From positions 62,001 to 126,000 of the forward strand of contig NZ_JAHIAB010000009.1 in NCBI RefSeq assembly GCF_018760365.1: a DNA stretch of 64,000 nt, in the 5' to 3' direction. The translations under genes and the position numbers were made by a program. The notes beneath the pieces were generated by a model. It saw only the letters and a program-made list of their open reading frames with translations. It did no database searches and had not been told where the DNA came from. The DNA is from Pseudooceanicola endophyticus. Lineage in GTDB: Bacteria; Pseudomonadota; Alphaproteobacteria; Rhodobacterales; Rhodobacteraceae. This document shows, piece by piece, positions 1 through 64,000 of this stretch (position 1 is its first letter; every line of letters begins with the position of its first letter).

Positions 1-307
1 ATTGTGCAAAAATTTGCGCCCAAACACAGCTCAAAATTCGGCTGATCACGGGCCTTTTTGCCGGGATCTGCATCCGAACGCTTGACCGAATTGTGCACAT
101 GTGTGGTTTTGTGCAGGAGGTCGCACAACAACCACAGGACGATGACCATGACCGCATCCGCCTTCTTCCGTCCCCCGGCCGCGCCCGGCGCGGACCGGCG
201 CGCCGGACAGGCCCGGTCGCATGGCCTGTGCTGGCTCCGGACCGATCCCGCGGGAAGGGCGATGGCCCGGACGATCCGCTGAACGACAAAACAACAGGGA
301 AATCCAC
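1..307. other. Upstream region with TTGTGCA repeats
   Basis: No convincing gene is visible here. The heptamer TTGTGCA occurs at 2-8, 91-97 and 109-115. The last copy forms an inverted repeat with GCACAA (TTGTGC at 109-114, 8 nt, GCACAA at 123-128), and TGTGCACA at 92-99 is itself a palindrome. Repeats of this kind in front of an operon that carries its own DeoR-type regulator are plausible operators. A TTGACC hexamer at 82-87 could be a -35 element, but I see no good -10. The functional reading is inference. Confidence 0.45.
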
Positions 308-1843
308 ATGAAACTGAACCGCAGAAGCTTCCTGATGGTCACCGCTGCCATCCCGCTGACCGCCGCTCTGGGCGCGCCGCTGGCAGTCAAGGCAGGCGAG
401 ACCGGCACCATCCGCTGGCTGAGCCCCGAAAACACCACCGGCAACTGGGACCCGTCGATGAACACGACGCTGGCCAACACCCGGATCGAATTCATCGTCT
501 TCGACACGCTGCTGCGCTACCCGATGACCGGCGACGACCTGCTCAAGCCCGAGCTGCGCCTGGTCGAAAGCTACGAGATGACCGACGGCCACACCGTCGA
601 TTTCGTGCTGAAGAAGGGCATCAAGTTCCATGACGGCTCCGAGCTGACGGCCGCCGACGTCAAGGCGACCCTCGAATACTACTCGCGCGAGGGCGCGGCG
701 CGCGCCTTCTACCCCGGCCCCGTCAAGGTCGAGGTCAAGGATGACCACAGCTTCACCGTCACCACCGAGACCTTCCCCGCCCACTCCTTCCTGTTCCTGC
801 AGGTCTATTCGCCGATCCTGCGCGCTGCCGATGTCGCCACCCCCGAAAAGCTGGCGGGCAGCATGATCGGCACCGGCCCGTTCCGCTATGTCGGCACCAC
901 CACCGACGGCCACAACTTCGAGGCCTTCGCGGATTACTGGGGCGGCGCCACCGGCAACATCCAGAAAATCCAGAACCGCTACGTCCCCGATGGCAACGCC
1001 CGAATGCTGGCGCTGATGTCGGGCGAGGCCGAGGTCATCGAACGCCTTGAGCCCGAGCAGTACGACAGCCTGAAGAAGAACAAGGATGTCGCCACGCAGA
1101 AGGTGAACTCGGTCGAGAACCGCTACCTGCACTTCCGCTGCAACAAGCCGCCGTTCAACGACTACCGCGTGCGCCGCGCCGCCGCCGCCGCCATCGACCG
1201 CGAGGGGCTGCTCTCGCTGATCGGCGAGGCCGGCTACGGCGCCGACAGCGTGCTGCCGCCGATGAAGCTGGGCTCCACCCCGCAGCCCGATTACGGCAAG
1301 TACGACCCCGAGCTGTGCCAGAAGCTGCTGGCCGAGGCCGGTTATCCGGGCGGCAAGGGCCTGCCGCCGCTGGAATACATCACCTCGACCGGCTTCTACC
1401 CGAAGTCCAAGGAAATCTGCGAGGCGATCACCGCCATGCTGCAGGCCGAGGGCTTCCCGGTGACGCTGACGGTGATGGAGGTCGCCGCCTGGAACGACGC
1501 CTATTACAACGTCAACGCCGGCAACATGATCGACGGCGGCTGGGCGCCGAACTCTCCCGAGCCCAACATCCAGCTGATGCTGCAGTACTACTCCAAGGTG
1601 GGCCTGGTGACCGGCGTGAACGAGCCCGAGCTGGACAAGGTGCTGCTCAAGCAGGTGGCAGAGACCGACATGAACACCCGCGCCAAGATCATCTCGGACG
1701 AGGTGCTGCCGATGGTGGCCGAGAAGCTGCCGAACCAGGTGCTGTTCAACTCTGCCATGATGATCGCCACCGCTGCCAAGCTGACCGATGTCACCATGAC
1801 CGCCGCCGGCGACATGGACTTCACCGGCGCCACCATGGCCTGA
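308..1843 (+). CDS. ABC transporter substrate-binding protein, peptide/opine type (SBP family 5)
   Basis: Periplasmic receptor of about 511 aa that should deliver its ligand to the permeases encoded just downstream. The start at 308 is preceded by AGGGA and opens a twin-arginine signal (NRRSFLM followed by a hydrophobic stretch and an Ala-rich cleavage region), so export is probably by Tat. The body has the features of SBP family 5 (DppA/OppA/AccA): LVESYEMTDGHTVDFVLKKG, then FHDGSELTAADVKATLEYY, and the C-terminal YNVNAGNM region. It is first in an operon with two permeases and a fused ATPase. The ligand cannot be read from sequence; the DeoR/phosphatase context favours a phosphorylated sugar conjugate over a plain peptide. 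Confidence 0.9.
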   Translation: MKLNRRSFLMVTAAIPLTAALGAPLAVKAGETGTIRWLSPENTTGNWDPSMNTTLANTRIEFIVFDTLLRYPMTGDDLLKPELRLVESYEMTDGHTVDFVLKKGIKFHDGSELTAADVKATLEYYSREGAARAFYPGPVKVEVKDDHSFTVTTETFPAHSFLFLQVYSPILRAADVATPEKLAGSMIGTGPFRYVGTTTDGHNFEAFADYWGGATGNIQKIQNRYVPDGNARMLALMSGEAEVIERLEPEQYDSLKKNKDVATQKVNSVENRYLHFRCNKPPFNDYRVRRAAAAAIDREGLLSLIGEAGYGADSVLPPMKLGSTPQPDYGKYDPELCQKLLAEAGYPGGKGLPPLEYITSTGFYPKSKEICEAITAMLQAEGFPVTLTVMEVAAWNDAYYNVNAGNMIDGGWAPNSPEPNIQLMLQYYSKVGLVTGVNEPELDKVLLKQVAETDMNTRAKIISDEVLPMVAEKLPNQVLFNSAMMIATAAKLTDVTMTAAGDMDFTGATMA

Positions 1844-1853
1844 GGCCTTCCGG

Positions 1854-1878
1854 AGCGGGTCCCTGCGCGGGGCCCGCT
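1854..1878 (+). other. Intercistronic hairpin after the SBP gene
   Basis: AGCGGGTCCC at 1854-1863 pairs with GGGGCCCGCT at 1869-1878 (ten pairs, one G-T) around a 5-nt loop. There is no T-run, so it looks like an RNA stabiliser or attenuator that raises binding-protein output relative to the permeases rather than a terminator. Confidence 0.5.
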
Positions 1879-1928
1879 TCCCGCGACCCAGTCCGCGTGA
1901 CCACGATCAACGACCCCGAGGACCAGAC

Positions 1929-2915
1929 ATGATCGCCACCCTCTCCTTCCTCACGAGACGCCTGTCGCAGGGCGCGCTCATCGTCTTCCTTGCCGCGCTG
2001 ATCGTCTTCACGCTGCTGCGCATCGGCCCGGGCGACCCCGCCCGGATGCTGGCGGGCGGCCTTTCCGACCAGGCCAGCGTCGATGCCCTGTCCAAGCAGA
2101 TGGGCCTGGACGATCCCTTCATCGTCCAGTTCGGCAAGTATATCGGTGGCATCGTCACCCATGGCGACTTCGGCCATTCCTACATCCGGTCGGAAAATGG
2201 CCAGTCGGTCGGTGGCGGCCATGGCGACAGCGCCGGTGCCTCCAACCGCGCCTCCGTCATCAGCCTGATCCTGGGCCGCCTGCCGCTGAGCCTGGCCCTG
2301 GCCGCCGCGGGCCTGGGCCTGGCGCTGGTGATCTCGGCTCCGATCGGGATCTGGGCGGGGCTGAGGGCCGGGAAATGGCCGGATTCAGTCACCATCATGG
2401 GCTCTTCCATCCTGGTCTCCATGCCCAGCTTCTGGATCGCCGGCCTGCTGGTCCTGCTGGTCTCGATCAAGCTGCAATGGCTGCCGGCGGTGGGCTACAG
2501 CGGCCCGAAATACCTGATCCTGCCCGCCATCGTGCTGGCCATCGAAATGGCGCCGATCTTCATTCGCACCTGGTCCTCGGCGATCTCGAGCATGACCCGG
2601 CGCGACTTCATCCGGGTGGCCCCGGTGCGCGGCCTGGGCAGCAAGGCTGTCTTCACCCGCCACGTGCTGCGCGGCGCGGCGGTGCCCTTCATCAACACCC
2701 TCGGCGTCATGCTGACCAGCCTGATCGGCTCCCTGTTGGTGATCGAATACGTCTTCGACTTCCCCGGCCTCGGCAAGCTGACCGTGGAGGCCGTGATGCA
2801 GCGGGACTTCCCGCTGGTGCAGGCCATCGCCATCGTCATCAGCACCTTCTTCGTGCTGGTCAACATCGCCGTCGACTATGTCAGCGGCCTCTTCGACCCC
2901 CGGCTGGACTACTAA
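1929..2915 (+). CDS. ABC transporter permease, DppB/OppB type
   Basis: First inner-membrane subunit (328 aa, about six helices) of the importer fed by the protein at 308. It has the typical N-terminus of the DppB family (one helix, then RIGPGDPAR), a HGDFGHSY segment before the second membrane block, and the EAA-type loop around RGLGSKAVFTRHVLRG that docks to the ATPase. Unusually, roughly residues 88-109 are a Gly/Ser-rich insertion (GQSVGGGHGDSAG) between the GDFG segment and the usual helix start at VISLILGRLP; the family normally has a few residues there. Confidence 0.92.
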   Translation: MIATLSFLTRRLSQGALIVFLAALIVFTLLRIGPGDPARMLAGGLSDQASVDALSKQMGLDDPFIVQFGKYIGGIVTHGDFGHSYIRSENGQSVGGGHGDSAGASNRASVISLILGRLPLSLALAAAGLGLALVISAPIGIWAGLRAGKWPDSVTIMGSSILVSMPSFWIAGLLVLLVSIKLQWLPAVGYSGPKYLILPAIVLAIEMAPIFIRTWSSAISSMTRRDFIRVAPVRGLGSKAVFTRHVLRGAAVPFINTLGVMLTSLIGSLLVIEYVFDFPGLGKLTVEAVMQRDFPLVQAIAIVISTFFVLVNIAVDYVSGLFDPRLDY

Positions 2916-2931
2916 GGGAAGGCGTGTTTCC

Positions 2932-3855
2932 ATGAGCTCCGTTACCACCAACCCCGCCGCCGCCAAGCCCGCCCAGCCCTCGACCAGGGAACTGGCGATG
3001 GGCAGGCGGATCTGGCTGGCCACCCGTTCTTCTCCGTGGTTCCTGATGGGCGCCGTGCTGTTTGCCCTGCTGCTGATCATGGCCGTCGTCTCGGTCTTCG
3101 TGTTCCAGGTCGATCCGACCAAGATGAATTTCGTCGACAAGTTCAGCCCGCCGATGGGCGCCGAGGGCGCCAAGTCCCAGTTTCCGCTGGGCACCGACCA
3201 GCTGGGCCGCGACATGCTTTCGCGCACGCTGGTGGGGCTTCAGATCACCTTCCTGATCGGCCTGACCGCGACGGCGCTGTCCTTCATCATCGGCTCGGCC
3301 GTGGGTCTTTACGCCGGTTTCGTCGGCGGCAAGATCGACCAGATCCTGATGCGCATCGTCGACATCCAGATGTCGATCCCGCCGATCATCCTGGCGATCA
3401 CCATCCTGGGCCTGGCGCGCGCCACCCCGGCGCTGGTGATCTCGGTTCTGGTGCTGGCGACCTGGCCGAACTATGCCCGCCTGACGCGCTCCGGCGCGCT
3501 GGCCGAGCGCAGCCAGGAATATGTCCGCGCGGCCCGGGTTCTGGGCGCCTCCAACATCCGCATCATCCTGCTGATGGTCGCCCCGATCGCCCTGCCCCCC
3601 ATGGCCTTCGCCGCCGTCTTCGATCTGGCCCGCATGATGATCTTCGAATGCGTTCTGGACTTCCTGGGCATCGGCCTGCAGCCGCCCACCCCGACCCTGG
3701 GCGTGATCATCGCCGACGGCCGCAAGTACCTGATGAACGCATGGTGGATCGCCGTCCTGCCCGGTGTCTTCCTGATGCTGCTGCTGCTCTCGCTCAACAT
3801 GATGGGCACCGCACTTGAACGCGCCCGCAACGCCGTCTTCGAAGGAGCGAAATGA
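2932..3855 (+). CDS. ABC transporter permease, DppC/OppC type
   Basis: Second permease (307 aa). The start at 2932 is favoured over an upstream in-frame one at 2878 because that would overlap the previous gene; GGGAAGG lies upstream. Family marks include a long cytoplasmic N-terminus, one helix, the periplasmic GTDQLGRDMLSR motif typical of DppC proteins, and the EAA loop around RAARVLGASNIRIILLMV. The C-terminal block has the conserved FLGIGLQPPTPTLG motif. Its stop overlaps the start of the ATPase gene, so the two are translationally coupled. Confidence 0.93.
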   Translation: MSSVTTNPAAAKPAQPSTRELAMGRRIWLATRSSPWFLMGAVLFALLLIMAVVSVFVFQVDPTKMNFVDKFSPPMGAEGAKSQFPLGTDQLGRDMLSRTLVGLQITFLIGLTATALSFIIGSAVGLYAGFVGGKIDQILMRIVDIQMSIPPIILAITILGLARATPALVISVLVLATWPNYARLTRSGALAERSQEYVRAARVLGASNIRIILLMVAPIALPPMAFAAVFDLARMMIFECVLDFLGIGLQPPTPTLGVIIADGRKYLMNAWWIAVLPGVFLMLLLLSLNMMGTALERARNAVFEGAK

Positions 3856-5705
3856 TGACCAAAGAGCTTCTGAAAGTCACCGACCTCAGCATCGCGAATG
3901 TCGGCCCCGCGACCCCGCGGCCGATCCTGAAGAACCTGTCCCTGTCCGTCGCCGAAAGCGAGACGCTGGCGATCCTGGGGCGCAGCGGCGCCGGGAAAAG
4001 CGTGCTGGGCCGGGCGCTGATGGGCTGGGTCGACGCCCCGCTGGGCGTCACCTCGGGCCGCATCACGCTGGAAGGCCAAGACGTTCTGGGCGCCAACCCC
4101 GATGCCCTGCGCCGCATCCGTGGCACCGGCATCGGCTATGTCGGCGCCGACCCCACCCGGGTCTTCGACCCGACCCTGCCCGTGGGCCGCCAGATCGCCG
4201 ACAAGTACCGCGCCGTGCGCCCCGAGGTTTCGGCCAAAGAGGCGATGGAGCGGGTGCACGAGCTGTTCTCTCTGGTGCGCATCCCCGAGGCGCGTCACCG
4301 CATGGCCGAACTGCCGTCGAAATATTCCGGCGGCATGATCCAGCGCGCCGCCATCGTGGACGCCATGATCGGCGAGACCAAGCTGGTGATCGCCGACAAC
4401 GTCACCCAGCCGCTGGACGTGACCGTCGCCGCCCAGATCATCCGCCTGTTCCAGGATCTGCGGGAACGCCTTGGCACGGCCTTCCTCTTCATCACCTCCT
4501 CCGTGCCCACCATCAAGGACTTTGCCGACCGCATCGTCGTTATGGACCAGGGCGAGATCGTCGAGGAAGGCCCGACTCCGCAACTGCTTGCCGCGCCCCG
4601 CACCGAGGCCTCCGAGAAGCTGATCGCGCAATCGCCGCGGATCTGGGGCACCACCGCCCCGGAAAGCCTCTCGGCGGAAGACATCCGCGACATGCCCCCG
4701 GCGCTGTCGATCACCGCGCTGCGGCGCACCTACAAGGTGCCGCGCAAGGACAAGCTGTTCGGATCCGTCTTCGTGCAGGCCGTGCGCGGTGCCGATTTCG
4801 ATGTCTATCCCGGTGAAAGCCTGGCCATCGTGGGCGAATCCGGCTGTGGCAAGTCCACCCTGATGCGCCTGCTGACCTGGCTGGAGGAACCCGATGACGG
4901 CTCCGTCCAGTTCCACGGCAAGAACGTCGGCAGCTTCACCGCCAGGGAACGGTTCGACCTGCGCGCCCAGCTTCAGCTGGTGCTTCAGGATCCCTACGGG
5001 TCCATCCCGGCGCACTGGACCATCGGGCGCACGATCTCGGAATCGCTGCGGCTGCATTCGCCGCTCAAGGGCAAGGCGCGCCGCGCCAGGGTCGAAGAGA
5101 CCATGGCAGAGGTCGGCCTGGATCCGGCGCTGTATGACAAGCTGCCCTCGGGTCTCTCGGCCGGTCAGCGCCAGCGCATCAACGTGGCCCGCGCCATCGT
5201 GCTGGAACCCACCGTGCTGCTGCTGGACGAGACCTTCTCGGCGCTGGACCCGATGGAGCAGACCCCGCTGATCGAACTGTTCCGCAAGCTGCAGCGCGAA
5301 CGGTCCATCACCTGCATCTTCATCAGCCACGATCTGGCACTGGTGCGCCGCGTCGCCAGCCGCGTTGCGGTGATGTACCTTGGCCGGATTGTCGAGATCG
5401 GCTCGAACCACAATGTCTTCTCGCGCCCGCTGCACCCCTATACCCGCGCGCTGCTGTCGGCGGCCCCGACCATCGAGGACAGCCCCTACGATCCGAACGA
5501 ATGCCTGGTCGATGGCGAACCTCCCTCGCCGATCCGGCTGCCCAAGGGCTGCGCCTTCGCGGATCGCTGCCCGGTGGCCCAGGAGGCCTGCATGAGCTCC
5601 GATCCGGAGCTGATGCGCGCCTCCGAACGCAGCCGCGTCGCCTGCCACTTCCCGCTGGCGGCCCTTGAACCGGCCTCGGTCAAGGACGCGGCCCATGTGG
5701 GCTAA
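3852..5705 (+). CDS. Fused double ABC ATPase with degenerate first nucleotide-binding domain
   Basis: One 617-aa chain carries both ATPase domains (DppD-DppF-like fusion). Domain 1: Walker A GRSGAGKS (43-50) is intact, but the Q-loop glutamine is Ala99 (YVGADP), the Walker B glutamate is Asn183 (IADNVTQPLD) and the H-loop histidine is Ser216 (FITSSV); its signature YSGGM (158-162) looks normal. Domain 2: Walker A GESGCGKST (328-336), Gln379, Asp459-Glu460 and His493 are present, but the signature is LSAGQ (435-439) instead of LSGGQ. The lesions therefore fall on the same composite ATP site, as in asymmetric ABC transporters with one catalytic and one structural site. The C-terminal Cys-rich tail (CAFADRCPVAQEAC) is typical of oligopeptide ATPases. 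Confidence 0.92.
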   Translation: MMTKELLKVTDLSIANVGPATPRPILKNLSLSVAESETLAILGRSGAGKSVLGRALMGWVDAPLGVTSGRITLEGQDVLGANPDALRRIRGTGIGYVGADPTRVFDPTLPVGRQIADKYRAVRPEVSAKEAMERVHELFSLVRIPEARHRMAELPSKYSGGMIQRAAIVDAMIGETKLVIADNVTQPLDVTVAAQIIRLFQDLRERLGTAFLFITSSVPTIKDFADRIVVMDQGEIVEEGPTPQLLAAPRTEASEKLIAQSPRIWGTTAPESLSAEDIRDMPPALSITALRRTYKVPRKDKLFGSVFVQAVRGADFDVYPGESLAIVGESGCGKSTLMRLLTWLEEPDDGSVQFHGKNVGSFTARERFDLRAQLQLVLQDPYGSIPAHWTIGRTISESLRLHSPLKGKARRARVEETMAEVGLDPALYDKLPSGLSAGQRQRINVARAIVLEPTVLLLDETFSALDPMEQTPLIELFRKLQRERSITCIFISHDLALVRRVASRVAVMYLGRIVEIGSNHNVFSRPLHPYTRALLSAAPTIEDSPYDPNECLVDGEPPSPIRLPKGCAFADRCPVAQEACMSSDPELMRASERSRVACHFPLAALEPASVKDAAHVG

Positions 5706-6459
5706 GGACCGCCACCACCTGATCCTCGCCAAGCTCTCGGTCGCCGAGCGCGTCAGCGTGGACGAGCTGGTGGTGGACATGCAGGTGTCGCGCGAAACCA
5801 TCCGCCGCGACATCGTCCAGCTGGAGGGCGAGGGGCGCCTGCGCCGCGTCCATGGCGGGGCGGAACGCGCGGCGGTGCAGAACGAACCGATGTTCGAGGA
5901 CCGCAAGCGCGTCAATGCCGCCGCCAAGAAGCGCATCGGCATTGCCGCCGCGCGCCTTGTGCAGCCGGGGATGATGGTGGCGCTGGATGCCGGCACCTCG
6001 ACGCTGGCCTTCGCCACCGCCATGGCGGGCATTCCCGACGTGGCGGTGATCACCAACTCGGTCGATGCCGCCCATGCGATCCTCGCGATCCGGCCCGATG
6101 CCGACATGGTGCTGATCGGGGGCCGCGTGGTCCCCGAGATCCCCGGCACCTTCGGAGAGATGGCCACCACCCAGATGCGCCGGCACAGCGCGGACCTCGC
6201 GATCTTCTCGCCGGTCGCGGTCTCGGCGGACCGCGGCGCCACGGATTTCCACATGTCCGAGGCCGATTTCGCCCGCGCCATGATCACCTCTTCGAAGAAG
6301 GTGGTGGCGCTGGCGGACGGATCGAAACTGGGCGGCGTCAGCCGGGTCGAGGTCTGCACCTGCCGCGAGATCGACACCCTCGTCACCGACAAGAGCGCCG
6401 ATGCGGCGCGGCTGGATCCGCTCAGGGTGGCGGGTCTGGCGGACATCATTACCGCTTAA
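5695..6459 (+). CDS. DeoR/GlpR-family transcriptional repressor
   Basis: About 254 aa. An N-terminal DeoR winged helix (VSVDELVVDMQVSRETIRRD, then the GRLRRVHGGA wing) precedes the sugar-phosphate-sensing DeoRC domain (ALDAGTSTLAFA, VVALADGSKLG). The start at 5695 has AAGGA 8 nt upstream and overlaps the ATPase stop by 11 bp; an in-frame start at 5665 lacks a good site. Regulators of this family usually bind phosphorylated sugars, so its place in an importer operon that also encodes a phosphatase suggests a sugar-phosphate inducer. Its operators may be the TTGTGCA repeats near the left edge. Confidence 0.9.
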   Translation: MWAKDRHHLILAKLSVAERVSVDELVVDMQVSRETIRRDIVQLEGEGRLRRVHGGAERAAVQNEPMFEDRKRVNAAAKKRIGIAAARLVQPGMMVALDAGTSTLAFATAMAGIPDVAVITNSVDAAHAILAIRPDADMVLIGGRVVPEIPGTFGEMATTQMRRHSADLAIFSPVAVSADRGATDFHMSEADFARAMITSSKKVVALADGSKLGGVSRVEVCTCREIDTLVTDKSADAARLDPLRVAGLADIITA

Positions 6460-6478
6460 TCACTTCAGGACAGATTTC

Positions 6479-7261
6479 ATGATCCAGGATACCCGGGCCG
6501 GGCAGACCCTCGCCCTTGCCGGCGAGATGGCCGATACCGCACGCGGCATCGCGCTGGACTATTTCCGCACCACGCTGCCCTACGAGAGCAAGCAGGACGG
6601 ATCGCCCGTGACGCTGGCCGACAAGACCATCGAGGCCCGCCTGCGCGCCCTGATCGAAGGCACCTTCCCCGAGGACGGCATCGTCGGCGAGGAACAGGAC
6701 AGCGTGCGCATCGACAGCCCCCGGCTGTGGATCGTCGACCCGATCGACGGCACCAAGAGCTTCATGACCGGAATGCCGACCTTCGGCTGCCTGATCGCCA
6801 CCTACGAGGACGGCGCCCCCGATCTGGGCGTGATCGAGCTGCCGGCGCTGAACGAACGCTTCGTCGGCAAGACCGGCCGCGCGACCGAGTTCAACGGCAC
6901 CCCCTGCCACACCCGCGCCTGCACCCGCCTGGCCGAGGCCATCGTCTATGCCACCTCTCCCGACATCTTCACCGAGGCAGAGCTGGCGGCCTTCGACCGG
7001 GTGTCGAAACAGGCGGCGATCCGGCGCTTCGGGGGCGATTGCTACGCCTATGCGCTGCTGGCCTCTGGGCATGTCGATCTGGTCATCGAATCCGAGCTGA
7101 AGCCCTTCGATTACCTGGCGCTGGTGCCGGTGGTGCAGGGCGCGGGCGGCGTGATCACCGACTGGACGGGCCAGCCGCTGACGCTGGAAAGCGATGGCCG
7201 GGTCATCGCCGCCGCCACGCCCGAACTGCATGCAGAGGCGCTCGCGGCGCTGGCCCTCTGA
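6479..7261 (+). CDS. Inositol-monophosphatase-family phosphatase (HisN / AccG-like)
   Basis: 260 aa, cytoplasmic Mg-dependent phosphomonoesterase of the FIG superfamily. Metal-binding motifs visible: GEEQD near residue 75, IVDPIDGTKSF, and the later KPFDYLA aspartate. The nearest well-known families are histidinol-phosphatase HisN and inositol-1-phosphatase. In this context (DeoR repressor, opine-like importer) it more likely dephosphorylates an imported sugar phosphate than acts in histidine synthesis; AccG of Agrobacterium agrocinopine operons is the precedent I have in mind. The start has AGGA about 8 nt upstream and the gene follows the DeoR gene by 19 bp. Confidence 0.85.
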   Translation: MIQDTRAGQTLALAGEMADTARGIALDYFRTTLPYESKQDGSPVTLADKTIEARLRALIEGTFPEDGIVGEEQDSVRIDSPRLWIVDPIDGTKSFMTGMPTFGCLIATYEDGAPDLGVIELPALNERFVGKTGRATEFNGTPCHTRACTRLAEAIVYATSPDIFTEAELAAFDRVSKQAAIRRFGGDCYAYALLASGHVDLVIESELKPFDYLALVPVVQGAGGVITDWTGQPLTLESDGRVIAAATPELHAEALAALAL

Positions 7262-7292
7262 GGGGCCGCCCCCACATCCCCCGCAGCCCGAC

Positions 7293-7319
7293 ACGCCGGA
7301 TTCCCCAGGGGTCCGGCGT
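7293..7319 (+). terminator. Hairpin terminator of the first operon
   Basis: ACGCCGGA (7293-7300) and TCCGGCGT (7312-7319) form an 8-bp stem, with CCCC/GGGG pairing possible inside the loop. TTCTGCTG follows. It lies 32 bp after the phosphatase stop; the T-tract is weak. Confidence 0.6.
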
Positions 7320-7359
7320 TCTGCTGTCGCAATATTGGGCATCCGCAGGGCGCGGTTCA

Positions 7360-7378
7360 ATTTTAGGGTGCCTAAAAT
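7360..7378. promoter_or_regulatory. Distal operator palindrome upstream of the XRE-cupin gene
   Basis: ATTTTAGG-GTG-CCTAAAAT is a perfect 8-bp-arm palindrome in very GC-rich surroundings. It shares TCAATTTTAG and CTAAAA with the second site 77 bp downstream. Likely bound by the regulator encoded at 7471 (inference). Confidence 0.7.
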
Positions 7379-7437
7379 CCACACTTCGCGGCATTCTGCA
7401 TCCATTCCCCTTGCCCCAAGGGCCCCGACTCGCTCAA

Positions 7438-7454
7438 TTTTAGCCTGACTAAAA
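7438..7454. promoter_or_regulatory. Proximal operator palindrome upstream of the XRE-cupin gene
   Basis: TTTTAG-CCTGA-CTAAAA, 6-bp arms, ends 16 bp before the ATG at 7471 and abuts the ribosome-binding site GAGGAAGG (7458-7465). Over the 21 bp from TCAATTTTAG to CTAAAA, 18 positions match the distal site. Its position suits direct autorepression. Confidence 0.7.
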
Positions 7455-7470
7455 CGCGAGGAAGGATCCG

Positions 7471-8160
7471 ATGGCACCCGAACCGGCCGACACCGCAGGC
7501 AGCGTCGGCGACCGGCTGCGCCGCCGTCGCCAGGAACTGAAGCTGACGATGAAGCAGGTGGCCGAGGCGGCGGGCTTTTCCATCGGCTACATTTCCCAGA
7601 TCGAACGCGGGCTGACGACGCCATCGCTGACCGCCCTCGGGCTGGTGGCCGAGGCGCTGGACGCGCCGCTGGCGGATTTCTTCACCCAGCCTGCCGCCGC
7701 CGGTCCGGTGACCCGCCAGGGCAACCGCGCCACCTTCAGCGTCGGGCTGGGCCAGGGCACCGTCTACGAACGCCTCTCGGCGGCCTTTCCCGGCAATGTG
7801 CTGCGCTCGGTCATCATGCACGAGGCGCCCGGCCACCGCTCCGACATCACCGCCCATGACGGCGAAGAGATCTTCTACATCGTCGAGGGCGCCCTGACGA
7901 TTGAGGTCGCCGGAGAGACCTACGTGCTGAACAAGGGCGACTCGATCCATTTCAAGTCCTCGCTGCCCCATGTCAGCTGGAACCACACCACCGAACCGAC
8001 GGCGATCCTGCACACCTGCACCATCGACGTCTTCGGCGACGACCGGCACCCCCATGCCCCCTCCGGGGACCGCCTGTCGCTGCGCCGCGCGGGCAAGAAG
8101 GCCCAGACCATAACACCGGCACAGACCGGCCAGGGAACCCTGGACAACCAACAGGAGTAA
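7471..8160 (+). CDS. XRE-family regulator with C-terminal cupin sensor
   Basis: 229 aa. The helix-turn-helix is at about residues 10-65 (MKQVAEAAGFSIGYISQIER, then GLTTPSLTAL). A C-terminal cupin_2 domain carries HEAPGHRSDITAHDGEEIFY and ends near LPHVSWNHT. This HipB/PuuR-like architecture usually controls neighbouring amine, amino-acid or amide catabolism, with the cupin sensing a small ligand. The gene has a strong site (GAGGAAGG) and is 3 bp from the binding-protein start, so it is co-transcribed with the operon it probably controls. Two palindromes in its promoter are candidate operators. Confidence 0.92.
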   Translation: MAPEPADTAGSVGDRLRRRRQELKLTMKQVAEAAGFSIGYISQIERGLTTPSLTALGLVAEALDAPLADFFTQPAAAGPVTRQGNRATFSVGLGQGTVYERLSAAFPGNVLRSVIMHEAPGHRSDITAHDGEEIFYIVEGALTIEVAGETYVLNKGDSIHFKSSLPHVSWNHTTEPTAILHTCTIDVFGDDRHPHAPSGDRLSLRRAGKKAQTITPAQTGQGTLDNQQE

Positions 8161-8163
8161 GTG

Positions 8164-9774
8164 ATGGCACCCGAATTCTCCAAACGTCTGGGGGCGGCGC
8201 TGCTGGCGGCGACCTGCCTGACCACCACGCTGGCGGCAGCGCAACCGGCGCTGGCCCATGGCGTGCTGCGCCTCGATGAATCCGCCCCCGGCGACATCGA
8301 CCCGGCCACCGGCAACGACAATGCCGACACCATCCTGTCGATCAACCTCTACGACGCGCTGGTGGCCCCCAAGCAGGGCGGCACCGGCTATGTCCCGCTG
8401 CTGGCCAGGAGCTGGAGCACCGAGGACGGGCTGACCTATACCGTGGATCTGCGCGACGACGTGACGTTCCTCTCGGGCAACCCGATGACGGCCGAGGACG
8501 TGGTGTTTTCGCTCGACCGGATGAAGGCGCTTGGCCAGGGGGTGTCCTACCTTTTCGACAAGGTGGAAAGCGCCAAGGCCGTTGATGCCCATACCGTGCA
8601 GTTCACCCTGTCCTCCAAGTTCGCGCCCTTCGTCGCCGCCCTGGTGCGCCTGCCGATTTTCGACAAGAAGACCGTGATGGACCACCTCGAACCCGGCGAC
8701 ACCCAGATGGGCGACTGGGGCACCAAGTGGCTGTCGCAGCATTCCGCCGGCACCGGCGCCTATTCCGTCGTCTCGCACAATCCCCAGGAAGAGACGGTGA
8801 TGCAGCGCAATCCCGACTACTTCCTGGGCTTCGACGAGGCCGCGCCCGACACCGTGCGGCTGCGCTATTCGCTGGAACCCGCCACCGTGCGCACCCTGAT
8901 CGCGCAGGGCGAACACGACATCTCCTCCCAGTGGCTGCCGCCCGAGGTGATGAGCGCGCTGGCAAAAGGCGGCGCGCAGCTGCTGAGCGAACCCGCCGCC
9001 GGGGCCTTCTACATCAAGTTCAACACCCGCAAGCCGCCGCTGGATGATGCCAACTGCCGCCTCGCGCTGGCCAATGCCTTCGACTACGCCAGCGCGCTGA
9101 AGCTGGTCGCCGTCTCCAAGGACATCAGCCAGGGCACCGCCCCCACCGGGCTGATCCCCAAGGGGCTGATGGGCGCCGATGACGAAAGCCATACCCTGAA
9201 GCAGGACATGGCGAAGGCGAAAGAGTACCTGTCGCAGTGCAAGTACACGCCCTCGGACTACACGCTCGACATTTCCTGGATCGGCGAGGTGCCACTGGAG
9301 GAACGCTTTGCGCTGCTGTTGCAGGCCAACTTCACCCAGCTGGGCTTCAAGGCCGAGATCCGCAAGATGCCCTGGGCGCTGTTCGCCTCCCAGGTCACCA
9401 GCCCCGAGACCACGCCGATGATAAGCCAGGTGCTGAACACCACCGCCACCGGGGATCCCGACGCGCTGCTCTACAACATGTATCATTCCTCGGCGGCGGG
9501 AACCTGGGCCTCTCCGGAATGGCTGAAGGACGATCAGGTCGACAGCCTGCTGGACGAAGGCCGCACCGAGACCGACCCCGAAAAGCGCGACGCCATCTAT
9601 CATCAGCTGAACGACCGGCTGATGGCCCTCGCGCCCTCGATCAACATGTACGACGCGCAGGAGGTCTTCGCGGGCTCCACCCGGATCAGCGCCCCGGCCC
9701 TGTCGGACCCCGAGAAGAAATTCCCGCTCAGCCCGTTCGGCTTCACCTTCCGCCTGATCGATGTGAAGGACTGA
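8164..9774 (+). CDS. ABC transporter substrate-binding protein (SBP family 5)
   Basis: 536-aa periplasmic receptor with a Sec-type signal (hydrophobic segment then AQPALAHG). ATG at 8164 is chosen over GTG at 8161 because AGGAG at 8153-8157 is better spaced. Family marks: TEDGLTYTVDLRDDVTF, MTAEDVVFSLDRM and the C-terminal TRISAPALSD region. It leads a complete peptide-type importer and is followed by hydantoinase genes, so the ligand may be a cyclic amide, a dipeptide or another N-acyl compound. No contact residues identify it. Confidence 0.9.
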   Translation: MAPEFSKRLGAALLAATCLTTTLAAAQPALAHGVLRLDESAPGDIDPATGNDNADTILSINLYDALVAPKQGGTGYVPLLARSWSTEDGLTYTVDLRDDVTFLSGNPMTAEDVVFSLDRMKALGQGVSYLFDKVESAKAVDAHTVQFTLSSKFAPFVAALVRLPIFDKKTVMDHLEPGDTQMGDWGTKWLSQHSAGTGAYSVVSHNPQEETVMQRNPDYFLGFDEAAPDTVRLRYSLEPATVRTLIAQGEHDISSQWLPPEVMSALAKGGAQLLSEPAAGAFYIKFNTRKPPLDDANCRLALANAFDYASALKLVAVSKDISQGTAPTGLIPKGLMGADDESHTLKQDMAKAKEYLSQCKYTPSDYTLDISWIGEVPLEERFALLLQANFTQLGFKAEIRKMPWALFASQVTSPETTPMISQVLNTTATGDPDALLYNMYHSSAAGTWASPEWLKDDQVDSLLDEGRTETDPEKRDAIYHQLNDRLMALAPSINMYDAQEVFAGSTRISAPALSDPEKKFPLSPFGFTFRLIDVKD

Positions 9775-9812
9775 GCGCCCGCGCCCTGATGGCGGAGACC
9801 TCCGCCCGTTCC

Positions 9813-9830
9813 GGGGGCCCTACGGCCCCC
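9813..9830 (+). other. Intercistronic hairpin after the SBP gene
   Basis: GGGGGCC (9813-9819), loop CTAC, GGCCCCC (9824-9830). A 7-bp GC stem without T-run in the 108-bp gap before the permease gene; probable mRNA stabiliser or partial terminator. Confidence 0.5.
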
Positions 9831-9882
9831 GCCCTCCGCGCGCCGACCCCTTGAGCGCGCGCGCGCCCCGAGAGGACCTGAA

Positions 9883-10905
9883 ATGCCCCCCGCCCTCAGA
9901 GCCGTCCTCGGCAAGCTGATCACCACGCTCATCGTGCTGTTCGGCGTGTCGATCCTGATCTTCTGCATCGCCCGGATCATCCCCGGCGATCCCGTCCGCA
10001 TCGCCCTGGGCCCGAATGCCAGCCAGGACATGGTGGATGCCCTGCGCGCGCAGATGCACCTCGATGCGCCGCTGGTGACGCAATACGTCTACTTCCTGCG
10101 CGATGTGCTGCACGGCGATTTCGGGATGTCGCTGTATTCCAAGCGCCCGGTGATTGCCGACATCGCCCAGTTCCTGCCCGCCACGCTGGAACTGATGATC
10201 GTCGCCGGGATCATCATGGTGGGCGTCGGCCTGCCGATGGGGATCCTGGCCGCGCGCACCCGCGATCGCTGGCCCGACCACCTGGTGCGCGTGATCACCC
10301 TGCTGGGTGTCTCGGCACCGGGGTTCGTCTGGGCCGTGGTGCTGATGCTGATCTTTGCCTATTTCGTGCCGATCTTCCCGATCGCGGGGCGGATCTCGAA
10401 CAGCTTCCAGATTCCGCAGGTGACCGGCTTCATGCTGGTGGACACGCTGCTGGCCGGCAACCTCGCCGCCTTCGCCGATGCCTTCCGCCACATCATCCTG
10501 CCCGCCTGCGCGTTGGCGGTCACCGGGATCGGCCAGTCCGCCCGCCTGACCCGCGCCAACATGGTCGAAACCTACCGCAAGCCCTATGCCGAGATGGCCC
10601 AGTCCTACGGCTTTCCGGCCGGTCGCATCGCCCGGCGCTATGTCTTCAAACCCTCGCTGATCCCCTCGCTGACGGTGATCGGCCTCGATTTCGCCTCCAT
10701 GCTGGGGGGCGCCTTCCTGGTGGAAAGCGTCTTCGCCTGGCCCGGCCTCAGCCGCTACGGCGTCAACGTGATCCTGGTGAAGGACCTCAACGGCATCGTC
10801 GGCACCGTGCTGGTGATCGCCGCCACCTTCCTGATCATGAACATCATCGTCGACCTGCTGGTCTGGTGGCTCAACCCCCGGTTCCGCCTCGGAGGGCGCA
10901 GCTGA
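9883..10905 (+). CDS. ABC transporter permease, DppB type
   Basis: 340-aa inner-membrane subunit. It begins with the family's N-terminal helix and RIIPGDPVRIALG, followed by LHGDFGMSLYSKRPV before the main membrane block. The docking loop is near AQSYGFPAGRIARRYVFK, and the C-terminus has FLVESVFAWPGLSRYG. It overlaps the next permease by one base (TGATG), so both are translated together. It forms the heterodimeric channel with the 276-aa protein that follows. Confidence 0.93.
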   Translation: MPPALRAVLGKLITTLIVLFGVSILIFCIARIIPGDPVRIALGPNASQDMVDALRAQMHLDAPLVTQYVYFLRDVLHGDFGMSLYSKRPVIADIAQFLPATLELMIVAGIIMVGVGLPMGILAARTRDRWPDHLVRVITLLGVSAPGFVWAVVLMLIFAYFVPIFPIAGRISNSFQIPQVTGFMLVDTLLAGNLAAFADAFRHIILPACALAVTGIGQSARLTRANMVETYRKPYAEMAQSYGFPAGRIARRYVFKPSLIPSLTVIGLDFASMLGGAFLVESVFAWPGLSRYGVNVILVKDLNGIVGTVLVIAATFLIMNIIVDLLVWWLNPRFRLGGRS

Positions 10906-11735
10906 TGAAAAAAGCCTTCGCAATCCTGCTGTCGAACCCGCTCTCGGTGCTGGGGCTGGTGCTGATCGCCTTCGTCGTGCTGTCCGCCGTCTTCGCCGAT
11001 GTCATCACCCCCTTCCCTTCGCACAGGGGCGCGGTGGTCGATTTCGCCAATTTCAACCAGCCGCCGCACTGGCCCAACATCTTCGGCACGGATCTGGTGG
11101 GGCGCGACCTATTCACCCGGATCATCTACGCCTACCGGGTTTCCCTGCTGATGGGCCTCTTCGTGCTGCTGATCGCGCCGCCCGTGGGTACGGTGATCGG
11201 CCTGATGGCCGGCTACATGGGCCCGAAGACCGGCTATGCGCTGAACCGGCTGACGGATGTCTTCCTGTCGGTGCCCCCGCTGGTGCTGGCGATGGCGATC
11301 ATGGGCGTGCTGAAACCGACGCTGACCAACGGGATGCTGGCGATCACCGTCATGTGGTGGCCCTGGTACGCGCGCCTTGTCTACAACATCACCCGCGCCG
11401 AACGGGTCGAAGGCTACGTGCTGGCCGCCGAGGTCATCGGCGCCTCCAAATGGCACATCATGTTCCGCGAGATCCTGCCGAACTGCCTGCCGGCGGTGAT
11501 CACCAAGATGACGCTCGACTTCGGCTTCGTGATCCTGATGGCCTCCTCCCTGTCCTTCCTCGGGCTGGGGGTGCAGCCGCCGACGCCGGATCTGGGCTCC
11601 ATGGTGGCGGAGGGCGCGAAATACCTGCCCGACAGCTGGTGGCTGACCGTCTTCCCGGGCCTTGCCATCCTGATCGCCGTCTTCGGCTTCAACCTGCTGG
11701 GCGACGCCCTGCGTGACATGCTGGAGGCCGAGTGA
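10905..11735 (+). CDS. ABC transporter permease, DppC type
   Basis: 276 aa. The ATG at 10905 overlaps the previous stop and gives the usual short N-terminus (KKAFAILLSNPLSVLGL). Diagnostic segments are FGTDLVGRDLFTRIIYAYR, the docking region EVIGASKWHIMFREILPN, and SFLGLGVQPPTPDLGSM. Its own stop overlaps the next ATG (TGATG). The coupling extends through the ATPase, GAF and hydantoinase genes, which indicates one transcript for uptake and degradation. Confidence 0.93.
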   Translation: MKKAFAILLSNPLSVLGLVLIAFVVLSAVFADVITPFPSHRGAVVDFANFNQPPHWPNIFGTDLVGRDLFTRIIYAYRVSLLMGLFVLLIAPPVGTVIGLMAGYMGPKTGYALNRLTDVFLSVPPLVLAMAIMGVLKPTLTNGMLAITVMWWPWYARLVYNITRAERVEGYVLAAEVIGASKWHIMFREILPNCLPAVITKMTLDFGFVILMASSLSFLGLGVQPPTPDLGSMVAEGAKYLPDSWWLTVFPGLAILIAVFGFNLLGDALRDMLEAE

Positions 11736-12625
11736 TGGACGATCTGACCCTGCGCATCCGCGACCTGAACCTGCGCTTCAAGTCGCTGTTTTCAGATACC
11801 GCCGTGCTGCACGGCATTTCGCTGCACATCCGCAGGGGCGAACGCGTGGCGCTGGTGGGCGAAAGCGGCTCGGGCAAATCCGTTACCGCACGCATCGTGC
11901 TGGGCACCCTGCAGGAGCTGAAGACCAGCCGCATCTCCGGCACGGTCGAGGTGATGGGCCGCGACCTGAAGAAGATGACCGAGAAGGAGCGCTACGCCCT
12001 GCGCGGGCGCGACATCTCGATGATCTTCCAGGATCCGACCTCCTCGCTCAACCCCGTCTTCAGGATCGCCGAGCTGTTCCACGAGGTTCTGAAGCGGCGC
12101 GATCCCGGCATTTCCGCCGCCGCCGCCCGCGCGCGCGCCGCGCAGATGCTGGCGCAGGTCTCCATCCACGAGCCCGAGCGGGCGCTCGACAGCTATGCCT
12201 TCCAGCTTTCCGGGGGCATGAACCAGCGCATCATGATCGCCATGGCGCTGGCCAATGAACCCGCGCTGCTGCTGGCGGACGAACCGGGCACGGCGCTGGA
12301 TGTCACCGTGCAGGCCCAGACGCTCGAGCTGATGCGCGAGATGGTCGAGAGGAACGCCACGTCGGTCCTCTTCATCTCCCACAACCTCGGGGTGGTGCGT
12401 GAATTCGCCGACCGGGTCTATGTGATCTACAAAGGCCGTATCGTCGAACATGGCACGACCGAGGCGCTGTTTGCCGATCCCCGCCACCCCTACACCCGCG
12501 CGCTGATGGCGGCGGTGCCGCGCCTGACCGGCGGCGGCATCCCCGATGTGCCCGAGGTGTCCGAAAGCTTCTTCGACCCGATGATCACCCATGAGGGCCT
12601 GCGCGAACCGGAGCCGACACGATGA
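11735..12625 (+). CDS. ABC transporter ATPase, DppD type
   Basis: 296-aa cytoplasmic ATPase. All catalytic motifs are intact: Walker [10 protein letters not shown]-loop MIFQDPTSSLNP, signature LSGGMNQR, Walker B LLADEPGTALDV and H-loop FISHNLG. The C-terminus carries the DPRHPYTRALM motif of oligopeptide ATPases but lacks a long Cys-rich tail. ATG at 11735 overlaps the permease stop. It pairs with the protein encoded at 12622 to power the importer. Confidence 0.93.
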   Translation: MDDLTLRIRDLNLRFKSLFSDTAVLHGISLHIRRGERVALVGESGSGKSVTARIVLGTLQELKTSRISGTVEVMGRDLKKMTEKERYALRGRDISMIFQDPTSSLNPVFRIAELFHEVLKRRDPGISAAAARARAAQMLAQVSIHEPERALDSYAFQLSGGMNQRIMIAMALANEPALLLADEPGTALDVTVQAQTLELMREMVERNATSVLFISHNLGVVREFADRVYVIYKGRIVEHGTTEALFADPRHPYTRALMAAVPRLTGGGIPDVPEVSESFFDPMITHEGLREPEPTR

Positions 12626-13425
12626 GCGTGCATCTTGAAATCGACAATGTCTCCAAGACCTTTCAGGTTGGCAGCCACCAGGTGCAGGCGCTGCGCGAGG
12701 TCTCTCTTCAGGTAACGCGCGGCGAATGTCTGGCGGTGGTCGGCGAAAGCGGGTCGGGCAAGTCGACGCTGGCGAACCTGATCCTGGGCATCCACGCCGC
12801 CAGCAGCGGCACGATCCGGCTGGACGGCACCGCCCTGCCCGACACCCGCGGCCCCGAACACCGCCGGCGCATCCAGCTGGTCCAGCAGAACCCGCTGTCG
12901 GCGCTGAACCCGCGCCGGCGCATCGGGGCCTCTCTGCGCCTGCCCCTTGATGTCTACGACATCGGCCCGAAGGCCGGACGCGCCGCCCGGGTCGGTGAAC
13001 TGCTGCAAGAGGTCGGCCTGCCGGCGGACTTTGCGCACCGCAAGCCCTCCGCGCTTTCGGGCGGCCAGCGCCAGCGCGTGGCGATTGCCCGGGCGCTGGC
13101 CTGCGGCTCCGAGATCGTGGTGCTGGACGAGCCGACCTCGGCGCTCGACGTGCTGGTGCAGGCGCGGGTGCTGACGCTGCTGGACCGGCTGCGCCGCGAC
13201 CGGGGCCTGACCTTCGTCTTCATCACCCATGACCTCTCTGTCGTGCGCAACATCGCCGACCGGGTCGCCATCTTCGAAAAGGGGCGCCTGGTCGAGACCG
13301 GCCCGACCGAGCAGGTCTTCACCGCCCCCGCATCCGACTACACCCGCCGCCTGATCGGCGCGGTTCCCGTCGTCTCCGACGCCGAAGCCCGGCTCAGAGA
13401 CAAGCTTCTGGAGACTTCCAAGTGA
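12622..13425 (+). CDS. ABC transporter ATPase, DppF type
   Basis: 267-aa second ATPase. Walker [11 protein letters not shown]-loop VQQNPLSALNP, signature LSGGQRQR, Walker B VLDEPTSALDV and H-loop ITHDLSVV are all canonical. It starts inside the last codon of the first ATPase (ATGA overlap). Its end again overlaps the next gene (GTGA). Length is slightly short for the family because the C-terminal zinc/Fe-binding tail is missing. Confidence 0.93.
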   Translation: MSVHLEIDNVSKTFQVGSHQVQALREVSLQVTRGECLAVVGESGSGKSTLANLILGIHAASSGTIRLDGTALPDTRGPEHRRRIQLVQQNPLSALNPRRRIGASLRLPLDVYDIGPKAGRAARVGELLQEVGLPADFAHRKPSALSGGQRQRVAIARALACGSEIVVLDEPTSALDVLVQARVLTLLDRLRRDRGLTFVFITHDLSVVRNIADRVAIFEKGRLVETGPTEQVFTAPASDYTRRLIGAVPVVSDAEARLRDKLLETSK

Positions 13426-13934
13426 CCACGACCCCCTGCACGTCCGATTTCCTTGCGGCCATTGCCACCGAAGGCACCGCCCGGGCCGCCTTCGCGGCCC
13501 TGCACGCCCAGATCGAAAAGACCGTGGGCGCGAAAATCTTCACCATGACCGAGAACGTCCCCGAGAAGAACGCGAGCCGCCGCCTCTATACCTCGCACCC
13601 GGTCGAATACCCGACCTCGGCGCTGAAGCCCAACAAGCCCGGAGAGACCGATTGGACCGACTGCGTGATCACCCATCACAACACCTATGTCGCCAATGAC
13701 CTGGCGACCATCGACACGGTGTTTCCCGATGCGCCGCTGATCGACTCCCTCGGGTGTCAGTCGGTGATCAACCTGCCGATCATCATCGGGGGCCAGGTCA
13801 TCGGCACGCTGAACATCCTGCACGAGGCCGGCTGGTACACCCCCGAACGCGTCGCCGCGACCGAGGCCCTGCGCCTGCAAGCCACAACTGCCATGCTGCT
13901 GAGCCTGGCGCTTGACGCGAAAGAGGCCGCCTGA
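13422..13934 (+). CDS. GAF-domain protein embedded in the hydantoinase operon
   Basis: 170-aa soluble protein starting at GTG with a 4-bp overlap on the ATPase gene. A single GAF fold spans most of it; the central part reads LGCQSVINLPIIIGGQVIGT followed by LNILHEAGWYTPERV. No DNA-binding or catalytic partner domain is fused. I see no Cys cluster of the free-methionine-sulfoxide reductase type, only isolated cysteines. GAF domains bind small molecules, so it could be a ligand sensor, a chaperone or a small enzyme for the operon's substrate. The role is unknown; tight coupling to hyuA says it belongs to the pathway. Confidence 0.85.
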   Translation: MTTTPCTSDFLAAIATEGTARAAFAALHAQIEKTVGAKIFTMTENVPEKNASRRLYTSHPVEYPTSALKPNKPGETDWTDCVITHHNTYVANDLATIDTVFPDAPLIDSLGCQSVINLPIIIGGQVIGTLNILHEAGWYTPERVAATEALRLQATTAMLLSLALDAKEAA

Positions 13935-16012
13935 TGGGCAAGATCACCCGCGTCGCCACCGATGTCGGCGGCACCTTCACCGATCTGGTGTGTTTCGAGC
14001 TGGACAGCGACACCGGCACCGCCACCGTGCGCACGGCAAAATCCGACACCACGCCGCCGAATTTCGAACAGGGCGTGCTGAACGTCATCGACAAGGCGGG
14101 GGTGGCCCCCGATGCCATCGACTTCCTCGCCCATGGCACCACCGTCGTCATCAATGCCGTGACCGAGCGCAAGGGCGTCCGGGTCGGCCTGATCACCACC
14201 GAGGGCTTCCGCGACACGCTGGAGATCGCGCGCGGCAACCGCCCCGACTTCTTCAACCTGCATTACGAGAAGCCCGAGCCCTTCGTGCCGCGCTACCTGC
14301 GCCGCGAACTGCCGGGCCGGATGACCTACACGGGCGAGGAATTCCGCCCGCTCGACCTCACTCCGCTGCCCGCGATCCTGGAGGATTTCCGCGCCGAGGG
14401 GGTGGAGGCCATCGCGATCTCCTTCCTGCACAGCTATGCCAACACCGCCCATGAAGAGGCGACGCTGGCCGAGGTGCGCCGCCTCTGGCCCGGCATCTCG
14501 GTGGTGGCCAGCCACCAGATCACCCGGGAATGGCGGGAATACGAACGCACCAGCACCGCCGTCCTGTCCGCCTATGTGCAACCCACGGCCGAAAAGTACC
14601 TGTCCAAGCTTGGCGGCGGGCTGGCCGCGCGGGGGCTGAAATCCGCGCCCTACATCATGCAGTCCAATTGCGGCGTCGACACGCTGGCCTCGGCCACCGA
14701 GACCCCGATCACCATGATCGAAAGCGGCCCGGCCTCGGGCTTCTGGGGCGCGGCGGAACTGGGCAAGCTGATCGGAGAGCCGAACGTGCTGGCGCTCGAC
14801 ATCGGCGGGACGACGGCGAAGTGTTCGCTGATCGAGGACGGCCAGATCCGCATCATGACCGACTACTGGATTGAACGGGACCGGACTTCGGCGGGCTATC
14901 CGATCATGGTGCCGGTGGTCGATCTGGTCGAGATCGGCAATGGCGGCGGCTCGATCGCCTGGGTCGATGATTTCGGCAAGCTGCATGTCGGGCCGCAATC
15001 GGCGGGCGCCCTGCCGGGGCCTGCGGCCTACGGCAACGGCGGCGGCCATGCCACGACCACCGATGCGAACCTCTGGCTGGGCCGGATCAACGCGCAGTTC
15101 TTCAAGGGCGGCGAGGCGCCTGCGGACATGGCCGCCGTCGAAGCCGCGCTGACGGCTGTCGGCGACAGCCTTGGCGTGTCGGTCGATGCGGCGGCGCAGG
15201 GGATCGTGCGGATCGCCAACAACAACATGGTCAATGCGCTGAAGCTGGTGTCGCTGAACCGGGGCCACGATCCGCGCGACTTCACCCTTGTCGCCTTCGG
15301 CGGCGGCGGCGCGATGCACGCGGTCGCCCTGGCGCAGGAGCTGGGCATGAAGAAGGTTGTGATCCCGCAGGGGGCCGCCGTCTTCTCGGCCTGGGGGATG
15401 ATGATGTCGGACCTGCGGCGCGACTATTTCGTGACCCATCTGGCCGATCTGACCCCGACCGGCGCAGCCGAGATCGAGGCGCTCTTTGCCAGCGCCGAGG
15501 CCGAGGCCCTGGCGCAATACGGCGCCGAGGGGATCGCCCCCGAAAAGGTCAGCTTCCTGCGCTACGGCAAGTTCCGCTACCAGAACCAGGAGCACACGAC
15601 CGAGGTGCTGATCGAGGACGGCACCCTCGCCCCCACGCGCCTTGCCGCCATCGCCGAGGATTTCCACGCCGCCTACGAGAAGGAATATACCTATCGCCTG
15701 GGCGCGCCGGTCGAGCTGGTCGGCATCCACCTTGTCGCCGCCGCCGAGGTCGGCAAGCTGAAGATGACCGCGCAGCCGCTGACCGACACCCCCGCCAGCA
15801 CCGCGCAGAAGGCCACCCGCCTGGTCGATTACGCGCTGGAGGGCCGCCACGAAGCCACGATCTACGACAGCACGAAGTTCACCCCCGGCATGTCCTTCAC
15901 CGGCCCCGCCGTGATCGAGGACCCGGGCACCACCATCGTCGTGCACCCCGGCAACCGCGTCTCCATCGACGGGTTCGGCAATATCCACATCGCCCTGGGA
16001 GAGGCCGCATGA
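13934..16012 (+). CDS. hyuA: Hydantoinase/oxoprolinase family protein, subunit A
   Basis: 692 aa, ATP-dependent cyclic-amide hydrolase subunit (HyuA; related to N-methylhydantoinase, 5-oxoprolinase and acetophenone carboxylase). The N-terminus has the actin-like phosphate motif ATDVGGTFTDLVCFELDS; the middle carries MIESGPASGFWGAA and ALDIGGTTAKCSL, and the FGGGGAMHAVALAQELGMK segment is typical of the family. It overlaps the GAF gene by one base and the subunit B gene by four. With subunit B it should open a hydantoin, oxoproline or related lactam/imide ring using ATP. The exact substrate is not decidable here. Confidence 0.92.
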   Translation: MGKITRVATDVGGTFTDLVCFELDSDTGTATVRTAKSDTTPPNFEQGVLNVIDKAGVAPDAIDFLAHGTTVVINAVTERKGVRVGLITTEGFRDTLEIARGNRPDFFNLHYEKPEPFVPRYLRRELPGRMTYTGEEFRPLDLTPLPAILEDFRAEGVEAIAISFLHSYANTAHEEATLAEVRRLWPGISVVASHQITREWREYERTSTAVLSAYVQPTAEKYLSKLGGGLAARGLKSAPYIMQSNCGVDTLASATETPITMIESGPASGFWGAAELGKLIGEPNVLALDIGGTTAKCSLIEDGQIRIMTDYWIERDRTSAGYPIMVPVVDLVEIGNGGGSIAWVDDFGKLHVGPQSAGALPGPAAYGNGGGHATTTDANLWLGRINAQFFKGGEAPADMAAVEAALTAVGDSLGVSVDAAAQGIVRIANNNMVNALKLVSLNRGHDPRDFTLVAFGGGGAMHAVALAQELGMKKVVIPQGAAVFSAWGMMMSDLRRDYFVTHLADLTPTGAAEIEALFASAEAEALAQYGAEGIAPEKVSFLRYGKFRYQNQEHTTEVLIEDGTLAPTRLAAIAEDFHAAYEKEYTYRLGAPVELVGIHLVAAAEVGKLKMTAQPLTDTPASTAQKATRLVDYALEGRHEATIYDSTKFTPGMSFTGPAVIEDPGTTIVVHPGNRVSIDGFGNIHIALGEAA

Positions 16013-17664
16013 CCCTCGATCCGATCACCAACGAGATCATCCAGAACTCGCTTCAGGCCATCGCGGACGAGATGTTCGCGATCATGAAGAAAACCGCCAT
16101 GTCCTCGATCATCTACGAGGTGCTGGACATGGGCACCGGCATCACCGATGCGCAGGGCAACCTTGCCTCCTCCGGGGCGGGCATCCCGGCCTTCACCACC
16201 GTGCTCGACAAGGCGGTGCAGGCGATCCTGCGTCACAACCCCGTGGAGCAGATCCGCCCGGGCGATGTCTACGCGACCAACGATCCCCATTACGGCGGGG
16301 TCACCCACCTCAACGACATCATCTTCGCCTTGCCCGTCTTCTCGGACGGCAAGCTGGTGGCCTGGACCGCCAATATCGCCCACAACTCCGACGTCGGCGG
16401 CATGGCGCCCGGTTCGCTTTCCGGCGAGGCGACCGAGATCTTCCAGGAGGGCCTGCGCCTTCCGGCGATCAAGGTGATCGACGCGGGGCAGCCCATCAAG
16501 GGCATCTTCGACATCATCCGGGTCAATTCCCGTATGCCCGAGGTGCTTGAGGGCGATGTCTGGGCCGCCATCGCCTCGGTCCGGATCGGTGCGAAACGGC
16601 TTGAGGAGCTGGCCGCGAAATACGGCACCGAAACTTTCGAGGCCTCGATGGCAAGCTTCATGGACTTCGGCGAGGAGGTCTCGCGCAAGGCGCTGAAGGA
16701 TCTGCCCAAGGGCACCTTCGAAATGTCGGAAGAACAGGACGACGGCCTGGTCTACAACGTCAAGATCACCATCGCCGAGGATGCCTTCATCGTCGATCTG
16801 CGCGACAACCCCGACCAGGTGACGGGCCCGATGAATGCCTCGCGCGACGGGGTGACGATCTCGGCGCAGATGATCTTCAAGGCGCTGACCAGCCCCGAGA
16901 CCCCGGCCAATGGCGGCACCTTCCGCCCGGTGCAGGTGCTGACCCGCGAGGGTTCGATCTTCAGCGCGACCGAGACCGCCGCCCATGGCTTCTACTACGA
17001 GACCGAGCTGCGCATCTACGACCTGATGTGGCGCTGCCTGGCCCCCGAGATGCCCGATCTGCTGCCGGCGGGGCATTTCGCCTCGATCTGCGGAACCTTC
17101 CTGGGCGGCATCCATCCCGACACCGGGCGCCAGTACACCATCGTTGAGCCGCAGATCGGCGGCTGGGGCGCCTCGCCCAAGCGCGACGGCAACCCGGCGA
17201 TCTTCTCCAGCTTCCATGGCGAGACCTACAACTGCCCCGCCGAGATCAACGAGGCCCGCAACGGGCTGATCGTCGACCGGATGGAGCTGAGCCTGGCCGA
17301 GGGCGGCGAAGGGCGCTTCAACGGCGGGCGCGGCATCGTGCTGGATTACCGGGTGCGCGGCGAGAACGGCTTTGTCACCGCCGCCTATACGCGGTCGAAA
17401 TTCCCCAGCTGGGGGGTGGAAGGGGGCCGCGACGGGTCCCCCAACGTGATCGAATACCGCCCCGCCGATGGCTCTGCCCCGACCCGCCACGCCTTCCTGT
17501 CGGGCAAGGTCACCCACCGCGACGACGTGATCCGGGTGATCACCGGCTCGGGCGGCGGCTATGGCGACCCGAAGCTGCGCGATCCCAAGGCCGTGGCCCG
17601 CGACATCCGCGACGGGCTGATCACGCCCGAGCGCGCGAAGGCGATCTACGGCACCGAAGGCTGA
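16009..17664 (+). CDS. hyuB: Hydantoinase/oxoprolinase family protein, subunit B
   Basis: 551 aa, partner of the HyuA protein. It starts with the family's LDPITNEIIQNSLQAIADEM, continues with the YATNDPHYGGVTHLNDIIF metal-site region and PGSLSGEATEIFQEGLR, and ends with the glycine-rich VITGSGGGYGDPKLRDP. Length and order match HyuB proteins of alphaproteobacteria. Start overlaps the hyuA stop (ATGA), giving stoichiometric translation. Confidence 0.92.
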   Translation: MTLDPITNEIIQNSLQAIADEMFAIMKKTAMSSIIYEVLDMGTGITDAQGNLASSGAGIPAFTTVLDKAVQAILRHNPVEQIRPGDVYATNDPHYGGVTHLNDIIFALPVFSDGKLVAWTANIAHNSDVGGMAPGSLSGEATEIFQEGLRLPAIKVIDAGQPIKGIFDIIRVNSRMPEVLEGDVWAAIASVRIGAKRLEELAAKYGTETFEASMASFMDFGEEVSRKALKDLPKGTFEMSEEQDDGLVYNVKITIAEDAFIVDLRDNPDQVTGPMNASRDGVTISAQMIFKALTSPETPANGGTFRPVQVLTREGSIFSATETAAHGFYYETELRIYDLMWRCLAPEMPDLLPAGHFASICGTFLGGIHPDTGRQYTIVEPQIGGWGASPKRDGNPAIFSSFHGETYNCPAEINEARNGLIVDRMELSLAEGGEGRFNGGRGIVLDYRVRGENGFVTAAYTRSKFPSWGVEGGRDGSPNVIEYRPADGSAPTRHAFLSGKVTHRDDVIRVITGSGGGYGDPKLRDPKAVARDIRDGLITPERAKAIYGTEG

Positions 17665-17719
17665 CCGCCCCCTTTCCTGCCGCGCTGCGCCGCCGGCACC
17701 AGACATCCGAGGACACGAC

Positions 17720-18814
17720 ATGAACCAGACCCGCCTTTCCAACCTGCGTGCCGCCATGGCCGCTTCCGATACCGATCTGGTGGCCATCGGCCCCGGCTCG
17801 CACATGCTCTACCTGCTGGGCTACAATCCCCATGGCGACGAACGCCCCTGCCTGCTGCTGGTCTCTGGCGGCGGCGCGGTGATGCTGATGCCGCAGCTCA
17901 ATGCCGCCAGCGCCCGCGAACATACCGATGTGCCCTTCTGCGAATGGGCCGATGCGGAGGGGCCGGTGGAAGCCCTGCGCGCCGCGCTTGAGAGCATCGG
18001 CGCCGACACAGCCGCCTCGGTCGTGCTGGACGAGACGATGCGCGCCGATTTCGCCTTCCTTGTCATGGATCACCTGCCCCAGGGCTGCCGCCGCCGCTTT
18101 ACCGAGGATACGCTGGGCGCCCTGCGCGCCCGCAAGGATGCCGAGGAATATGCGCTGCTGAAGGCCTCTGCGCTGATCAACGATGCCGCCTTCGAAACCG
18201 CCGTCGCGGCGCTGAAACCCGGCATGAGCGAGCTTGAGCTGGGCGCGATCATCGAGGCACATTATGCCGAAAACGGCGCGACGGTGGCCTTCTGCATCAT
18301 TGGCGGGGCCGGCAACGGCGCCTTCCCGCATCACCACACCGGCCACCGCCCGCTGCAGGCCGGGGATGCCATCGTGGTCGATATCGGCTGCATCAAGGAC
18401 GGCTATCCCTCGGACATGACCCGGATGATGGTGCTGGGCGACAAGCCCGAGGGCTATGACGAGGTCCACGCCGTGGTCGAGGCCGCCGTGCAGGCCGCGC
18501 TGGCAGCCGCGAAACCCGGCGCCCGGGCCCGCGACGTCGATGCCGCCGCCCGTGGCGTGATCGAGGCGGCGGGTTACGGCCCGAACTTCCTGCACCGCAC
18601 TGGCCACGGGCTGGGTGTCGATGTGCACGAACCGCCCTACATCACCTCGGTCAACGACACCGTGCTGGAGGAAGGCATGGTCTTCTCGATCGAGCCGGGC
18701 ATCTACCTGGAAGGCCGCTTCGGCGTCCGGCTGGAGGACATCGTGATCCTGCGCGCCGACGGTCCCGAGATCCTGTCCTCGCTGCCGCGCAGCCTCGCCC
18801 GCGTCCCGACCTGA
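17720..18814 (+). CDS. M24-family metallopeptidase (Xaa-Pro aminopeptidase / creatinase-like)
   Basis: 364 aa with an N-terminal creatinase-type domain and a C-terminal pita-bread domain. The dinuclear metal ligands are all visible: VVDIGCIKDGYPSDMTR (two Asp), HRTGHGLGVDVHEP (His), FSIEPGIY (Glu) and VRLEDIVIL (Glu). That favours a peptidase over a creatinase, which lacks some metal ligands. It follows hyuB by 55 bp and is probably the last gene of the operon. It may hydrolyse a dipeptide or N-substituted amino acid released after ring opening or imported directly. Confidence 0.88.
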   Translation: MNQTRLSNLRAAMAASDTDLVAIGPGSHMLYLLGYNPHGDERPCLLLVSGGGAVMLMPQLNAASAREHTDVPFCEWADAEGPVEALRAALESIGADTAASVVLDETMRADFAFLVMDHLPQGCRRRFTEDTLGALRARKDAEEYALLKASALINDAAFETAVAALKPGMSELELGAIIEAHYAENGATVAFCIIGGAGNGAFPHHHTGHRPLQAGDAIVVDIGCIKDGYPSDMTRMMVLGDKPEGYDEVHAVVEAAVQAALAAAKPGARARDVDAAARGVIEAAGYGPNFLHRTGHGLGVDVHEPPYITSVNDTVLEEGMVFSIEPGIYLEGRFGVRLEDIVILRADGPEILSSLPRSLARVPT

Positions 18815-19072
18815 GGATCCCCCTCCTGCCCTCGCCCCCGGAAGGACCGCCCCTGGGACCGGGACGGTTGCCCGGGCCGGCATGTCCGCCGTGGTCTGCT
18901 GCGGCGGCCTGGTGCGGCAGCTGATCGCGCGGATGGCGCAGGCCTGGAAGGCAAGACAGGGCTGAACGGCGCTGTCGGCAAAGGCCCGCATGGCAAGGTT
19001 CAGCCCGGCGCAGAAAAGCTTCGTACGGCAGCCCCCCTGTTCCGGCCCGGGTCGCCGCGAAGCGGGCCAGCG
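18815..19072. other. Gap between M24 gene and frameshifted regulator
   Basis: 258 bp without a supported gene. A 27-codon reading frame at 18882-18965 lacks a ribosome site and homology I recognise. No strong terminator hairpin is visible after the M24 gene. Confidence 0.4.
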
Positions 19073-19788
19073 CTACAGCTCCATGGACGCGCTCCAGCGC
19101 CGGTCGGCGGCGACCCGGGCACGGATCATCGCGATCTGCGCATCGGCATGGCCGGCGGCCAGTACATCACTGCGGTCGGCATCCCGCGCCGCGATGGCCG
19201 CCACCAGCGCCGCATGCGCATCCAGCCCGGCGACGGTCGGCAGCAGGTCGGGGGCAACGGCACAGAGCCCCGTCAGGCGGCCCCCTCGTCCAAAAGCCGG
19301 AGGCTCAGCGCTTCGAAATGCCGGTTGCGCGCCGCCCCGGCAATGCAGAGGTGAAAGGCATGGTCGGCGGCGATCACCGCCGCCCGATCCCCCGCCTCAA
19401 GAGCCCGGACCACATCCCGCTGGGCGCGGCGGATCCGCACCAGCTCTGCCGGCCCATGTTGCAGCGCCGCACCCCGGGCTGTGGCCCGCGCCATCAGCCG
19501 CAGCGCGTCGAAGAAGGACGGCAAATCCAGAAAGTCGATCTGCGCCACCACCGTTGCCCGGTTGTGCAGGGTGGTGACCAGCCCCCCGGCATCCAGCCGT
19601 ACCAGAGCCTCGCGGATCGGCGTGCGCGACAGGCGAAAGCGCTCCGACAGGGTGGCCTCGTCGATCGGGCTGCCCGGGGGCAGCCGCAGGCCGAGGATCT
19701 CTTCGCGCAGGACCGCGTGGACATGGGCCACCCCCGATCCGCGCCGCGGCGTCCCCCGCCGCCTGTCCCGCCCCGTGCCATCCGTCAT
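19073..19788 (-). pseudogene. GntR/FCD-family regulator interrupted by a frameshift
   Basis: Reading from ATG at 19788 (GGAGG 6 nt upstream) gives a GntR winged helix (ATLSERFRLSRTPIREALV) and the start of an FCD domain, stopping at 19273 after 171 aa. The missing end continues in another frame to a stop at 19073 (FCD-like LDAHAALVAAIAARDADR, then AQIAMIRARV). Adding one base at the C5 run 19281-19285 (G5 on the coding strand) restores a 238-aa protein, the normal FCD length. It is either a true loss of function or a homopolymer sequencing error. It is divergent from the TSUP/amidase genes and may once have regulated them. Confidence 0.8.
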
Positions 19789-19884
19789 GCCGCCCTCCGG
19801 TTCTGCCCCTGCCCCCTCTACGCAGCGCGGCGCCGGTGCCTCCGTCTTGGGCAGAAGATTTTTTGCCCAGATGCGCCTGCCGCT

Positions 19885-19911
19885 TTTCAATTGAACAACG
19901 TTCTATTGAAA
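19885..19911. promoter_or_regulatory. TetR-type operator copy A, upstream of TSUP gene
   Basis: Core TTGAAC-AAC-GTTCTA (19891-19905) flanked by concentric arms TTTCAAT (19885-19891) and ATTGAAA (19905-19911); 22 of 27 positions are symmetric. The core matches copies at 40610 and 42742. TTGAAC (19891-19896) and TATCCT (19914-19919), 17 bp apart, could be the promoter of the TSUP gene, so binding would block transcription. Confidence 0.65.
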
Positions 19912-19957
19912 CCTATCCTCCGCCGCGACCTTCCAGCCTGCCGACGGACCTTCCCCC

Positions 19958-20764
19958 ATGTTCCTGATCTTCGTAGTCATCCTGGCCCTGACCGGCGCCT
20001 TTGCCGGGGTGGTGTCCGGCCTGCTGGGCGTCGGCGGCGGCATCTTCCTGGTGCCGGTCTTCCTGGTGCTGTTCCGCGCCTTCGGCGTCTCCGAAGAGGT
20101 CGTCATGCAGATGTGCGTCGGCACCTCGACCGCGACGATCATCGCCACCTCCCTGCGCTCCGTGGTGACCCACAACGGCAAGGGGGCCGTCGACTGGGGC
20201 GTGCTGAAAAGCTGGGGCCCGGCGATGGGGCTGGGCGCGGTGCTGGGCGTGCTGGCGGCCACCGCGATGCATTCGGACACGCTGATGGCGATCTTCGGCA
20301 TCGTCGCCGCCCTGATGGGGGTCTACATGCTGGCCGGCGCCCCGCGCGGACGCCTGGCGCCCAGCCTGCCCGGCCCCGCCGTCTATGCGCCGCTTTCGGG
20401 CTTCATCGGCTTTGTCTGCGCCATGATGGGCATCGGCGGGGGCACTTTCGGGGTGCCCGCGCTGTCCGCCTTCGGCCTGCCGGTGCAGCGCGCCATCGCC
20501 ACCTCGGCGGGCTTCGGGGCCGTGATCTCGCTTCCCGCCTGCGTGACCTACCTGCTGGGCAGCACCGGGAACGCGCAGACCCTGCCGCTGACGGTGGGCT
20601 ACGTGAACCTGCCCACTTTCGCCCTGATCTCGCTCATGACCTGCCTTACCGTCCCTTTTGGCGTGCGGCTGGCGCATGTGTTACCAGCCGTTCGCTTGCG
20701 GCTGATCTTTGCCTTCTTCATCATCCTCGCCGCGCTGAACATGCTGCGCAAAGCCTTCTTCTGA
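19958..20764 (+). CDS. TSUP-family permease (TauE/SafE-like sulfite/anion exporter)
   Basis: 268 aa, about eight hydrophobic segments in two repeats, each opening with the TSUP motif: GVVSGLLGVGGGIFLVPVF near the N-terminus and FVCAMMGIGGGTFGVPAL in the second half. Family members move sulfite, sulfoacetate or other small organic anions. It is 10 bp upstream of the amidase gene and shares its promoter, so it may export or import a product or substrate of that enzyme. The TetR-like operator copy lies in its promoter. Confidence 0.9.
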   Translation: MFLIFVVILALTGAFAGVVSGLLGVGGGIFLVPVFLVLFRAFGVSEEVVMQMCVGTSTATIIATSLRSVVTHNGKGAVDWGVLKSWGPAMGLGAVLGVLAATAMHSDTLMAIFGIVAALMGVYMLAGAPRGRLAPSLPGPAVYAPLSGFIGFVCAMMGIGGGTFGVPALSAFGLPVQRAIATSAGFGAVISLPACVTYLLGSTGNAQTLPLTVGYVNLPTFALISLMTCLTVPFGVRLAHVLPAVRLRLIFAFFIILAALNMLRKAFF

Positions 20765-20774
20765 AAGGAATCCC

Positions 20775-22277
20775 ATGTCCGATCTTCCCTCCGATCCCGC
20801 AGAGCTCGGTGCCATCGAGGCCCGCCAGCTGATCGCCCGCAAGGCGCTGTCGGCGAAGGAGCTGGCCGAGGCCTGCATCGCCCGGACCGAGGCCGTGGAC
20901 CATGCCGTCAACGCCCTGGTGGCGCGCGATTTCGACGGGCTTCTGGCCGGGGCCGAGGCCGCCGATGCCGCCCAGGCCCGCGGCGAAGTCCAGGGCCCGC
21001 TGCACGGCCTGCCTTTCGGCGTGAAGGACATGATCGACGTCAAGGGCCTGCCCACCACCTTCGGATCAGAGCTGTTCCGCGACAATATCGCGGTGAAGGA
21101 CGATGCCATCGTTGCCGCGATGCGCGCCGCCGGCGCGATCCCGATGGGCAAGACCAACAACCCCGAATGGAGCGCCGGTGGCAACACCCGCAACCGCGTC
21201 TACGGCGCCACCGCCAACCCGCATGACCTGACGCGCACCTGCGCGGGCTCCTCGGGGGGCTCGGCGGCGGGCCTTTCGGCGGGGTATTTCCCGCTGGCAA
21301 CGGGCTCTGACACCGGCGGCAGCCTGCGCAACCCGGCCGCCTTCTGCGGCGTCGTCGGCTACCGCCCTTCTCCGGGCGTGGTGCCGGGCAACACCCGTGG
21401 CATCGGCTATTTCCCGATGTCGACCTCGGGCCCGATGGCGCGCAGCGTCGCCGATGCCGCGCTGATGCTCTCGGTGCTGGCGCGGCCCGACATGAACGAT
21501 CCCTATACCGCCGTGGTGAACGGCAAGACCGCCTGGGATCCGGCCAGCTTTGCCAACCTGCCGCGCCGCGACCTGTCCTCTCTCAACGTGGCCTTCACCG
21601 AGGATTACGGCTTCGCGCCCACCGAAAGCATCGTGCGCGACCACTTCCGCAAGGTGGTGCCGCAGATCGCGCCCTTCTTCGGCACGGTCGAGGACGGCAC
21701 CCCCGATTGCAGCCATGCCGACCGCATCTTCTCGGTGCTGCGCGGTATCCTGTTCGTGTCGACCCACGGCAAGCGCGTTGATGCCCATCCCGACCAGGTC
21801 GGCCCCAACGTGACCGAGAACGTCATCGAGGGTCGCAGCTTCAGCCCCGATGACATCTCGGAGGCCCTGGTGATGCAGGGCAGCTACCACTTCCGCTGGC
21901 AGAAATGGTTCGAGACCCATGATTTCGTGATCTCCCCGGCGGTGACGATCAGCCCGCGCGACTGGCACGAGCTGTACCCGGCGGAAATCGACGGCCACAA
22001 GACCTCCAGCTACTACCACTGGCTGGCGATGGCCTATGCCTCGACCATCGCGGGGCATCCCTCGATCACCATCCCCTGCGGCACCGATGCGAACGGCATG
22101 CCCTTCGGGCTTCAGATCGTCGGCAAGCGTTACGACGACCTGGGCGTACTGGCCGTCGCGGCGGAACTGGAGGCGATCATCGCCGGCCTGTCGGACCTGG
22201 CGCCGAAGGGCCCGGACATCGCGGCACTGAAGGCCGCCGGGCCGCTTTCCGCGGTCGAGGGCTTCCTGAGCCTGTAA
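20775..22277 (+). CDS. Amidase-signature family amidohydrolase
   Basis: 500-aa cytoplasmic hydrolase with the Ser-cisSer-Lys triad: Lys84 in PFGVKDMID, the cis-serine in CAGSSGGSAAGLSAG (about residues 159-160) and the nucleophile Ser183 in GSDTGGSLRNP. Related enzymes include GatA, AtzF and acylamidases. No GatB/GatC partners lie nearby, so a role in tRNA amidation is unlikely. Operon with the TSUP permease; start has GAAAGGA. It probably cleaves a carboxamide or N-acyl amino compound for the regulon that also contains the aminotransferase/DadA cluster (inference from shared operators). Confidence 0.9.
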   Translation: MSDLPSDPAELGAIEARQLIARKALSAKELAEACIARTEAVDHAVNALVARDFDGLLAGAEAADAAQARGEVQGPLHGLPFGVKDMIDVKGLPTTFGSELFRDNIAVKDDAIVAAMRAAGAIPMGKTNNPEWSAGGNTRNRVYGATANPHDLTRTCAGSSGGSAAGLSAGYFPLATGSDTGGSLRNPAAFCGVVGYRPSPGVVPGNTRGIGYFPMSTSGPMARSVADAALMLSVLARPDMNDPYTAVVNGKTAWDPASFANLPRRDLSSLNVAFTEDYGFAPTESIVRDHFRKVVPQIAPFFGTVEDGTPDCSHADRIFSVLRGILFVSTHGKRVDAHPDQVGPNVTENVIEGRSFSPDDISEALVMQGSYHFRWQKWFETHDFVISPAVTISPRDWHELYPAEIDGHKTSSYYHWLAMAYASTIAGHPSITIPCGTDANGMPFGLQIVGKRYDDLGVLAVAAELEAIIAGLSDLAPKGPDIAALKAAGPLSAVEGFLSL

Positions 22278-22283
22278 TCCCCC

Positions 22284-22309
22284 GGAAGGGCGTCCCCGGA
22301 CGCCCTTCC
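22284..22309. terminator. Bidirectional hairpin between amidase and HbpS-like genes
   Basis: GGAAGGGCGTCC (22284-22295) and GGACGCCCTTCC (22298-22309) are a perfect 12-bp inverted repeat between convergent genes. No T-run on either side, so it may act with Rho or mainly protect 3' ends. Confidence 0.6.
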
Positions 22310-22313
22310 CGCC

Positions 22314-22709
22314 TCAGCCCAGGGTGAAGGCGGCGACGACCCGTTCGGCCAGCCGCGTCTCGACATCCTCGACGGCGCCGCTCAGCCCCAGGGCGCCGGC
22401 CAGCTGGCCGTTTCGGTAAAGCGGGATGCCCCCGCCCAGAGGCATGACATCGGGCAGCATGTGCACCGGGCGCCCGGCCCGATAGCTTTCGGCAAAGGCC
22501 CGGGTCGGGCGGTCGTACAGGACGGCGGTGCGCGCCTTCGCCTCGGCGGCACGGTTTGCCCCGGCAATCGCGCCATCCATCCGCGCCAGCAGCACCAGGT
22601 GCCCGCCGGGATCGCTGATCGCGGCGACCACCCGCAGCCCCTCCTGCTGCGCCGCCCCGTGGCAGCGCGCGGCCAGGTCCTGCGCTTCGGCCAGGGTGAT
22701 CGCGGTCAT
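22314..22709 (-). CDS. HbpS/GlcG-family small protein
   Basis: 131 aa, single GlcG/HbpS domain (DUF336). Typical segments are AISDPGGHLVLLARMDGA, the central AEAKARTAVLYDRPTRAF and the C-terminal MPLGGGIPLYRNGQLAGALG. Family members bind heme or small organic acids and are often linked to glycolate or diol catabolism, but few are characterised. The start at 22709 is the first reasonable ATG; its ribosome site is poor (GGGGGC). Divergent from the GntR regulator at 22846, so probably under its control. Confidence 0.8.
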   Translation of the reverse strand: MTAITLAEAQDLAARCHGAAQQEGLRVVAAISDPGGHLVLLARMDGAIAGANRAAEAKARTAVLYDRPTRAFAESYRAGRPVHMLPDVMPLGGGIPLYRNGQLAGALGLSGAVEDVETRLAERVVAAFTLG

Positions 22710-22728
22710 GGCCGAGCCCCCGGCATTT

Positions 22729-22741
22729 TCGTATGAGGATC
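22729..22741. promoter_or_regulatory. Candidate GntR operator, copy 1
   Basis: TCGTATGAGGATC in the 136-bp divergent region between the HbpS-like and GntR genes. Eleven of thirteen positions match TCATATGATGATC at 26877-26889 before the TRAP operon. An imperfect palindrome TTTTC...GAAAA lies next to it at 22765-22786. Confidence 0.4.
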
Positions 22742-22845
22742 GTCCTTCGGACAGGAGATTGATCTTTTCATAGGAGTCTCCGAAAATAATCAGATAAAAT
22801 GTTTCCGGGCGCAGGCCCGGCAATTCAGGAACAGGTCCCAGGACG

Positions 22846-23532
22846 ATGACGGGAAAGACTTTCGTGACCGAGGCAGAGGGCGGCAGCACCGCAGACCGCG
22901 TGCTGCGCCGGATCCGCCACGACATCATCACCAACCGGCTGGGCCCCGGCGACCGGCTGCGGCTGGAACGGCTGCGCGAAGCCTATGGCGCCAGCGTCAG
23001 CACCCTGCGCGAGATCCTGAACCGGCTGGTGGCCGAGGGCTTCGTGGTGGCCGAGGGCAATCGCGGCTTCGGCGTCGCCCCGATCAGCGAACGCGACCTG
23101 CGCGACATCTGCCAGATGCGGCTGCTGCTGGAATGCCATGCCCTGCGCCGCTCGATCGAGGTCGGCGGGCTGGACTGGGAGGCACAGGTCGTCTCGGCGC
23201 ATCACAAGCTGCGCAGCGTCGAGGACCGGCTGATCGGCGGCGACGACAGTCAGGTGATGACCTGGGTCCAGTACGACTGGGACTTCCATCATGCCACCGT
23301 GATGGCCTGCGACATGCCGGTGCTGAGCACGACCCATTCCAACATCTTCGACCGGTTCATGCGCTATCACCTCTACGTGCTGGATTTCCGTGGCCGTCCC
23401 GCAGCCGAGGAACATGCCCGCCTGCGCGATCTGGTGGTCGGGCGCGATGCCGAGGGCGCCGTGGCCCTGCTGAGCGCCCATGTGCGCGCCGGCATGGAGC
23501 ACATCATCGCCAGCGGTCGCATCCCCGCCTGA
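22846..23532 (+). CDS. GntR/FCD-family transcriptional regulator
   Basis: 228 aa. A GntR winged helix occupies about residues 15-80 (LERLREAYGASVSTLREILN) and an all-helical FCD ligand domain follows, with metal-site candidates in YDWDFHHATVMA and the final LLSAHVRAGM. FCD regulators usually sense organic acids such as lactate, glycolate, sugar acids or aromatic acids. It sits between the HbpS-like gene and the convergent dehydroquinase-like/TRAP operon, and shared upstream motifs suggest it controls both. Confidence 0.9.
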   Translation: MTGKTFVTEAEGGSTADRVLRRIRHDIITNRLGPGDRLRLERLREAYGASVSTLREILNRLVAEGFVVAEGNRGFGVAPISERDLRDICQMRLLLECHALRRSIEVGGLDWEAQVVSAHHKLRSVEDRLIGGDDSQVMTWVQYDWDFHHATVMACDMPVLSTTHSNIFDRFMRYHLYVLDFRGRPAAEEHARLRDLVVGRDAEGAVALLSAHVRAGMEHIIASGRIPA

Positions 23533-23538
23533 GCGGGC

Positions 23539-23985
23539 TCAGGCCGCCGCGCGTTCGGCGGCCATCTCCAGCAGCAGGCGCACGGCATGGCCGTAGCCCC
23601 GCGTGCCCGTCCCCGCCATGACCGCCGTCGCCACCCCCGAGACCAGGGAATTGTGGTACATCGCCTCGCGCTTGTGGACGTTGGAGATGTGGAACTCGAT
23701 CAGCGGGTGGGGATACATCTTCAGCGCATCCATGATCGCCATGGAATAGAAAGTGAAGGCCGCCGGGTTGATCAGCAGGGCGCAGGAGCCCTCGATCGCC
23801 TCGTGGATCCAGTCGATCATCTCGGATTCCGAATTGGTCTGGCGGAAGACCAGTCCGGTGTCGCCGGCGGCCTCGGCGCAGATCCGTTCGACCTCGGCCA
23901 GGGTGACATGGCCGTAGATATGCGGCTCGCGCTGACCCAGGCGGTTGAGGTTCGGACCGTTGAGGACATAGACGGGTTTGGTCAT
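23539..23985 (-). CDS. Type II 3-dehydroquinate dehydratase homologue with altered active site
   Basis: 148 aa, normal length for the AroQ dodecamer family, and overall fold marks are clear: LNGPNLNRLGQREPHIYG (lid Arg and Tyr present), NSESEMIDWIHEA, EFHISNVHKRE (catalytic His present). Two residues conserved in true enzymes are changed: the His of the usual N-x-G-x-x-THTS motif is Phe (NPAAFTFYS), and the Arg of RExFR is Tyr (REAMYHNS). The glycine in that loop is Ala as well. It is last in the TRAP operon, 6 bp after the permease gene. It probably acts on a compound related to quinate or dehydroshikimate rather than serving aromatic amino-acid synthesis. Confidence 0.85.
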   Translation of the reverse strand: MTKPVYVLNGPNLNRLGQREPHIYGHVTLAEVERICAEAAGDTGLVFRQTNSESEMIDWIHEAIEGSCALLINPAAFTFYSMAIMDALKMYPHPLIEFHISNVHKREAMYHNSLVSGVATAVMAGTGTRGYGHAVRLLLEMAAERAAA

Positions 23986-23991
23986 GTGCGT

Positions 23992-25287
23992 TTATCCATT
24001 GTAGCCAAAGAGGCGTGGCAGCCAGAGCGAGAGGTCCGGCACCAGCGTGATGAGGAGGAGCGCCACCAGAAGCGCCACCAGGAAGGGCAGCACCTCGCGG
24101 ATGATCTGGCTGAGCTTGCAGCCCGAGATCGAGGTCATGACGAACAGCAGCAGCCCGTAGGGCGGCGTGATCAGCCCCAGCATGATGTTGACGACGCAGA
24201 CGATGCCGAAATGCACCATGTCGATGCCAAGCGCCTGGGCGGTGGGGATGAAGACCGGCACGATCACCAGCAGGATCGTCGTGCCCTCCAGCAGGCAGCC
24301 CAGCACCAGCAGGATGGCGTTGACGATCAGCAGGAAGACCACCGGCGACAGGTCGAAGCCGGACAGCCAGGCGCTGAGGGTGGCGGGGATGTTCTCGACC
24401 GTGACGACGTAGTTGAAGACCAGCGACCCGGCGATCAGCATCCCGATGGAGGCGGTGGTGCGCGCGCTCGACAGCACCGAACCATAGGCCGATTTCAGCG
24501 TCACGCTGCGATACAGCAGAGCCGAGACCAGCAGAGCATAAAGCGCGGCGACGGCGGCGGCCTCGGTCGGGGTGGTGGCGCCGCCGTAGATCCCGCCCAG
24601 CAGCACCACCGGCATCATCAGCGCCGGCACCGCGTTGAAGGTGATCCGGGGCAGCGCGCGCAGCGGCACCGGGGGCTCGACCGGGAAGTTCCGGCGCCGG
24701 GCCGTGACCAGGATGATGACGACCTGCACCAGCCCCATCAGCAGGCCCGGGACCACCCCGGCCAGGAACAGGTAGCCGATCGAGGCATCCGAGACGAGCG
24801 CGTAGATCACCATCGGGATCGAAGGCGGGATGATCGGACCGATCACCGCGGTCGAGGCGGTCAGGGCGGCGGCGAAGGCGGGCGGGTACTTGCCCCCCTC
24901 GGTCATCATCCGCTGCATCATCTTGCCGGACCCAGCCGCATCGGCGATGGCCGATCCCGACATGCCCGCGAAGATGATCGACTGCGCCACGTTGACCAGC
25001 GCCAGCCCGCCCGGGAAACGCCCGATGAAGGCATTGCAGAAGGCCAGCAGCCGCAGGGTCATGTTGCCGGCATTCATCAGCTCGGCCGCGAGGATGAAAA
25101 GCGGCACCGCCAGCAGGATATAGCTTGAGAACATGCCGTTCAGCAGCTGCTCGGCGGCGGTGCCCATGTCCGACCCGCTCAGCAGCAGGTAGAGGATCGA
25201 GGAGGCGATCATCGCATGGCCGACCGGAAGCCCCAGCAGCGCCAGCAGAACGATCGACAGGACGGAGGCAGTGAAGGGATCGATCAC
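23992..25287 (-). CDS. dctM: TRAP transporter large permease (DctM)
   Basis: 431 aa, a dozen or so hydrophobic segments. GTG at 25287 overlaps the small-subunit stop (GTGA) with GAGGAGG upstream. Typical motifs: PLFILAAELMNAG, FAGMSGSAIADAAGSGKMM, IGPIIPPSIPMVIYA and GLITPPYGLLLFV. It forms the Na+-coupled transport channel with the DctQ protein. Organic acids are the usual cargo. Confidence 0.93.
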   Translation of the reverse strand: MIDPFTASVLSIVLLALLGLPVGHAMIASSILYLLLSGSDMGTAAEQLLNGMFSSYILLAVPLFILAAELMNAGNMTLRLLAFCNAFIGRFPGGLALVNVAQSIIFAGMSGSAIADAAGSGKMMQRMMTEGGKYPPAFAAALTASTAVIGPIIPPSIPMVIYALVSDASIGYLFLAGVVPGLLMGLVQVVIILVTARRRNFPVEPPVPLRALPRITFNAVPALMMPVVLLGGIYGGATTPTEAAAVAALYALLVSALLYRSVTLKSAYGSVLSSARTTASIGMLIAGSLVFNYVVTVENIPATLSAWLSGFDLSPVVFLLIVNAILLVLGCLLEGTTILLVIVPVFIPTAQALGIDMVHFGIVCVVNIMLGLITPPYGLLLFVMTSISGCKLSQIIREVLPFLVALLVALLLITLVPDLSLWLPRLFGYNG

Positions 25288-25796
25288 GGCGCCTCCTCCC
25301 CGGGGCCGCGCGCGACCTCGGGCGGGGCGCCCCGCAGGGCCCGCCACAGCAACCAGGCGTAGCGCACCAGGATCGCCACCGCGAAGAGGATGTAGATCGA
25401 ATAGACCAGGTCGAAGCGCAGATCGAGGTAGGAGGTGTCCTGGATCTTCATGAAGGTGACGAAATCGAAGGCCGCCGGCAGCGACACGCCGTAGAGGAAC
25501 AGCAGCGCCGCGCAGGCCAGGATCGTCATGACCCGACGCAGCCGCGGCCCGACCATCGAGATCAGGAAATCAAAGCGGATCTCCTCGCGTTCACGCAGCA
25601 CGAAGGCCGCCCCCCAGAGCACCAGCCAGACCCACATGATCGTGGTCAGCTCCGAGGCGCCGCCGCTGGGCAGGTTCAGCAGGTAGCGGAAGGCCACCTG
25701 CACGATGAAGGCGGCGAACATCACCGCCAGCATCAGGGCGGCCACATTCTCGGCCCGGCGCCGCAGCCAGGCCCCGATGACGATCAGTCGTTGCAC
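25284..25796 (-). CDS. dctQ: TRAP transporter small permease (DctQ)
   Basis: 170 aa with four predicted membrane helices. Family marks: the VQVAFRYLLNLPSGGASELT segment after helix one, WLVLWGAAFVLREREEIRFD and the YSIYILFAVAILVRYAW terminal helix. It follows the binding-protein gene with a 60-bp gap containing a hairpin, and is coupled to DctM by a 4-bp overlap. Confidence 0.92.
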   Translation of the reverse strand: MQRLIVIGAWLRRRAENVAALMLAVMFAAFIVQVAFRYLLNLPSGGASELTTIMWVWLVLWGAAFVLREREEIRFDFLISMVGPRLRRVMTILACAALLFLYGVSLPAAFDFVTFMKIQDTSYLDLRFDLVYSIYILFAVAILVRYAWLLWRALRGAPPEVARGPGEEAP

Positions 25797-25813
25797 GTCT
25801 CTCTCTCCTCTGG

Positions 25814-25844
25814 GCCGCCGCCCCCGGGGGCCGGGCGCGGCGGC
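25814..25844 (-). other. Intercistronic hairpin after the TRAP binding-protein gene
   Basis: GCCGCCGC (25814-25821) pairs with GCGGCGGC (25837-25844), 8 bp, with further CCCC/GGGG pairing possible inside. No T-run; probable stabiliser of the dctP message. Confidence 0.5.
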
Positions 25845-25856
25845 ATGGGGCCGGCC

Positions 25857-26840
25857 TCAGAGGGCGTTGATGCGATCCAGCATGCCCTCGGGCCAGTCGG
25901 CCGAGAACGCGGAGTCGAGGTACATCTTCTGCGCGTAGCTGCGGAACGCCTCCACATCGGGGGTGTTGATCGCCAGGCCCTGGTCCTTGAAGAAGCCCAC
26001 CAGCTCCTGCTCGCGCGCGAGGTGCTGCTGGGTGCTCCAGGCGATGGCCTCGGTGGCGGCGGCCTGGAAGGCGGTGCGCTGCTCCTCGGTGAAGCCCTTC
26101 CAGACCTTGGCCGAGATCACCAGCAGGTCGTAGCCCACCAGATGAGAGGTCATGACGATCTGGTCCATCACCTCGTAGAACTTCATGTTCTGCACGTTGG
26201 GCAGCGGGTTGTCCTGGCCGTCGATGGCGCCGGTCTGAAGCCCGGTATAGACCTCGGCATAGGCCATCGGGGTCGGGTTGGCGCCAAGCGCCTTGCCCAG
26301 GAACTGCCAGGCATCGCCCCCCGGCATCCGCAGCTTGACCCCCGACATGTCCTCGGGCGTGCGGATTTCCTTGTCGATGCGCAGGCCCACCTGACGGGTG
26401 CCGAAATAGGTCGGCCCCAGGATGTGGATGCCCAGCTTGTCCTCCGCAAGCGCGACCATCTCGGCCCCGGCATCACTGTTGAAGAAACTGTTCAGGTGAT
26501 CCGCGTCCCGGAACAGGTAGGCCGAGGTCAGGATCGAGAATTCCTTGATCTGGGTGGCAATGTCCTGGGGCGCGACATTGCCCATCTCCAGGTTGCCGCG
26601 CTGGATCGCGATGATCTCGGTCGTCTGCTTGAACAGGTTGCCGCCGTAATACAGCTCCAGCTTGGCGAAATCCGCGACCGAGGCCGCCAGCTTCTGCATC
26701 ATCTGGGCGCGGATGTCCTGCTCCGAGAAGACCGCCGAGAAGCGCAGCTTCTTCGCCTCCTGCGCAAACGCCGGCAGCCCGGCCCCCGCGCTCAGCCCGG
26801 CTGCCGCCATGCCCCCCAGAAATACCCTGCGATTGGTCAT
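25857..26840 (-). CDS. dctP: TRAP transporter substrate-binding protein (DctP)
   Basis: 327-aa periplasmic receptor. The start at 26840 has GGAGGAA 5 nt upstream; the N-terminus NRRVFLGGMAAAG is twin-arginine-like and ends in LPAFAQ. The ligand-carboxylate arginine motif typical of DctP lies around GVKLRMPGGDAWQFLGKALG, and the following MAYAEVYTGLQTGAIDGQDN is diagnostic. Ligand presumably an organic acid; the dehydroquinase-like gene in the operon suggests a quinate- or shikimate-like compound. Confidence 0.93.
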   Translation of the reverse strand: MTNRRVFLGGMAAAGLSAGAGLPAFAQEAKKLRFSAVFSEQDIRAQMMQKLAASVADFAKLELYYGGNLFKQTTEIIAIQRGNLEMGNVAPQDIATQIKEFSILTSAYLFRDADHLNSFFNSDAGAEMVALAEDKLGIHILGPTYFGTRQVGLRIDKEIRTPEDMSGVKLRMPGGDAWQFLGKALGANPTPMAYAEVYTGLQTGAIDGQDNPLPNVQNMKFYEVMDQIVMTSHLVGYDLLVISAKVWKGFTEEQRTAFQAAATEAIAWSTQQHLAREQELVGFFKDQGLAINTPDVEAFRSYAQKMYLDSAFSADWPEGMLDRINAL

Positions 26841-26876
26841 GAGTTCCTCCCTCATATTCCACATACGATTCCGAAA

Positions 26877-26889
26877 TCATATGATGATC
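26877..26889. promoter_or_regulatory. Candidate GntR operator, copy 2, before TRAP operon
   Basis: TCATATGATGATC, 37 bp upstream of the dctP start, overlaps the perfect palindrome ATCATATGAT (26876-26885). It matches the element in the HbpS/GntR divergent region at 11 of 13 positions. Confidence 0.4.
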
Positions 26890-26983
26890 CGACCATCCTA
26901 AGGTGAACTTCGCGATCAGGTAAAGCGGCAATACCGAAAAACCCGCAATGCGGGTTTCCGGTTGGTTGAACGCGGCGGCGGGC

Positions 26984-27913
26984 CTAGCCCTGGAGGTCGG
27001 CGCGCAGCCCCTCGGGCACCGGGTAGTTCCAGCCCGGATACATCTCGCAGATGACTTCCTTCATCTGCCGCAGCGGTCGCGAAGTGTCGCCGCAGCGGAA
27101 GCACATGAAGATCGGAGAGGTCGGCCCCTCTTCGATCGGGCGGTAGCAGACGCCCTCCAGACCGGAGCGGATCAGCGAATCCGGCACGACGGCAATGCCC
27201 TCTGCCGCCGCCACCAGGCCGATCGCGATATGCAGCTCGCGCGCCTCGTGGCCGATGCGCGGCGTCAGCCCGTGGTCATGGAACACCGCCAGCACCTGGT
27301 CGGCATAGCTGGGCCGGGGCCTGGCCGGATAAAGGATCTGCGGTTCCTGGGCAATCCGCCACAGCGGCAGCGGCGCATTGTCGGCGGCCAGGGGATGGGT
27401 CACCGGCATCGCCACCACCATCTTCTCCTCGCGCAGCAGCACCCGGCGCACCGCCGGATCCTCGAACCGCTGGGTGCCGAAACCGGCGTCGATGCGGCCC
27501 TCCTTCAGCGCCGCCATCTGCTCCAGGCTGCTCATCTCGACCAGTTGCAGCTCGACGTCGCGGGCGACCTGCCGGAAGCCCCGGATCAGCGCCGGGAAGC
27601 GACCGTACATCGTCGAGGCCACGAAGCCGAAGACGACGCTCTGCTTGCCCGAGGCGCTGGCGCGCTCGATCATCTGGCGGGTGGCCTCCGCATGGTCGAG
27701 GATCTGCTCGGCCTGCTTGAGGAACAGCCGCCCCGGCGCGGTCAGCCGCAGGGGCCGCACGCTGCGGTCCACCAGATCGGTGCCCATCTCCTCCTCGAGC
27801 ATCCGGATCTGCCGGCTAAGCGGCGGCTGTGCCATGTTCAGCCTCTCGGCGGCACGCGAAAAATTGCGCTCGCGGGCGACCGCCACGAAGTAGCGAAGCT
27901 GGCGCATCTCCAT
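26984..27913 (-). CDS. benM: LysR-type regulator of the BenM/CatM subgroup
   Basis: 309 aa. An N-terminal LysR helix-turn-helix (MEMRQLRYFVAVARERNFSR, RLNMAQPPLSRQIRMLEEEM) precedes an effector domain resembling Acinetobacter BenM, including ALKEGRIDAGFGTQRFEDPA, LLREEKMVVAMPVTHPLA and GLVAAAEGIAVVPDS. The start at 27913 has GGGGAGG 6 nt upstream. It is divergent from benABCD and an ATAC-N7-GTAT box overlaps its own ribosome-binding site, so it should activate ben genes with benzoate or muconate and repress itself. Orthology to benM is inferred from similarity and position. Confidence 0.85.
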   Translation of the reverse strand: MEMRQLRYFVAVARERNFSRAAERLNMAQPPLSRQIRMLEEEMGTDLVDRSVRPLRLTAPGRLFLKQAEQILDHAEATRQMIERASASGKQSVVFGFVASTMYGRFPALIRGFRQVARDVELQLVEMSSLEQMAALKEGRIDAGFGTQRFEDPAVRRVLLREEKMVVAMPVTHPLAADNAPLPLWRIAQEPQILYPARPRPSYADQVLAVFHDHGLTPRIGHEARELHIAIGLVAAAEGIAVVPDSLIRSGLEGVCYRPIEEGPTSPIFMCFRCGDTSRPLRQMKEVICEMYPGWNYPVPEGLRADLQG

Positions 27914-27916
27914 ACT

Positions 27917-27931
27917 ATACCTCCCCGGTAT
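27917..27931. promoter_or_regulatory. BenM-type operator (ATAC-N7-GTAT)
   Basis: ATAC-CTCCCCG-GTAT exactly fits the known BenM/CatM consensus and also the general LysR T-N11-A rule. It covers the ribosome-binding site of the LysR gene (start 27913), suggesting direct autorepression. Confidence 0.75.
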
Positions 27932-28029
27932 GAAGACAGACGAACTTGATCTTGGCTTTTTTCCTCCCGCCGAGCGAGAGTCCATGTTGCCTGATTGGAG
28001 TTGGTAGCTGGAGGAGCTGCCGAACGGGA

Positions 28030-28055
28030 GGTATCGGGCGATACCGAAACGGTCT
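28030..28055. promoter_or_regulatory. Second regulatory element in the benM-benA region
   Basis: Perfect inverted repeat GGTATCG-GG-CGATACC at 28030-28045. Its right arm begins an ATAC-N7-GTCT string (28041-28055), one base off the BenM consensus. The 16-bp palindrome matches 13 of 16 positions of GGTAACGGCTGATACC at 37600-37615. Probable activator or co-repressor site about 125-150 bp before benA. Confidence 0.65.
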
Positions 28056-28078
28056 CATGGGTCCTGACGGACCCTGCC

Positions 28079-28096
28079 CCCGCGCCCCGGCGCGGG
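28079..28096 (+). other. GC hairpin in the benA leader
   Basis: CCCGCGCC (28079-28086) and GGCGCGGG (28089-28096) form an 8-bp inverted repeat about 80 bp before the benA start. No T-run and no leader peptide are visible, so its role is unclear. Confidence 0.35.
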
Positions 28097-28178
28097 CCGG
28101 TGCCGCTGACCTTCCGTTGCCAGGCCATCCCCGCCGTCCGCGCCCGCGCGACGGGCGGCACCGTATGGAGGAAAGCAC

Positions 28179-29516
28179 ATGAGCACCCTGAAAACGCGGA
28201 TCGAAACGGCGGTGGAGGAAGACCCCGCAACCGGCATCCATCGCTGCCGGCGCGACATCTTCACCGATCCCGAGATCTACGAGCTGGAGATGAAGCACAT
28301 CTTCGAGGGCAACTGGGTCTACCTGGCCCACGAAAGCCAGATCCCCGGCGCCAACGACTATTTCACCACCTGGATCGGGCGCCAGCCCATCGTCATCACC
28401 CGCGACAAGCAGGGAGAGCTGCACGCGGTGATCAACGCCTGCGCCCACCGCGGCGCCATGCTGTGCCGTCGCAAGCACGGCAACAAGTCCTCCTTCACCT
28501 GCCAGTTCCACGGCTGGACCTTCTCCAACACCGGCAAGCTGCTGAAGGTGAAGGACGGCAAGACCGGCGGCTATCCGGAGGGCTTCAACAAGGATGGCGC
28601 CCACAACCTCAGGGCGGTGCCGAAATTCGCCAGCTACAGGGGCTTTCTCTTCGGCAGCCTGAACCCCGACGTTGCGGAGCTGGAAGAGCACCTGGGCGAG
28701 ACCCGGGTGATCATCGACCAGATCGTCGACCAGGCCCCGGAGGGGATCGAGGTGCTGCGCGGCAATTCCAGCTACACCTACGACGGCAACTGGAAGCTGC
28801 AGATGGAAAACGGCGCCGACGGCTATCACGTCAGCTCGGTGCACTGGAACTATTCCGCCACCATGGGCCACCGCAAGGACGAGGGCACCAAGGCGGTCGA
28901 TGCCAACGGCTGGTCGAAAAGCATCGGCGGCGTCTACGGTTTCGAACATGGTCACATCCTGCTCTGGACCCAGACCCTGAACCCCGAGGTCCGCCCGGTC
29001 TGGAACCACCGCGCCGCCCTTCAGGCGCGGCTCGGAGAGGAGAAGACCGCCTTCATCACCGGCCAGACCCGCAACCTGGGCCTTTATCCCAATGTCTACC
29101 TGATGGACCAGTTCTCGACCCAGATCCGGGTGATCCGGCCGCTCTCGGTCGACCGGACCGAGATCACGATCTACTGCTTCGCGCCGAAAGGCGAACCGGC
29201 CGAGGAACGCGCCCTCCGGCTGCGCCAGTACGAGGATTTCTTCAACGTCTCCGGCATGGGCACCCCCGATGACCTTGAGGAATTCCGCGCCTGCCAGACC
29301 GCCTACAGCGCTGCCGACGGCATCTGGAACGACCTGTCGCGCGGCGCCGTGCGCTGGATCGACGGGCCCGACGCCAATGCCACCGCCATGGGGCTGAACC
29401 CGATCCTGAGCGGCGAACGCTCCGAGGACGAGGGACTGTTCGTGCGCCAGCACGAATACTGGTCGCGCACCCTCGGGCAGGCGCTGGCCTCCGAACGCCG
29501 GGAGGAACTGGCATGA
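28179..29516 (+). CDS. benA: Benzoate 1,2-dioxygenase large (alpha) subunit
   Basis: 445 aa, Rieske non-heme iron oxygenase subunit that dihydroxylates benzoate (or a toluate-type analogue) to the cis-diol carboxylate. The Rieske centre is [19 protein letters not shown] with CQFHGWTF; the mononuclear iron region is [20 protein letters not shown]. Strong likeness to Pseudomonas BenA is visible in [52 protein letters not shown] and [19 protein letters not shown]. It starts the benABCD operon and overlaps benB by 4 bp (ATGA). XylX-type toluate activity cannot be excluded. Confidence 0.93.
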
Positions 29517-30016
29517 ACGCCCCCTTCACGCCCCCCGATACCTCTGTCATCCCCCAGTTCCTCTACCGAGAGGCGCGGCTGCTTGATGATCGCGACTGGG
29601 ATGCCTGGGTCGAATGCTACGCCCCCGGGGCCACCTTCTGGATGCCCAGCTGGGACGACGACGACCAGCTGGTCGAGGATCCGCAATCCCATGTCTCGCT
29701 GATCTACTACCCGAACCGCCAGGGGCTTGAGGACCGGGTGTTCCGGATCAAGACCGAACGCTCCGGCGCCACCATGCCCGAACCCCGCACCTGCCACATG
29801 ATCGCCAATATCGAGATCCTCGAACAGCGCGACGGCGCGACCGACCTGCGCTTCAACTGGCACACGCTGAGCCATCGCTACCAGACCACGATGAGCTTTT
29901 TCGGCACCTCGTTCTACACGCTCGACACCTCCGGGGACACGCCCCTGATCACCGCCAAGAAGGTCGTGCTCAAGGACGATTACATCCACCAGGTCATCGA
30001 CGTGTACCACGTCTGA
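29513..30016 (+). CDS. benB: Benzoate 1,2-dioxygenase small (beta) subunit
   Basis: 167 aa, SnoaL-like cone fold of ring-hydroxylating dioxygenase beta subunits; assembles with BenA into the alpha3beta3 oxygenase. Conserved stretches include [38 protein letters not shown] and the C-terminal [17 protein letters not shown]. Translationally coupled to benA. The early Asp-rich segment DSDGP common in some BenB is here [10 protein letters not shown]. Confidence 0.93.
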
Positions 30017-30029
30017 GGGAGGGGCAGAG

Positions 30030-31049
30030 ATGAGTTACCGCATTGCGCTGAACTTCGAGGACGGGGTGACCCGGGTGATCGCCTGCAACCCCGCCGAAAC
30101 GGTGATGAACGCGGCCTACCGGCAGAAGGTGAACCTGCCGGTGGACTGCTCGGACGGGGTCTGCGGCACCTGCAAGTGCCGCTGCGAACAGGGCGCCTTC
30201 GAGCTGGGCGACGACTACCTGGAAGAGGCCCTGAGCGAGGAAGAGGCCGCCGGGGGGCTGGTGCTGACCTGCCAGATGGTGCCCGGGGGGGACTGCGTGA
30301 TCGCGGTCCCGGTGCCCTCCTCGGCCTGCAAGCTGACCCCCGAGAGCCACGCCGGGGTGATCACCCGCCTCACCCGGCTGTCGGAGGCCACCTTCGAGCT
30401 GGGCATCACCCTGCCCGAGGGGCCCGATTTCCTGCCCGGCCAGTACGTCAACCTGGCGCTGCCGGGGCAGGAGATCACCCGCTCCTATTCCTTCAGCTCG
30501 GCCCCCGGCGCGCGCGAGGCCACCTTCCTGATCCGCAACGTGCCCGGCGGCCGGATGAGCCGCTACCTTTCGGAGCAGGCCCAGATCGGCGATGCCGCCA
30601 GCTTTACCGGGCCCTACGGCAGCTTCTTCCTGCGCGCCCGCACCCGCCCCGTGCTGCTGCTGGCCGGCGGCACCGGGCTGGCGCCGATCCTGTCGATGCT
30701 GGAGGTCATGGCCGCCGAGGGGGAGACCACCCCGGTGCATCTGGTCTACGGCGTCAACACCGATGCCGATCTGGTGCAGACCGAGCGGCTGGAGGCCCTG
30801 GGTGCCCGCCTGCCCGGCTTCACCTGGTGCGCCACCGTCGCCGATGCCGGCGCCGCGCATCCGCTGAAGGGCTACGTGACCGCGCATCTGGACGATGCGC
30901 AGCTGCACGCCGGAGAGGTCGACATCTACCTCTGCGGCCCGCCGCCCATGGTCGAGGCCGTGCGCCGCTTCCTGGCCGAAAAGGGGGTGGAGCCCGCGCA
31001 TTTCCACTACGAGAAGTTCACCCCCTCGGCCACAGAGGCGGCGGCATGA
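30030..31049 (+). CDS. benC: Benzoate 1,2-dioxygenase electron-transfer reductase
   Basis: 339-aa reductase that passes electrons from NADH through FAD and a 2Fe-2S cluster to BenA. The plant-type ferredoxin domain is N-terminal (DCSDGVCGTCKCRCEQG, later LTCQMVPGGDC), then an FAD-binding domain with ITRSYSFSSAPG, and a NAD-binding domain with LLAGGTGLAPILSMLE and YLCGPPPMVEAV. Domain order is that of BenC/XylZ. GGGAGG upstream supports the start; the end overlaps benD by 4 bp. Confidence 0.93.
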   Translation: MSYRIALNFEDGVTRVIACNPAETVMNAAYRQKVNLPVDCSDGVCGTCKCRCEQGAFELGDDYLEEALSEEEAAGGLVLTCQMVPGGDCVIAVPVPSSACKLTPESHAGVITRLTRLSEATFELGITLPEGPDFLPGQYVNLALPGQEITRSYSFSSAPGAREATFLIRNVPGGRMSRYLSEQAQIGDAASFTGPYGSFFLRARTRPVLLLAGGTGLAPILSMLEVMAAEGETTPVHLVYGVNTDADLVQTERLEALGARLPGFTWCATVADAGAAHPLKGYVTAHLDDAQLHAGEVDIYLCGPPPMVEAVRRFLAEKGVEPAHFHYEKFTPSATEAAA

Positions 31050-31834
31050 TCTGCCCCGACCGCTTTCGCGGCAAGGTCATGGTGGTGACCGGCGGCGCCC
31101 AGGGGATCGGCCACGGGGTCGCGGAACGCGCCTGCGCCGAGGGGGCCTCGGTGCTGATCGCCGACCGGGCGGAGTTCGTCGGGGACATCGCCCGGGCGCT
31201 TGATGCGGCGGGCCCCGGGCGGGTCCGGGCGCTGCAATGCGACCTGGAAACCCACGCCGGGGCCGAGGCCGCGATGCAGGCCGCTGCCGAAGCCTTCGGC
31301 GGCATCGACATCCTGGTCGGCGGTGTCGGCGGGGCGATCCGGATGCGCCCCTATGCCGCCTTCGAACCCGCCCAGATCGAGGCCGAGGTGCGCCGCTCTC
31401 TGATGCCCGCGCTCTGGGCCTGCCACGCGGTGATCCCGCATCTGCGGGCCCGTGGCGGCGGGGTGATCGTCAACATCTCCTCCAATGCCACGCGGGGCAT
31501 CCACCGGGTGCCCTATTCCGCCGCCAAGGGCGGGGTGAATGCGCTGACCGCCTCTCTGGCGATGGAGCTGGCCCCGGAGAACATCCGCGTCGTTGCCGCC
31601 GCCCCCGGCGGCACCGAGGCACCGCCGCGCCGGGTGCCGCGCAACGCCGAGGGCGACACCCCGGCCGAACGCGGCTGGATGGAAGAGGCGGTGCGCCAGG
31701 TCAAGGGCTCAAGCCTGATGGGACGTTATGGCAGCATCGCCGAACAGGTCGCCCCGATCCTGTTCCTGGCCTCCGAAGAGGCCTCCTACATCACCGCCAG
31801 CACGCTGGTGGTGGCGGGTGGCGACACCGGCTGA
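31046..31834 (+). CDS. benD: cis-diol carboxylate dehydrogenase (SDR), benzoate diol to catechol
   Basis: 262-aa short-chain dehydrogenase. NAD-binding GGAQGIGHG near the N-terminus, catalytic Ser in NISSNATRGIHRV and YxxxK in PYSAAKGG. The C-terminus SYITASTLVVAGGDTG is SDR-typical and resembles BenD. It oxidises and decarboxylates the BenABC product (1,6-dihydroxycyclohexadiene-1-carboxylate) to catechol. ATG at 31046 overlaps the benC stop. No catechol dioxygenase gene is present in the window. Confidence 0.92.
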   Translation: MICPDRFRGKVMVVTGGAQGIGHGVAERACAEGASVLIADRAEFVGDIARALDAAGPGRVRALQCDLETHAGAEAAMQAAAEAFGGIDILVGGVGGAIRMRPYAAFEPAQIEAEVRRSLMPALWACHAVIPHLRARGGGVIVNISSNATRGIHRVPYSAAKGGVNALTASLAMELAPENIRVVAAAPGGTEAPPRRVPRNAEGDTPAERGWMEEAVRQVKGSSLMGRYGSIAEQVAPILFLASEEASYITASTLVVAGGDTG

Positions 31835-31855
31835 ACACCCCGCTGCGACACCGCT

Positions 31856-31887
31856 GCCCGTCCCGCCGTCTGCCCGGCGGGACGGGC
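31856..31887 (+). terminator. ben operon terminator
   Basis: GCCCGTCCCGCCG (31856-31868), 6-nt loop, CGGCGGGACGGGC (31875-31887); a perfect 13-bp stem followed by GCTTTCCTT, 21 bp after benD. Confidence 0.75.
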
Positions 31888-31941
31888 GCTTTCCTTGCCC
31901 GCAACCGCGCCCAGCCGCGCCGCCCGCCCGGGAGACCCAGC

Positions 31942-32844
31942 ATGAACCTCAAGCAGCTGACCTATTTCATTGCCGTCGCCGAAGAGCTCCATTTCGGACG
32001 CGCCGCCGAACGCCTCAACATCGCGCAGCCGCCGCTCAGCCGGCAGATCCGCCAGCTCGAACAGACGCTGGGCGCCACGCTGTTCGACCGCTGCCGCAAC
32101 ACCACCCGGCTGACCCAGGCCGGGGAACGGCTGCTGGAACGCGCCCGCGTCATCCTGGCCGAGATCGACGATACCTGCCACGAGGTCCGCCGGCTGGGCC
32201 AGGGCGCCGAGGGGCGGCTGCGGCTGGGCTTTGTCGGCTCGGCCACCTACGGCATCCTGCCGGCCATCGTGCAGCGCTACCGCGCCGCCTTTCCCGATGT
32301 CGACCTGTCGCTGATGCCGATGAACAACGACCAGCTGCAAAGCGCCCTGACCGCCCGGGATATCGACGTGGCGTTTTCCCGCCCCGCGCTCCGGGACGGC
32401 GATTTCGTGGTCCACCGGCTGGTCGAGGAAGAGCTGATCGCAGCCCTGCCCGTCACCTGGGAGATGGGCCATCCCCCCGAGCTGGACCTGTCCGTGCTCG
32501 ACCGTACCAGCCTGCTGCTTTACCCGGAATTCCCCCGGCCCAGCTATGCCGACACAGTGCTTGCGGCGCTGGACGCGCGCGGCATCGACACTTCGCACCG
32601 GGTCTGGACGATGGACATCCAGACCGCGCTCAGCCTGGTGGCGATCGGCGAGGGGCTGTGCATCGTGCCCGCCTCGGTCGGCAGTTCGTTCCGCAACGGC
32701 GTCGCCTTCCGCCCGGTGCGCCCGGGCCTCGGCACCACGACGCTGGCGCTGAACCATCGCCTGGACGAGCGCGGCACCCATCTGCACAACTTCGTCCGCA
32801 TCGCCCAGCGGGTGGCCCGGCACGAGGTCCGGGCCGCCGCCTGA
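31942..32844 (+). CDS. LysR-type transcriptional regulator
   Basis: 300 aa. HTH NLKQLTYFIAVAEELHFGRA, RLNIAQPPLSRQIRQLEQTL. The effector domain contains RLGFVGSATYGILPAIVQRY and the DIDVAFSRPAL segment, placing it in the broad BenM/CatR/ClcR group. It lies after the ben terminator and converges on the Liv-type ABC operon. It may regulate the transporter or catechol genes elsewhere. Start at 31942 gives the standard MNLKQL N-terminus; GGGAGA precedes it. Confidence 0.9.
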   Translation: MNLKQLTYFIAVAEELHFGRAAERLNIAQPPLSRQIRQLEQTLGATLFDRCRNTTRLTQAGERLLERARVILAEIDDTCHEVRRLGQGAEGRLRLGFVGSATYGILPAIVQRYRAAFPDVDLSLMPMNNDQLQSALTARDIDVAFSRPALRDGDFVVHRLVEEELIAALPVTWEMGHPPELDLSVLDRTSLLLYPEFPRPSYADTVLAALDARGIDTSHRVWTMDIQTALSLVAIGEGLCIVPASVGSSFRNGVAFRPVRPGLGTTTLALNHRLDERGTHLHNFVRIAQRVARHEVRAAA

Positions 32845-32852
32845 GCCACGGC

Positions 32853-33572
32853 TCAGACCCCCAGCCACTGGTGCTGCACCCCGGTATCGGCCCGGATCGC
32901 CGCCGCCGAGCCGGTCCAGACCACCTGGCCGCGCCCGACCACCGCGACGTCGTCGGCCAGCGCCGTGGCGAAACCGAAGTTCTGCTCCACGATCAGCATC
33001 GACAGCCCCGCGCGCTTGAGCGCCTGCAGGCTGTCGTGCAGCTGCTGCACGATGATCGGCGCCAGTCCCTCGGTCGGCTCGTCAAGGATCAGCAGCCGCG
33101 GGTTCATCAGCAGCGCCCGCGCCATCGCCAGCATCTGCTGCTCTCCGCCCGACAGCTGCGTGCCGCCGTTGTCCAGCCGTTCGCCCAGGCGCGGGAACAG
33201 CGTCAGCACCCGCTCCAGCGTCCAGTCGCCGCGGAACCGCCGGGCCGTCAGCTCCAGGTTCTCCCGCACGCTGAGCGAGGGGAAGATGTCGCGCGTCTCG
33301 GGCACATAGGCGATGCCGGCGCGGGCGATGTCATGGGGCTGGCGGGGCATCGGCGCGCCGCGAAAGCGGACCTGCCCGGCGCGGACGGGCAGCAGGCCCA
33401 TCACCGTTTTCAGCGTGGTCGACTTGCCCGCCCCGTTGCGCCCCAGCAGCGCAAGCACCCGCCCCGGCGCTGCCTGCACCGAAAGCCCGTGCAGCACCTG
33501 GGTTTCACCGTAGCCCGCGCAAAGCTGCTCCAGCTCCAGCACCGGCTCCATCGCCTGTCCGGCATCAAGCAT
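32853..33572 (-). CDS. livF: ABC transporter ATPase, LivF type
   Basis: 239-aa ATPase of a branched-chain-amino-acid/aromatic-acid type importer. Walker A GRNGAGKST, signature LSGGEQQML, Walker B LILDEPTEGLAP, and the LivF-type LIVEQNFGFAT switch. The start at 33572 overlaps the livG stop by 8 bp (ATGCTTGA); 33551 is an alternative. The final residues VQHQWLGV are LivF-like. Next to benABCD, aromatic carboxylates are plausible cargo. Confidence 0.9.
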   Translation of the reverse strand: MLDAGQAMEPVLELEQLCAGYGETQVLHGLSVQAAPGRVLALLGRNGAGKSTTLKTVMGLLPVRAGQVRFRGAPMPRQPHDIARAGIAYVPETRDIFPSLSVRENLELTARRFRGDWTLERVLTLFPRLGERLDNGGTQLSGGEQQMLAMARALLMNPRLLILDEPTEGLAPIIVQQLHDSLQALKRAGLSMLIVEQNFGFATALADDVAVVGRGQVVWTGSAAAIRADTGVQHQWLGV

Positions 33573-34308
33573 CGCTCCAATCTCCCATGTAGATTTCCTG
33601 CAGCAGGCGCGATCCCCGCGCCGCTTCGGGCAGCCCGTCAAAGACGACCTCTCCGTAGTTCAGGACCGTGATCGTGTCGGCCACGTCGAAGGCCAGGTCC
33701 ATGTCGTGTTCGATGATCAGCAGCGTCAGGGACCGCGGCAGATCGGCCAGCAGCCGGTGAAAGCCGCGCGCCATCTCGGGCCCGACGCCGCTGGTGGGTT
33801 CGTCCATCAGAAGCACCGACGGCCGCGTGGCCAGCGCCACGCCGACCTCCAGCTGGCGGCGCACGCCGTAGCTGACCTCGGAGACCCGGGCATGAAGATG
33901 CGGCACCAGCTGCACCATCTCGGCGACCTCGGCGACGATCTCGCGGACCTCGGGCCGGGCCAGGCTGTCCCCCCAGAGCCGCATCCCCTGGCCGCAATGC
34001 ACCGCCGCCGCCAGCCCGAGGTTCTCTTCCACGCTCAGCCCGTCGAACAGCGTGTTCTTCTGGTAGCTGCGCGACAGGCCGCGCCGGGCCCGGCGCGCCA
34101 CCGGCAGCGCGGTGATATCCTCTCCGGCCAGCAGCACCGCGCCGGAATCCGGCGCAAGCTCTCCGGCCAGCAGGTTGAACAGCGTCGTCTTGCCGGCGCC
34201 GTTCGGCCCCAGGATCACCCGCCGCTCGCCGCGTTCGAGGCGCAGCGACACCCCCCGCGTCACCTGCATGGCGCCGAAACTCTTGGTCAGGTCGCGTGTC
34301 TCAAGCAT
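33565..34308 (-). CDS. livG: ABC transporter ATPase, LivG type
   Basis: 247 aa. Walker A GPNGAGKTT, the LivG insert with SYQKNTLFDGLSVEENLGLA, Walker B LLMDEPTSGVGPE and H-loop IIEHDMDL. The signature region reads VSYGVRRQLEVGVALA, so the canonical LSGGQ is replaced by VSYGV; LivG proteins vary here (often LSYGQ) but the missing Gln is notable. The start at 34308 overlaps the livM stop by 8 bp with the same ATGCTTGA arrangement as the livG/livF junction. Confidence 0.9.
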   Translation of the reverse strand: MLETRDLTKSFGAMQVTRGVSLRLERGERRVILGPNGAGKTTLFNLLAGELAPDSGAVLLAGEDITALPVARRARRGLSRSYQKNTLFDGLSVEENLGLAAAVHCGQGMRLWGDSLARPEVREIVAEVAEMVQLVPHLHARVSEVSYGVRRQLEVGVALATRPSVLLMDEPTSGVGPEMARGFHRLLADLPRSLTLLIIEHDMDLAFDVADTITVLNYGEVVFDGLPEAARGSRLLQEIYMGDWSDA

Positions 34309-35305
34309 CGTTGGTTGCCTCTCTCGGGGTGTCCTCGCGCGTGGCATCGGCCAGCCTGCGGTCCAGCCGGGCGCCCCAGCGGGCCTCCAGCCAGCCGAAA
34401 AGGCCGTTGGCGCGGCTCATCACAACGGCGATCAGGATCAGCCCGACCACCAGGTGCCAGTGGCTGGTGACGCCGCTCAGCCCGTGTTTCAGCGTCACGA
34501 AGGCGGCAGCGCCCACCAGCGGGCCGACCAGCGTGCCCAGCCCGCCCAGGATCACCACCACCAGCGCCTCGCCCGAGGTGGTCCAGGCCAGCAGCCCCGG
34601 AGAGATGTACATCACCTGCATCGCCGCCAGCGCCCCGGCCAGCCCTGCCAGCATCCCCGACAGGCCGAAGACATCCGCCTTGACCCGCCAGACCGTCAGC
34701 CCGAGGGCGCGCATCCGCTGTTCGTTGTGCATGACCCCGCCCAGCGACCGGCCCAGCCCGGAGCGCAGCACCAGCACCGCCGCGCCATAGGCCAGCGCGG
34801 TGGCGGCCAGGCAGAACAGCACGAAGCTGCGGCTGTCGGACAGGTCGATGCCCAGCAGGCTCAGGTCCGGGCGGGGGATGCCGCCCAGCCCGTCGTCGCC
34901 GCCCAGCAGCGGTGTCTCGAAGACCCAGGAATAGGCCATCTGCCCGAAGGCCAGCGTGGCCATGATGAAGAAGATGCCATGGGCGCGGGCGCAGATCGCC
35001 CCGATGGCCCAGGCCACGGCGCCGGTCAGCGCGATCGCCCCCGCCAGGGCCGGCAGCGGCGCCAGCCCGGCATGTACGCAGAGCACCCCGTAGGCATAGG
35101 CGCCAAGGCCCATCAGCGCGCCATGGCACAGCGACACCATGCCGCCAAAGCCCGCCACCATGTCGAGGGCCAGCACCAGGATCGCCAGGATCAGGATCTC
35201 GGCCAGGATCTCCAGCCCGAAATAGCCGGCGGTCAGGGCCCGCAGCAGGGCCGCCGCAGCCAGCAGCGCCAGCACCGCGTAACGCAGGAAAGTATGTCGG
35301 AACAT
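34301..35305 (-). CDS. livM: ABC transporter permease, LivM type
   Basis: 334 aa, about ten membrane segments. LivM marks: LALDMVAGFGGMVSLCHGAL, FFIMATLAFGQMAYSW and the docking loop RMRALGLTVWRVKADVFGLS. ATG at 35305 has GAAAGGG 8 nt upstream; GTG at 35314, overlapping livH by 4 bp, is the alternative start. Together with LivH it forms the translocation channel. Confidence 0.9.
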   Translation of the reverse strand: MFRHTFLRYAVLALLAAAALLRALTAGYFGLEILAEILILAILVLALDMVAGFGGMVSLCHGALMGLGAYAYGVLCVHAGLAPLPALAGAIALTGAVAWAIGAICARAHGIFFIMATLAFGQMAYSWVFETPLLGGDDGLGGIPRPDLSLLGIDLSDSRSFVLFCLAATALAYGAAVLVLRSGLGRSLGGVMHNEQRMRALGLTVWRVKADVFGLSGMLAGLAGALAAMQVMYISPGLLAWTTSGEALVVVILGGLGTLVGPLVGAAAFVTLKHGLSGVTSHWHLVVGLILIAVVMSRANGLFGWLEARWGARLDRRLADATREDTPREATNDA

Positions 35306-35310
35306 CGGGA

Positions 35311-36180
35311 TCACCCTTTCGCCGGGAACAGGCCGGTGGGCCGGATCACCAGGATCGCGGCCAGCAGCCCGTAGATGAGAACCGAGGCCAGACCGGGCGC
35401 CAGCACCGCGCCGAAAGTCTGCACGAAACCGTAGACCAGGCTGCCGGCAATGGCGCCCTGCAGCGATCCCAGCCCGCCGATGACGATGACGATCAGCGTC
35501 GGGATCAGGATCTGCAGCCCCATGTCCGGAGAGACGCTGAGCAGCGGCGCGGCGACGGCCCCCGCCAGCCCCGCCAGCGCGCAGCCCAGGCAGAAGACGA
35601 TGAAGAAAAGCCGCTCCACGTTGATGCCCAGGCAGGCCGCCATGGCATCGTTGTCGACGCCGGCGCGGATCATCGCGCCGATCTGCGTGCGCCCCAGCAC
35701 GAAGGCCAGCGCCGCGAAGACCACGAGGCCCAGACCGATGACGAAAAGCCGGTAGAGCGGGTAGTCGATGCCCAGCACGCTCAGCCGCCCCTCCAGCAGC
35801 GGCGGCATTGCCGAGGCGAGCGCGATGTCGCCCCAGATCAGCCGCGTCAGGTCAAGCGCGACGAAGATCAGGCCGAAGGTCACCAGGACCTGCGCCATCG
35901 GACCGGAGCGGCGCATCCGCCGGATCAGCCCGCCGTACAGCAGCACGCCGATCACCGCGACGGCCAGCGGCGCCAGCACCAGGCCGGCCCAGAACCCCGC
36001 CACCGCCGAAACCGACGCCGCCACATAGGCCCCCGCCGCATAGAGCGCGCCATGCGCCAGATTGACGAAATGCATCAGGCCGAAGATCACCGTCAGCCCG
36101 ATGGAGAGCAGGAAGAGAAGCATGGAAAGCTGCAGCGCATTCAGCGTCTGGAGCAGCCAGAAACCGGGATCGGTCGTCAT
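35311..36180 (-). CDS. livH: ABC transporter permease, LivH type
   Basis: 289 aa, about eight membrane segments, starting at an ATG 7 nt after AGGAGG. Conserved blocks: GLTVIFGLMHFVNLAHGALY, RAGVDNDAMAACLGINVERL (docking loop) and TLIVIVIGGLGSLQGAIAGS. The order binding protein, LivH, LivM, LivG, LivF on one strand is the usual arrangement. Confidence 0.92.
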   Translation of the reverse strand: MTTDPGFWLLQTLNALQLSMLLFLLSIGLTVIFGLMHFVNLAHGALYAAGAYVAASVSAVAGFWAGLVLAPLAVAVIGVLLYGGLIRRMRRSGPMAQVLVTFGLIFVALDLTRLIWGDIALASAMPPLLEGRLSVLGIDYPLYRLFVIGLGLVVFAALAFVLGRTQIGAMIRAGVDNDAMAACLGINVERLFFIVFCLGCALAGLAGAVAAPLLSVSPDMGLQILIPTLIVIVIGGLGSLQGAIAGSLVYGFVQTFGAVLAPGLASVLIYGLLAAILVIRPTGLFPAKG

Positions 36181-36203
36181 GAGAGAGCCTCCTAGAAGCA
36201 GGT

Positions 36204-36249
36204 CCGGGTGGCGCGGCGCAGCCCCGGGGCCGCCTCCGCGCGTGCCCGG
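36204..36249 (-). other. Intercistronic hairpin after the Liv-type binding-protein gene
   Basis: CCGGG-TG-GCGCGG (36204-36216) pairs with CCGCGC-GTG-CCCGG (36236-36249), with a GCCCCGGGGC palindrome inside. No T-run; likely mRNA processing or stabilising element between SBP and livH. Confidence 0.45.
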
Positions 36250-36251
36250 GA

Positions 36252-37421
36252 TCAGTTGGCCACCGGGGCCATCTCGCAGCCGTTCGCGGCATCGGGACGG
36301 GCCGGCAGTTCCGCCAGGATCTTCTGGGTCATGCCGTCATCGCCCTGCACCGTCTCGTAGACGTAGATCGGCTGGACGATGTTGTTGGTGGCCGGATCGA
36401 TCGAGGTCTGCCCGCGCGGCCCGGTGAACTGCACCTGGCGCAGCGCCTCGCCCAGCCCGGCCCGGCCCCGCGCCCCGGTGGCGGCGGCCTCGACCAGCGC
36501 CCGGGCGCTGTCGTAGCCCTGCACGGCATATTCCGACGGCAGGCGCCCGGTCCTTGCCTCGAAGGCGGTCACGAAGGCGCGGTTCTCCTCGGTGTCGATG
36601 GTGGGCACGTAATGCAGCGCCGTCACCACCCCCGCGGCCGCCGGCCCCTCGGCATTGACGTAAAGCGGCGAGGTCAGGAAACCGGAGCCGTAAAGCGGCA
36701 GCTCGGCCTTCATGCCGAAGCTGTCGTACTGCTTGACGAAGGAGATCGCCTCGCTGCCGGCATAGAAGACATAGACCGCCTGCGCGCCGCTGGCCTTCGC
36801 CTTGGCCAGGTAGGGCCCGAAGTCCTGGGTCTTCTGGAACGGCGTGAATTCCTGCCCGGCGATCTCGCCTCCGGCGGCGGTGAACCCCTCGACGAAGCCG
36901 CCGATCATCTGCCGGCCACCGGCATAATCGGGGGCCAGGGTGAAGACCCGGGTGATGCCCTGATCATGCAGCCACTGCCCCATCGGCCGGTTCACCTGCC
37001 CGTTGGAGAAGGACATCCGCGTGATCCACGGAGAGCAGGCCGACCCGGTGGCATCGTCATTGCCGGCATTGGCCACGATCAGCGGCACCCCGGCGCCATG
37101 GACGGCATCGCGCACCGCCCCCAGCACGCCCGAGCTGACAACGCCGGCGATCACGTCGACCTTGTCCTGCAGGATCAGCTTGCGGGTCTTGGCCAGCGCC
37201 ACCGGCGGCTTGACCTCGGTATCCTCGCGGATCACCTCGAAGCCGCTGTCGGGCGCGAAGGTCTCGAGCCCAAGGTCGAAACCAGCCTCGATATCATTGC
37301 CAAGCGCGGCATAGACGCCCGAGAAGGGCAGCAGCAGCCCGACCCGGACCGGGTCTTCGGCATGGGCCGGCACGGCAAAGGCGGTGGCCAGCCCGAGGGC
37401 CGCCAGGACATGTCTTTTCAT
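36252..37421 (-). CDS. ABC transporter substrate-binding protein, Liv/aromatic-acid type
   Basis: 389-aa periplasmic receptor with a Sec signal (KRHVLAALGLATAFAVPAHA). Peripla_BP_6 fold: VGLLLPFSGVYAALGNDIEA, VDVIAGVVSSGVLGAVRD, TLAPDYAGGRQMIGGFVEGF. Start at 37421 has GGAGG upstream. The group includes Rhodopseudomonas receptors for benzoate derivatives and 4-hydroxybenzoate as well as leucine receptors. Adjacency to ben genes and the shared upstream element favour an aromatic acid. Confidence 0.88.
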   Translation of the reverse strand: MKRHVLAALGLATAFAVPAHAEDPVRVGLLLPFSGVYAALGNDIEAGFDLGLETFAPDSGFEVIREDTEVKPPVALAKTRKLILQDKVDVIAGVVSSGVLGAVRDAVHGAGVPLIVANAGNDDATGSACSPWITRMSFSNGQVNRPMGQWLHDQGITRVFTLAPDYAGGRQMIGGFVEGFTAAGGEIAGQEFTPFQKTQDFGPYLAKAKASGAQAVYVFYAGSEAISFVKQYDSFGMKAELPLYGSGFLTSPLYVNAEGPAAAGVVTALHYVPTIDTEENRAFVTAFEARTGRLPSEYAVQGYDSARALVEAAATGARGRAGLGEALRQVQFTGPRGQTSIDPATNNIVQPIYVYETVQGDDGMTQKILAELPARPDAANGCEMAPVAN

Positions 37422-37599
37422 CTGTTTTCCTCCCGTTGCACCCTCCGGGGAGGCCACCCGCCCTCCTCAAGGCGGGGTCCGGGACGGACCCGGGCCATGG
37501 CGTCCCCCGATCGCGCGCCGCAGGACCGATCCTGCGCCCGCCGATCCGGGCTTCGCGGTCATCATGAAACGCCCCGCCCGGCAGGTCGATGCCGCCACC

Positions 37600-37615
37600 G
37601 GTAACGGCTGATACC
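37600..37615. promoter_or_regulatory. ben-like regulatory element upstream of the Liv-type importer
   Basis: GGTAACGGCTGATACC matches the palindrome GGTATCGGGCGATACC of the benM-benA region at 13 of 16 positions. It lies about 180 bp upstream of the binding-protein start. Confidence 0.5.
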
Positions 37616-37674
37616 CGCAATGATTGCAACGGGACGTCACGCACTCCCCCGAAACACGCCGGGCGCAACGCAAA

Positions 37675-37694
37675 GGGGCGCCCGAAGGCGCCCC
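37675..37694 (-). terminator. Terminator of the second TRAP operon
   Basis: Perfect 8-bp stem GGGGCGCC/GGCGCCCC around TTCG (read on the minus strand, a UUCG tetraloop), 21 bp after the dctP stop, followed by TTTGCGTTG. Confidence 0.75.
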
Positions 37695-37715
37695 TGTCTT
37701 TCGCTGTCGCGCGGA

Positions 37716-38708
37716 TCACTCCGGCGCGTAGTCCGAGATCATCTTCAGGATCGCGTCGATGCGCTCGGGCTTCACGTTCGGCACGGTGCCCTTCATCTCG
37801 GTGGTGGCTTCCTTGAAGGTCGCCAGCTCTGCCTTGGAGGGTTCGTAGACCGCGACGCCTGCCGCCTCGAGCTCCTTCTTGTGGGTCGCCTCGGAATCGT
37901 CGACCCACTGGAAGACCTCGGCCAGGGCCTTCTTGGACGCGTCGTTCACCTGCTGCTTCTCTGCATCCGACAGATCATCCCACCAGGCGGTCGAGACCAG
38001 CGCCAGGCGCGCCGACATGATCACCTTGGCGTCGGTGAAGTTGCTGAACAGATCGGCCTGGCCGAAGGTCAGCGGCACCGAAGAGGCGTTCACATAGCCG
38101 TCGGCAATGCCGGTCTGGATGGCGTTCGGCACTTCCGAGAACGGGATGACCACGCCGTTGGCGCCCATCATCTTGAACATTTCCAGCTGCGAGGGGTCGA
38201 GGGCGCGCATCCGCAGGCCCTTCATGTCCGCAACCGTCTTCACTTCGTGCTCATCGTTGAAGATGCCCAGGAAGCCGCCGTTGGGCACCACGGCCAGGAT
38301 GTGCATCCCGTCGGATTCAAGCTGCTTGTTCACCGTCGCGAGGTAGTCGCTCTCGGTGAAGAACTTGAACTCGTGATCGGGGTTCTCGAAGGCGTAGGGC
38401 AGCTGGAGGACGCGCATTTCCGGGACCATCTGGGTGGCCACGGCAAAGTTCGACATCGAGACGTCCAGAATGCCCGAACGGATCTGGTCCAGACGTTCGT
38501 CCTCGCCGCCGATGGCGTTCAGCGGGAAGGCCTCGGTCTTCCAGCCCTCGGCCTTGAGGTTGGTCAGCAGGTTGTCGGCATAGCGGAAGGTGCCGGATTT
38601 CTCGCGGTCGGGGTTGGCATCCAGGGCGATGTTGATCGACTGGGCGTCGGCCACGCCGCCGATGGCAAGCGCGAGGGTGAAGGCGGTGGTGGCAAGCAGG
38701 GTCTTCAT
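37716..38708 (-). CDS. dctP: TRAP transporter substrate-binding protein (DctP)
   Basis: 330 aa with a Sec signal (KTLLATTAFTLALAIGGVADA). DctP marks: ILAVVPNGGFLGIFNDEHEV, MKGLRMRALDPSQLEMFKMM (ligand arginine region) and EVPNAIQTGIADGYVNASSV. In this operon the receptor is last, after DctM and DctQ, unlike the first TRAP operon. Ligand unknown; the co-regulated aminotransferase and D-amino-acid enzymes hint at an amino or keto acid. Confidence 0.93.
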   Translation of the reverse strand: MKTLLATTAFTLALAIGGVADAQSINIALDANPDREKSGTFRYADNLLTNLKAEGWKTEAFPLNAIGGEDERLDQIRSGILDVSMSNFAVATQMVPEMRVLQLPYAFENPDHEFKFFTESDYLATVNKQLESDGMHILAVVPNGGFLGIFNDEHEVKTVADMKGLRMRALDPSQLEMFKMMGANGVVIPFSEVPNAIQTGIADGYVNASSVPLTFGQADLFSNFTDAKVIMSARLALVSTAWWDDLSDAEKQQVNDASKKALAEVFQWVDDSEATHKKELEAAGVAVYEPSKAELATFKEATTEMKGTVPNVKPERIDAILKMISDYAPE

Positions 38709-38710
38709 GG

Positions 38711-39247
38711 TTACTCCAGCATGTTGGCTTCGGCTTCTTTGGCAAAGGCGATCTCTTTCGAGAGCACCCGGGGCGAGATGAGCGCGCCGAGACCGGCGAG
38801 CCCGTGCAGCAGGATCAGGAAGATGGCGACCGGCAGGGCGGTGGCCATCCAGGCGGTGGACACCCCAAGCCCCTCGGAGGTGCGGCCGATCTGGCGCTCC
38901 ACGTAGGGCCAGGTGTAGTAGAGCACCGGCGCGAAGAAGATCCACGAGGCCAGGAAACGGGCGACCACCTGGGCCTTCTGCCGCCAGATCACGTGGCTGG
39001 GCGGGTGCACCATTGCCGGGTCGGCATGGGTGTGGAAGGCGCAGGACGCCCCCAGCAGCCCGCCCCAGACCATCAGCCAGCGCGCCAGCTCCTCGGTCCA
39101 GAACGGCGGGGAGGAGAAGATGTAGCGCGCCACCACCTGCAGCATCATCACCAGCAGCATGCCCAGGAAGCAGTAGGCCGCGATGCGCTTGGCAATGGTA
39201 TTGAGCCGCTCGGAAAGGGCATAGAGCGCGTCGGCGAAAAAGATCAT
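38711..39247 (-). CDS. dctQ: TRAP transporter small permease (DctQ)
   Basis: 178 aa with four membrane helices. Family signature VVARYIFSSPPFWTEELARW follows helix one, then WGGLLGASCAFHTHADPAM. Two bases separate it from dctP and eleven from dctM, consistent with one transcript from a promoter near 40.6 kb. Confidence 0.92.
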   Translation of the reverse strand: MIFFADALYALSERLNTIAKRIAAYCFLGMLLVMMLQVVARYIFSSPPFWTEELARWLMVWGGLLGASCAFHTHADPAMVHPPSHVIWRQKAQVVARFLASWIFFAPVLYYTWPYVERQIGRTSEGLGVSTAWMATALPVAIFLILLHGLAGLGALISPRVLSKEIAFAKEAEANMLE

Positions 39248-39258
39248 CGCAACTCTCC

Positions 39259-40545
39259 TCAGTTCAGGAAGCCGGTCAGGCGCGGCAGGAACAGGCTGAT
39301 CTCGGGGACGAAGGTCAGGACCATGAGCACGCCAAGCTGCACCAGCAGGAAGGGGGCGGCGGCGCGGGCGATGCCCCAGTAAGGCGCCCCCGACACGGCC
39401 GAGACGACCAGCAGCGCGGCCCCGAAGGGCGGGGTCACGATGCCCAGCGTCAGGTTCACCACGATGACGATGCCCAGATGCACCGGGTCCGCGCCCATCG
39501 AGATGCCGGTGGGCACCAGCAGCGGCACCAGCAGCGCCAGCGCCACGGGGACCTCCAGGAACATCCCGGCGACCAGGAAGACCGCGTTCAGCAGCAGCAG
39601 GTACTTCCAGCCGTCAAAGCCCAGCCCGATCAGCATCTGCGCCAGTTTCGAGGGGATCTGCTCAAGCCCGGCAAGGTAGCCGAAGATCGCCACGCCCGAG
39701 AGCAGGATGAAGATCGAACCCGACAGGATCGCGGTGCGCTCCAGGCTTTCGATCAGCTTGCCCCAGGTCATCTGGCCGTAGATGATCCCGGCGATGATGG
39801 CGCAGCACACGGCGACGCCGGCGGCCTCGGTCGGGGTCATGATGCCGAAGACGATGCCCGACAGGATGATCACCGGAATGACGGTGGCGGGCAGCGCATA
39901 GACCGCGCGGCGCAGGATCTCGCGCAGCGGCACGCGTTCGCCCGAGGGGTGATCGTGCTTGTGCGCCATGTAGGCGTTGGCCCCGAACAGCGCGAGCGCC
40001 ATCAGCAGGCCCGGAATGATGCCGGCGATGAAAAGCGCGGCGACCGAGGTGTTCATCAGCGCGCCGTAGAAGATCATCACGATCGAGGGCGGGATGATCG
40101 GCCCGATGACCGACGACGCGGCGGTGATCGCCCCGGCATAGTTCAGCGAATAGCCCGCCTTCTTCATCGCCGGGACCAGCGTGTTGGACACCGAGGCCGC
40201 ATCGGCCATGGCCGAGCCGGAGATGCCCGCGAAGAACACCGAGGTCAGGATGTTGACGTGACCCAGGCCGCCCTTCAGCCGCGCCATCAGCGCCATCGCC
40301 AGGTCCAGCAGGGCCTGGGTGACGCCCGCGCGGTTCATGATCTCGCCCGCCAGAATGAACAGCGGCATCGACATGATGGAAAACAGGTCGATATGCGCAA
40401 TGATGCGCTGCGGGGCGGCGGCCAGGAAGCGCACGCGGTCGGCCGCCACGAAGGACAGGATGGAGGCGGCACCGATCAGGTGCGCCAGCACGGCGCCGCC
40501 GGAGAGCAGCAGCGCGGAGAGGATGAGGATGGGTATTGCGGCCAT
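39259..40545 (-). CDS. dctM: TRAP transporter large permease (DctM)
   Basis: 428 aa, about twelve helices. Motifs PLFILAGEIMNRAGVTQALL, FFAGISGSAMADAASVSNTL, IGPIIPPSIVMIFYGALMNT and LGIVTPPFGAALLVVSAVSG are DctM-typical. First gene of its operon, divergent from the TetR gene. The candidate TetR operator at 40610-40630 lies 65 bp upstream of its start. Confidence 0.93.
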   Translation of the reverse strand: MAAIPILILSALLLSGGAVLAHLIGAASILSFVAADRVRFLAAAPQRIIAHIDLFSIMSMPLFILAGEIMNRAGVTQALLDLAMALMARLKGGLGHVNILTSVFFAGISGSAMADAASVSNTLVPAMKKAGYSLNYAGAITAASSVIGPIIPPSIVMIFYGALMNTSVAALFIAGIIPGLLMALALFGANAYMAHKHDHPSGERVPLREILRRAVYALPATVIPVIILSGIVFGIMTPTEAAGVAVCCAIIAGIIYGQMTWGKLIESLERTAILSGSIFILLSGVAIFGYLAGLEQIPSKLAQMLIGLGFDGWKYLLLLNAVFLVAGMFLEVPVALALLVPLLVPTGISMGADPVHLGIVIVVNLTLGIVTPPFGAALLVVSAVSGAPYWGIARAAAPFLLVQLGVLMVLTFVPEISLFLPRLTGFLN

Positions 40546-40609
40546 TTACGGCTCCCTGCGTCTGAGTCGCTGGTCGGGGCCCGCTTTGGGGCGGGAAAAC
40601 TTGAAATGC

Positions 40610-40630
40610 TTATTGAACGATGTTCTATAA
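40610..40630. promoter_or_regulatory. TetR-type operator copy B, TRAP2/TetR divergent region
   Basis: TTAT-TGAAC-GAT-GTTCT-ATAA; symmetric except for the T/A pair beside the GAAC core and the centre. It equals copy C (reverse complement) outside the central bases. On the + strand TTGAAA (40601-40606) and CTATAA (40625-40630) could be promoter boxes, so the operator would overlap the TetR promoter. Confidence 0.75.
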
Positions 40631-40703
40631 AAGGAAATCCGGCAAGACGCCTTCCGGCCCGTCGCGCCCAAAACTGCCATAAATTTAGCCACGGGGATGC
40701 AGA

Positions 40704-41435
40704 TTGACTCAGGACAGCGCACAAAAATCAGGCAAATCACCCAGAGGTCGTGCCGCAGTTGTGGGACTCAGCAAGGCACAGGTGGTCGAGGCCGCCATTC
40801 GCCAGATCGACGAGAAGGGCTTTGCCGGCTTCTCCCTGCGGGAACTGGCGCGCACGCTGAAGGTCTCTCCGACAGTGATCTACTGGCATGTCGGCGGCGC
40901 CAAGGAGGACCTTTTCGCCGAGATCGCCGCCTCCATCACCGGCGCGCTGTCCGAAGGGCTGGGCGAGGAACCCGACTGGAAGACCCGCCTGCGCGCGGTC
41001 TTCCTGCGCTATCGCAAGCTGGTGCACGAACATCCCAATGTCGCGCCTCTGCTGGGCGCGCAGATGAAGTCGAACGGCGTCGCCAATATCGACTGGGTGG
41101 AAACCGTGCTCTCGGCACTGCAGGATGCGGGCTACAAGGGCGATGACCTGCGCACCGCCTTCAACGCCCTGCTGGGCGGGCTGGTCGGCTTCGTCACCAT
41201 GGAGCTGGCGCCCCCGCCCTCCGACAAGGCCACCGACTGGGAACAGCTCTTTGCCGAGCGCGTCGCCCAGATCGACCCGCAGACCCATCCGCTGACCCAT
41301 GCCGCCCTGCCCCATATCACCAACCGCATCTTCGTGCTGCGCTGGCAGAACGGGGCCGACATCTCCTACGACGATGGCTTTACCCTGCTGCTCGATCTGC
41401 TGATCGAGGGGCTGGCCGCCCGCGCCCCCCGCTGA
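40704..41435 (+). CDS. TetR/AcrR-family transcriptional regulator
   Basis: 243 aa. The N-terminal HTH reads VVEAAIRQIDEKGFAGFSLR, ELARTLKVSPTVIYWHVGGA; the C-terminal ligand domain has ALLGGLVGFVTMELAPPP. The start is apparently TTG at 40704 with GGGGA upstream; a GTG at 40761 is an alternative that still keeps the whole HTH. Divergent from TRAP2 and 26 bp upstream of the aminotransferase. Three matching palindromes (19885, 40610, 42742) are its likely operators. Confidence 0.87.
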   Translation: MTQDSAQKSGKSPRGRAAVVGLSKAQVVEAAIRQIDEKGFAGFSLRELARTLKVSPTVIYWHVGGAKEDLFAEIAASITGALSEGLGEEPDWKTRLRAVFLRYRKLVHEHPNVAPLLGAQMKSNGVANIDWVETVLSALQDAGYKGDDLRTAFNALLGGLVGFVTMELAPPPSDKATDWEQLFAERVAQIDPQTHPLTHAALPHITNRIFVLRWQNGADISYDDGFTLLLDLLIEGLAARAPR

Positions 41436-41461
41436 TCCCCCCTGCTCCGGACCCTTTCCCG

Positions 41462-42721
41462 ATGACCGACGCCTTCACCTCCGATCTTGACGCGGCGCTG
41501 GATGCCGCGCGCTCCGCCTATGTCGCCCGCAACCCCGGCAGCGCCGCCGCGCTGGAACGCGCGCGCCGCGTCATGCCGGGCGGCAACACCCGGACCTCGC
41601 TCTGGTCCGATCCCTTCCCGCTGTCGGTCGCCAGCGGCCAGGGCTGCCACATCCGCGACGTGGACGGCCATGACTACGTGGATTTCCTGGGCGAATTCAC
41701 CGCCGGCATCTTCGGCCACACCGCCCCCGCCCTGGCCGAGGCCATGGCCCGCGTCCATGCCGAGGGCATCAACCTGTCCTCCCACACCCCCTACGAGGCC
41801 GCGCTGGCCGAACGTCTGGTGGCCCGCTTCCCCTCGATGGAGCTGCTGCGCTTCGCCAATTCGGGGACCGAGGCCAACCTGATGGCGCTGACCACCGCGC
41901 GGCTGGTCACGGGCCGGCCCCGCGTCGTCGTCTTCCAGGGCGGTTATCACGGCGGGGTGCTGACCTTCGGCCATGGCAATGCGCCCGTGAACGTGCCCTT
42001 CGATTTCGCCGTCCTGCCCTACAATGATGCCGGGGCCGCCCGCGCCGAATTCGCCGCCCACGGGCCCGAGATCGCCGCCGTGCTGATCGAGCCGATGCAG
42101 GGCGCCGGGGGCTGCCGTGCCGCCGACCCGCAGGTCCTTCAGCTGCTGCGTGACCTGTGCACCGAGACCGGCGCGCTGCTGATCTTCGACGAGGTCCAGA
42201 CCGCCCGCATGTCCGAAGGCGGCGCCCAGGCGCGCCTTGGCATCACGCCGGACATGACCACCATCGGCAAGTTCTTCGGCGGCGGCCTGGCCTTCGGCGC
42301 CTTCGGGGGCCGGGCCGACATCATGAACCATTTCGACCCCACCCGTCCCGATGCCATCGGCCATGCCGGCACCTTCAACAACAACCGCCTGACCATGGCG
42401 GCAGGGCTGGCGGCGCTGGATCACTACCTGACGCCGAAGGCGCTGGACGCGCTGTTCGCGCGGGGCGAAGCCTTCCGCGCCGCGCTGAACGCGCGCTTCG
42501 ACGCCGCGGGCGGGCTGTTCCACGTCACCGGCATGGGATCGATCATGAACATCCACGGCACCGGTCCGGAGGCCGCCAAACGCCTGCGCCTGCTGCATTT
42601 CCGGATGCAGGCCGAGGGGTACTACTTTGCCGCGCGCGGCCTCATCGCGCTGTCTCTGCCTATCGGAGCGGCAGAAACCGATGGTTTCCTCGACGCCATC
42701 GAGCGGGTGCTGGCCGCCTGA
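41462..42721 (+). CDS. Class III PLP-dependent aminotransferase (GSA-aminomutase-like)
   Basis: 419 aa, fold type I. Visible residues: FANSGTEANLMALTTARL (phosphate-binding turn), FQGGYHGGVL, LLIFDEVQTARMS (Asp to pyridine N) and TTIGKFFGGGLAFGAFGG with the Schiff-base Lys. It resembles glutamate-1-semialdehyde aminomutase, D-phenylglycine and beta-amino-acid aminotransferases; its DEVQTARMS and IGK environment do not point to haem synthesis. It could transaminate or racemise an amino acid handled by the DadA/aldolase genes downstream. Confidence 0.87.
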   Translation: MTDAFTSDLDAALDAARSAYVARNPGSAAALERARRVMPGGNTRTSLWSDPFPLSVASGQGCHIRDVDGHDYVDFLGEFTAGIFGHTAPALAEAMARVHAEGINLSSHTPYEAALAERLVARFPSMELLRFANSGTEANLMALTTARLVTGRPRVVVFQGGYHGGVLTFGHGNAPVNVPFDFAVLPYNDAGAARAEFAAHGPEIAAVLIEPMQGAGGCRAADPQVLQLLRDLCTETGALLIFDEVQTARMSEGGAQARLGITPDMTTIGKFFGGGLAFGAFGGRADIMNHFDPTRPDAIGHAGTFNNNRLTMAAGLAALDHYLTPKALDALFARGEAFRAALNARFDAAGGLFHVTGMGSIMNIHGTGPEAAKRLRLLHFRMQAEGYYFAARGLIALSLPIGAAETDGFLDAIERVLAA

Positions 42722-42732
42722 CAGCCCTCCGC

Positions 42733-42762
42733 TTGACAGGTTTATAGAACAGTGTTCAATAA
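42733..42762 (+). promoter_or_regulatory. Promoter with TetR-type operator copy C, before RidA gene
   Basis: TTGACA (42733-42738) is a consensus -35 box; TCAATA (42756-42761) is a weak -10 at 17 bp. The operator TTAT-AGAAC-AGT-GTTCA-ATAA (42742-42762) fills the spacer and -10. Its reverse complement matches copy B at 18 of 21 positions, with differences only in the centre. Confidence 0.75.
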
Positions 42763-42823
42763 GCCCGAGAGACCGGCTCCGGCCGGTCTTTTCCATCTTG
42801 CCCCAAAGACAAGGTCCCCTCAG

Positions 42824-43156
42824 ATGAACCTCCCCTTCTCCAAGACGCGCCGCATCGGCAACACGGTCTACCTCTCCGGTGAGCTCGGCTTTGCCGCCGA
42901 CGGCACCGTCCCCGAGGGCATCACCGCCCAGACCGAGAACTGCCTGAACCGCATCCGCGCCACGCTGGAGGCCGAAGGCCTGACGCTGGCCAATGTCGTC
43001 TCCTGCACCTGCTACCTGACCGATGCCGCCGATTTCGCCGAGTTCAACGCGGCCTATGCCACCTTCTTCTCGGATCCGCTGCCGGTGCGCACCACCGTGC
43101 AATCCGGCCTGATGATTCCGGCCAAGCTGGAAATCACCGTCATCGCCGAGGCGTAA
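42824..43156 (+). CDS. RidA-family (YjgF/YER057c) imine/enamine deaminase
   Basis: 110 aa, slightly short. Typical RidA segments: GNTVYLSGELGFAADGTVPE, ITAQTENCLNRIRATLEAEG, PVRTTVQSGLMIPAKLEITV. The substrate-binding arginine is present in the PVRTTV stretch. It likely hydrolyses reactive imines released by the neighbouring D-amino-acid dehydrogenase or PLP enzymes. First gene after promoter/operator C and 25 bp before the DadA-like gene. Confidence 0.9.
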   Translation: MNLPFSKTRRIGNTVYLSGELGFAADGTVPEGITAQTENCLNRIRATLEAEGLTLANVVSCTCYLTDAADFAEFNAAYATFFSDPLPVRTTVQSGLMIPAKLEITVIAEA

Positions 43157-43181
43157 GCCCCTTCCGGACAGGAGACGTGCC

Positions 43182-44426
43182 ATGTCGCAGATCATGGTTC
43201 TAGGCGCCGGCATGGTCGGCGTGAGCAGCGCGCTTGCGCTTCAGGCACGCGGTCATCAGGTCACCCTGGTCGACCGGCGCGGCCCGGGCCGCGAGACGAG
43301 CTTTGGCAATGCCGGCTTCATCCAGGCCGAGGCGGTCGAGCCCTACGCCATTCCCCGCGACCTGCGCACCCTCCTGTCCTACGCGACCGGACGCAGCAAC
43401 GACATCGTCTACGATCCCGCCCAGCTGCCCCGGATCGCCAAGGTGCTGCTCGCCTACTGGCGCAACTCCGCCCCCGCGCGCCACCGCGCCATCGCGGCCA
43501 CCTATGCGCGGCTCGCGCAGCGCTCGACTGCCGATCACCAGCCGCTGATCGCGGCCTCCGGCCAGGACAACCTGATCCGCCGCACCGGCTATGCCCAGGT
43601 GTTCCGCGATGGCTCCGTCTTCGACGGGGCCGCGCGCGAGGCCGAGCGGCTGAAGGCCGAATACGGCGTGCGGGTCACCGCGAAGGATGCCGCCACCTTC
43701 GCCAGCGCCGAGCCTGGGGTGAAACGCCCCGTCGCCGGTGCCCTGGCCTGGGACGACACCTGGACCTGCGCGGATCCGGGCGCCCTGACCGCCGGCTATG
43801 CCGATCTGTTCACCCGCCAGGGGGGCCGGTTCGTCGATGGCGATGCGCTCAGCCTGACGCAGAGCGCCACCGGCTGGCAGATCGACAGCGCCGAGGGCCC
43901 GGTCGAGGCGGAACAGGTCGTCGTCGCCCTGGGCCCCTGGGGTCCGGATCTGCTGAAACGTTTCGGCTACCGCGTGCCGATGCTGTGGAAACGCGGCTAC
44001 CACGGCCATTTCGACAGCCCCACCCCGCTGTCGCGCCCGGTGATGGATGCCCAGAACGGCATCGTCATGACCCCCACCACCCGCGGCCTGCGCCTGGCCA
44101 CCGGCGCGGCGCTGGTCGATCGCGAGGCACCGGCAGAGCCCAGACAGCTGGAGCGGGGCGCAAAGGCGGTATCGGACCTTGTGGATCTTGGCCCCCGGGT
44201 GCAGGAAGTGCAGTGGTTCGGCCACCGTCCCTGCCTGCCCGACATGCTGCCGCTGGTGGGACAGGCGCCGCGCCACCCGACGCTGTGGCTGAACTTCGGC
44301 CATGGCCACCAGGGCTTTACCCTGGGCCCGACCACCGCGCTCCTGCTGGCCGACGCCATGGACGGCCAACGGGACGATCTTGCGACGGCGCTGGCGCCCG
44401 CCAGCCGACCCGCCGCCATCCACTGA
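43182..44426 (+). CDS. FAD-dependent D-amino-acid dehydrogenase (DadA family)
   Basis: 414-aa flavoprotein (DAO superfamily). N-terminal Rossmann motif VLGAGMVGVSSALALQARG and the DadA-typical RETSFGNAGFIQAEAVEPYA follow; the C-terminal part has HRPCLPDMLPLVGQAPRHPT and the HGHQGFTLGPTTA ending. It oxidises a D-amino acid to the imino acid and passes electrons to quinones. In operon with RidA, which would hydrolyse the imino product, and the aldolase-type enzyme 14 bp downstream. Confidence 0.9.
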   Translation: MSQIMVLGAGMVGVSSALALQARGHQVTLVDRRGPGRETSFGNAGFIQAEAVEPYAIPRDLRTLLSYATGRSNDIVYDPAQLPRIAKVLLAYWRNSAPARHRAIAATYARLAQRSTADHQPLIAASGQDNLIRRTGYAQVFRDGSVFDGAAREAERLKAEYGVRVTAKDAATFASAEPGVKRPVAGALAWDDTWTCADPGALTAGYADLFTRQGGRFVDGDALSLTQSATGWQIDSAEGPVEAEQVVVALGPWGPDLLKRFGYRVPMLWKRGYHGHFDSPTPLSRPVMDAQNGIVMTPTTRGLRLATGAALVDREAPAEPRQLERGAKAVSDLVDLGPRVQEVQWFGHRPCLPDMLPLVGQAPRHPTLWLNFGHGHQGFTLGPTTALLLADAMDGQRDDLATALAPASRPAAIH

Positions 44427-44440
44427 CCGGAGTTGCCCCG

Positions 44441-45562
44441 ATGCCGTCCGCCCGCCCCCCTGCCCTTCCCGGTGATCCGGTCTCGGCGATCCGCACCCCG
44501 GCGCTGATCGTCGATCTTGACGCCTTCGAGGCCAATATCGCCCGGATGCGCGCCTTCGTGCAGGACAGCGGGCTGCGGCTGCGGGCCCATGCCAAGACCC
44601 ACAAATCCGCCGATATCGCCCGCATCCAGATGCGCGACGGCGGCGCCTGCGGGGTCTGCTGCCAGAAGGTCTCGGAGGCGGAGGCGCTGGTCGAGGCGGG
44701 CGTCACCGACATCCTCGTCTCGAACGAGATCACCGGCACCGCCCGTGCCGAGGCGCTGGCCCGGCTGGCCGAACGCGCCCGCATCGGCGTCTGCGTCGAC
44801 AGCCTGGAGGGCGTCGCCGAACTGGCCGCCGCCACCGCCCATCACGACACCGAGCTGAGCGTTCTGGTCGAGGTCGATGTGGGTGCGGGCCGCTGCGGTG
44901 TCGCGCCGGGGGCCGCCGCCGTGCCGCTGGCCCGGGCCATCGCCGCCGCGCCGGGGCTGATCTTCGGCGGGCTTCAGGCCTACCAGGGATCGCTTCAGCA
45001 CATCGCCGATCCGGCGGCCCGTGCCGCCGCCGCCAAGGCTGCGGCCCAGGCCACCCGCGACACGCTGAAGGCCCTGCACGCCGAAGGCTTCGACTGCGCC
45101 ACCGTCGGCGGGGCCGGCACCGGCTCCTTCCGGCTCGACAGTGGCCTCGGCCAGGTGAACGAACTGCAATGCGGCTCCTACATCTTCATGGATGCCGATT
45201 ACGACCGCATCGAGGAAATCGGCGGCGGTCGACCCGGAGGCATGGAGAACGCGCTGTTCATCCTGACTGAGGTCATGAGCACCGCGGTCCCCGGCAAGGC
45301 GGTCTGCGATGCCGGTCTGAAGGCCATGTCGCTCGACAGCGGGCTGCCGCGTCTGGATGCCGAGGGGCTGAGCTACCTCGTCGCCTCGGACGAACACGGA
45401 GAGATCGCCGATCCCGACGACCGGCTGGCGCGCGGCGACCGGCTGCGGCTGGTGCCGGGCCACTGCGACCCGACCTGCAATCTTTACGATCATTACGTCG
45501 CAGTGCGCGGCGATACGGTCGAGGCGATCTGGCCGGTCACGGCGCGCGGCTGCCTCTGGTAG
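44441..45562 (+). CDS. D-threonine aldolase / 3-hydroxy-D-aspartate aldolase-family enzyme (DSD1-like)
   Basis: 373 aa, fold-type III PLP enzyme with an alanine-racemase-like barrel. PLP lysine in RAHAKTHKSADIARIQ; GVCCQKVSEAEALVEAG, LQCGSYIFMDADYDRI and AVCDAGLKAMSLDSGLP match Paracoccus 3-hydroxy-D-aspartate aldolase closely. The metal-binding HCDPTC motif near the C-terminus (LVPGHCDPTCNLYDHYV) is intact. It should split a beta-hydroxy-D-amino acid into glycine plus aldehyde or glyoxylate, or dehydrate D-serine. The other beta-hydroxyaspartate-cycle genes are not in the window. Confidence 0.9.
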   Translation: MPSARPPALPGDPVSAIRTPALIVDLDAFEANIARMRAFVQDSGLRLRAHAKTHKSADIARIQMRDGGACGVCCQKVSEAEALVEAGVTDILVSNEITGTARAEALARLAERARIGVCVDSLEGVAELAAATAHHDTELSVLVEVDVGAGRCGVAPGAAAVPLARAIAAAPGLIFGGLQAYQGSLQHIADPAARAAAAKAAAQATRDTLKALHAEGFDCATVGGAGTGSFRLDSGLGQVNELQCGSYIFMDADYDRIEEIGGGRPGGMENALFILTEVMSTAVPGKAVCDAGLKAMSLDSGLPRLDAEGLSYLVASDEHGEIADPDDRLARGDRLRLVPGHCDPTCNLYDHYVAVRGDTVEAIWPVTARGCLW

Positions 45563-45565
45563 CGC

Positions 45566-46432
45566 TCAGGGCGCTTCCAGATCGGCGCGGCGGGCGATGA
45601 TCGCCGCCGTCAGCACCTCTGAAACCGCCCGCACCCGACGGGCGGCGGCCAGGTCCCCGTGGGTGACCAGCAGCAGCTCCCGCTGCATCCGTTCCCCCGA
45701 GGGCAGCCGGTCGCGCAGCAGGCGCAGCCCCGCCGCACGCGCCAGGAAATGCGGCAGCAGCCCGACCCCGGTGCCCATGCGCACCGCCTCGACCATGCCG
45801 GTCATGGTGTTGACCGCCATCCGCGGCGCCCCCTCGGGGCAAAGCGCGGCGGACCAGCCGGCGGGGGTACTCAGCCCGGGGTGTTCCGGCCAGATCACGT
45901 GGCGGTCGGGCACCGCCCCCCCAGCCGGGGCGTAAAGGCCGAACCCCACCTCTGCCAGCTTGCGCACCCGCAGGTTGCCGCGTTCGGGCCGCACCATGCG
46001 CAGCGCCAGATCGGCATCGTGGCGGTGCAGGTTCACCGTCGTCGACTGAAAGCTGATCTCAAGGTCGAGGCCCGGGTTTTCCGCCATCAGCGGCGACAGC
46101 GCCGGCAGCAGGACCGGCGTGATCAGGCTTTCGACACAGGCCAGCCGCACAAGGCCGCAGATCTCGGACTGGGCGGCAGTTTCGGTGCGCAGGTCGCTCA
46201 TCGCCAGCTCCACCGCCTCGGCGCGCGGCACCAGCGCCCGCCCCTCGTCGGTCAGCGCATAGCCCGCCTGGTGGCGGCGAAACAGCGGCAGGCCAAGCGC
46301 CTGCTCCATCCGTTCGATCCGCCGCGCCATGGTCGCCACGCCCAGACCCAGCCCCCGCGCCGCCCCGGAAAGGGAGCCCGCCCGCGCCAGCGCCAGGAAG
46401 ACCCGGGTATCGTCCCAGTTCAGCCGATCCAT
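45566..46432 (-). CDS. LysR-type transcriptional regulator
   Basis: 288 aa. HTH is WDDTRVFLALARAGSLSGAA, RGLGLGVATMARRIERMEQA, the subclass that often controls a divergent transporter or dehydrogenase gene. Effector domain follows with VRLACVESLITPVLLPALSP. The start at 46432 is preceded by GGGAGG. Divergent from the EamA permease; a GTTTTC-G-GAAAAC palindrome sits just upstream of its ribosome site. Confidence 0.9.
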   Translation of the reverse strand: MDRLNWDDTRVFLALARAGSLSGAARGLGLGVATMARRIERMEQALGLPLFRRHQAGYALTDEGRALVPRAEAVELAMSDLRTETAAQSEICGLVRLACVESLITPVLLPALSPLMAENPGLDLEISFQSTTVNLHRHDADLALRMVRPERGNLRVRKLAEVGFGLYAPAGGAVPDRHVIWPEHPGLSTPAGWSAALCPEGAPRMAVNTMTGMVEAVRMGTGVGLLPHFLARAAGLRLLRDRLPSGERMQRELLLVTHGDLAAARRVRAVSEVLTAAIIARRADLEAP

Positions 46433-46445
46433 GCCCCACCCTCCC

Positions 46446-46458
46446 GTTTTCGGAAAAC
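46446..46458. promoter_or_regulatory. Candidate LysR operator between LysR and EamA genes
   Basis: GTTTTC-G-GAAAAC, a perfect 13-bp palindrome 14 bp before the LysR start and 78 bp before the EamA start. It fits an autoregulatory site for the divergent pair. Confidence 0.45.
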
Positions 46459-46535
46459 AGCATCCCGACCTTAGCTGTATCGCCCCGGAAACGGGAATGC
46501 GAGACCCGTGACAGACCAAGCACAGGGATCTCTCC

Positions 46536-47441
46536 ATGTCTTCCACCTCCTCCTCCCGCGCGGTCGGGTTGACCGCCCTGGCCGCGATCTTCTGGGGCAC
46601 GAATTTCGAAGCCACCCGCTTCGTGCTGACCGATCTTTCGCCCTGGACCGCCGCCGCGCTGCGCTTTGCCGTCGCCGCGGCGATCATCCTGCTGTGGCTG
46701 ATCCTGACCGAGGGCATCGACCGTCGCGGCCTGGCGCGCAACGCCCCCGCCTTCGTGGTCCTGGGTGCCCTGGGCATCGCCGGCTTCAATGCCGCGCTCT
46801 GCCTCGGAATGGGCAGCTCCAGCCCGGTGACGGCGGCGCTGATCATGGCCACGACGCCGCTGTCGACGAACCTGATCGACGCGCTGGTGGCGCGCCGGAT
46901 GCCGCGCCCGGCGGCGCTGCTGGGCATGGCGCTCAGCCTGACGGGCGTGGCCCTGACCGTCGGCGCCTTTGCCGGGGCGGCGCTGTCGCCGGGCGACCTG
47001 ATGATCCTGGGCGGCAGCCTCTGCGTCTCCTGCTTCACGGTGTTCAGCCGCCGCTGGGTGAAAGAGTCGAGCCCCCTGGCCACCACCACCTGGACCATGG
47101 TCGCGGGCGCCCTGCTGCTGCTGACCGGCGCGCTGGCCTTCGAACATCCCCTGGCCGAGGCGCTGGCCGCACCGGCGCCGGTCTGGGGCGTGACCCTGTG
47201 GATGGCGATCGCCGGGTCGGTGCTGGCCTTCCTGTTCTGGACCATCGGCATCCGGGTGCGCGGCCCCGGCCCAACGGCGATCCTGTTCAACATCGTCCCG
47301 GTCTCGGCGCTGGTGATCGCGACTCTGGCCGGACGGATGCCGGGCCCCGCGCAGCTGGGCGGCGTCACCCTGACCATCCTTGGCGTGCTGGTCGCCAGCG
47401 GTCGGCTGCGGCTGCCCGGACGCCGGCCCGCCCGCGCCTGA
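46536..47441 (+). CDS. EamA/DMT-family transporter
   Basis: 301 aa with ten predicted helices in two EamA repeats. The first repeat starts GLTALAAIFWGTNFEATRFV; the second carries LGVTLWMAIAGSVLAFLFWT, ends IGIRVRGPGPTAILFNIVPV. DMT transporters commonly export amino acids or metabolites. It is under the divergent LysR and not obviously tied to a catabolic enzyme. AGGGA lies about 10 nt before the ATG. Confidence 0.92.
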   Translation: MSSTSSSRAVGLTALAAIFWGTNFEATRFVLTDLSPWTAAALRFAVAAAIILLWLILTEGIDRRGLARNAPAFVVLGALGIAGFNAALCLGMGSSSPVTAALIMATTPLSTNLIDALVARRMPRPAALLGMALSLTGVALTVGAFAGAALSPGDLMILGGSLCVSCFTVFSRRWVKESSPLATTTWTMVAGALLLLTGALAFEHPLAEALAAPAPVWGVTLWMAIAGSVLAFLFWTIGIRVRGPGPTAILFNIVPVSALVIATLAGRMPGPAQLGGVTLTILGVLVASGRLRLPGRRPARA

Positions 47442-47465
47442 TCCGCCGCCCGCCCCGGGGGCGGT

Positions 47466-49073
47466 TCAGTCCTCGGGGGGGATGCGGGCGCGGAAGTCGC
47501 GCAGTACCTCCAGGTAGCCGGGGTCATGGGTCCAGGAGGGCAGCCCCTCCAGCAGAATGTCGGTGGAGAGGTCCGGGAAATGCGCCAGCCAGCGCCGACC
47601 CGCCGCCACCGCCCCCGCCCGGTCCCCCTTCAGCCACAGCGTGCCGAACATCATCCGGTGCGCCCAGTGCGCGGTCGGCGCGGCGCGCATCCCCTTCTCG
47701 ATCAGCGCGACCGAGGCATCGTAGCGCGCCATCACCCGCAGCGCCGCCGCCCGCCCGAACTGCATGTTGAACAGGAAGGGGTCCAGCGGGCTGAGGTTCT
47801 CGGCCCGGTCGAAATGGGTCAGCCCCTCTTCGGGGCGGTTCAGGTAGACCGCGACCCAGCCCAGCCGCAGCCAGGCCCAGGCGTTGTTCGGATCCAGCTC
47901 CAGCGCCCGCAGCGCCAGCTCTTCCGAAAGCGGGAAATCCCGCAACGCCAGGGCCGCCGCGGCGCTGAGCGCGGTCAGCGTGGCGGGATTGTCCTGCACC
48001 CGGGGATAGGCGCGGTCGAAGGCCGCCCGGCTTTGCGCCCGCGCCAGGTCCGGGCGCGGCGTCCACAGGTAGCAGCAGTCATGGGCATGGCACCAGGCCT
48101 TCATCGCCAGCGCATGGGCGGCCTCGGGATCGCGGGCCACGGCCCGGTCCAGCAGTACCAGAGCGCGGCGGTTCTCCTGCGGGTCATGGACCCAGAAATG
48201 CGGCAGCGCGGTCAGCACCAGCTCGTAGCTGCTGCGGTCCTCGGGGGCGGTGCGCCGGGCGCGCAGGATCTCGGCGGCGCGCAGGTTCGGCGAAAGCTGC
48301 CCCGCGACATGGGCCGCGATGCGGTCCTGCAGATCCATCAGGTCATCCAGACGATCATCGAAACGTCCCGACCAGCGGGTACGCCCGTCGCGCCCGCCCA
48401 CCAGCTGGACCGAAATCCGCACCCGGTCGCCGGAGCGCCGCACCGCGCCCTGCAACAGGTAGCTGGCCCCCAGCCGGGCGGCGATCTCGGGGACCGGCAG
48501 CGGGCTGGCGCGCAGCATCACCGTGGACTGGCGGGCGATGACGTCGAAATCCCGGCTTCGGCTGAGGGCGGCGGTGATTTCCTCGACGATGCCGTCGGCG
48601 AACATCTCGGAGGCGCCGGGGCCGAAGGCCTCGAAGGCCAGCACCGCCAGCGCCGGACGGTCCAGCCGGCGCGCGGGCGCCTCGGGCGCGGCGGGGGGAG
48701 CGGCCTGTCGCTGCGCCCGCAACCAGTCCTCGAAACCTTCCGAGGGCAGGTCGAAGCCGCTCAGGAAATCACCCTCGCCCCGCGCCACCTCGGTGGTGTC
48801 GGCAGCCAGCCAGATCCCCTGGCGGTCGGCGCCGATGCCATCGCCCAGCCGGCGCCGCAGTGCCGACAGTTCCTGCCGGAGCGAGGCCCGCGCCTGCGCC
48901 GCCCCGCGATCCGACCACAGCAGGTCCGCCAGCAGGCCACGCTCTGCCCGAAGCCCCGGCTGGCAGGCCAGATAGGCCAGCAGCCCCTGGGCGCGGCGCC
49001 CCAGCCCCTCCAGCGGCGCGCCGTCATGCTCGGCCAGGAAGGGGCCGGACAGGTGAAGCACAAGGCGGGGCAT
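47466..49073 (-). CDS. SARP/BTAD-type regulator with FlgO-like and TPR domains
   Basis: 535 aa. An N-terminal winged-helix of the OmpR/SARP type (RAQGLLAYLACQPGLRAERG, then ASLRQELSALRRRLG) is followed by a TolB/FlgO-like domain (ALAVLAFEAFGPGASEMFAD, GIVEEITAALSR, YLLQGAVRRSGDRVRISVQL) and TPR-like repeats to the end (ALRALELDPNNAWAWLRLGW). This is the architecture of CadC/adenylate-cyclase-associated signalling proteins without a cyclase domain. The start at 49073 has GGGAGG upstream. Signal and targets are unknown; the divergent DUF1127-like gene is the nearest candidate. Confidence 0.85.
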   Translation of the reverse strand: MPRLVLHLSGPFLAEHDGAPLEGLGRRAQGLLAYLACQPGLRAERGLLADLLWSDRGAAQARASLRQELSALRRRLGDGIGADRQGIWLAADTTEVARGEGDFLSGFDLPSEGFEDWLRAQRQAAPPAAPEAPARRLDRPALAVLAFEAFGPGASEMFADGIVEEITAALSRSRDFDVIARQSTVMLRASPLPVPEIAARLGASYLLQGAVRRSGDRVRISVQLVGGRDGRTRWSGRFDDRLDDLMDLQDRIAAHVAGQLSPNLRAAEILRARRTAPEDRSSYELVLTALPHFWVHDPQENRRALVLLDRAVARDPEAAHALAMKAWCHAHDCCYLWTPRPDLARAQSRAAFDRAYPRVQDNPATLTALSAAAALALRDFPLSEELALRALELDPNNAWAWLRLGWVAVYLNRPEEGLTHFDRAENLSPLDPFLFNMQFGRAAALRVMARYDASVALIEKGMRAAPTAHWAHRMMFGTLWLKGDRAGAVAAGRRWLAHFPDLSTDILLEGLPSWTHDPGYLEVLRDFRARIPPED

Positions 49074-49131
49074 CGCAGACGGGCCTCCCAAGGTGGTTTT
49101 CACGCGGCATGACGATGTTTTGACGGAAGTA

Positions 49132-49156
49132 TTGCACTCGCGCCATGGCGTTGCAC
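49132..49156. promoter_or_regulatory. Repeat element in the SARP/DUF1127 divergent region
   Basis: Direct repeats TTGCAC at 49132-49137 and 49151-49156 flank a perfect CGCCATGGCG palindrome (49141-49150). SARP-type activators commonly bind direct repeats, so this is a candidate site. Confidence 0.35.
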
Positions 49157-49226
49157 CCGGAAATTCACGCAACCCTGACGTGGGTGGGCGCAGCATGGGA
49201 TCACACCTTACCCCCGGAGAGAACCG

Positions 49227-49442
49227 ATGACCCTGATGTCCACCCTGACCGCCCCCGCCCTGACGCTGACCGGCCTGCTGAAGGCCCGCCGCCCCGCCAC
49301 CCGGACCGGGCAGGTCCGCGACCGGGCACTGGATGCCCTTCCGCGCGAGCGGCTGGAGGATCTGGGCATCGCCCCGCGCAGCGCCGCCAACCACCGCCAC
49401 AGCGGTCAGGCCGGGCCGATCCCCCGCGCCGAGACCTGGTAA
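49227..49442 (+). CDS. Small DUF1127-like protein
   Basis: 71 aa with a good site (GGAGAGAACCG-ATG). The central QVRDRALDALPRERLEDLGI resembles the DUF1127/YjiS core, in which a leucine-rich stretch precedes L-x-D-[IL]-G. Many DUF1127 proteins bind RNA or act in stress and phosphate metabolism, but this one lacks the usual Arg-rich start. Divergent from the SARP-type regulator. Confidence 0.6.
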   Translation: MTLMSTLTAPALTLTGLLKARRPATRTGQVRDRALDALPRERLEDLGIAPRSAANHRHSGQAGPIPRAETW

Positions 49443-49490
49443 CCCCGGCCCCGACACAGGACCCGACGACACGGGCCCCGACATGAAAAG

Positions 49491-49515
49491 GCCGCCCCGA
49501 ACCCCGGGGCGGCCC
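49491..49515. terminator. Bidirectional terminator between DUF1127-like and LLM genes
   Basis: GGCCGCCCCG (49491-49500) and CGGGGCGGCC (49506-49515), 10-bp stem with 5-nt loop. On the minus strand it is followed by TTTTC, so it best fits the end of the LLM gene. Confidence 0.75.
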
Positions 49516-49539
49516 AAATCCTTCTGGCCTTGGCGGCGC

Positions 49540-50868
49540 TTACAGCAGGTGCTGGTTGACCGGACGATCCAGCCCCAGGCCGTCGCGCAGCGTCTCGCCG
49601 GCATATTCGGTCTTGTAGAGGCCGCGCTCCTGCAGGATCGGGATCACCTTGCCGGCGAAATCGTCCAGGATCCCCGGCAGGTAGGCCAGCGGCAGCATGA
49701 AGCCGTCGCCGCAGCCCTCGCTCACCCATTCCTCCATCCAGTCGGCGACCATCTCCGGGGTGCCGCACATGAAGCGGTTGCCGCGCTTGTAGCTGGCCGC
49801 GATCTCGCGCAGCGTCTTGCCCGAGCGGATCAGCTCCACGATCTGGTTGAAATAGGCGGTGTGGTGGTTCGAGGCGGCGGGGATGCGATCCTCGGGGATC
49901 GGCGCATCCAGCGGCAGGTCCAGCAGCTGGGTTTCCAGATCCATCGAGAGATACAGCACCGAAAGTTCCGGCGGGATGAAGGAGCGCAGGTACTCGTACT
50001 TCTCTTCCGCTTCCTGCACCGTGTCGCCGATGATGACGTTCAGCCCAGAAAGCACCTTCAGCTGGTCCTGGGCGCGGCCGTATTTCGCCATCCGCCCCTT
50101 CAGGTCGGTATAGAAGGCGCGCGCGGCCTCCTTGCTGCCGCCGGTGCCGAAGACCACCTGCGCGGTGCGCGCGGCCAGCTCCTTGCCCGCATCCGAGGCG
50201 CCGGCCTGGATGATCACCGGGTGACCCTGGGGCGCGCGGGCAACGTTCAGACCGCCGTAGACCTTGAAGAATTCGCCGTCGTGATCGACCACGTGGTATT
50301 TCGCCGGATCGAACTGGCGGGCGCCTTCCTTGTCGAAGATGAAGGCATCATCCTCCCAGGTGTCCCAGTACTTCTGCACCACATCGACGCATTCACCGGC
50401 CTTCTCGTAACGGCGCGCATGGGGCGGCAGACGGTCGAGGCCGAAGTTGCGCGCCGCGTAGTCATTGGCCGAGGTCACCACGTTCCAGGCCGCACGCCCA
50501 CCCGAGATATGGTCGAGCGCGGCGAACTGGCGGGCGATGTTGAACGGCTCCGAGAAAGAGGTCGACATGGTGCCGCCCAGACCGATGTGCCTGGTATGCA
50601 TCGCCAGCGCGCTCAGCACGGTGATCGGTTCCAGCCCGTTCTGGTAGATCGGAGACTTGGTCCAGACCTCAAGGTTGTCGGTGCGGCTTGCCGGGGTATC
50701 GGCCAGGAAGAACAGATCGAACTTGGCCGCTTCCAGCTTCTGCGCATAGCGGATGTAGTGCTGGATGTCGGTATCCGCGCCGGGCTCGGCCTCGGGCATC
50801 CGCCAGGCTCCGTTATGCTGACCATTGGCCTGGAACAGGCAGGCGAGGGCGATCTGTGTCTTGCTCAA
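49540..50868 (-). CDS. LLM-class flavin-dependent monooxygenase (NtaA/SnaA/DszA family)
   Basis: 442 aa, FMN-dependent TIM-barrel oxygenase. Start is TTG at 50868 with GGAG 8 nt upstream; no ATG fits. Family marks: FFLADTPASRTDNLEVWTKS, EPITVLSALAMHTRHIGLGG, TSFSEPFNIARQFAALDHIS, GGRAAWNVVTSAND and PVIIQAGASDAGKELAAR. Such enzymes attack sulfonates, sulfones, nitrilotriacetate or N-heterocycles and need reduced FMN from a separate reductase, which is not seen nearby. Confidence 0.9.
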   Translation of the reverse strand: MSKTQIALACLFQANGQHNGAWRMPEAEPGADTDIQHYIRYAQKLEAAKFDLFFLADTPASRTDNLEVWTKSPIYQNGLEPITVLSALAMHTRHIGLGGTMSTSFSEPFNIARQFAALDHISGGRAAWNVVTSANDYAARNFGLDRLPPHARRYEKAGECVDVVQKYWDTWEDDAFIFDKEGARQFDPAKYHVVDHDGEFFKVYGGLNVARAPQGHPVIIQAGASDAGKELAARTAQVVFGTGGSKEAARAFYTDLKGRMAKYGRAQDQLKVLSGLNVIIGDTVQEAEEKYEYLRSFIPPELSVLYLSMDLETQLLDLPLDAPIPEDRIPAASNHHTAYFNQIVELIRSGKTLREIAASYKRGNRFMCGTPEMVADWMEEWVSEGCGDGFMLPLAYLPGILDDFAGKVIPILQERGLYKTEYAGETLRDGLGLDRPVNQHLL

Positions 50869-51036
50869 TCTTCGTACTCCGTGTGGACCCGGGCCCCCGT
50901 GAACCGGGGCCGGGACGACGGGCGGTCGAAGGGTCGAACCGCCCGCGCTGATCTGGCCGGTGCGCCAAAGGCCCGGCTCTTGCGACAGCCTAGGCGCGGA
51001 AAGCGACAGGAAGACATTACAAATTTCCGCGCAGCC

Positions 51037-51055
51037 GGTTAGCGCCAACCTAACC
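51037..51055. promoter_or_regulatory. LysR-type box upstream of the LLM gene
   Basis: GGTTAG-CGCCAAC-CTAACC, perfect 6-bp arms with TTAG-N7-CTAA core (51039-51053), about 170 bp before the LLM start. Same core as TTAG-CCCGGGA-CTAA at 56831. Confidence 0.6.
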
Positions 51056-51080
51056 AAGGGGGTCCCGGCAGAGGACGTGC

Positions 51081-52208
51081 CTACCTCCCTGACGCGGGGA
51101 CAGCCTGACGCACCGCCCGCTCCAGCAGCGCGCGGCAAGCGACAAGCTGGGCGATTTCGATCCCCTCGTCGGGCTGATGGCCATCGCGCATCGTGCCGGG
51201 GCCGCAGACCACGGTGGGAATGCCGAGCGCCGCGAAAAAGCCCGCCTCGGTCCCGAAGGCGATCTTCACCGGCTCGGCGCCGCCATCGGGCAGCAACGCT
51301 GCGAAGGCGCGCACCGCCGGATCTTCGGGGTCGGCCTCAAGCCCCGGATAGCTGCCGGTCCCGGTGATCGTCACCCCCTCGGGCACCCGAAGCTGGGCCA
51401 GGATCTGCGCCGGGGTCTCGGTGGCCAGGTGGCGGATCTCGAACAGCACCTCGGCGCTGTCGGGCACGATGTTGAGCGCGACTCCCCCCTTCATCACCCC
51501 GGCATGGATGGTCGAACAGGCGGGATGCTGGTCCGGGTCCTGCGCGCCATGGGCCATCAGATCGGCCTGGACGCGGCGGATCTCTGCGATCAGGTCGGCG
51601 GCGGCGTGCAGCGCATTGGTGAAATCGGGGGCCATGGCGGAATGCCCGGCCTCGCCCGCCGAAAACGCCCGGTAGCTGGCCTTGCCCTTGTGGCCGATGG
51701 CCAGCTTCAGCAGCGTCGGTTCCCCGACGATGCACAGATCCGGACGGCCCAGCACCGGGATCACCTGGTCGATCATCTCGGGGATGCCACGGCAGCCGAC
51801 CTCCTCGTCCCAGCTGAGCGCGATGCCCACGGGCTGGGCGGGCGGCGCCGCCCGCAGCCCCTCGGCCATGGCCAGAACGCAGGCGATGAAGCCCTTCATG
51901 TCGGTGGTGCCGCGCCCGTGCAGCCGCCCGTCCCGCTGCGTCAGTTCGAAAGGCGGCAGGGTCCAGTCCTGCCCCTCGACCGGCACGACATCGGTATGGG
52001 CCGAGAACAGCAGCCCGCCCGCGCCCGCGCCGAAACGCGCCAGCAGCCCGAAACGGTCGCCCGAAGCCGCCGGCACGATCTGCACCGCAAAGCCCGCCGC
52101 CTCCAGAAGCTGTGCACAATAATCAATCAGCGCCCGGTTCGGCCCGCGCGTAATTGTCGGAAAACCCACAAGATCCCCAAGGATCTGCTGCACTCTGTCG
52201 GTCTGCAT
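51081..52208 (-). CDS. M20-family deacylase (ArgE/DapE-like)
   Basis: 375-aa zinc hydrolase. Metal residues visible in FSAHTDVVPVEGQDWTLPPF (His, Asp), GRGTTDMKGFIACVLAM (Asp), WDEEVGCRG (catalytic Glu and ligand Glu) and the terminal VCGPGTMRDGHQPDEGIEI (His). Closest to acetylornithine deacetylase ArgE, but the setting beside monooxygenases suggests removal of an N-acyl group in catabolism. GGAGCC precedes the ATG; divergent from the FMO gene. Confidence 0.88.
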   Translation of the reverse strand: MQTDRVQQILGDLVGFPTITRGPNRALIDYCAQLLEAAGFAVQIVPAASGDRFGLLARFGAGAGGLLFSAHTDVVPVEGQDWTLPPFELTQRDGRLHGRGTTDMKGFIACVLAMAEGLRAAPPAQPVGIALSWDEEVGCRGIPEMIDQVIPVLGRPDLCIVGEPTLLKLAIGHKGKASYRAFSAGEAGHSAMAPDFTNALHAAADLIAEIRRVQADLMAHGAQDPDQHPACSTIHAGVMKGGVALNIVPDSAEVLFEIRHLATETPAQILAQLRVPEGVTITGTGSYPGLEADPEDPAVRAFAALLPDGGAEPVKIAFGTEAGFFAALGIPTVVCGPGTMRDGHQPDEGIEIAQLVACRALLERAVRQAVPASGR

Positions 52209-52463
52209 GGCGGCTCCTGTCGTCCGGATGGCAGGCCCCGGCCTAGCGCCCTGCCCGGGGCATCGCCAGAACGATTTGCCTGAGCATCGCTTAGACGCGG
52301 GCTTGGTCCTGACGCGGGGTCGCGCAACTGCGGGCTGCACGACAAAGGGGTTTCCTAAGCAGTGCTACATCAAATCATAATTTTCCCGAACCCATCCGCC
52401 GACTAAGCTGATCGGGACAGGGGGTTTGCCCCCGCGTGAAAGATTTCAGGAAAGGGTTGGCTT
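52209..52463. other. Divergent promoter region, M20 deacylase / FMO
   Basis: 255 bp without a gene. An AT-rich patch around 52368-52388 (catcaaatcataatttt) is the likely promoter core for the FMO gene. Several TTAG/CTAA half-sites (around 52290, 52352, 52402) are present but no full TTAG-N7-CTAA box. Confidence 0.4.
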
Positions 52464-53747
52464 ATGCCGGTTGAAACGATCGATACGCTGGTCATCGGCG
52501 CAGGGCAGGCCGGCGTGGCGATGAGCGAGCATCTGGGCCGCAACGGCACGCCGCACATCGTCCTCGAAAAGGACCGGATCGCAGAAAGCTGGCGCACGCG
52601 CCGCTGGGATTCGCTGGTGGCGAACGGTCCCGCCTGGCACGACCGCTTCCCGAACATGGACTTCCCCGAGACCCCCGGTGACGGCTTCCCCCCGAAGGAA
52701 GAGATCGCCGCCTATTTCGAAGCCTATGCCAAGATGGTCGACGCCCCCGTGCGCACCGGCGTCGAGGTGACCGCCGTCGATCCGCTGAAGGGCCGCCCGG
52801 GCTTTCTGGTCACCACCTCTGCCGGCGCCATCGAGGCGAAAAGCGTGGTCGTGGCGACCGGCGCCTTCCAGACCCCGGTGATCCCGCCGATCGTGCCGCA
52901 AACCGCCGGCCTCAGGCAGATGCATTCCTCCGACTACCGCAACCCCGCCGATCTGCCGATGGGCGCGGTGATGGTGGTGGGCGCGGGCTCTTCCGGCGCG
53001 CAGATCGCCGAGGAACTGGGCCGCGCGGGCCGCAAGGTCTACCTCTCGGTCGGGCCGCACGACCGCCCGCCGCGCGCCTACCGGGGCCGCGATTTCGTCT
53101 GGTGGCTGGGCGTGCTGGGCAAATGGGACATGCAGGCCAGCGCGCCGGGCACCGAACATGTCACCATCGCCGTCTCGGGCGCCAATGGCGGCGAAACCAT
53201 GAGCTTCCGCCGCCTGGGCCGCGAGGGCATCACCCTTGTCGGGCGCACCGAAAGCTGCACCGACGGCGTGCTGCGCTTTGCCCCCGACATCGAACGCAAC
53301 ATCCTGCGCGGCGACGACAACTACCTCGCCCTGCTGGACGAGGCCGATGCCTATATCGCCCGCAACGGCCTGGATCTGCCCGAAGAACCCGAAGCGCGCC
53401 AGCTGGGCGAAATGCCCGCCTGCGTCACCGATCCGCTGGAAACGCTGGACCTGAAGGCCGCCGGCGTCGGTACGATCATCTGGGCCACCGGGTTCTCGAA
53501 CGACTATGGCTGGCTGCATGTCGATGCCTTCGACGAGACCGGGCGCCCGAAGCACCAGCGCGGCGTCTCGGCGGAAACCGGGATCTACTTCCTCGGCCTG
53601 CCCTGGCTGTCGGGCCGTGGCTCCAGCTTCATCTGGGGCGTCTGGCACGACGCGCGCTACATCGCCGATCACATCGCGATCCGCGCCGGTTACAACGCCT
53701 ATACCCCCGATGCCCCGGCCGCCGCTCCGGCCGCGCAGAACGCCTGA
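52464..53747 (+). CDS. NAD(P)-binding flavoprotein monooxygenase (FMO/CzcO-like)
   Basis: 427 aa. Two dinucleotide folds: IGAGQAGVAMSEHLGRNG (FAD) and VVGAGSSGAQIAEELGRAG (NADPH), separated by the ATGAFQTPVIPP linker typical of flavin monooxygenases; a WATGFSNDYGWL motif marks the C-terminal FAD closure. Probably oxygenates an N- or S-containing or carbonyl compound. It begins a run with RidA and DUF1028 genes, 24 bp before RidA. Confidence 0.9.
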   Translation: MPVETIDTLVIGAGQAGVAMSEHLGRNGTPHIVLEKDRIAESWRTRRWDSLVANGPAWHDRFPNMDFPETPGDGFPPKEEIAAYFEAYAKMVDAPVRTGVEVTAVDPLKGRPGFLVTTSAGAIEAKSVVVATGAFQTPVIPPIVPQTAGLRQMHSSDYRNPADLPMGAVMVVGAGSSGAQIAEELGRAGRKVYLSVGPHDRPPRAYRGRDFVWWLGVLGKWDMQASAPGTEHVTIAVSGANGGETMSFRRLGREGITLVGRTESCTDGVLRFAPDIERNILRGDDNYLALLDEADAYIARNGLDLPEEPEARQLGEMPACVTDPLETLDLKAAGVGTIIWATGFSNDYGWLHVDAFDETGRPKHQRGVSAETGIYFLGLPWLSGRGSSFIWGVWHDARYIADHIAIRAGYNAYTPDAPAAAPAAQNA

Positions 53748-53771
53748 CCCTCCCTCTCGAAAGCACCGAAG

Positions 53772-54185
53772 ATGGCTCATACCCGCATCCGTCCGTTCAA
53801 CACCAAGGACACCTACCCCGAGCAGAACCTCGACAACGACCTCTGCCAGGCCGTCGTCGCCCGGGGCCGCATGGTCTTCCTGCGCGGCCAGTGCCCGCAA
53901 AACCTCGATGACGCCAAGAACATCGAAAGCCACGACCCCACCGTGCAGGCCCACAAGGTCATGCAGAACATCAAGCAGCTGATGGAAGAGTGCGGCGGCG
54001 GCATGGAACATGTCTGCCGCGTCCAGGTCTTCCTGACCGACGTGCGCCACCGCGAGGCCGTCTACCGCGTGATGGGCGAATACATCAAGGGCGTGCACCC
54101 GGTCTCCACCGGGCTTGTGGTCACCGCGCTCGCCCGTCCCGACTGGCTGGTCGAGATCGAGGCCACCGCCGTCATTCCCGATTGA
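53772..54185 (+). CDS. RidA-family protein
   Basis: 137 aa. Features LCQAVVARGRMVFLRGQCPQ, AHKVMQNIKQLMEECGGGME and PVSTGLVVTALARPDWLVEI. The usual PxRxxxxV substrate arginine is replaced by PVSTGLVV, so it may not be an imine deaminase of the classic type. A strong terminator follows. Paired with the FMO gene, it may process an unstable product. Confidence 0.88.
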   Translation: MAHTRIRPFNTKDTYPEQNLDNDLCQAVVARGRMVFLRGQCPQNLDDAKNIESHDPTVQAHKVMQNIKQLMEECGGGMEHVCRVQVFLTDVRHREAVYRVMGEYIKGVHPVSTGLVVTALARPDWLVEIEATAVIPD

Positions 54186-54210
54186 TCGCGACTCCCCGCG
54201 ATCCCCAACT

Positions 54211-54240
54211 GCCCGGGCGACCCCTCGTCCGGGCCTTTTT
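54211..54240 (+). terminator. Terminator after FMO-RidA genes
   Basis: GCCCGGGCGA (54211-54220), loop CCCC, TCGTCCGGGC (54225-54234), one mismatch, then CTTTTT and a further ACATTTT. A good Rho-independent terminator 26 bp after RidA. Confidence 0.85.
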
Positions 54241-54264
54241 ACATTTTCCTGAACGGAGTCCCGC

Positions 54265-54942
54265 ATGACCTTCTCCATCGTGGCGCGCTGCGCACAGACC
54301 GGCCAGTTCGGCATGGCGATCTCCTCGTCCTCTCCGGCGGTGGCGGCGCGCTGCGCCTTTGCCCGTGCCGGGGTCGGCGCGGCCTCCTCGCAGAACATCA
54401 CCAACCCCGCCCTCGGCCCGATGATGCTGGACGCCATCGCAACCGGCGCAACCGCCCCCGAGGCCGTGGCCCGGGCCCGCGATGCAGACGGCTATGCCGA
54501 TTTCCGCCAGCTGATCGCCATCGACGGCGCAGGCCGCACCGCGATCCATTCCGGCGCCCGCGCCCTGGGCATCTGGACCTCGGCCGAGGGCACCGACTGC
54601 GCCTCGGGCGGCAACCTGCTGGCCAATGACCAGATCCCCGCCACCATGGTGAAGGCCTTCGAGACCGCGACCGGATCGCTGGGCGACCGGCTGATCGCCG
54701 CGATGCAGGCCGGCATGGCCGCCGGTGGCGAAGCCGGTCCGGTGCATTCCGCGGGCCTTCTGGTCGTCGACAAGCAGGCCTGGCCCTATGCCGAGCTGCG
54801 CATCGACTGGCTGGACGACGCCTGCCCGATCGAAGCGCTCGCCCGCGCCTGGGAAGTCTACAGGCCCCAGGCAGACGATTACGTCACCCGCGCGCTGAAC
54901 CCCGGCGACGCCCCCTCCTACGGGGTGCCGGGCGACGAATGA
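54265..54942 (+). CDS. DUF1028-family protein (putative Ntn-type hydrolase)
   Basis: 225 aa. Opens with TFSIVARCAQTGQFGMAISS, then SSPAVAARCAFARAGVGAAS and SQNITNPALGPMMLDAIATG, and NLLANDQIPATMVKAF, all DUF1028-typical. The family is functionally uncharacterised and often sits beside M20/M24 peptidases and RidA genes, as here. It lies between a terminator and a second hairpin, so it may have its own promoter or depend on read-through. Confidence 0.85.
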   Translation: MTFSIVARCAQTGQFGMAISSSSPAVAARCAFARAGVGAASSQNITNPALGPMMLDAIATGATAPEAVARARDADGYADFRQLIAIDGAGRTAIHSGARALGIWTSAEGTDCASGGNLLANDQIPATMVKAFETATGSLGDRLIAAMQAGMAAGGEAGPVHSAGLLVVDKQAWPYAELRIDWLDDACPIEALARAWEVYRPQADDYVTRALNPGDAPSYGVPGDE

Positions 54943-54968
54943 ACCGGGCATCGCGATTGCCTGCACCC

Positions 54969-54994
54969 TGTGGCGGGGCTACAACCCCGCCACA
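54969..54994 (+). terminator. Hairpin after DUF1028 gene
   Basis: TGTGGCGGGG (54969-54978), 6-nt loop, CCCCGCCACA (54985-54994), perfect 10-bp stem, no T-run. Separates DUF1028 from the LysR gene. Confidence 0.55.
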
Positions 54995-55012
54995 CACAGA
55001 CCGGAGCCGCAC

Positions 55013-55939
55013 ATGCCCCTGAGGTTCACGCTCAGACAGCTGGAATATTTCGTCGCCGTCTGCGAATGCGGCTCCATCGCGCTGGCCGCGCAGAAGGTGA
55101 ACGTGTCTTCGCCGACGATCTCGGCGGCCATCGGTCAGCTGGAGGCCGAGTTCGGCCTGCAGCTTTTCGTGCGCCGCCATGCCCAGGGCCTCTCGCTCAG
55201 CCAGGTGGGGGAACGCTTTCTGGTCGGCGCCCGAGAGGCCCTCGACAAGGCCCGCGCCATCACCGAGCTGGCCAATGACATCGCCGGCAACGTGCGCGGC
55301 AACTTCCGCGTCGGCTGCCTGCTGACCTTCGCGCAGATCATGCTGCCCAAGCTGCGCCGCGGCTTCGTCGACATGTATCCCGAAGTGACCTTCTTCCAGT
55401 ACGAACGCGACCAGTCCGAACTGTTCGAGGATCTGCGCGCCGCGCGCATCGACGTGGCGCTGACCTACGACCTGAACGTGCCCGCCGATTTCCACTTCCT
55501 GCCGCTGATCGACCTGCCCCCCTTCGCCCTGCTGAGCGAGACGCATCCGCTCTCCAACAACAAGGTCGTCACCCCCGCCGAGCTGGCGGAATTCCCGATG
55601 GTGCTGCTCGATCTGCCGATGAGTTCGGAATATTTCCTGTCGCTGCTCACCGATGCGGGCGTCACCCCCAACATCGTCGAGCGCACCCGCGACATCGCGG
55701 TCATGCGCTCCCTCGTGGCCAATGATTTCGGCTATTCCATCGCCAATATCAAGCCGCTCAGCGACCGGGCGCCCGATGGCGGGCGGCTGCGCTACGTGCC
55801 GCTGGCCGCCCCGGTGCGGGCGCTGCGGCTGGGGCTGATGATGACCGCCGGGGCCGAAACCTCGCGCAACGTGGCGGCCTTCGTCGCCCATGTGCAGCAC
55901 CAGGTCACCCCCGATACCGCCTTCGCCTATCAGGCATGA
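55013..55939 (+). CDS. LysR-type transcriptional regulator
   Basis: 308 aa. HTH: FTLRQLEYFVAVCECGSIAL, AAQKVNVSSPTISAAIGQLE, a variant in which the usual PAVS is SPTISAAI. The effector domain includes FRVGCLLTFAQIMLPKLRRG and RIDVALTYDLNVPADFHFLP. Likely regulator of the surrounding oxygenase genes; TTAG-N7-CTAA boxes lie upstream of the LLM gene and in the aldolase/Rieske region. Assignment of those boxes to this protein is inference. Confidence 0.88.
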   Translation: MPLRFTLRQLEYFVAVCECGSIALAAQKVNVSSPTISAAIGQLEAEFGLQLFVRRHAQGLSLSQVGERFLVGAREALDKARAITELANDIAGNVRGNFRVGCLLTFAQIMLPKLRRGFVDMYPEVTFFQYERDQSELFEDLRAARIDVALTYDLNVPADFHFLPLIDLPPFALLSETHPLSNNKVVTPAELAEFPMVLLDLPMSSEYFLSLLTDAGVTPNIVERTRDIAVMRSLVANDFGYSIANIKPLSDRAPDGGRLRYVPLAAPVRALRLGLMMTAGAETSRNVAAFVAHVQHQVTPDTAFAYQA

Positions 55940-55969
55940 CCACGTGACCCGGGACCCCGGGTCACGTGG
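55940..55969. terminator. Bidirectional terminator between LysR and aldolase genes
   Basis: CCACGTGACCCGG (55940-55952), loop GACC, CCGGGTCACGTGG (55957-55969), perfect 13-bp stem exactly between convergent stops. No T-run. Confidence 0.7.
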
Positions 55970-55978
55970 GAAAGGACC

Positions 55979-56722
55979 TCAGTCCTTGTAGTCGGGGCAT
56001 TCCTTGTCGAGGATCAGCTTCATCTCCTCGAAATGGCGGATCGAGAAATCGGCGATGCCTTCCCAGTCCTGCGCGGTCTGCTCGGCGGCCTCGGCCGAGA
56101 GATGCTTCAGCGGACGGCCCGTCGCCATCGCCGCCACGACGATCTGCGCGGCGCGCTCGAAGGTATAGATGTCGTCCCAGGCCTCGCCCATGGTGGCGGC
56201 GGTGACCATGACGCCGTGGTTGCCCATCAGCAGGCGCGAATGGTTGCCCAGAAGACCGGCAAGCCGGCGGCCTTCCTCGTCCGAATTCGCCATGCCGCCG
56301 TAATGGGTATCGACCGCGACGCGGTTGTAGTAGCGGGCCGAGTTCTGGTCGATCGCCGGCATTTCCGGCGGCTCGACCGAGGCCAGCGCGGTGGTGGCGA
56401 CCGGGTGCAGGTGCATGATCACCCGCGCGGCCGGGCACAGGCTGTGGACCTGGCCGTGAATCACCCGGGCGGTGGTGTCCAGGTCATCGCGCTTCGCCGT
56501 CGCCTCGGGGTCGTTCATGTCCACCAGGATCAGGTCCGACGCCCGCACCCGGGCGAAATGCATCCATTTCGGGTTGATCAGGAAGCGTTTGCCATCGGCG
56601 CTCAGCGCCACGGAATAGTGGTTGGCCACCGCCTCGTGCATGTTGGCGCGCGCCGTCATCCGCAGCGCCGCCGCAAGGTCGATCCGCGCCTGGCCCTCGT
56701 CGAGCACGTCTTGATCCAGCAT
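55979..56722 (-). CDS. Class II aldolase/adducin-family protein
   Basis: 247 aa. Zinc-site motif VIMHLHPVATTALASVEPPE (HxH), NHYSVALSADGKRFLINPKW, and HSRLLMGNHGVMVTAATMGE with the third His. Fold as in fuculose-phosphate aldolase, but many members are decarboxylases or act on unphosphorylated ketols. The start at 56722 follows an AAGGAAGG region. Divergent from the Rieske oxygenase gene, so it may cleave its product. Confidence 0.87.
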   Translation of the reverse strand: MLDQDVLDEGQARIDLAAALRMTARANMHEAVANHYSVALSADGKRFLINPKWMHFARVRASDLILVDMNDPEATAKRDDLDTTARVIHGQVHSLCPAARVIMHLHPVATTALASVEPPEMPAIDQNSARYYNRVAVDTHYGGMANSDEEGRRLAGLLGNHSRLLMGNHGVMVTAATMGEAWDDIYTFERAAQIVVAAMATGRPLKHLSAEAAEQTAQDWEGIADFSIRHFEEMKLILDKECPDYKD

Positions 56723-56830
56723 CCTAGGTCCTTCCTTCTGGCCGCCCGCAAGAGGCGCGGGCCGCAATATGTCCGCCCCAGACTGCGACCCGGACGGGTT
56801 AGGGTAAATAACAAAGTATCGCAGCTTTGA

Positions 56831-56845
56831 TTAGCCCGGGACTAA
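56831..56845. promoter_or_regulatory. LysR-type box between aldolase and Rieske genes
   Basis: TTAG-CCCGGGA-CTAA, T-N11-A spacing, in the 269-bp divergent region. GGTTAG half-sites also occur at 56797-56802 and 56894-56899. Core shared with 51039-51053. Confidence 0.55.
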
Positions 56846-56991
56846 GGATTACATCCTGAGCGGTGTCAGCTTTGCCGAACCCAGGTGCCCTCTGGTTAGC
56901 CCTGTCCTTCGCCCTGCTGAGAGAGAAGATACTTTCTTCCGGCCGTTCCGCGGCGCAGAATTGACCCAGCAAGACAGGGAACACAACCACG

Positions 56992-58119
56992 ATGACAGCG
57001 CATTCCTCACCCGTGGCCGAGCTGGCAAAGACCATGTCCGCCCCCTTCGAGCAGGCTCAGGCCATGCCCGTCTCGGTCTATACCGATCCCGCCTTCCTTG
57101 CCGAGGAGCAGGAGAAGATCTTTGCCAAAAGCTGGATCTGCGCCGGTCGTGCCGACGGGCTGAAGAACCCCGGCGATTACCTGACCATGGAAATCTCGGG
57201 CGAGCCGGTGATCGTGCTGCGCGACCGCGACGGCCAGCTGCGCGCGCTGTCCAACGTCTGCCGCCACCGCATGTCCACGCTGCTGGAAGGGCGCGGCACC
57301 ACGCGCGCCATCGTCTGCCCCTACCACGCCTGGACCTATTCGCTGGACGGCACCCTGCGCGGCGCCCCCGCGATGGAGCTGAACGGATCCTTCTGCAAGG
57401 AGCACATCGCGCTGCCGCAGATCCGCTGCGTCGACTGGCAGGGCTGGATCATGGTCACGCTGGATGCCGACCTGCCCGAACCCGCCGAGGCCCTGAAAGA
57501 GGTCGACGATCTGGTCGGCTACCTCGACATGTCGCGCTACCAGGAACTGTTCCGCGAAGAGCACCGCTGGAACACCAACTGGAAGATCCTGGCCGAGAAC
57601 TTCATGGAAAGCTACCACCTGCCGGTCTGCCACGCAGGCACCATCGGCGGGGCGTCGAAACTGAAGGACATGGTCTGCCCGGAAGGCTTCGAAAGCTTCA
57701 ACTACCACCACATCCTGAAGGATGAGCGCGTGCCGCTGGCCCTCGCCCACCCGTCCAACACCACGCTGGAAGGCGACGATCGCAAGCGCACCTGGCTGCT
57801 GGCGATCTACCCCTCGCTGCTGATCACCCTGACGCCGGGCTACTTCTGGTATCTCTCGCTGATGCCCGACGGCCCGGACCACGTGAAGATCCTCTACGGC
57901 GGCGGCCTGTCCCCGGAATTCATGGAAGACCCGAAGGCGCCCGAATATTTCGACGCGCTGAAGGCGCTGCTCGACCATGTCAACGAAGAGGACAAGGGCT
58001 GCACCGAGAAGGTCTGGAAGGGCATGCAGAGCAAGTTCGCCGCCCCCGGCGCGCTCTCGCATCTGGAACGTCCGAACTACGAATTCGCCCGCTGGATCCT
58101 GGACAAGGTCCAGGCCTGA
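56992..58119 (+). CDS. Orphan Rieske non-heme iron oxygenase alpha subunit
   Basis: 375 aa. The Rieske cluster is NVCRHRMSTLLEGRG with CPYHAWTYSLDG; the mononuclear iron region is NWKILAENFMESYHLPVCHA. Length and sequence are closer to single-subunit oxygenases acting on quaternary amines or aliphatic N-compounds (CntA, GbcA, stachydrine demethylase) than to benzoate-type enzymes. No beta subunit or reductase gene is adjacent, so electrons must come from elsewhere. Function is inferred only at family level. Confidence 0.88.
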   Translation: MTAHSSPVAELAKTMSAPFEQAQAMPVSVYTDPAFLAEEQEKIFAKSWICAGRADGLKNPGDYLTMEISGEPVIVLRDRDGQLRALSNVCRHRMSTLLEGRGTTRAIVCPYHAWTYSLDGTLRGAPAMELNGSFCKEHIALPQIRCVDWQGWIMVTLDADLPEPAEALKEVDDLVGYLDMSRYQELFREEHRWNTNWKILAENFMESYHLPVCHAGTIGGASKLKDMVCPEGFESFNYHHILKDERVPLALAHPSNTTLEGDDRKRTWLLAIYPSLLITLTPGYFWYLSLMPDGPDHVKILYGGGLSPEFMEDPKAPEYFDALKALLDHVNEEDKGCTEKVWKGMQSKFAAPGALSHLERPNYEFARWILDKVQA

Positions 58120-58171
58120 GGTCGATCACCTGCCGGGAAGGTTTCATTCCCTGCCTCCGACCCGGCACGGG

Positions 58172-58201
58172 AAGGGCCGCGACAGCACTGTCGCGGCCCT
58201 T
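58172..58201 (+). terminator. Terminator of the Rieske gene
   Basis: AAGGGCCGCGACAG (58172-58185) and CTGTCGCGGCCCTT (58188-58201), 13 usable base pairs, then TCTGTTT. Strong Rho-independent terminator. Confidence 0.85.
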
Positions 58202-58251
58202 TCTGTTTGCCGCCCCCCGACGCCCCTCCGATGCCCCGTCCGGATGCGAAA

Positions 58252-58280
58252 AGGGCCGCGGCGGGTGACGCCACGGCCCT
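58252..58280 (-). terminator. Terminator of the sulfatase operon
   Basis: AGGGCCGCGGCG (58252-58263), 5-nt loop, CGCCACGGCCCT (58269-58280), one mismatch. On the minus strand it is followed by TTTTCGC, 25 bp after the sulfatase stop. Confidence 0.75.
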
Positions 58281-58305
58281 GACGGACTGCCTGTTTTCCG
58301 GGCGC

Positions 58306-59745
58306 TCAGCCCTTGGGCGGCGGGGTCGCCCCCACGGCGCCGACCTTCATCGCGGCCTCGCGCCCGCCGTAGCTGGCGATCAGCGCATCCTGATCCTCGA
58401 AGGCCATGGCATCGACCTCGGCGGGATTGCAGATCGCGTGCAGCGCCGCGTAAAGCTCGGCCCGCTTGGCCATGCAGGCGGGATCTGCGGCGCGGTTCAC
58501 CGTCTCGCCCGGGTCGCTTTGCAGATCGAACATCTCGGGCGGGAAACCCTGGTAGTGGATCAGCTTCCAGCTGCCCTTGCGCAGCATGTAGCCGCCCGAA
58601 ACCGCCCCCACCGCATGGTATTCGCTGAACACCACGCGTTCGGGATCCTCCAGCTCGGCGATCAGATCATAAAGCGAGCGTCCGGGCCGCGTGCCCTCCA
58701 GCGTCGCCCCGAAATGATCGAGGATGGTTTCCGAGATATCCAGAAGCGTCGCCGGGGTCCGGCACAGGGCGCCCTGCGGCAGGCCGGGACCGGCGACGAT
58801 CAGCGGAACGGCGGCGCTTTCCTGGTAGAAGTTGCCCTTGCCCCAAAGCCCCCGCGTGCCAACATTGTCGCCGTGATCGCTGCTGTAGATCACCGTCGTC
58901 GTCTCCGAGAGGCCCGCCGCCTCCAGCGCATCGAGGATCCGGCCCACGTTGTGATCCAGATAGCTGCACAGCGCATAGTAGACCCGGCGCGCCATCTGGC
59001 GTTCGGCCTCGTCGACCATGCCGTCATCGCCGACGAAGGCCTGATCATGCAGCGCCACCCATGGGTGCTTTTCATAGCCATCGCGGGGATGCAGGCGCAG
59101 CGGCGGCAGGCAGCCCTCGGGGTAGAGGTCCAGGAAGGCCTGCGGCACCACCAGCGGGAAATGCGGCGCCACCAGACCCACGTAAAGGCACCAGGGATCG
59201 CGGCCCCCGGCGGCATCGGACAGCCAGGCGCAGGTCCTGTCGGTGACGGCGGCGTCATATTGCGTATAGGGGCTGTCGCCCGGGCCGATGTAATCGCCCA
59301 GCATCCGGGTGCTGCGCTGGCAGACCCGCTCATCCTCGCGGCGCAGCGATCCGTAGACCATGCCATGCCCGCCCGCGACATGCATCGGCAGGGTCTGGCG
59401 GTCAAAGCCGGTGTCGTCCTCGCTGTTACGGTAGTGCAGCTTGCCGATGGATTCGACGCGGATGCCGGAATCCTGAAGCCCATGGCCCCAGCCGCGCGGC
59501 TGCCCCTTGTAGGGCATCGCATTGTCCCACAGGCGGATGTCATGCACCCGTCGCCCGGTTGCGAAGGCGGCCCGCGCCGGCACGCAGATCGGCGAGGGCG
59601 TATAGGCATCCGTAAAGCGCACCCCCCGCGCCGCCAGCCGGTCGAGATTGGGGGTATGCACCGTCACGTCGGAGGCCGCGATCCCAAGGGCCGTCGCGGC
59701 ATGTTCATCCGACAGGATCACCAGAAGGTTTCCGGCTCTGCTCAT
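58306..59745 (-). CDS. Type I sulfatase
   Basis: 479 aa. The formylglycine site is PICVPARAAFATGR (C-x-P-x-R), following HTPNLDRLAARGVRFTDAYT. N-terminal NLLVILSDEHAATALG has the metal aspartate-type motif; VIYSSDHGDNVGTRGLWGKG supplies the second metal Asp-His. No signal peptide is evident, so it should act in the cytoplasm on an imported sulfate ester, like choline sulfatase. Start at 59745 has AAAGGAAG upstream. A formylglycine-generating enzyme is not encoded in the window. Last gene of the ABC operon. Confidence 0.9.
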   Translation of the reverse strand: MSRAGNLLVILSDEHAATALGIAASDVTVHTPNLDRLAARGVRFTDAYTPSPICVPARAAFATGRRVHDIRLWDNAMPYKGQPRGWGHGLQDSGIRVESIGKLHYRNSEDDTGFDRQTLPMHVAGGHGMVYGSLRREDERVCQRSTRMLGDYIGPGDSPYTQYDAAVTDRTCAWLSDAAGGRDPWCLYVGLVAPHFPLVVPQAFLDLYPEGCLPPLRLHPRDGYEKHPWVALHDQAFVGDDGMVDEAERQMARRVYYALCSYLDHNVGRILDALEAAGLSETTTVIYSSDHGDNVGTRGLWGKGNFYQESAAVPLIVAGPGLPQGALCRTPATLLDISETILDHFGATLEGTRPGRSLYDLIAELEDPERVVFSEYHAVGAVSGGYMLRKGSWKLIHYQGFPPEMFDLQSDPGETVNRAADPACMAKRAELYAALHAICNPAEVDAMAFEDQDALIASYGGREAAMKVGAVGATPPPKG

Positions 59746-59792
59746 GGGTCTTCCTTTCAGGCGTCGCGGCAGGGGCACCCCCCTGCCCCGCC

Positions 59793-61418
59793 TCAGCCGC
59801 GCGCCGAGGCGAAATCGGGGCGCACCCGGGTGATCCAGTCCGGATCCATCTCGGGGGCGGCCTCGACCAGTTGGCGGGTATAGGGTTCGCTCGGATGGTC
59901 CAGAACCTCGGCCACGGTGCCGCGGTTGACCACCGCGCCCTGGCGCATGACGATCACGGTATCGGCGATCTCGCGCACGGTGGCCATGTCGTGGGTGATG
60001 AAGATCATCGACAGGCCCAGCTCTTCCTTCAGCTTGCGCAGGATGCGCAGCACCCCCGCCGCCACCAGCTGGTCCAGCGCCGAGGTCACCTCGTCGCAGA
60101 TCAACAGCTCGGGTTCGGCGGCCAGGGCACGGGCAATCGCCACGCGCTGCTTCTCGCCGCCCGACAGCTGGTGCGGCAGCCGGCTGACATAGCTTTCCGG
60201 CAGTTCCAGCATGCTCAGAAGTTCCGCCACCCGGTCGCGCTGCGCCTGACCCTTCAGGCCGCGGAACAGTTGCAGCGGACGGCCGATGATCGTGCCGATG
60301 CTCTGGGCGCCGTTCAGCGACAGATCGGGCAGCTGGTGCACCAGCTGGATGCGCCGCAGCACCTCTCCGCGCCGGTTTTCCAGCTTCGGCAGCAGCTGCT
60401 GGCCGTCAAACACCATCGCCCCGTCCGAGGGCGGCAGCAGACCCACGACCGAGCGCGTCAGCGTCGACTTGCCCGAGCCGCTCTCGCCCACGATGGCGAC
60501 CGTTTCGCCGCGATGGACATGGACGGTGACGTCCTTCAGCACGGTCTTCCCGCCCGAGGCATAGCTGGCCGTCAGATTGTCGAGGCGCAGCAGCGCGCGT
60601 TCGCCCTTCGGGGCCTCGAATTCAGGGCCGCGTTCGCTGGCCACGCCCTTGAGCAGCGCGCGGGTATAGTCTTCGGCGGGCGCCGACAGCATCTGCCGGG
60701 TCGGCGCGCTTTCCACCACCGCGCCATGGCGCATCACCATGATCCGGTCAGAGATCTGCGCGACCAGCGCCAGATCGTGGGTGATATACAGCGCCGCCGC
60801 CCCCGAGCGCGTCAGCGCCCGTTTCACGCAGCCCAGCACGTCCAGCTGGGTGGTCACGTCCAGCGCCGTGGTCGGTTCGTCGAAGATCAGCAGGTCCGGA
60901 TCGGTGGCCATCGCCATGGCGATCATCGCCCGCTGAAGCTGCCCGCCGGAAAGCTGGTGCGGATAGCGCCCGCCGATGCTTTCGGGATCGGGCAGGCCCA
61001 GCTCTGCGTAAAGGTCGGCGGCCTTGCGCGCGATGTCGCGCTTCTTCATCGGGCTGCGCATCCGCAGCACCTCGGCGAACTGGTCGCCGATGGTATGGGC
61101 CGGGTTGAAATGGCTGGCGGCGGACTGGGCCACATAGGCCACCCGCATCCCGCGCATCTTCTCGACCTGGGCGGTCGGGGCGCTCAGCATCTCGACGCCG
61201 TCCAGATGCACCGTCCCCCCCGAGAACCGCCCCCCCTTGCGCACGTAGCCAAGCGCGGCCAGGCCGATGGTGGACTTGCCGGCGCCGCTTTCGCCGATCA
61301 CGCCCAGGATCTCTCCGCGGTGCAGATCAAGCGAGACACCGTGCAGGATCTCGGACCAGGCGCCGTCCTTCTCGACCTCGATGCGCAGGCCGTCGATCTT
61401 CAGAAGCGGTTGGGTCAT
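59793..61418 (-). CDS. Fused double ABC ATPase (DppD-DppF type)
   Basis: 541 aa holding two complete domains. Domain 1: [50 protein letters not shown]. Domain 2: [49 protein letters not shown]. Unlike the fusion at 3852, all key residues are present in both halves. The start at 61418 has GGAG 7 nt upstream; ATG 61466, overlapping the permease stop by 4 bp, is the alternative. Confidence 0.9.
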
Positions 61419-61462
61419 GGCAGGGCTCCGGCGCGTCAGGTCGTTGGGATTGCTCATCAGGC

Positions 61463-62290
61463 TCATCGGATCTTGTCCGTGGCGGCATCCGAGGCAAAGT
61501 TCATCGCGATCGCCATGGCGGCGATGACACCCGCCGGGAAGAAGGGGGCCAGCACCCCGAAGGTCAGCGCCGGGGCATTGTCACGCACCATGGAGCCCAG
61601 ATCGGCAATCGGCGGCTGCACCCCCAGCCCCAGGAAGCTGAGCGAGGCGATGAACAGGAAGACGAAGCAGAAGCGCAGGCCGAATTCCGTCACCATCGGG
61701 CGCACCACATTGGGCAGGATCTCCCGGGTCATCAGCCACAGCTTGCTTTCACCGCGCAGCCGGGCGGTTTCGAAGAACTCCAGCGTGGTGATGTTCATCC
61801 CCGTCAGGCGGGCCAGGCGGAACACGCGGGTTGCCTCGATGATGGCGATGACGATGATCAGCACCGGCGTCGAGGGGCCGGTGGCGGTGATCACCAGCAG
61901 CGTCAGGATCAGCGAGGGGATGGCGATGATCAGATCGACGATCCGGCTCAGAACCATGTCGATGGCCCCGCGCGCGATGGCCGCCCAGAAGCCCAGGAAG
62001 ATGCCGATGACGAAGCACAGCACGGTTGCCGCCAGCGCCACCATCATGGTGTTGCGGGTGCCGTACAGCAGCCGGGTGAACAGGTCGCGGCCCAGCTGGT
62101 CGGCGCCCAGGATCATGCCCTTGTGCTCGGATGTGGCCTGCCAGAAGGTACCGGACCAGGCCGATCCGACAATCTCGTTCGGGGTGAAGGGGGCGACCAG
62201 CGGTGCCGCGAAGGAGGCCAGAAGCCACAGCAGCACCAGGCCCATGAAGATCCAGCGCAGCGGCGAAAGAAGGCGGGAGGTCATAGTCAT
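61463..62290 (-). CDS. ABC transporter permease, DppC type
   Basis: 275 aa. GADQLGRDLFTRLLYGTRNT, docking segment ETARLRGESKLWLMTREILP and SLSFLGLGVQPPIADLGSMV identify the DppC family. Its ATG overlaps the previous permease stop by one base (TGATG), which fixes the start despite open frame further upstream. Confidence 0.92.
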   Translation of the reverse strand: MTMTSRLLSPLRWIFMGLVLLWLLASFAAPLVAPFTPNEIVGSAWSGTFWQATSEHKGMILGADQLGRDLFTRLLYGTRNTMMVALAATVLCFVIGIFLGFWAAIARGAIDMVLSRIVDLIIAIPSLILTLLVITATGPSTPVLIIVIAIIEATRVFRLARLTGMNITTLEFFETARLRGESKLWLMTREILPNVVRPMVTEFGLRFCFVFLFIASLSFLGLGVQPPIADLGSMVRDNAPALTFGVLAPFFPAGVIAAMAIAMNFASDAATDKIR

Positions 62291-63246
62291 CAGCGCGGGA
62301 ACCGGAGGCGGGGGTTGAAGGCAATGGCCAGCACGTCGGCCACGGTGTTGAGCAACAGGTAGAGGCCGGCGAAGATCAGGCAGGAGGCCTGCACCAGCGG
62401 CAGGTCGCGCTGCGACACGCTGTCGATCAGCAGCTGACCCAGGCCCGGGTAGACGAAGATCACCTCGACCACGACGACGCCGACGATCAGATAGGCCAGG
62501 TTCAGCACGATGACGTTGATGATCGGCGCCATGGCATTGGGCAGCGCATGGCGCAGCACACGGCGGCGCATCGGCACGCCCTTCATCTCGGCCATGGCCA
62601 TGTAGGGGCTGTCCAGCACGTCGATCAGCGCTGCGCGGATCATCCGCATCATATGCGCCACCACCGAGAAGGCCAGCGTGATGGCGGGCAGGATCAGCAC
62701 CTCGATCCGGTCCCCGAAGCTGGGGTCGGGCGGCAGCGTGGCAATCGGCGGGAAGATCTGGAAATGCAGCGCGAACCAGGCGACCAGCGTATAGGCCACG
62801 AAGAATTCCGGCATGGAGATCGCGCCCAGCGTCAGGATCGAGGCCGCCCGGTCGAACAGGCTGCCCCGCCACAGCGCCGAGCCGATGCCGAGCGCCAGCG
62901 CCAGCGGCACCGAGATCACCGCGCCCAGCCCCGCGAGGAACAGCGTATTGTAAAGCCGGAACGAGATCGCCTGCGCCACCGGCTCTCCCGAGCCCAGCGA
63001 GACCCCGAAATCTCCGTGCAGCACGCCGCGCGCCCATTCGAAATAGCGCAGCACCGCCGGCTGATCGAGCCCGAGCTTGAGGCGCAGCGCCTCCAGGGCC
63101 TCGGTGGAGGCATTGGAGCCCAGGATCGCCCGGGCAACATCGCCCGGCAACATGTCGACGGCGAAGAAGACCAGCGCCGAGATCACGATCAGCATCACGA
63201 TGCTGGTCACGAGGCGCTGGAGGATGGTCTTTGTCAGGGTGCTCAC
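62290..63246 (-). CDS. ABC transporter permease, DppB type
   Basis: 318 aa. Starts with one helix and VDMLPGDVARAILG, then GVLHGDFGVSLGSGEPVAQA, docking loop EMKGVPMRRRVLRHALPNAM and VEVIFVYPGLGQLLIDSVSQ. Heterodimer partner of the 275-aa permease. GGAGGCTCCGTGAGC places the ribosome site close to the ATG. Confidence 0.92.
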   Translation of the reverse strand: MSTLTKTILQRLVTSIVMLIVISALVFFAVDMLPGDVARAILGSNASTEALEALRLKLGLDQPAVLRYFEWARGVLHGDFGVSLGSGEPVAQAISFRLYNTLFLAGLGAVISVPLALALGIGSALWRGSLFDRAASILTLGAISMPEFFVAYTLVAWFALHFQIFPPIATLPPDPSFGDRIEVLILPAITLAFSVVAHMMRMIRAALIDVLDSPYMAMAEMKGVPMRRRVLRHALPNAMAPIINVIVLNLAYLIVGVVVVEVIFVYPGLGQLLIDSVSQRDLPLVQASCLIFAGLYLLLNTVADVLAIAFNPRLRFPR

Positions 63247-63267
63247 GGAGGCTCCGGTCTGGTCGGG

Positions 63268-63298
63268 CCCGGCGCGGCCCTTGAAGGGTCGCGCCGGG
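63268..63298 (-). other. Intercistronic hairpin after the SBP gene
   Basis: CCCGGCGCGGCCC (63268-63280), loop TTGAA, GGGTCGCGCCGGG (63286-63298); 13 pairs including one G-T, in the 68-bp gap between binding-protein and permease genes. No T-run. Confidence 0.55.
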
Positions 63299-63314
63299 GA
63301 TCGGTTTCAGAGGG

Positions 63315-64000
63315 TCAGGCGAACCACCAGCGCTCGGGCGCACGCATGCTGTCGAGCTCGCGGTCGTTGCCCAGCTTCTCGGGCGTGGCGACCTTCTTGG
63401 TGGTGGCGTCGGTGAAGTTCGCGAAGGCGAAGATGTTGTTCGACCCGCGGTCGCGGATGATCTCCTGCATGTCGTAGTACATCTGGCGGCGCTTGTCCTC
63501 GTTCAGCTCCGAACGGCCCTTGATGACCAGCTCGTCCAGCTGGGGATCCTTCATCGCCGTCTCGTTCCAGCCGGCATTGGCCGCAGAGGTGGTGTAGACA
63601 CCGCCGATCATGATGTCCTCGGTCAGGCGGCCCGACCAGCGGGTCGCGCACAGCGGCACATGGGTCCAGATCTTGTCCCAGTAGCTGTCGTCGGGAACGC
63701 GCTTGACGTCGATGTCGATGCCGGCGGCCTTGGCGTGTTCCTTGTAAAGGACCGCCGCATCCGTCGCGCCCGAGAACGGCACTTCGGAAACGTTCAGCGT
63801 GACCGCCAGATGATCCATGCCGGCCTTCTTCAGCAGCGACTTGGCCTTTTCGGGGTCATATTCGCGCTGCGGCAGATCGGCGTTGAAGTAGCGGTAGCTG
63901 GCGTTGATGGGCTGGTCGTTGCCCACGGTGCCGTAGCCGTTCAGGATGCGGTCCACCATGTCCTGCCGGTTGATGCCGTAGCGCATCGCATCGACCACCG
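63315..64000 (-). CDS. ABC transporter substrate-binding protein, partial (C-terminal part)
   Basis: About 228 codons of the C-terminal lobe of an SBP family 5 protein; the N-terminus and signal peptide lie beyond the right edge. Visible marks: DAMRYGINRQDMVDRILNGY, the YDPEKAKSLLKKAGM helix typical of the family and the terminal QEIIRDRGSNNIFAFANFTD. The first in-window Met is internal, not a start. It leads the permease-permease-ATPase-sulfatase operon; a sulfated or quaternary-amine compound is a possible cargo. Confidence 0.88.
   Translation of the reverse strand, partial: VVDAMRYGINRQDMVDRILNGYGTVGNDQPINASYRYFNADLPQREYDPEKAKSLLKKAGMDHLAVTLNVSEVPFSGATDAAVLYKEHAKAAGIDIDVKRVPDDSYWDKIWTHVPLCATRWSGRLTEDIMIGGVYTTSAANAGWNETAMKDPQLDELVIKGRSELNEDKRRQMYYDMQEIIRDRGSNNIFAFANFTDATTKKVATPEKLGNDRELDSMRAPERWWFA

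Follow-up and report, generated by a model that had tools for sequence, protein, structure and literature searches.

A TetR-type dyad in three copies points to a putative D-amino-acid regulon in Pseudooceanicola endophyticus

Results

We analyzed a 64,000-nucleotide stretch of the Pseudooceanicola endophyticus genome (the window). Its sequence suggests, with good probability, that a local TetR repressor controls a small regulon for importing and hydrolyzing an amide-linked or N-acylated D-amino acid (or D,D-dipeptide) and for oxidizing the D-amino acid. A preliminary description of the window had proposed that one TetR regulon joins a TRAP importer, an aminotransferase, RidA, a DadA-type dehydrogenase and a D-threonine-aldolase-type enzyme with a distant amidase and TSUP permease. 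Our results support this proposal, with the aldolase-type enzyme a weaker member. The support comes from the rarity of the motif, the conservation of the dyad and the linkage of the TSUP-amidase pair in relatives.

The motif TTGAACNNNGTTCTA is present with 0 mismatches at three sites, i.e., copy A (19891-19905, forward strand), copy B (40613-40627, forward strand) and copy C (42745-42759, reverse strand), where the preliminary description had placed them, and the genes around the sites are also as it described. The putative operators extend, without assigned strand, over 19888-19908 for copy A (a dyad around TTGAACAACGTTCTA), 40610-40630 for copy B (a 21-bp dyad around TTGAACGATGTTCTA, where dctM and tetR diverge) and 42742-42762 for copy C (a 21-bp dyad, inverted). 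When copy B was aligned with reversed copy C, 22 of 24 positions agreed and both differences fell in the central triplet, so that the two are indeed identical except at the center. Copy A shares with B and C the 15-mer, in which only 12 positions are fixed, but lacks their outer flanks, and it contains no match to TTATTG-N9-CAATAA at up to three mismatches. Its 15-mer ends 52 bp ahead of the TSUP start; on the other side, across the divergent gap, it lies 102 bp from the start of a neighboring GntR/FCD-family gene (19273-19788), and the product of that gene covers only positions 3-75 of the 125 of the FCD domain. The 15-mer of copy C ends 64 bp ahead of ridA. Copy C had been said to lie between a -35 and a -10 box: TTGACA is found directly upstream (42733-42738), but at none of the three sites did a consensus scanner recognize a complete sigma-70-type promoter, so the "-10" is unproven.

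The preliminary description had held that a motif common elsewhere in the genome would count against the regulon. This was not the case: in the 5.23 Mb genome, exact matches to TWGAACNNNGTTCWA occurred at A, B and C only, and the reversed control gave 0. With up to two mismatches allowed, 100 dinucleotide shuffles of the window gave a mean of 0.58 matches and none reached the observed six (the three sites counted on both strands). Genome-wide, TTGAACNNNGTTCTA at up to two mismatches showed no excess (36 matches vs 66 for the control), while the longer WATTGAACNNNGTTCWATW at up to three mismatches gave 19 matches, six of them at the three sites, vs 9 for the control. The next-best place for WATTGAACNNNGTTCWATW, at C2:142983 with two mismatches, lies about 70 bp ahead of the probable start of a gene for a DegP-like protease (Trypsin_2 and PDZ domains). 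It is a possible weak fourth site; nothing evident connects the protease gene with the pathway. The exact 15-mer occurred 33 times among 393 other genomes of the family, in 32 of them, with a maximum of two per genome. At that rate, three in one genome would have a P of about 1e-4 to 2.5e-4, before counting the placement of all three in short gaps within 23 kb.

The TetR-family regulator (243 aa, TTG start; 40704-41435, forward strand) has an HTH domain (TetR_N, 3.1e-9) and a ligand-binding-type C-terminal domain (TetR_C_1, 4.9e-8), both above the gathering score. The family contains six close relatives of this TetR, and the dyad precedes tetR in all five with a readable upstream region (L036, L040, L041, L042 and L044); the sixth, L043, was excluded from this count because a contig end cuts its upstream region. 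In support of copy C, a related dyad lies between tetR and ridA in L036 (3242). Among nine loci with more distant TetR relatives, the outer-arm dyad TTATTG-N9-CAATAA was found at up to two mismatches in five, with chance expectations of 0.45 and 0.35 in the AT-richer Vibrio and Phaeobacter loci; at that threshold it was not found in L037, L039, Agrobacterium L098 or Roseomonas L101. The Agrobacterium TetR relative is 47% identical, as close as that of L036. We also read six of 13 plasmid records with distant TetR relatives (33-47%): RidA and an aminotransferase are near TetR in three, and two of these have a DadA relative too. Near a distant TetR relative in Vibrio, at about 3-6 kb, are genes for an HlyD-type export adaptor and a peptidase-type ABC transporter. 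In L044 tetR itself is broken, and a fragment of TSUP directly adjoins fragments of dctM, as though a layout with the amidase beside TRAP and TetR had been deleted through.

On the reverse strand beyond copy B lie genes for a TRAP importer, i.e., the solute-binding protein DctP (330 aa; 37716-38708; PF03480, E 1.1e-48), the small permease DctQ (38711-39247; PF04290, E 2e-17; relatives of 74-83% in L041/L040) and the large permease DctM (39259-40545; PF06808, E 4.1e-99). The best solved relatives of DctP were 4n8g (4.4e-39; 27-28% identity) and 4ngu (1.2e-37; 25% identity), whose ligand we take to be D-Ala-D-Ala. The forward strand carries a class III aminotransferase (41462-42721). It resembled the beta-phenylalanine aminotransferase 4ao9 (4.7e-123, 414 bits) and the beta-transaminases 2yku (4.2e-119) and 6iz9 (both 401 bits), above the class III entry 6k8h (276.9 bits), ForI (225.6) and the GSA aminomutases (at most 206.9). 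Full-length similarity therefore places it, at the level of sequence, in the beta-transaminase family rather than in other class III branches.

Behind copy C, also on the forward strand, are genes for a RidA-family imine deaminase (42824-43156; PF01042, E 4.2e-25; NCBIfam TIGR00004, E 6.1e-22, below its cut-off), a DadA-like protein (43182-44426) and a fold-type III PLP enzyme of the D-threonine/3-hydroxy-D-aspartate aldolase family (44441-45562; PF01168 and PF14031; the ATG start was picked by us from the reading frame). The DadA-like protein matched the DAO family (PF01266, E 1.5e-56), and against NF001933 (E 1.3e-50) it scored 172.7 bits, the cut-off being 383. A role for it as a D-amino-acid dehydrogenase or deaminase draws support from the neighboring RidA gene and from the D-serine ammonia-lyase found next to amidase relatives. 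For the aldolase-type enzyme the best solved relative was 6qkb, a D-3-hydroxyaspartate aldolase (1.1e-116). Its position behind copy C makes it a candidate, if weaker, member of the regulon; the gene was not found in the clusters of close TetR relatives that we examined.

The unit behind copy A comprises a TSUP (TauE/SafE-type) permease (268 aa; 19958-20764, forward strand; PF01925, E 5.7e-45) and an amidase-signature hydrolase (500 aa; 20775-22277, forward strand; PF01425, E 1.9e-90), which among solved structures is closest to urethanases and amidases. The amidase orthologue adjoins the TRAP-TetR-RidA-DadA-aminotransferase cluster in two relatives, Pseudodonghicola xiamenensis (88% identity) and Carideicomes alvinocaridis (75%) (loci L040/L041), so that the 20-kb distance in the window looks secondary. 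In two genomes, Pseudodonghicola and G258 (taken as Allosediminivita pacifica), the dyad TTGAACATCGTACAA, of the same class as copy A, stands ahead of a TSUP remnant followed by the amidase (loci L040, at 4960, and L060, at 7900). At up to two mismatches within 2.5 kb, the dyad was found before the TSUP remnant-amidase in two of three genomes with both TetR and amidase, and before 0 of 7 amidase relatives from sampled genomes without a TetR relative of at least 47%. L041 had no dyad within 2.5 kb before the amidase even at up to three mismatches. Relatives of TetR and of the amidase co-occurred among the 393 other genomes (2/3 vs 7/390, P 0.0014). The proposed link between the distant TSUP-amidase pair and the TetR cluster is thus supported by adjacency of the amidase and by the dyad before it, as well as by operon-like runs on plasmids.

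In all five of the plasmid loci read, amidase relatives (70-78%) adjoin a D-serine ammonia-lyase, with RidA too in three of the five; TSUP relatives (50-51%) are upstream of the amidase in L122-L124. Two Salipiger strains and a Pseudosulfitobacter carry plasmids with an amidase relative, RidA and D-serine ammonia-lyase in an operon-like run, with a DadA relative in two of the three and TSUP in both Salipiger strains; on one plasmid relatives of TSUP, amidase, RidA and DadA directly follow one another. These neighborhoods back a D-amino-acid reading independently of the motif. The chemistry suggested earlier, cleavage of an amide or N-acyl bond and degradation of a D-amino acid, is in general terms well supported by adjacency in relatives, the shared dyad and the plasmid runs.

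Discussion

The sequence shows the three sites, how rare the exact motif is, that it is conserved and how the genes are linked; from this we infer TetR binding and repression, an inducer, a substrate and an order of steps. The TetR protein encoded at 40704 would act as a local repressor at three promoters through the dyad consensus ATTGAACNNNGTTCWAT, with copy B serving the divergent gap between tetR and the TRAP importer, copy C the ridA-dadA-aldolase operon and copy A the TSUP-amidase operon. An inducer, probably the imported compound or its product, would bind TetR, and the three units would be switched on together. The TRAP system would import a D-amino acid that is amide-linked or N-acylated (or a D,D-dipeptide), and the amidase would split the amide bond. 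The DadA-like enzyme may then oxidize the freed D-amino acid to an imine, which RidA would hydrolyze to a keto acid and ammonia. Further amino products may be handled by the aminotransferase and the aldolase-type enzyme, and TSUP may carry an acid product.

Other explanations of the sites seem less probable. Chance likeness of three short palindromes could appeal to the 12 fixed positions of the 15-mer and to its presence at least once in 32 of the 393 other genomes, but it is extremely improbable given that none of those genomes has three copies, that the P at the family rate is so low and that the dyad before tetR is kept in every readable close relative. It is also quite unlikely that copy A is the operator of the adjoining GntR/FCD regulator, resembling B and C by coincidence or by ancestry without shared regulation. 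Its place in the divergent gap, 102 bp from the gntR start, and its differing outer flanks would fit this. However, L040 and L060 have a same-class dyad ahead of the TSUP remnant-amidase, and tblastn (E up to 1e-4) detected no relative of that GntR in the stretches examined there; exact copies of the motif number only three in the genome, and the GntR matches only part of the FCD domain.

The sites might instead be real TetR operators of genes that form no single pathway, detoxifying or loosely related, and responding to a general stress- or efflux-type ligand. The tetracycline-repressor-like type of TetR_C_1, the export genes near the Vibrio relative, the possible fourth site before the protease gene and the finding that RidA proteins can be general damage-control enzymes (PMC4433059, as far as seen in the part consulted) point that way. 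We consider this unlikely, as the regulon in the window consists of an importer and catabolic-type genes with no efflux-type gene, and these types of gene are found together again in different arrangements and with different regulators. A further reading is a beta-amino-acid pathway, with the aminotransferase as its key enzyme, an amidase that opens N-acyl-beta-amino acids and a DadA-like protein that acts on something else. This fits the nearest solved relatives of the aminotransferase, its presence in the TetR clusters of L040, L041 and L043, and its relatives (49% and 64%) beside distant TetR relatives in L037 and L039. Nevertheless, in L122-L126 amidase relatives stand with D-serine ammonia-lyase (and RidA in three of five) without the aminotransferase, and the TetR clusters of L036 and L042 lack it but keep DadA, which makes a beta-amino-acid pathway rather unlikely.

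If the D-amino-acid regulon is right, a single short DNA site picks out the genes of an uncharacterized pathway for uptake and breakdown. One operon of this set lies 20 kb away and would not have been linked to it by gene order alone, and the TRAP importer, amidase and TSUP permease would gain a common substrate class that can be tested. Within nitrogen turnover, D-amino acids and their conjugates have been little mapped, and the recurring set of amidase, RidA and D-amino-acid enzyme offers a way into this field. As a speculation, and a rather unlikely one, the regulon may scavenge plant or algal N-conjugated D-amino acids (e.g., of N-malonyl or gamma-glutamyl type), with the TRAP system binding the conjugate and the amidase removing the acyl group; relatives with gamma-glutamyltransferase and ACC deaminase would then handle sister ACC conjugates. 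For such conjugates from plants or algae, no bacterial catabolic regulon is, to our knowledge, described.

Among known systems, D-alanine breakdown couples DadA with a Rid protein, and the dad operon of Pseudomonas aeruginosa comprises DadA, DadX, the Rid protein DadY and the regulator DadR (PMC9714295, in the part seen). That operon has an AsnC-type regulator and an alanine racemase, whereas the window has TetR, a TRAP importer, amidase, aminotransferase and aldolase-type enzyme. The Pseudoalteromonas ong cluster for oxidized chitin (GlcNAc1A) shares repressor-controlled import, deacylation and deamination of an N-acylated D-amino-acid-like compound, a RidA protein and, among fold-type III PLP enzymes, a distant relative of D-threonine aldolases. 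It differs in its D-aminoacylase-like deacetylase, inner-membrane sodium solute symporter and MurR/RpiR-type regulator and, as described in the part of the source seen, has no DadA-like enzyme or TRAP (PMC9537276).

The window's aldolase-type enzyme matches the model of BhcC, the aldolase of the beta-hydroxyaspartate cycle, over nearly its full length, but at 499.9 bits it is below the cut-off of 690 for the equivalog NF045642, a family-level similarity only, and the genome has no further match to that model. The plasmid runs of Salipiger abyssi, Salipiger sp. CCB-MM3 and Pseudosulfitobacter resemble the window in having amidase (73-78%) and RidA (63-69%) relatives side by side in all three, a TSUP relative (51%) in both Salipiger plasmids and a DadA-like relative (53-60%) in those of S. 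abyssi and Pseudosulfitobacter. At the thresholds used, the stretches examined contained no TRAP, TetR relative or dyad; they have instead genes for a peptide ABC importer, a gamma-glutamyltransferase and an M20 peptidase, and in two of the three an Lrp/AsnC gene is nearby.

Three Exact Copies of a Probable TetR Operator

The preliminary description held that one TetR-type operator, in three copies, joins two regions 20 kb apart into a single D-amino-acid pathway. All three copies were borne out: the 15-mer TTGAACNNNGTTCTA was present with 0 mismatches at 19891-19905 (copy A), at 40613-40627 (copy B) and, inverted, at 42745-42759 (copy C). Copy A stops 52 bp short of the TSUP permease gene, which precedes the amidase gene; on its other side, 102 bp separate it from the start of a GntR gene that is read divergently. 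Copy B lies inside the 158-bp gap between the TRAP importer gene dctM (- strand) and tetR (+ strand, at 40704), and copy C follows the aminotransferase stop, 64 bp upstream of ridA. When copy B was compared with reversed copy C, 22 of 24 positions were identical.

In its exact form the motif proved rare rather than common. Across the assembly (5,226,282 bases, 46 contigs), TWGAACNNNGTTCWA occurred only at these three places, and its backward control had 0 exact matches. Allowing one mismatch to TTGAACNNNGTTCTA added two further places in the genome; at up to two mismatches there were 36 matches versus 66 for the control, so that there was no wider genome-wide excess of near-copies. A 19-base version of the motif likewise gave the three sites at 0 mismatches, the next best being G000:C2:142983-143001 (L108:1501-1519), with 2 mismatches. 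This candidate lies about 70 bp upstream of where a DegP-like protease gene probably starts; it could be a fourth, weak site, or it may have arisen by chance. In the family, 33 of 394 genomes contained the exact 15-mer, the window's genome included; it held three, and the other 393 genomes held 33 sites with a maximum of two per genome. At the family rate, three sites in one genome would have a probability of about 1e-4 to 2.5e-4. A search of the window with Rfam gave 0 matches.

These results are best explained by a TetR regulon of three promoters, and we predict with considerable confidence that the window's TetR binds all of sites A, B and C. Searches of one open literature library did not find this regulon described, and on that footing we regard it as new, well supported and ordinary in kind.

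The Site Is Conserved beside tetR in Close Relatives

A protein scan of genome contigs found five relatives of the TetR: in Pseudodonghicola xiamenensis (L040), Carideicomes alvinocaridis (L041), Salipiger mangrovisoli (L042), Allosediminivita pacifica (L043, cut by a contig end) and Salipiger thiooxidans (L044, with a broken tetR). A sixth (L036, genome G138; 47-48%) came from a search of the 394 family genomes. Leaving aside the cut locus L043, the other five close relatives all had the dyad upstream of tetR. It was exactly TTGAACNNNGTTCTA in L040 and L042, and departed from T(T/A)GAACNNNGTTC(A/T)A at one position in each of L044 and L041 and at two in L036. Elsewhere in the close-relative loci there was only one stray match with 2 mismatches (L040, 16591). 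In L036, TTGGACGGCGTTCAA additionally stood between tetR and ridA, matching copy C in position. The consensus of eleven sites at seven loci, including the window, was ATTGAACNNNGTNCNATNAA.

The TSUP-Amidase Pair Once Adjoined the TetR Cluster, by the Look of Its Relatives

In the window, a 15-kb segment (22278-37715) separates the amidase from dctP and carries GntR, a second TRAP set, two LysR genes, a Rieske dioxygenase with its reductase, and a branched-chain-type ABC importer. This is not so in L040 and L041, where an amidase orthologue (88% and 75%, respectively) adjoins the TRAP genes, with 126 and 84 bp between it and the dctP end, and the order is amidase, TRAP (-), tetR, ridA, dadA, aminotransferase. 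In L040, TTGAACATCGTACAA stands upstream of a decayed TSUP stretch (E 1.1e-6 in tblastn against the window's TSUP) that reaches to the amidase. The amidase locus (L060) of genome G258, taken as A. pacifica, has TTGAACATCGTACAA upstream of a still shorter remnant, followed by the amidase (86%); the remnant's similarity to TSUP is weak (E 0.05), and its assignment to TSUP rests on its position and ends. The TSUP gene has decayed to differing extents in two genera (L040:4960-5390 and L060:7900-8160), with operator and amidase retained, which suggests that the permease became dispensable earlier than the amidase. In S. thiooxidans (L044:9244-12108) the cluster is partly deleted, with both tetR and dadA broken. 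A TSUP fragment abuts dctM fragments beside the broken tetR, which is what a deletion of the amidase and the remaining TRAP genes from a TSUP-amidase-TRAP-tetR layout would leave. Judged by these loci, that arrangement looks ancestral and the window's 15-kb gap looks like a later separation. When each end of the segment was searched for repeats within itself, one end had a single 15-nt pair and the other none.

The amidase and the TetR also tend to occur together: among the 393 other genomes, an amidase relative of at least 60% was found in two of three with a TetR relative of at least 48%, versus 7 of 390 others (P 0.0014). No site stood upstream of the amidase in L041, and none (with no more than 2 mismatches, over 2.5 kb) was found near any of seven amidase relatives (60-72%) from sampled genomes without a TetR relative of at least 47%. 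L065 had one 2-mismatch match, 3.0 kb from its amidase relative.

The GntR-family gene beside copy A (19273-19788, - strand) seems short, at 171 aa from the ATG, and matches only positions 3-75 of the 125 of the FCD domain.

Plasmid Relatives of the Amidase

Relatives of the amidase were present in 57 plasmid records, the best 15 of which cover six organisms. We examined five loci, one each from five of the six; records beyond these 15, among them those of Rhizobium and Azospirillum, fall outside this sample. A D-serine ammonia-lyase gene adjoined the amidase in all five; RidA lay directly downstream of the amidase in three, a TSUP gene upstream in three, and a FAD oxidoreductase downstream of RidA in two. 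The Thioclava locus had another FAD oxidoreductase, in the opposite orientation, which was not detected as a relative. A peptide ABC importer and an M20 peptidase were found in 4/5, and TSUP, amidase, RidA and DadA together only in Salipiger abyssi. By tblastn, the genes at these loci matched the window's at 50-51% (TSUP), 63-69% (RidA) and 53-60% (DadA); the Pseudosulfitobacter amidase (L126) matched at 70.3% in one tblastn run and 73% in another. Neither the dyad, at the thresholds used, nor a relative of the window's TetR was found in any of the five loci. Much of the enzyme set thus recurs independently of this TetR, and it appears to centre on D-amino acids.

In Salipiger sp. CCB-MM3 (L123:15665-18820), genes for an N-carbamoyl-D-amino-acid hydrolase, a dihydropyrimidinase and an Asp/Glu racemase-family protein lie a few kb beyond the amidase-RidA pair, and would once more represent D-amino-acid-type chemistry. 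A separate Pseudosulfitobacter locus (L129:5099-9494) has a distant TRAP set (DctP 36%, DctM 50%) next to a different amidase (40%), a hint that TRAP systems of this branch can pair with amide hydrolases.

Pathway Chemistry and Substrates

On balance we favor a pathway for amide- or acyl-D-amino acids, with rather less confidence than we place in the binding prediction. Both by sequence and by the fold of a low-confidence model (pLDDT 58), the best solved relatives of DctP were 4n8g and 4ngu, which we take to be D-Ala-D-Ala complexes. Searches of the same literature library found no paper on a TRAP protein with D-Ala-D-Ala, and nothing relevant on 4n8g or 4ngu. The aminotransferase belongs, by its sequence matches, to the beta-transaminase branch, and the aldolase-type enzyme was BhcC-like, with a score below the cut-off. 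For D-alanine in P. aeruginosa, one report describes DadA as releasing an imine that a Rid protein removes (PMC9714295), and another describes clustering of Rid genes with FAD amine oxidases (PMC4433059).

Several other chemistries were considered. A complete beta-hydroxyaspartate cycle was set aside, the genome having a single match to the BhcC model, below the cut-off. In L067, about 4.5 kb separate an amidase relative (61%) from a BhcC-like gene; from translations, we take the surroundings of the latter to be a bhc cluster, and so regard the proximity as a coincidence of neighborhood. Breakdown of sulfonates of the N-acetyltaurine type had TSUP as its sole hint and was also set aside. ACC was rejected as a substrate in the window's organism: the ACC-deaminase model scored 223 bits versus a cut-off of 392, the best match had an internal stop, and there was no ACC deaminase above the cut-off in this genome.

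For the favored amide- or acyl-D-amino-acid pathway, plant or algal N-conjugates are one idea, a rather unlikely one, for the substrates. It arises because gamma-glutamyltransferase and ACC-deaminase genes neighbor operons of the plasmid amidase relatives, and because of reports of conjugation in plants, according to which D-amino acids and ACC are both malonylated, are thought to compete for malonylation, and gamma-glutamyl-ACC is also made (PMC7432710, PMC7820975).

The Wider TetR Clade

Among plasmids, a search with the TetR found relatives (33-47%) in 13 records, of which six were examined. RidA and an aminotransferase were near the TetR relative in Agrobacterium, Mesorhizobium and Sinorhizobium, and the first two loci also had a DadA-like FAD oxidoreductase (44-47% to the window's). 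The Mesorhizobium locus further carries genes for a peptide-type ABC importer and a serine hydrolase, together with one for an M15 peptidase; the best models for the peptidase were D-Ala-D-Ala dipeptidases, at scores far below the cut-off. Roseomonas had an aminotransferase; in Phaeobacter and Vibrio the close neighbors were unlike. The family search contributed three further distant loci (L037, L038 and L039), with aminotransferase relatives adjoining TetR in L037 and L039.

These nine distant loci were searched for a 21-bp outer-arm dyad, TTATTG-N9-CAATAA, at up to 2 mismatches, and five had it. It was perfect in Mesorhizobium, between the serine hydrolase and the aminotransferase-TetR pair, and in L038, directly beyond the tetR end; Sinorhizobium had two, upstream of the aminotransferase-TetR pair and of RidA. 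Vibrio had three, one of them within tetR, and Phaeobacter a single one at a distance of 4 kb from tetR; chance expectations of 0.45 and 0.35, respectively, mean that these carry little weight. At the same threshold the dyad was absent from Agrobacterium, Roseomonas, L037 and L039. The window's copy A, L042 and L060 also lacked the outer-arm pattern at this threshold, and the outer arms are therefore not essential to this class of site.

When the TetR proteins were aligned, the recognition helix had SP in relatives whose site is ATTGAAC (the window, L040 and L042), and YP or FP at the same position in Mesorhizobium and Sinorhizobium, where the sites are ATTGTT(C/T). It is possible that helix and operator covary. 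The helix of L036 has YP, yet the inner bases of its site differ again.
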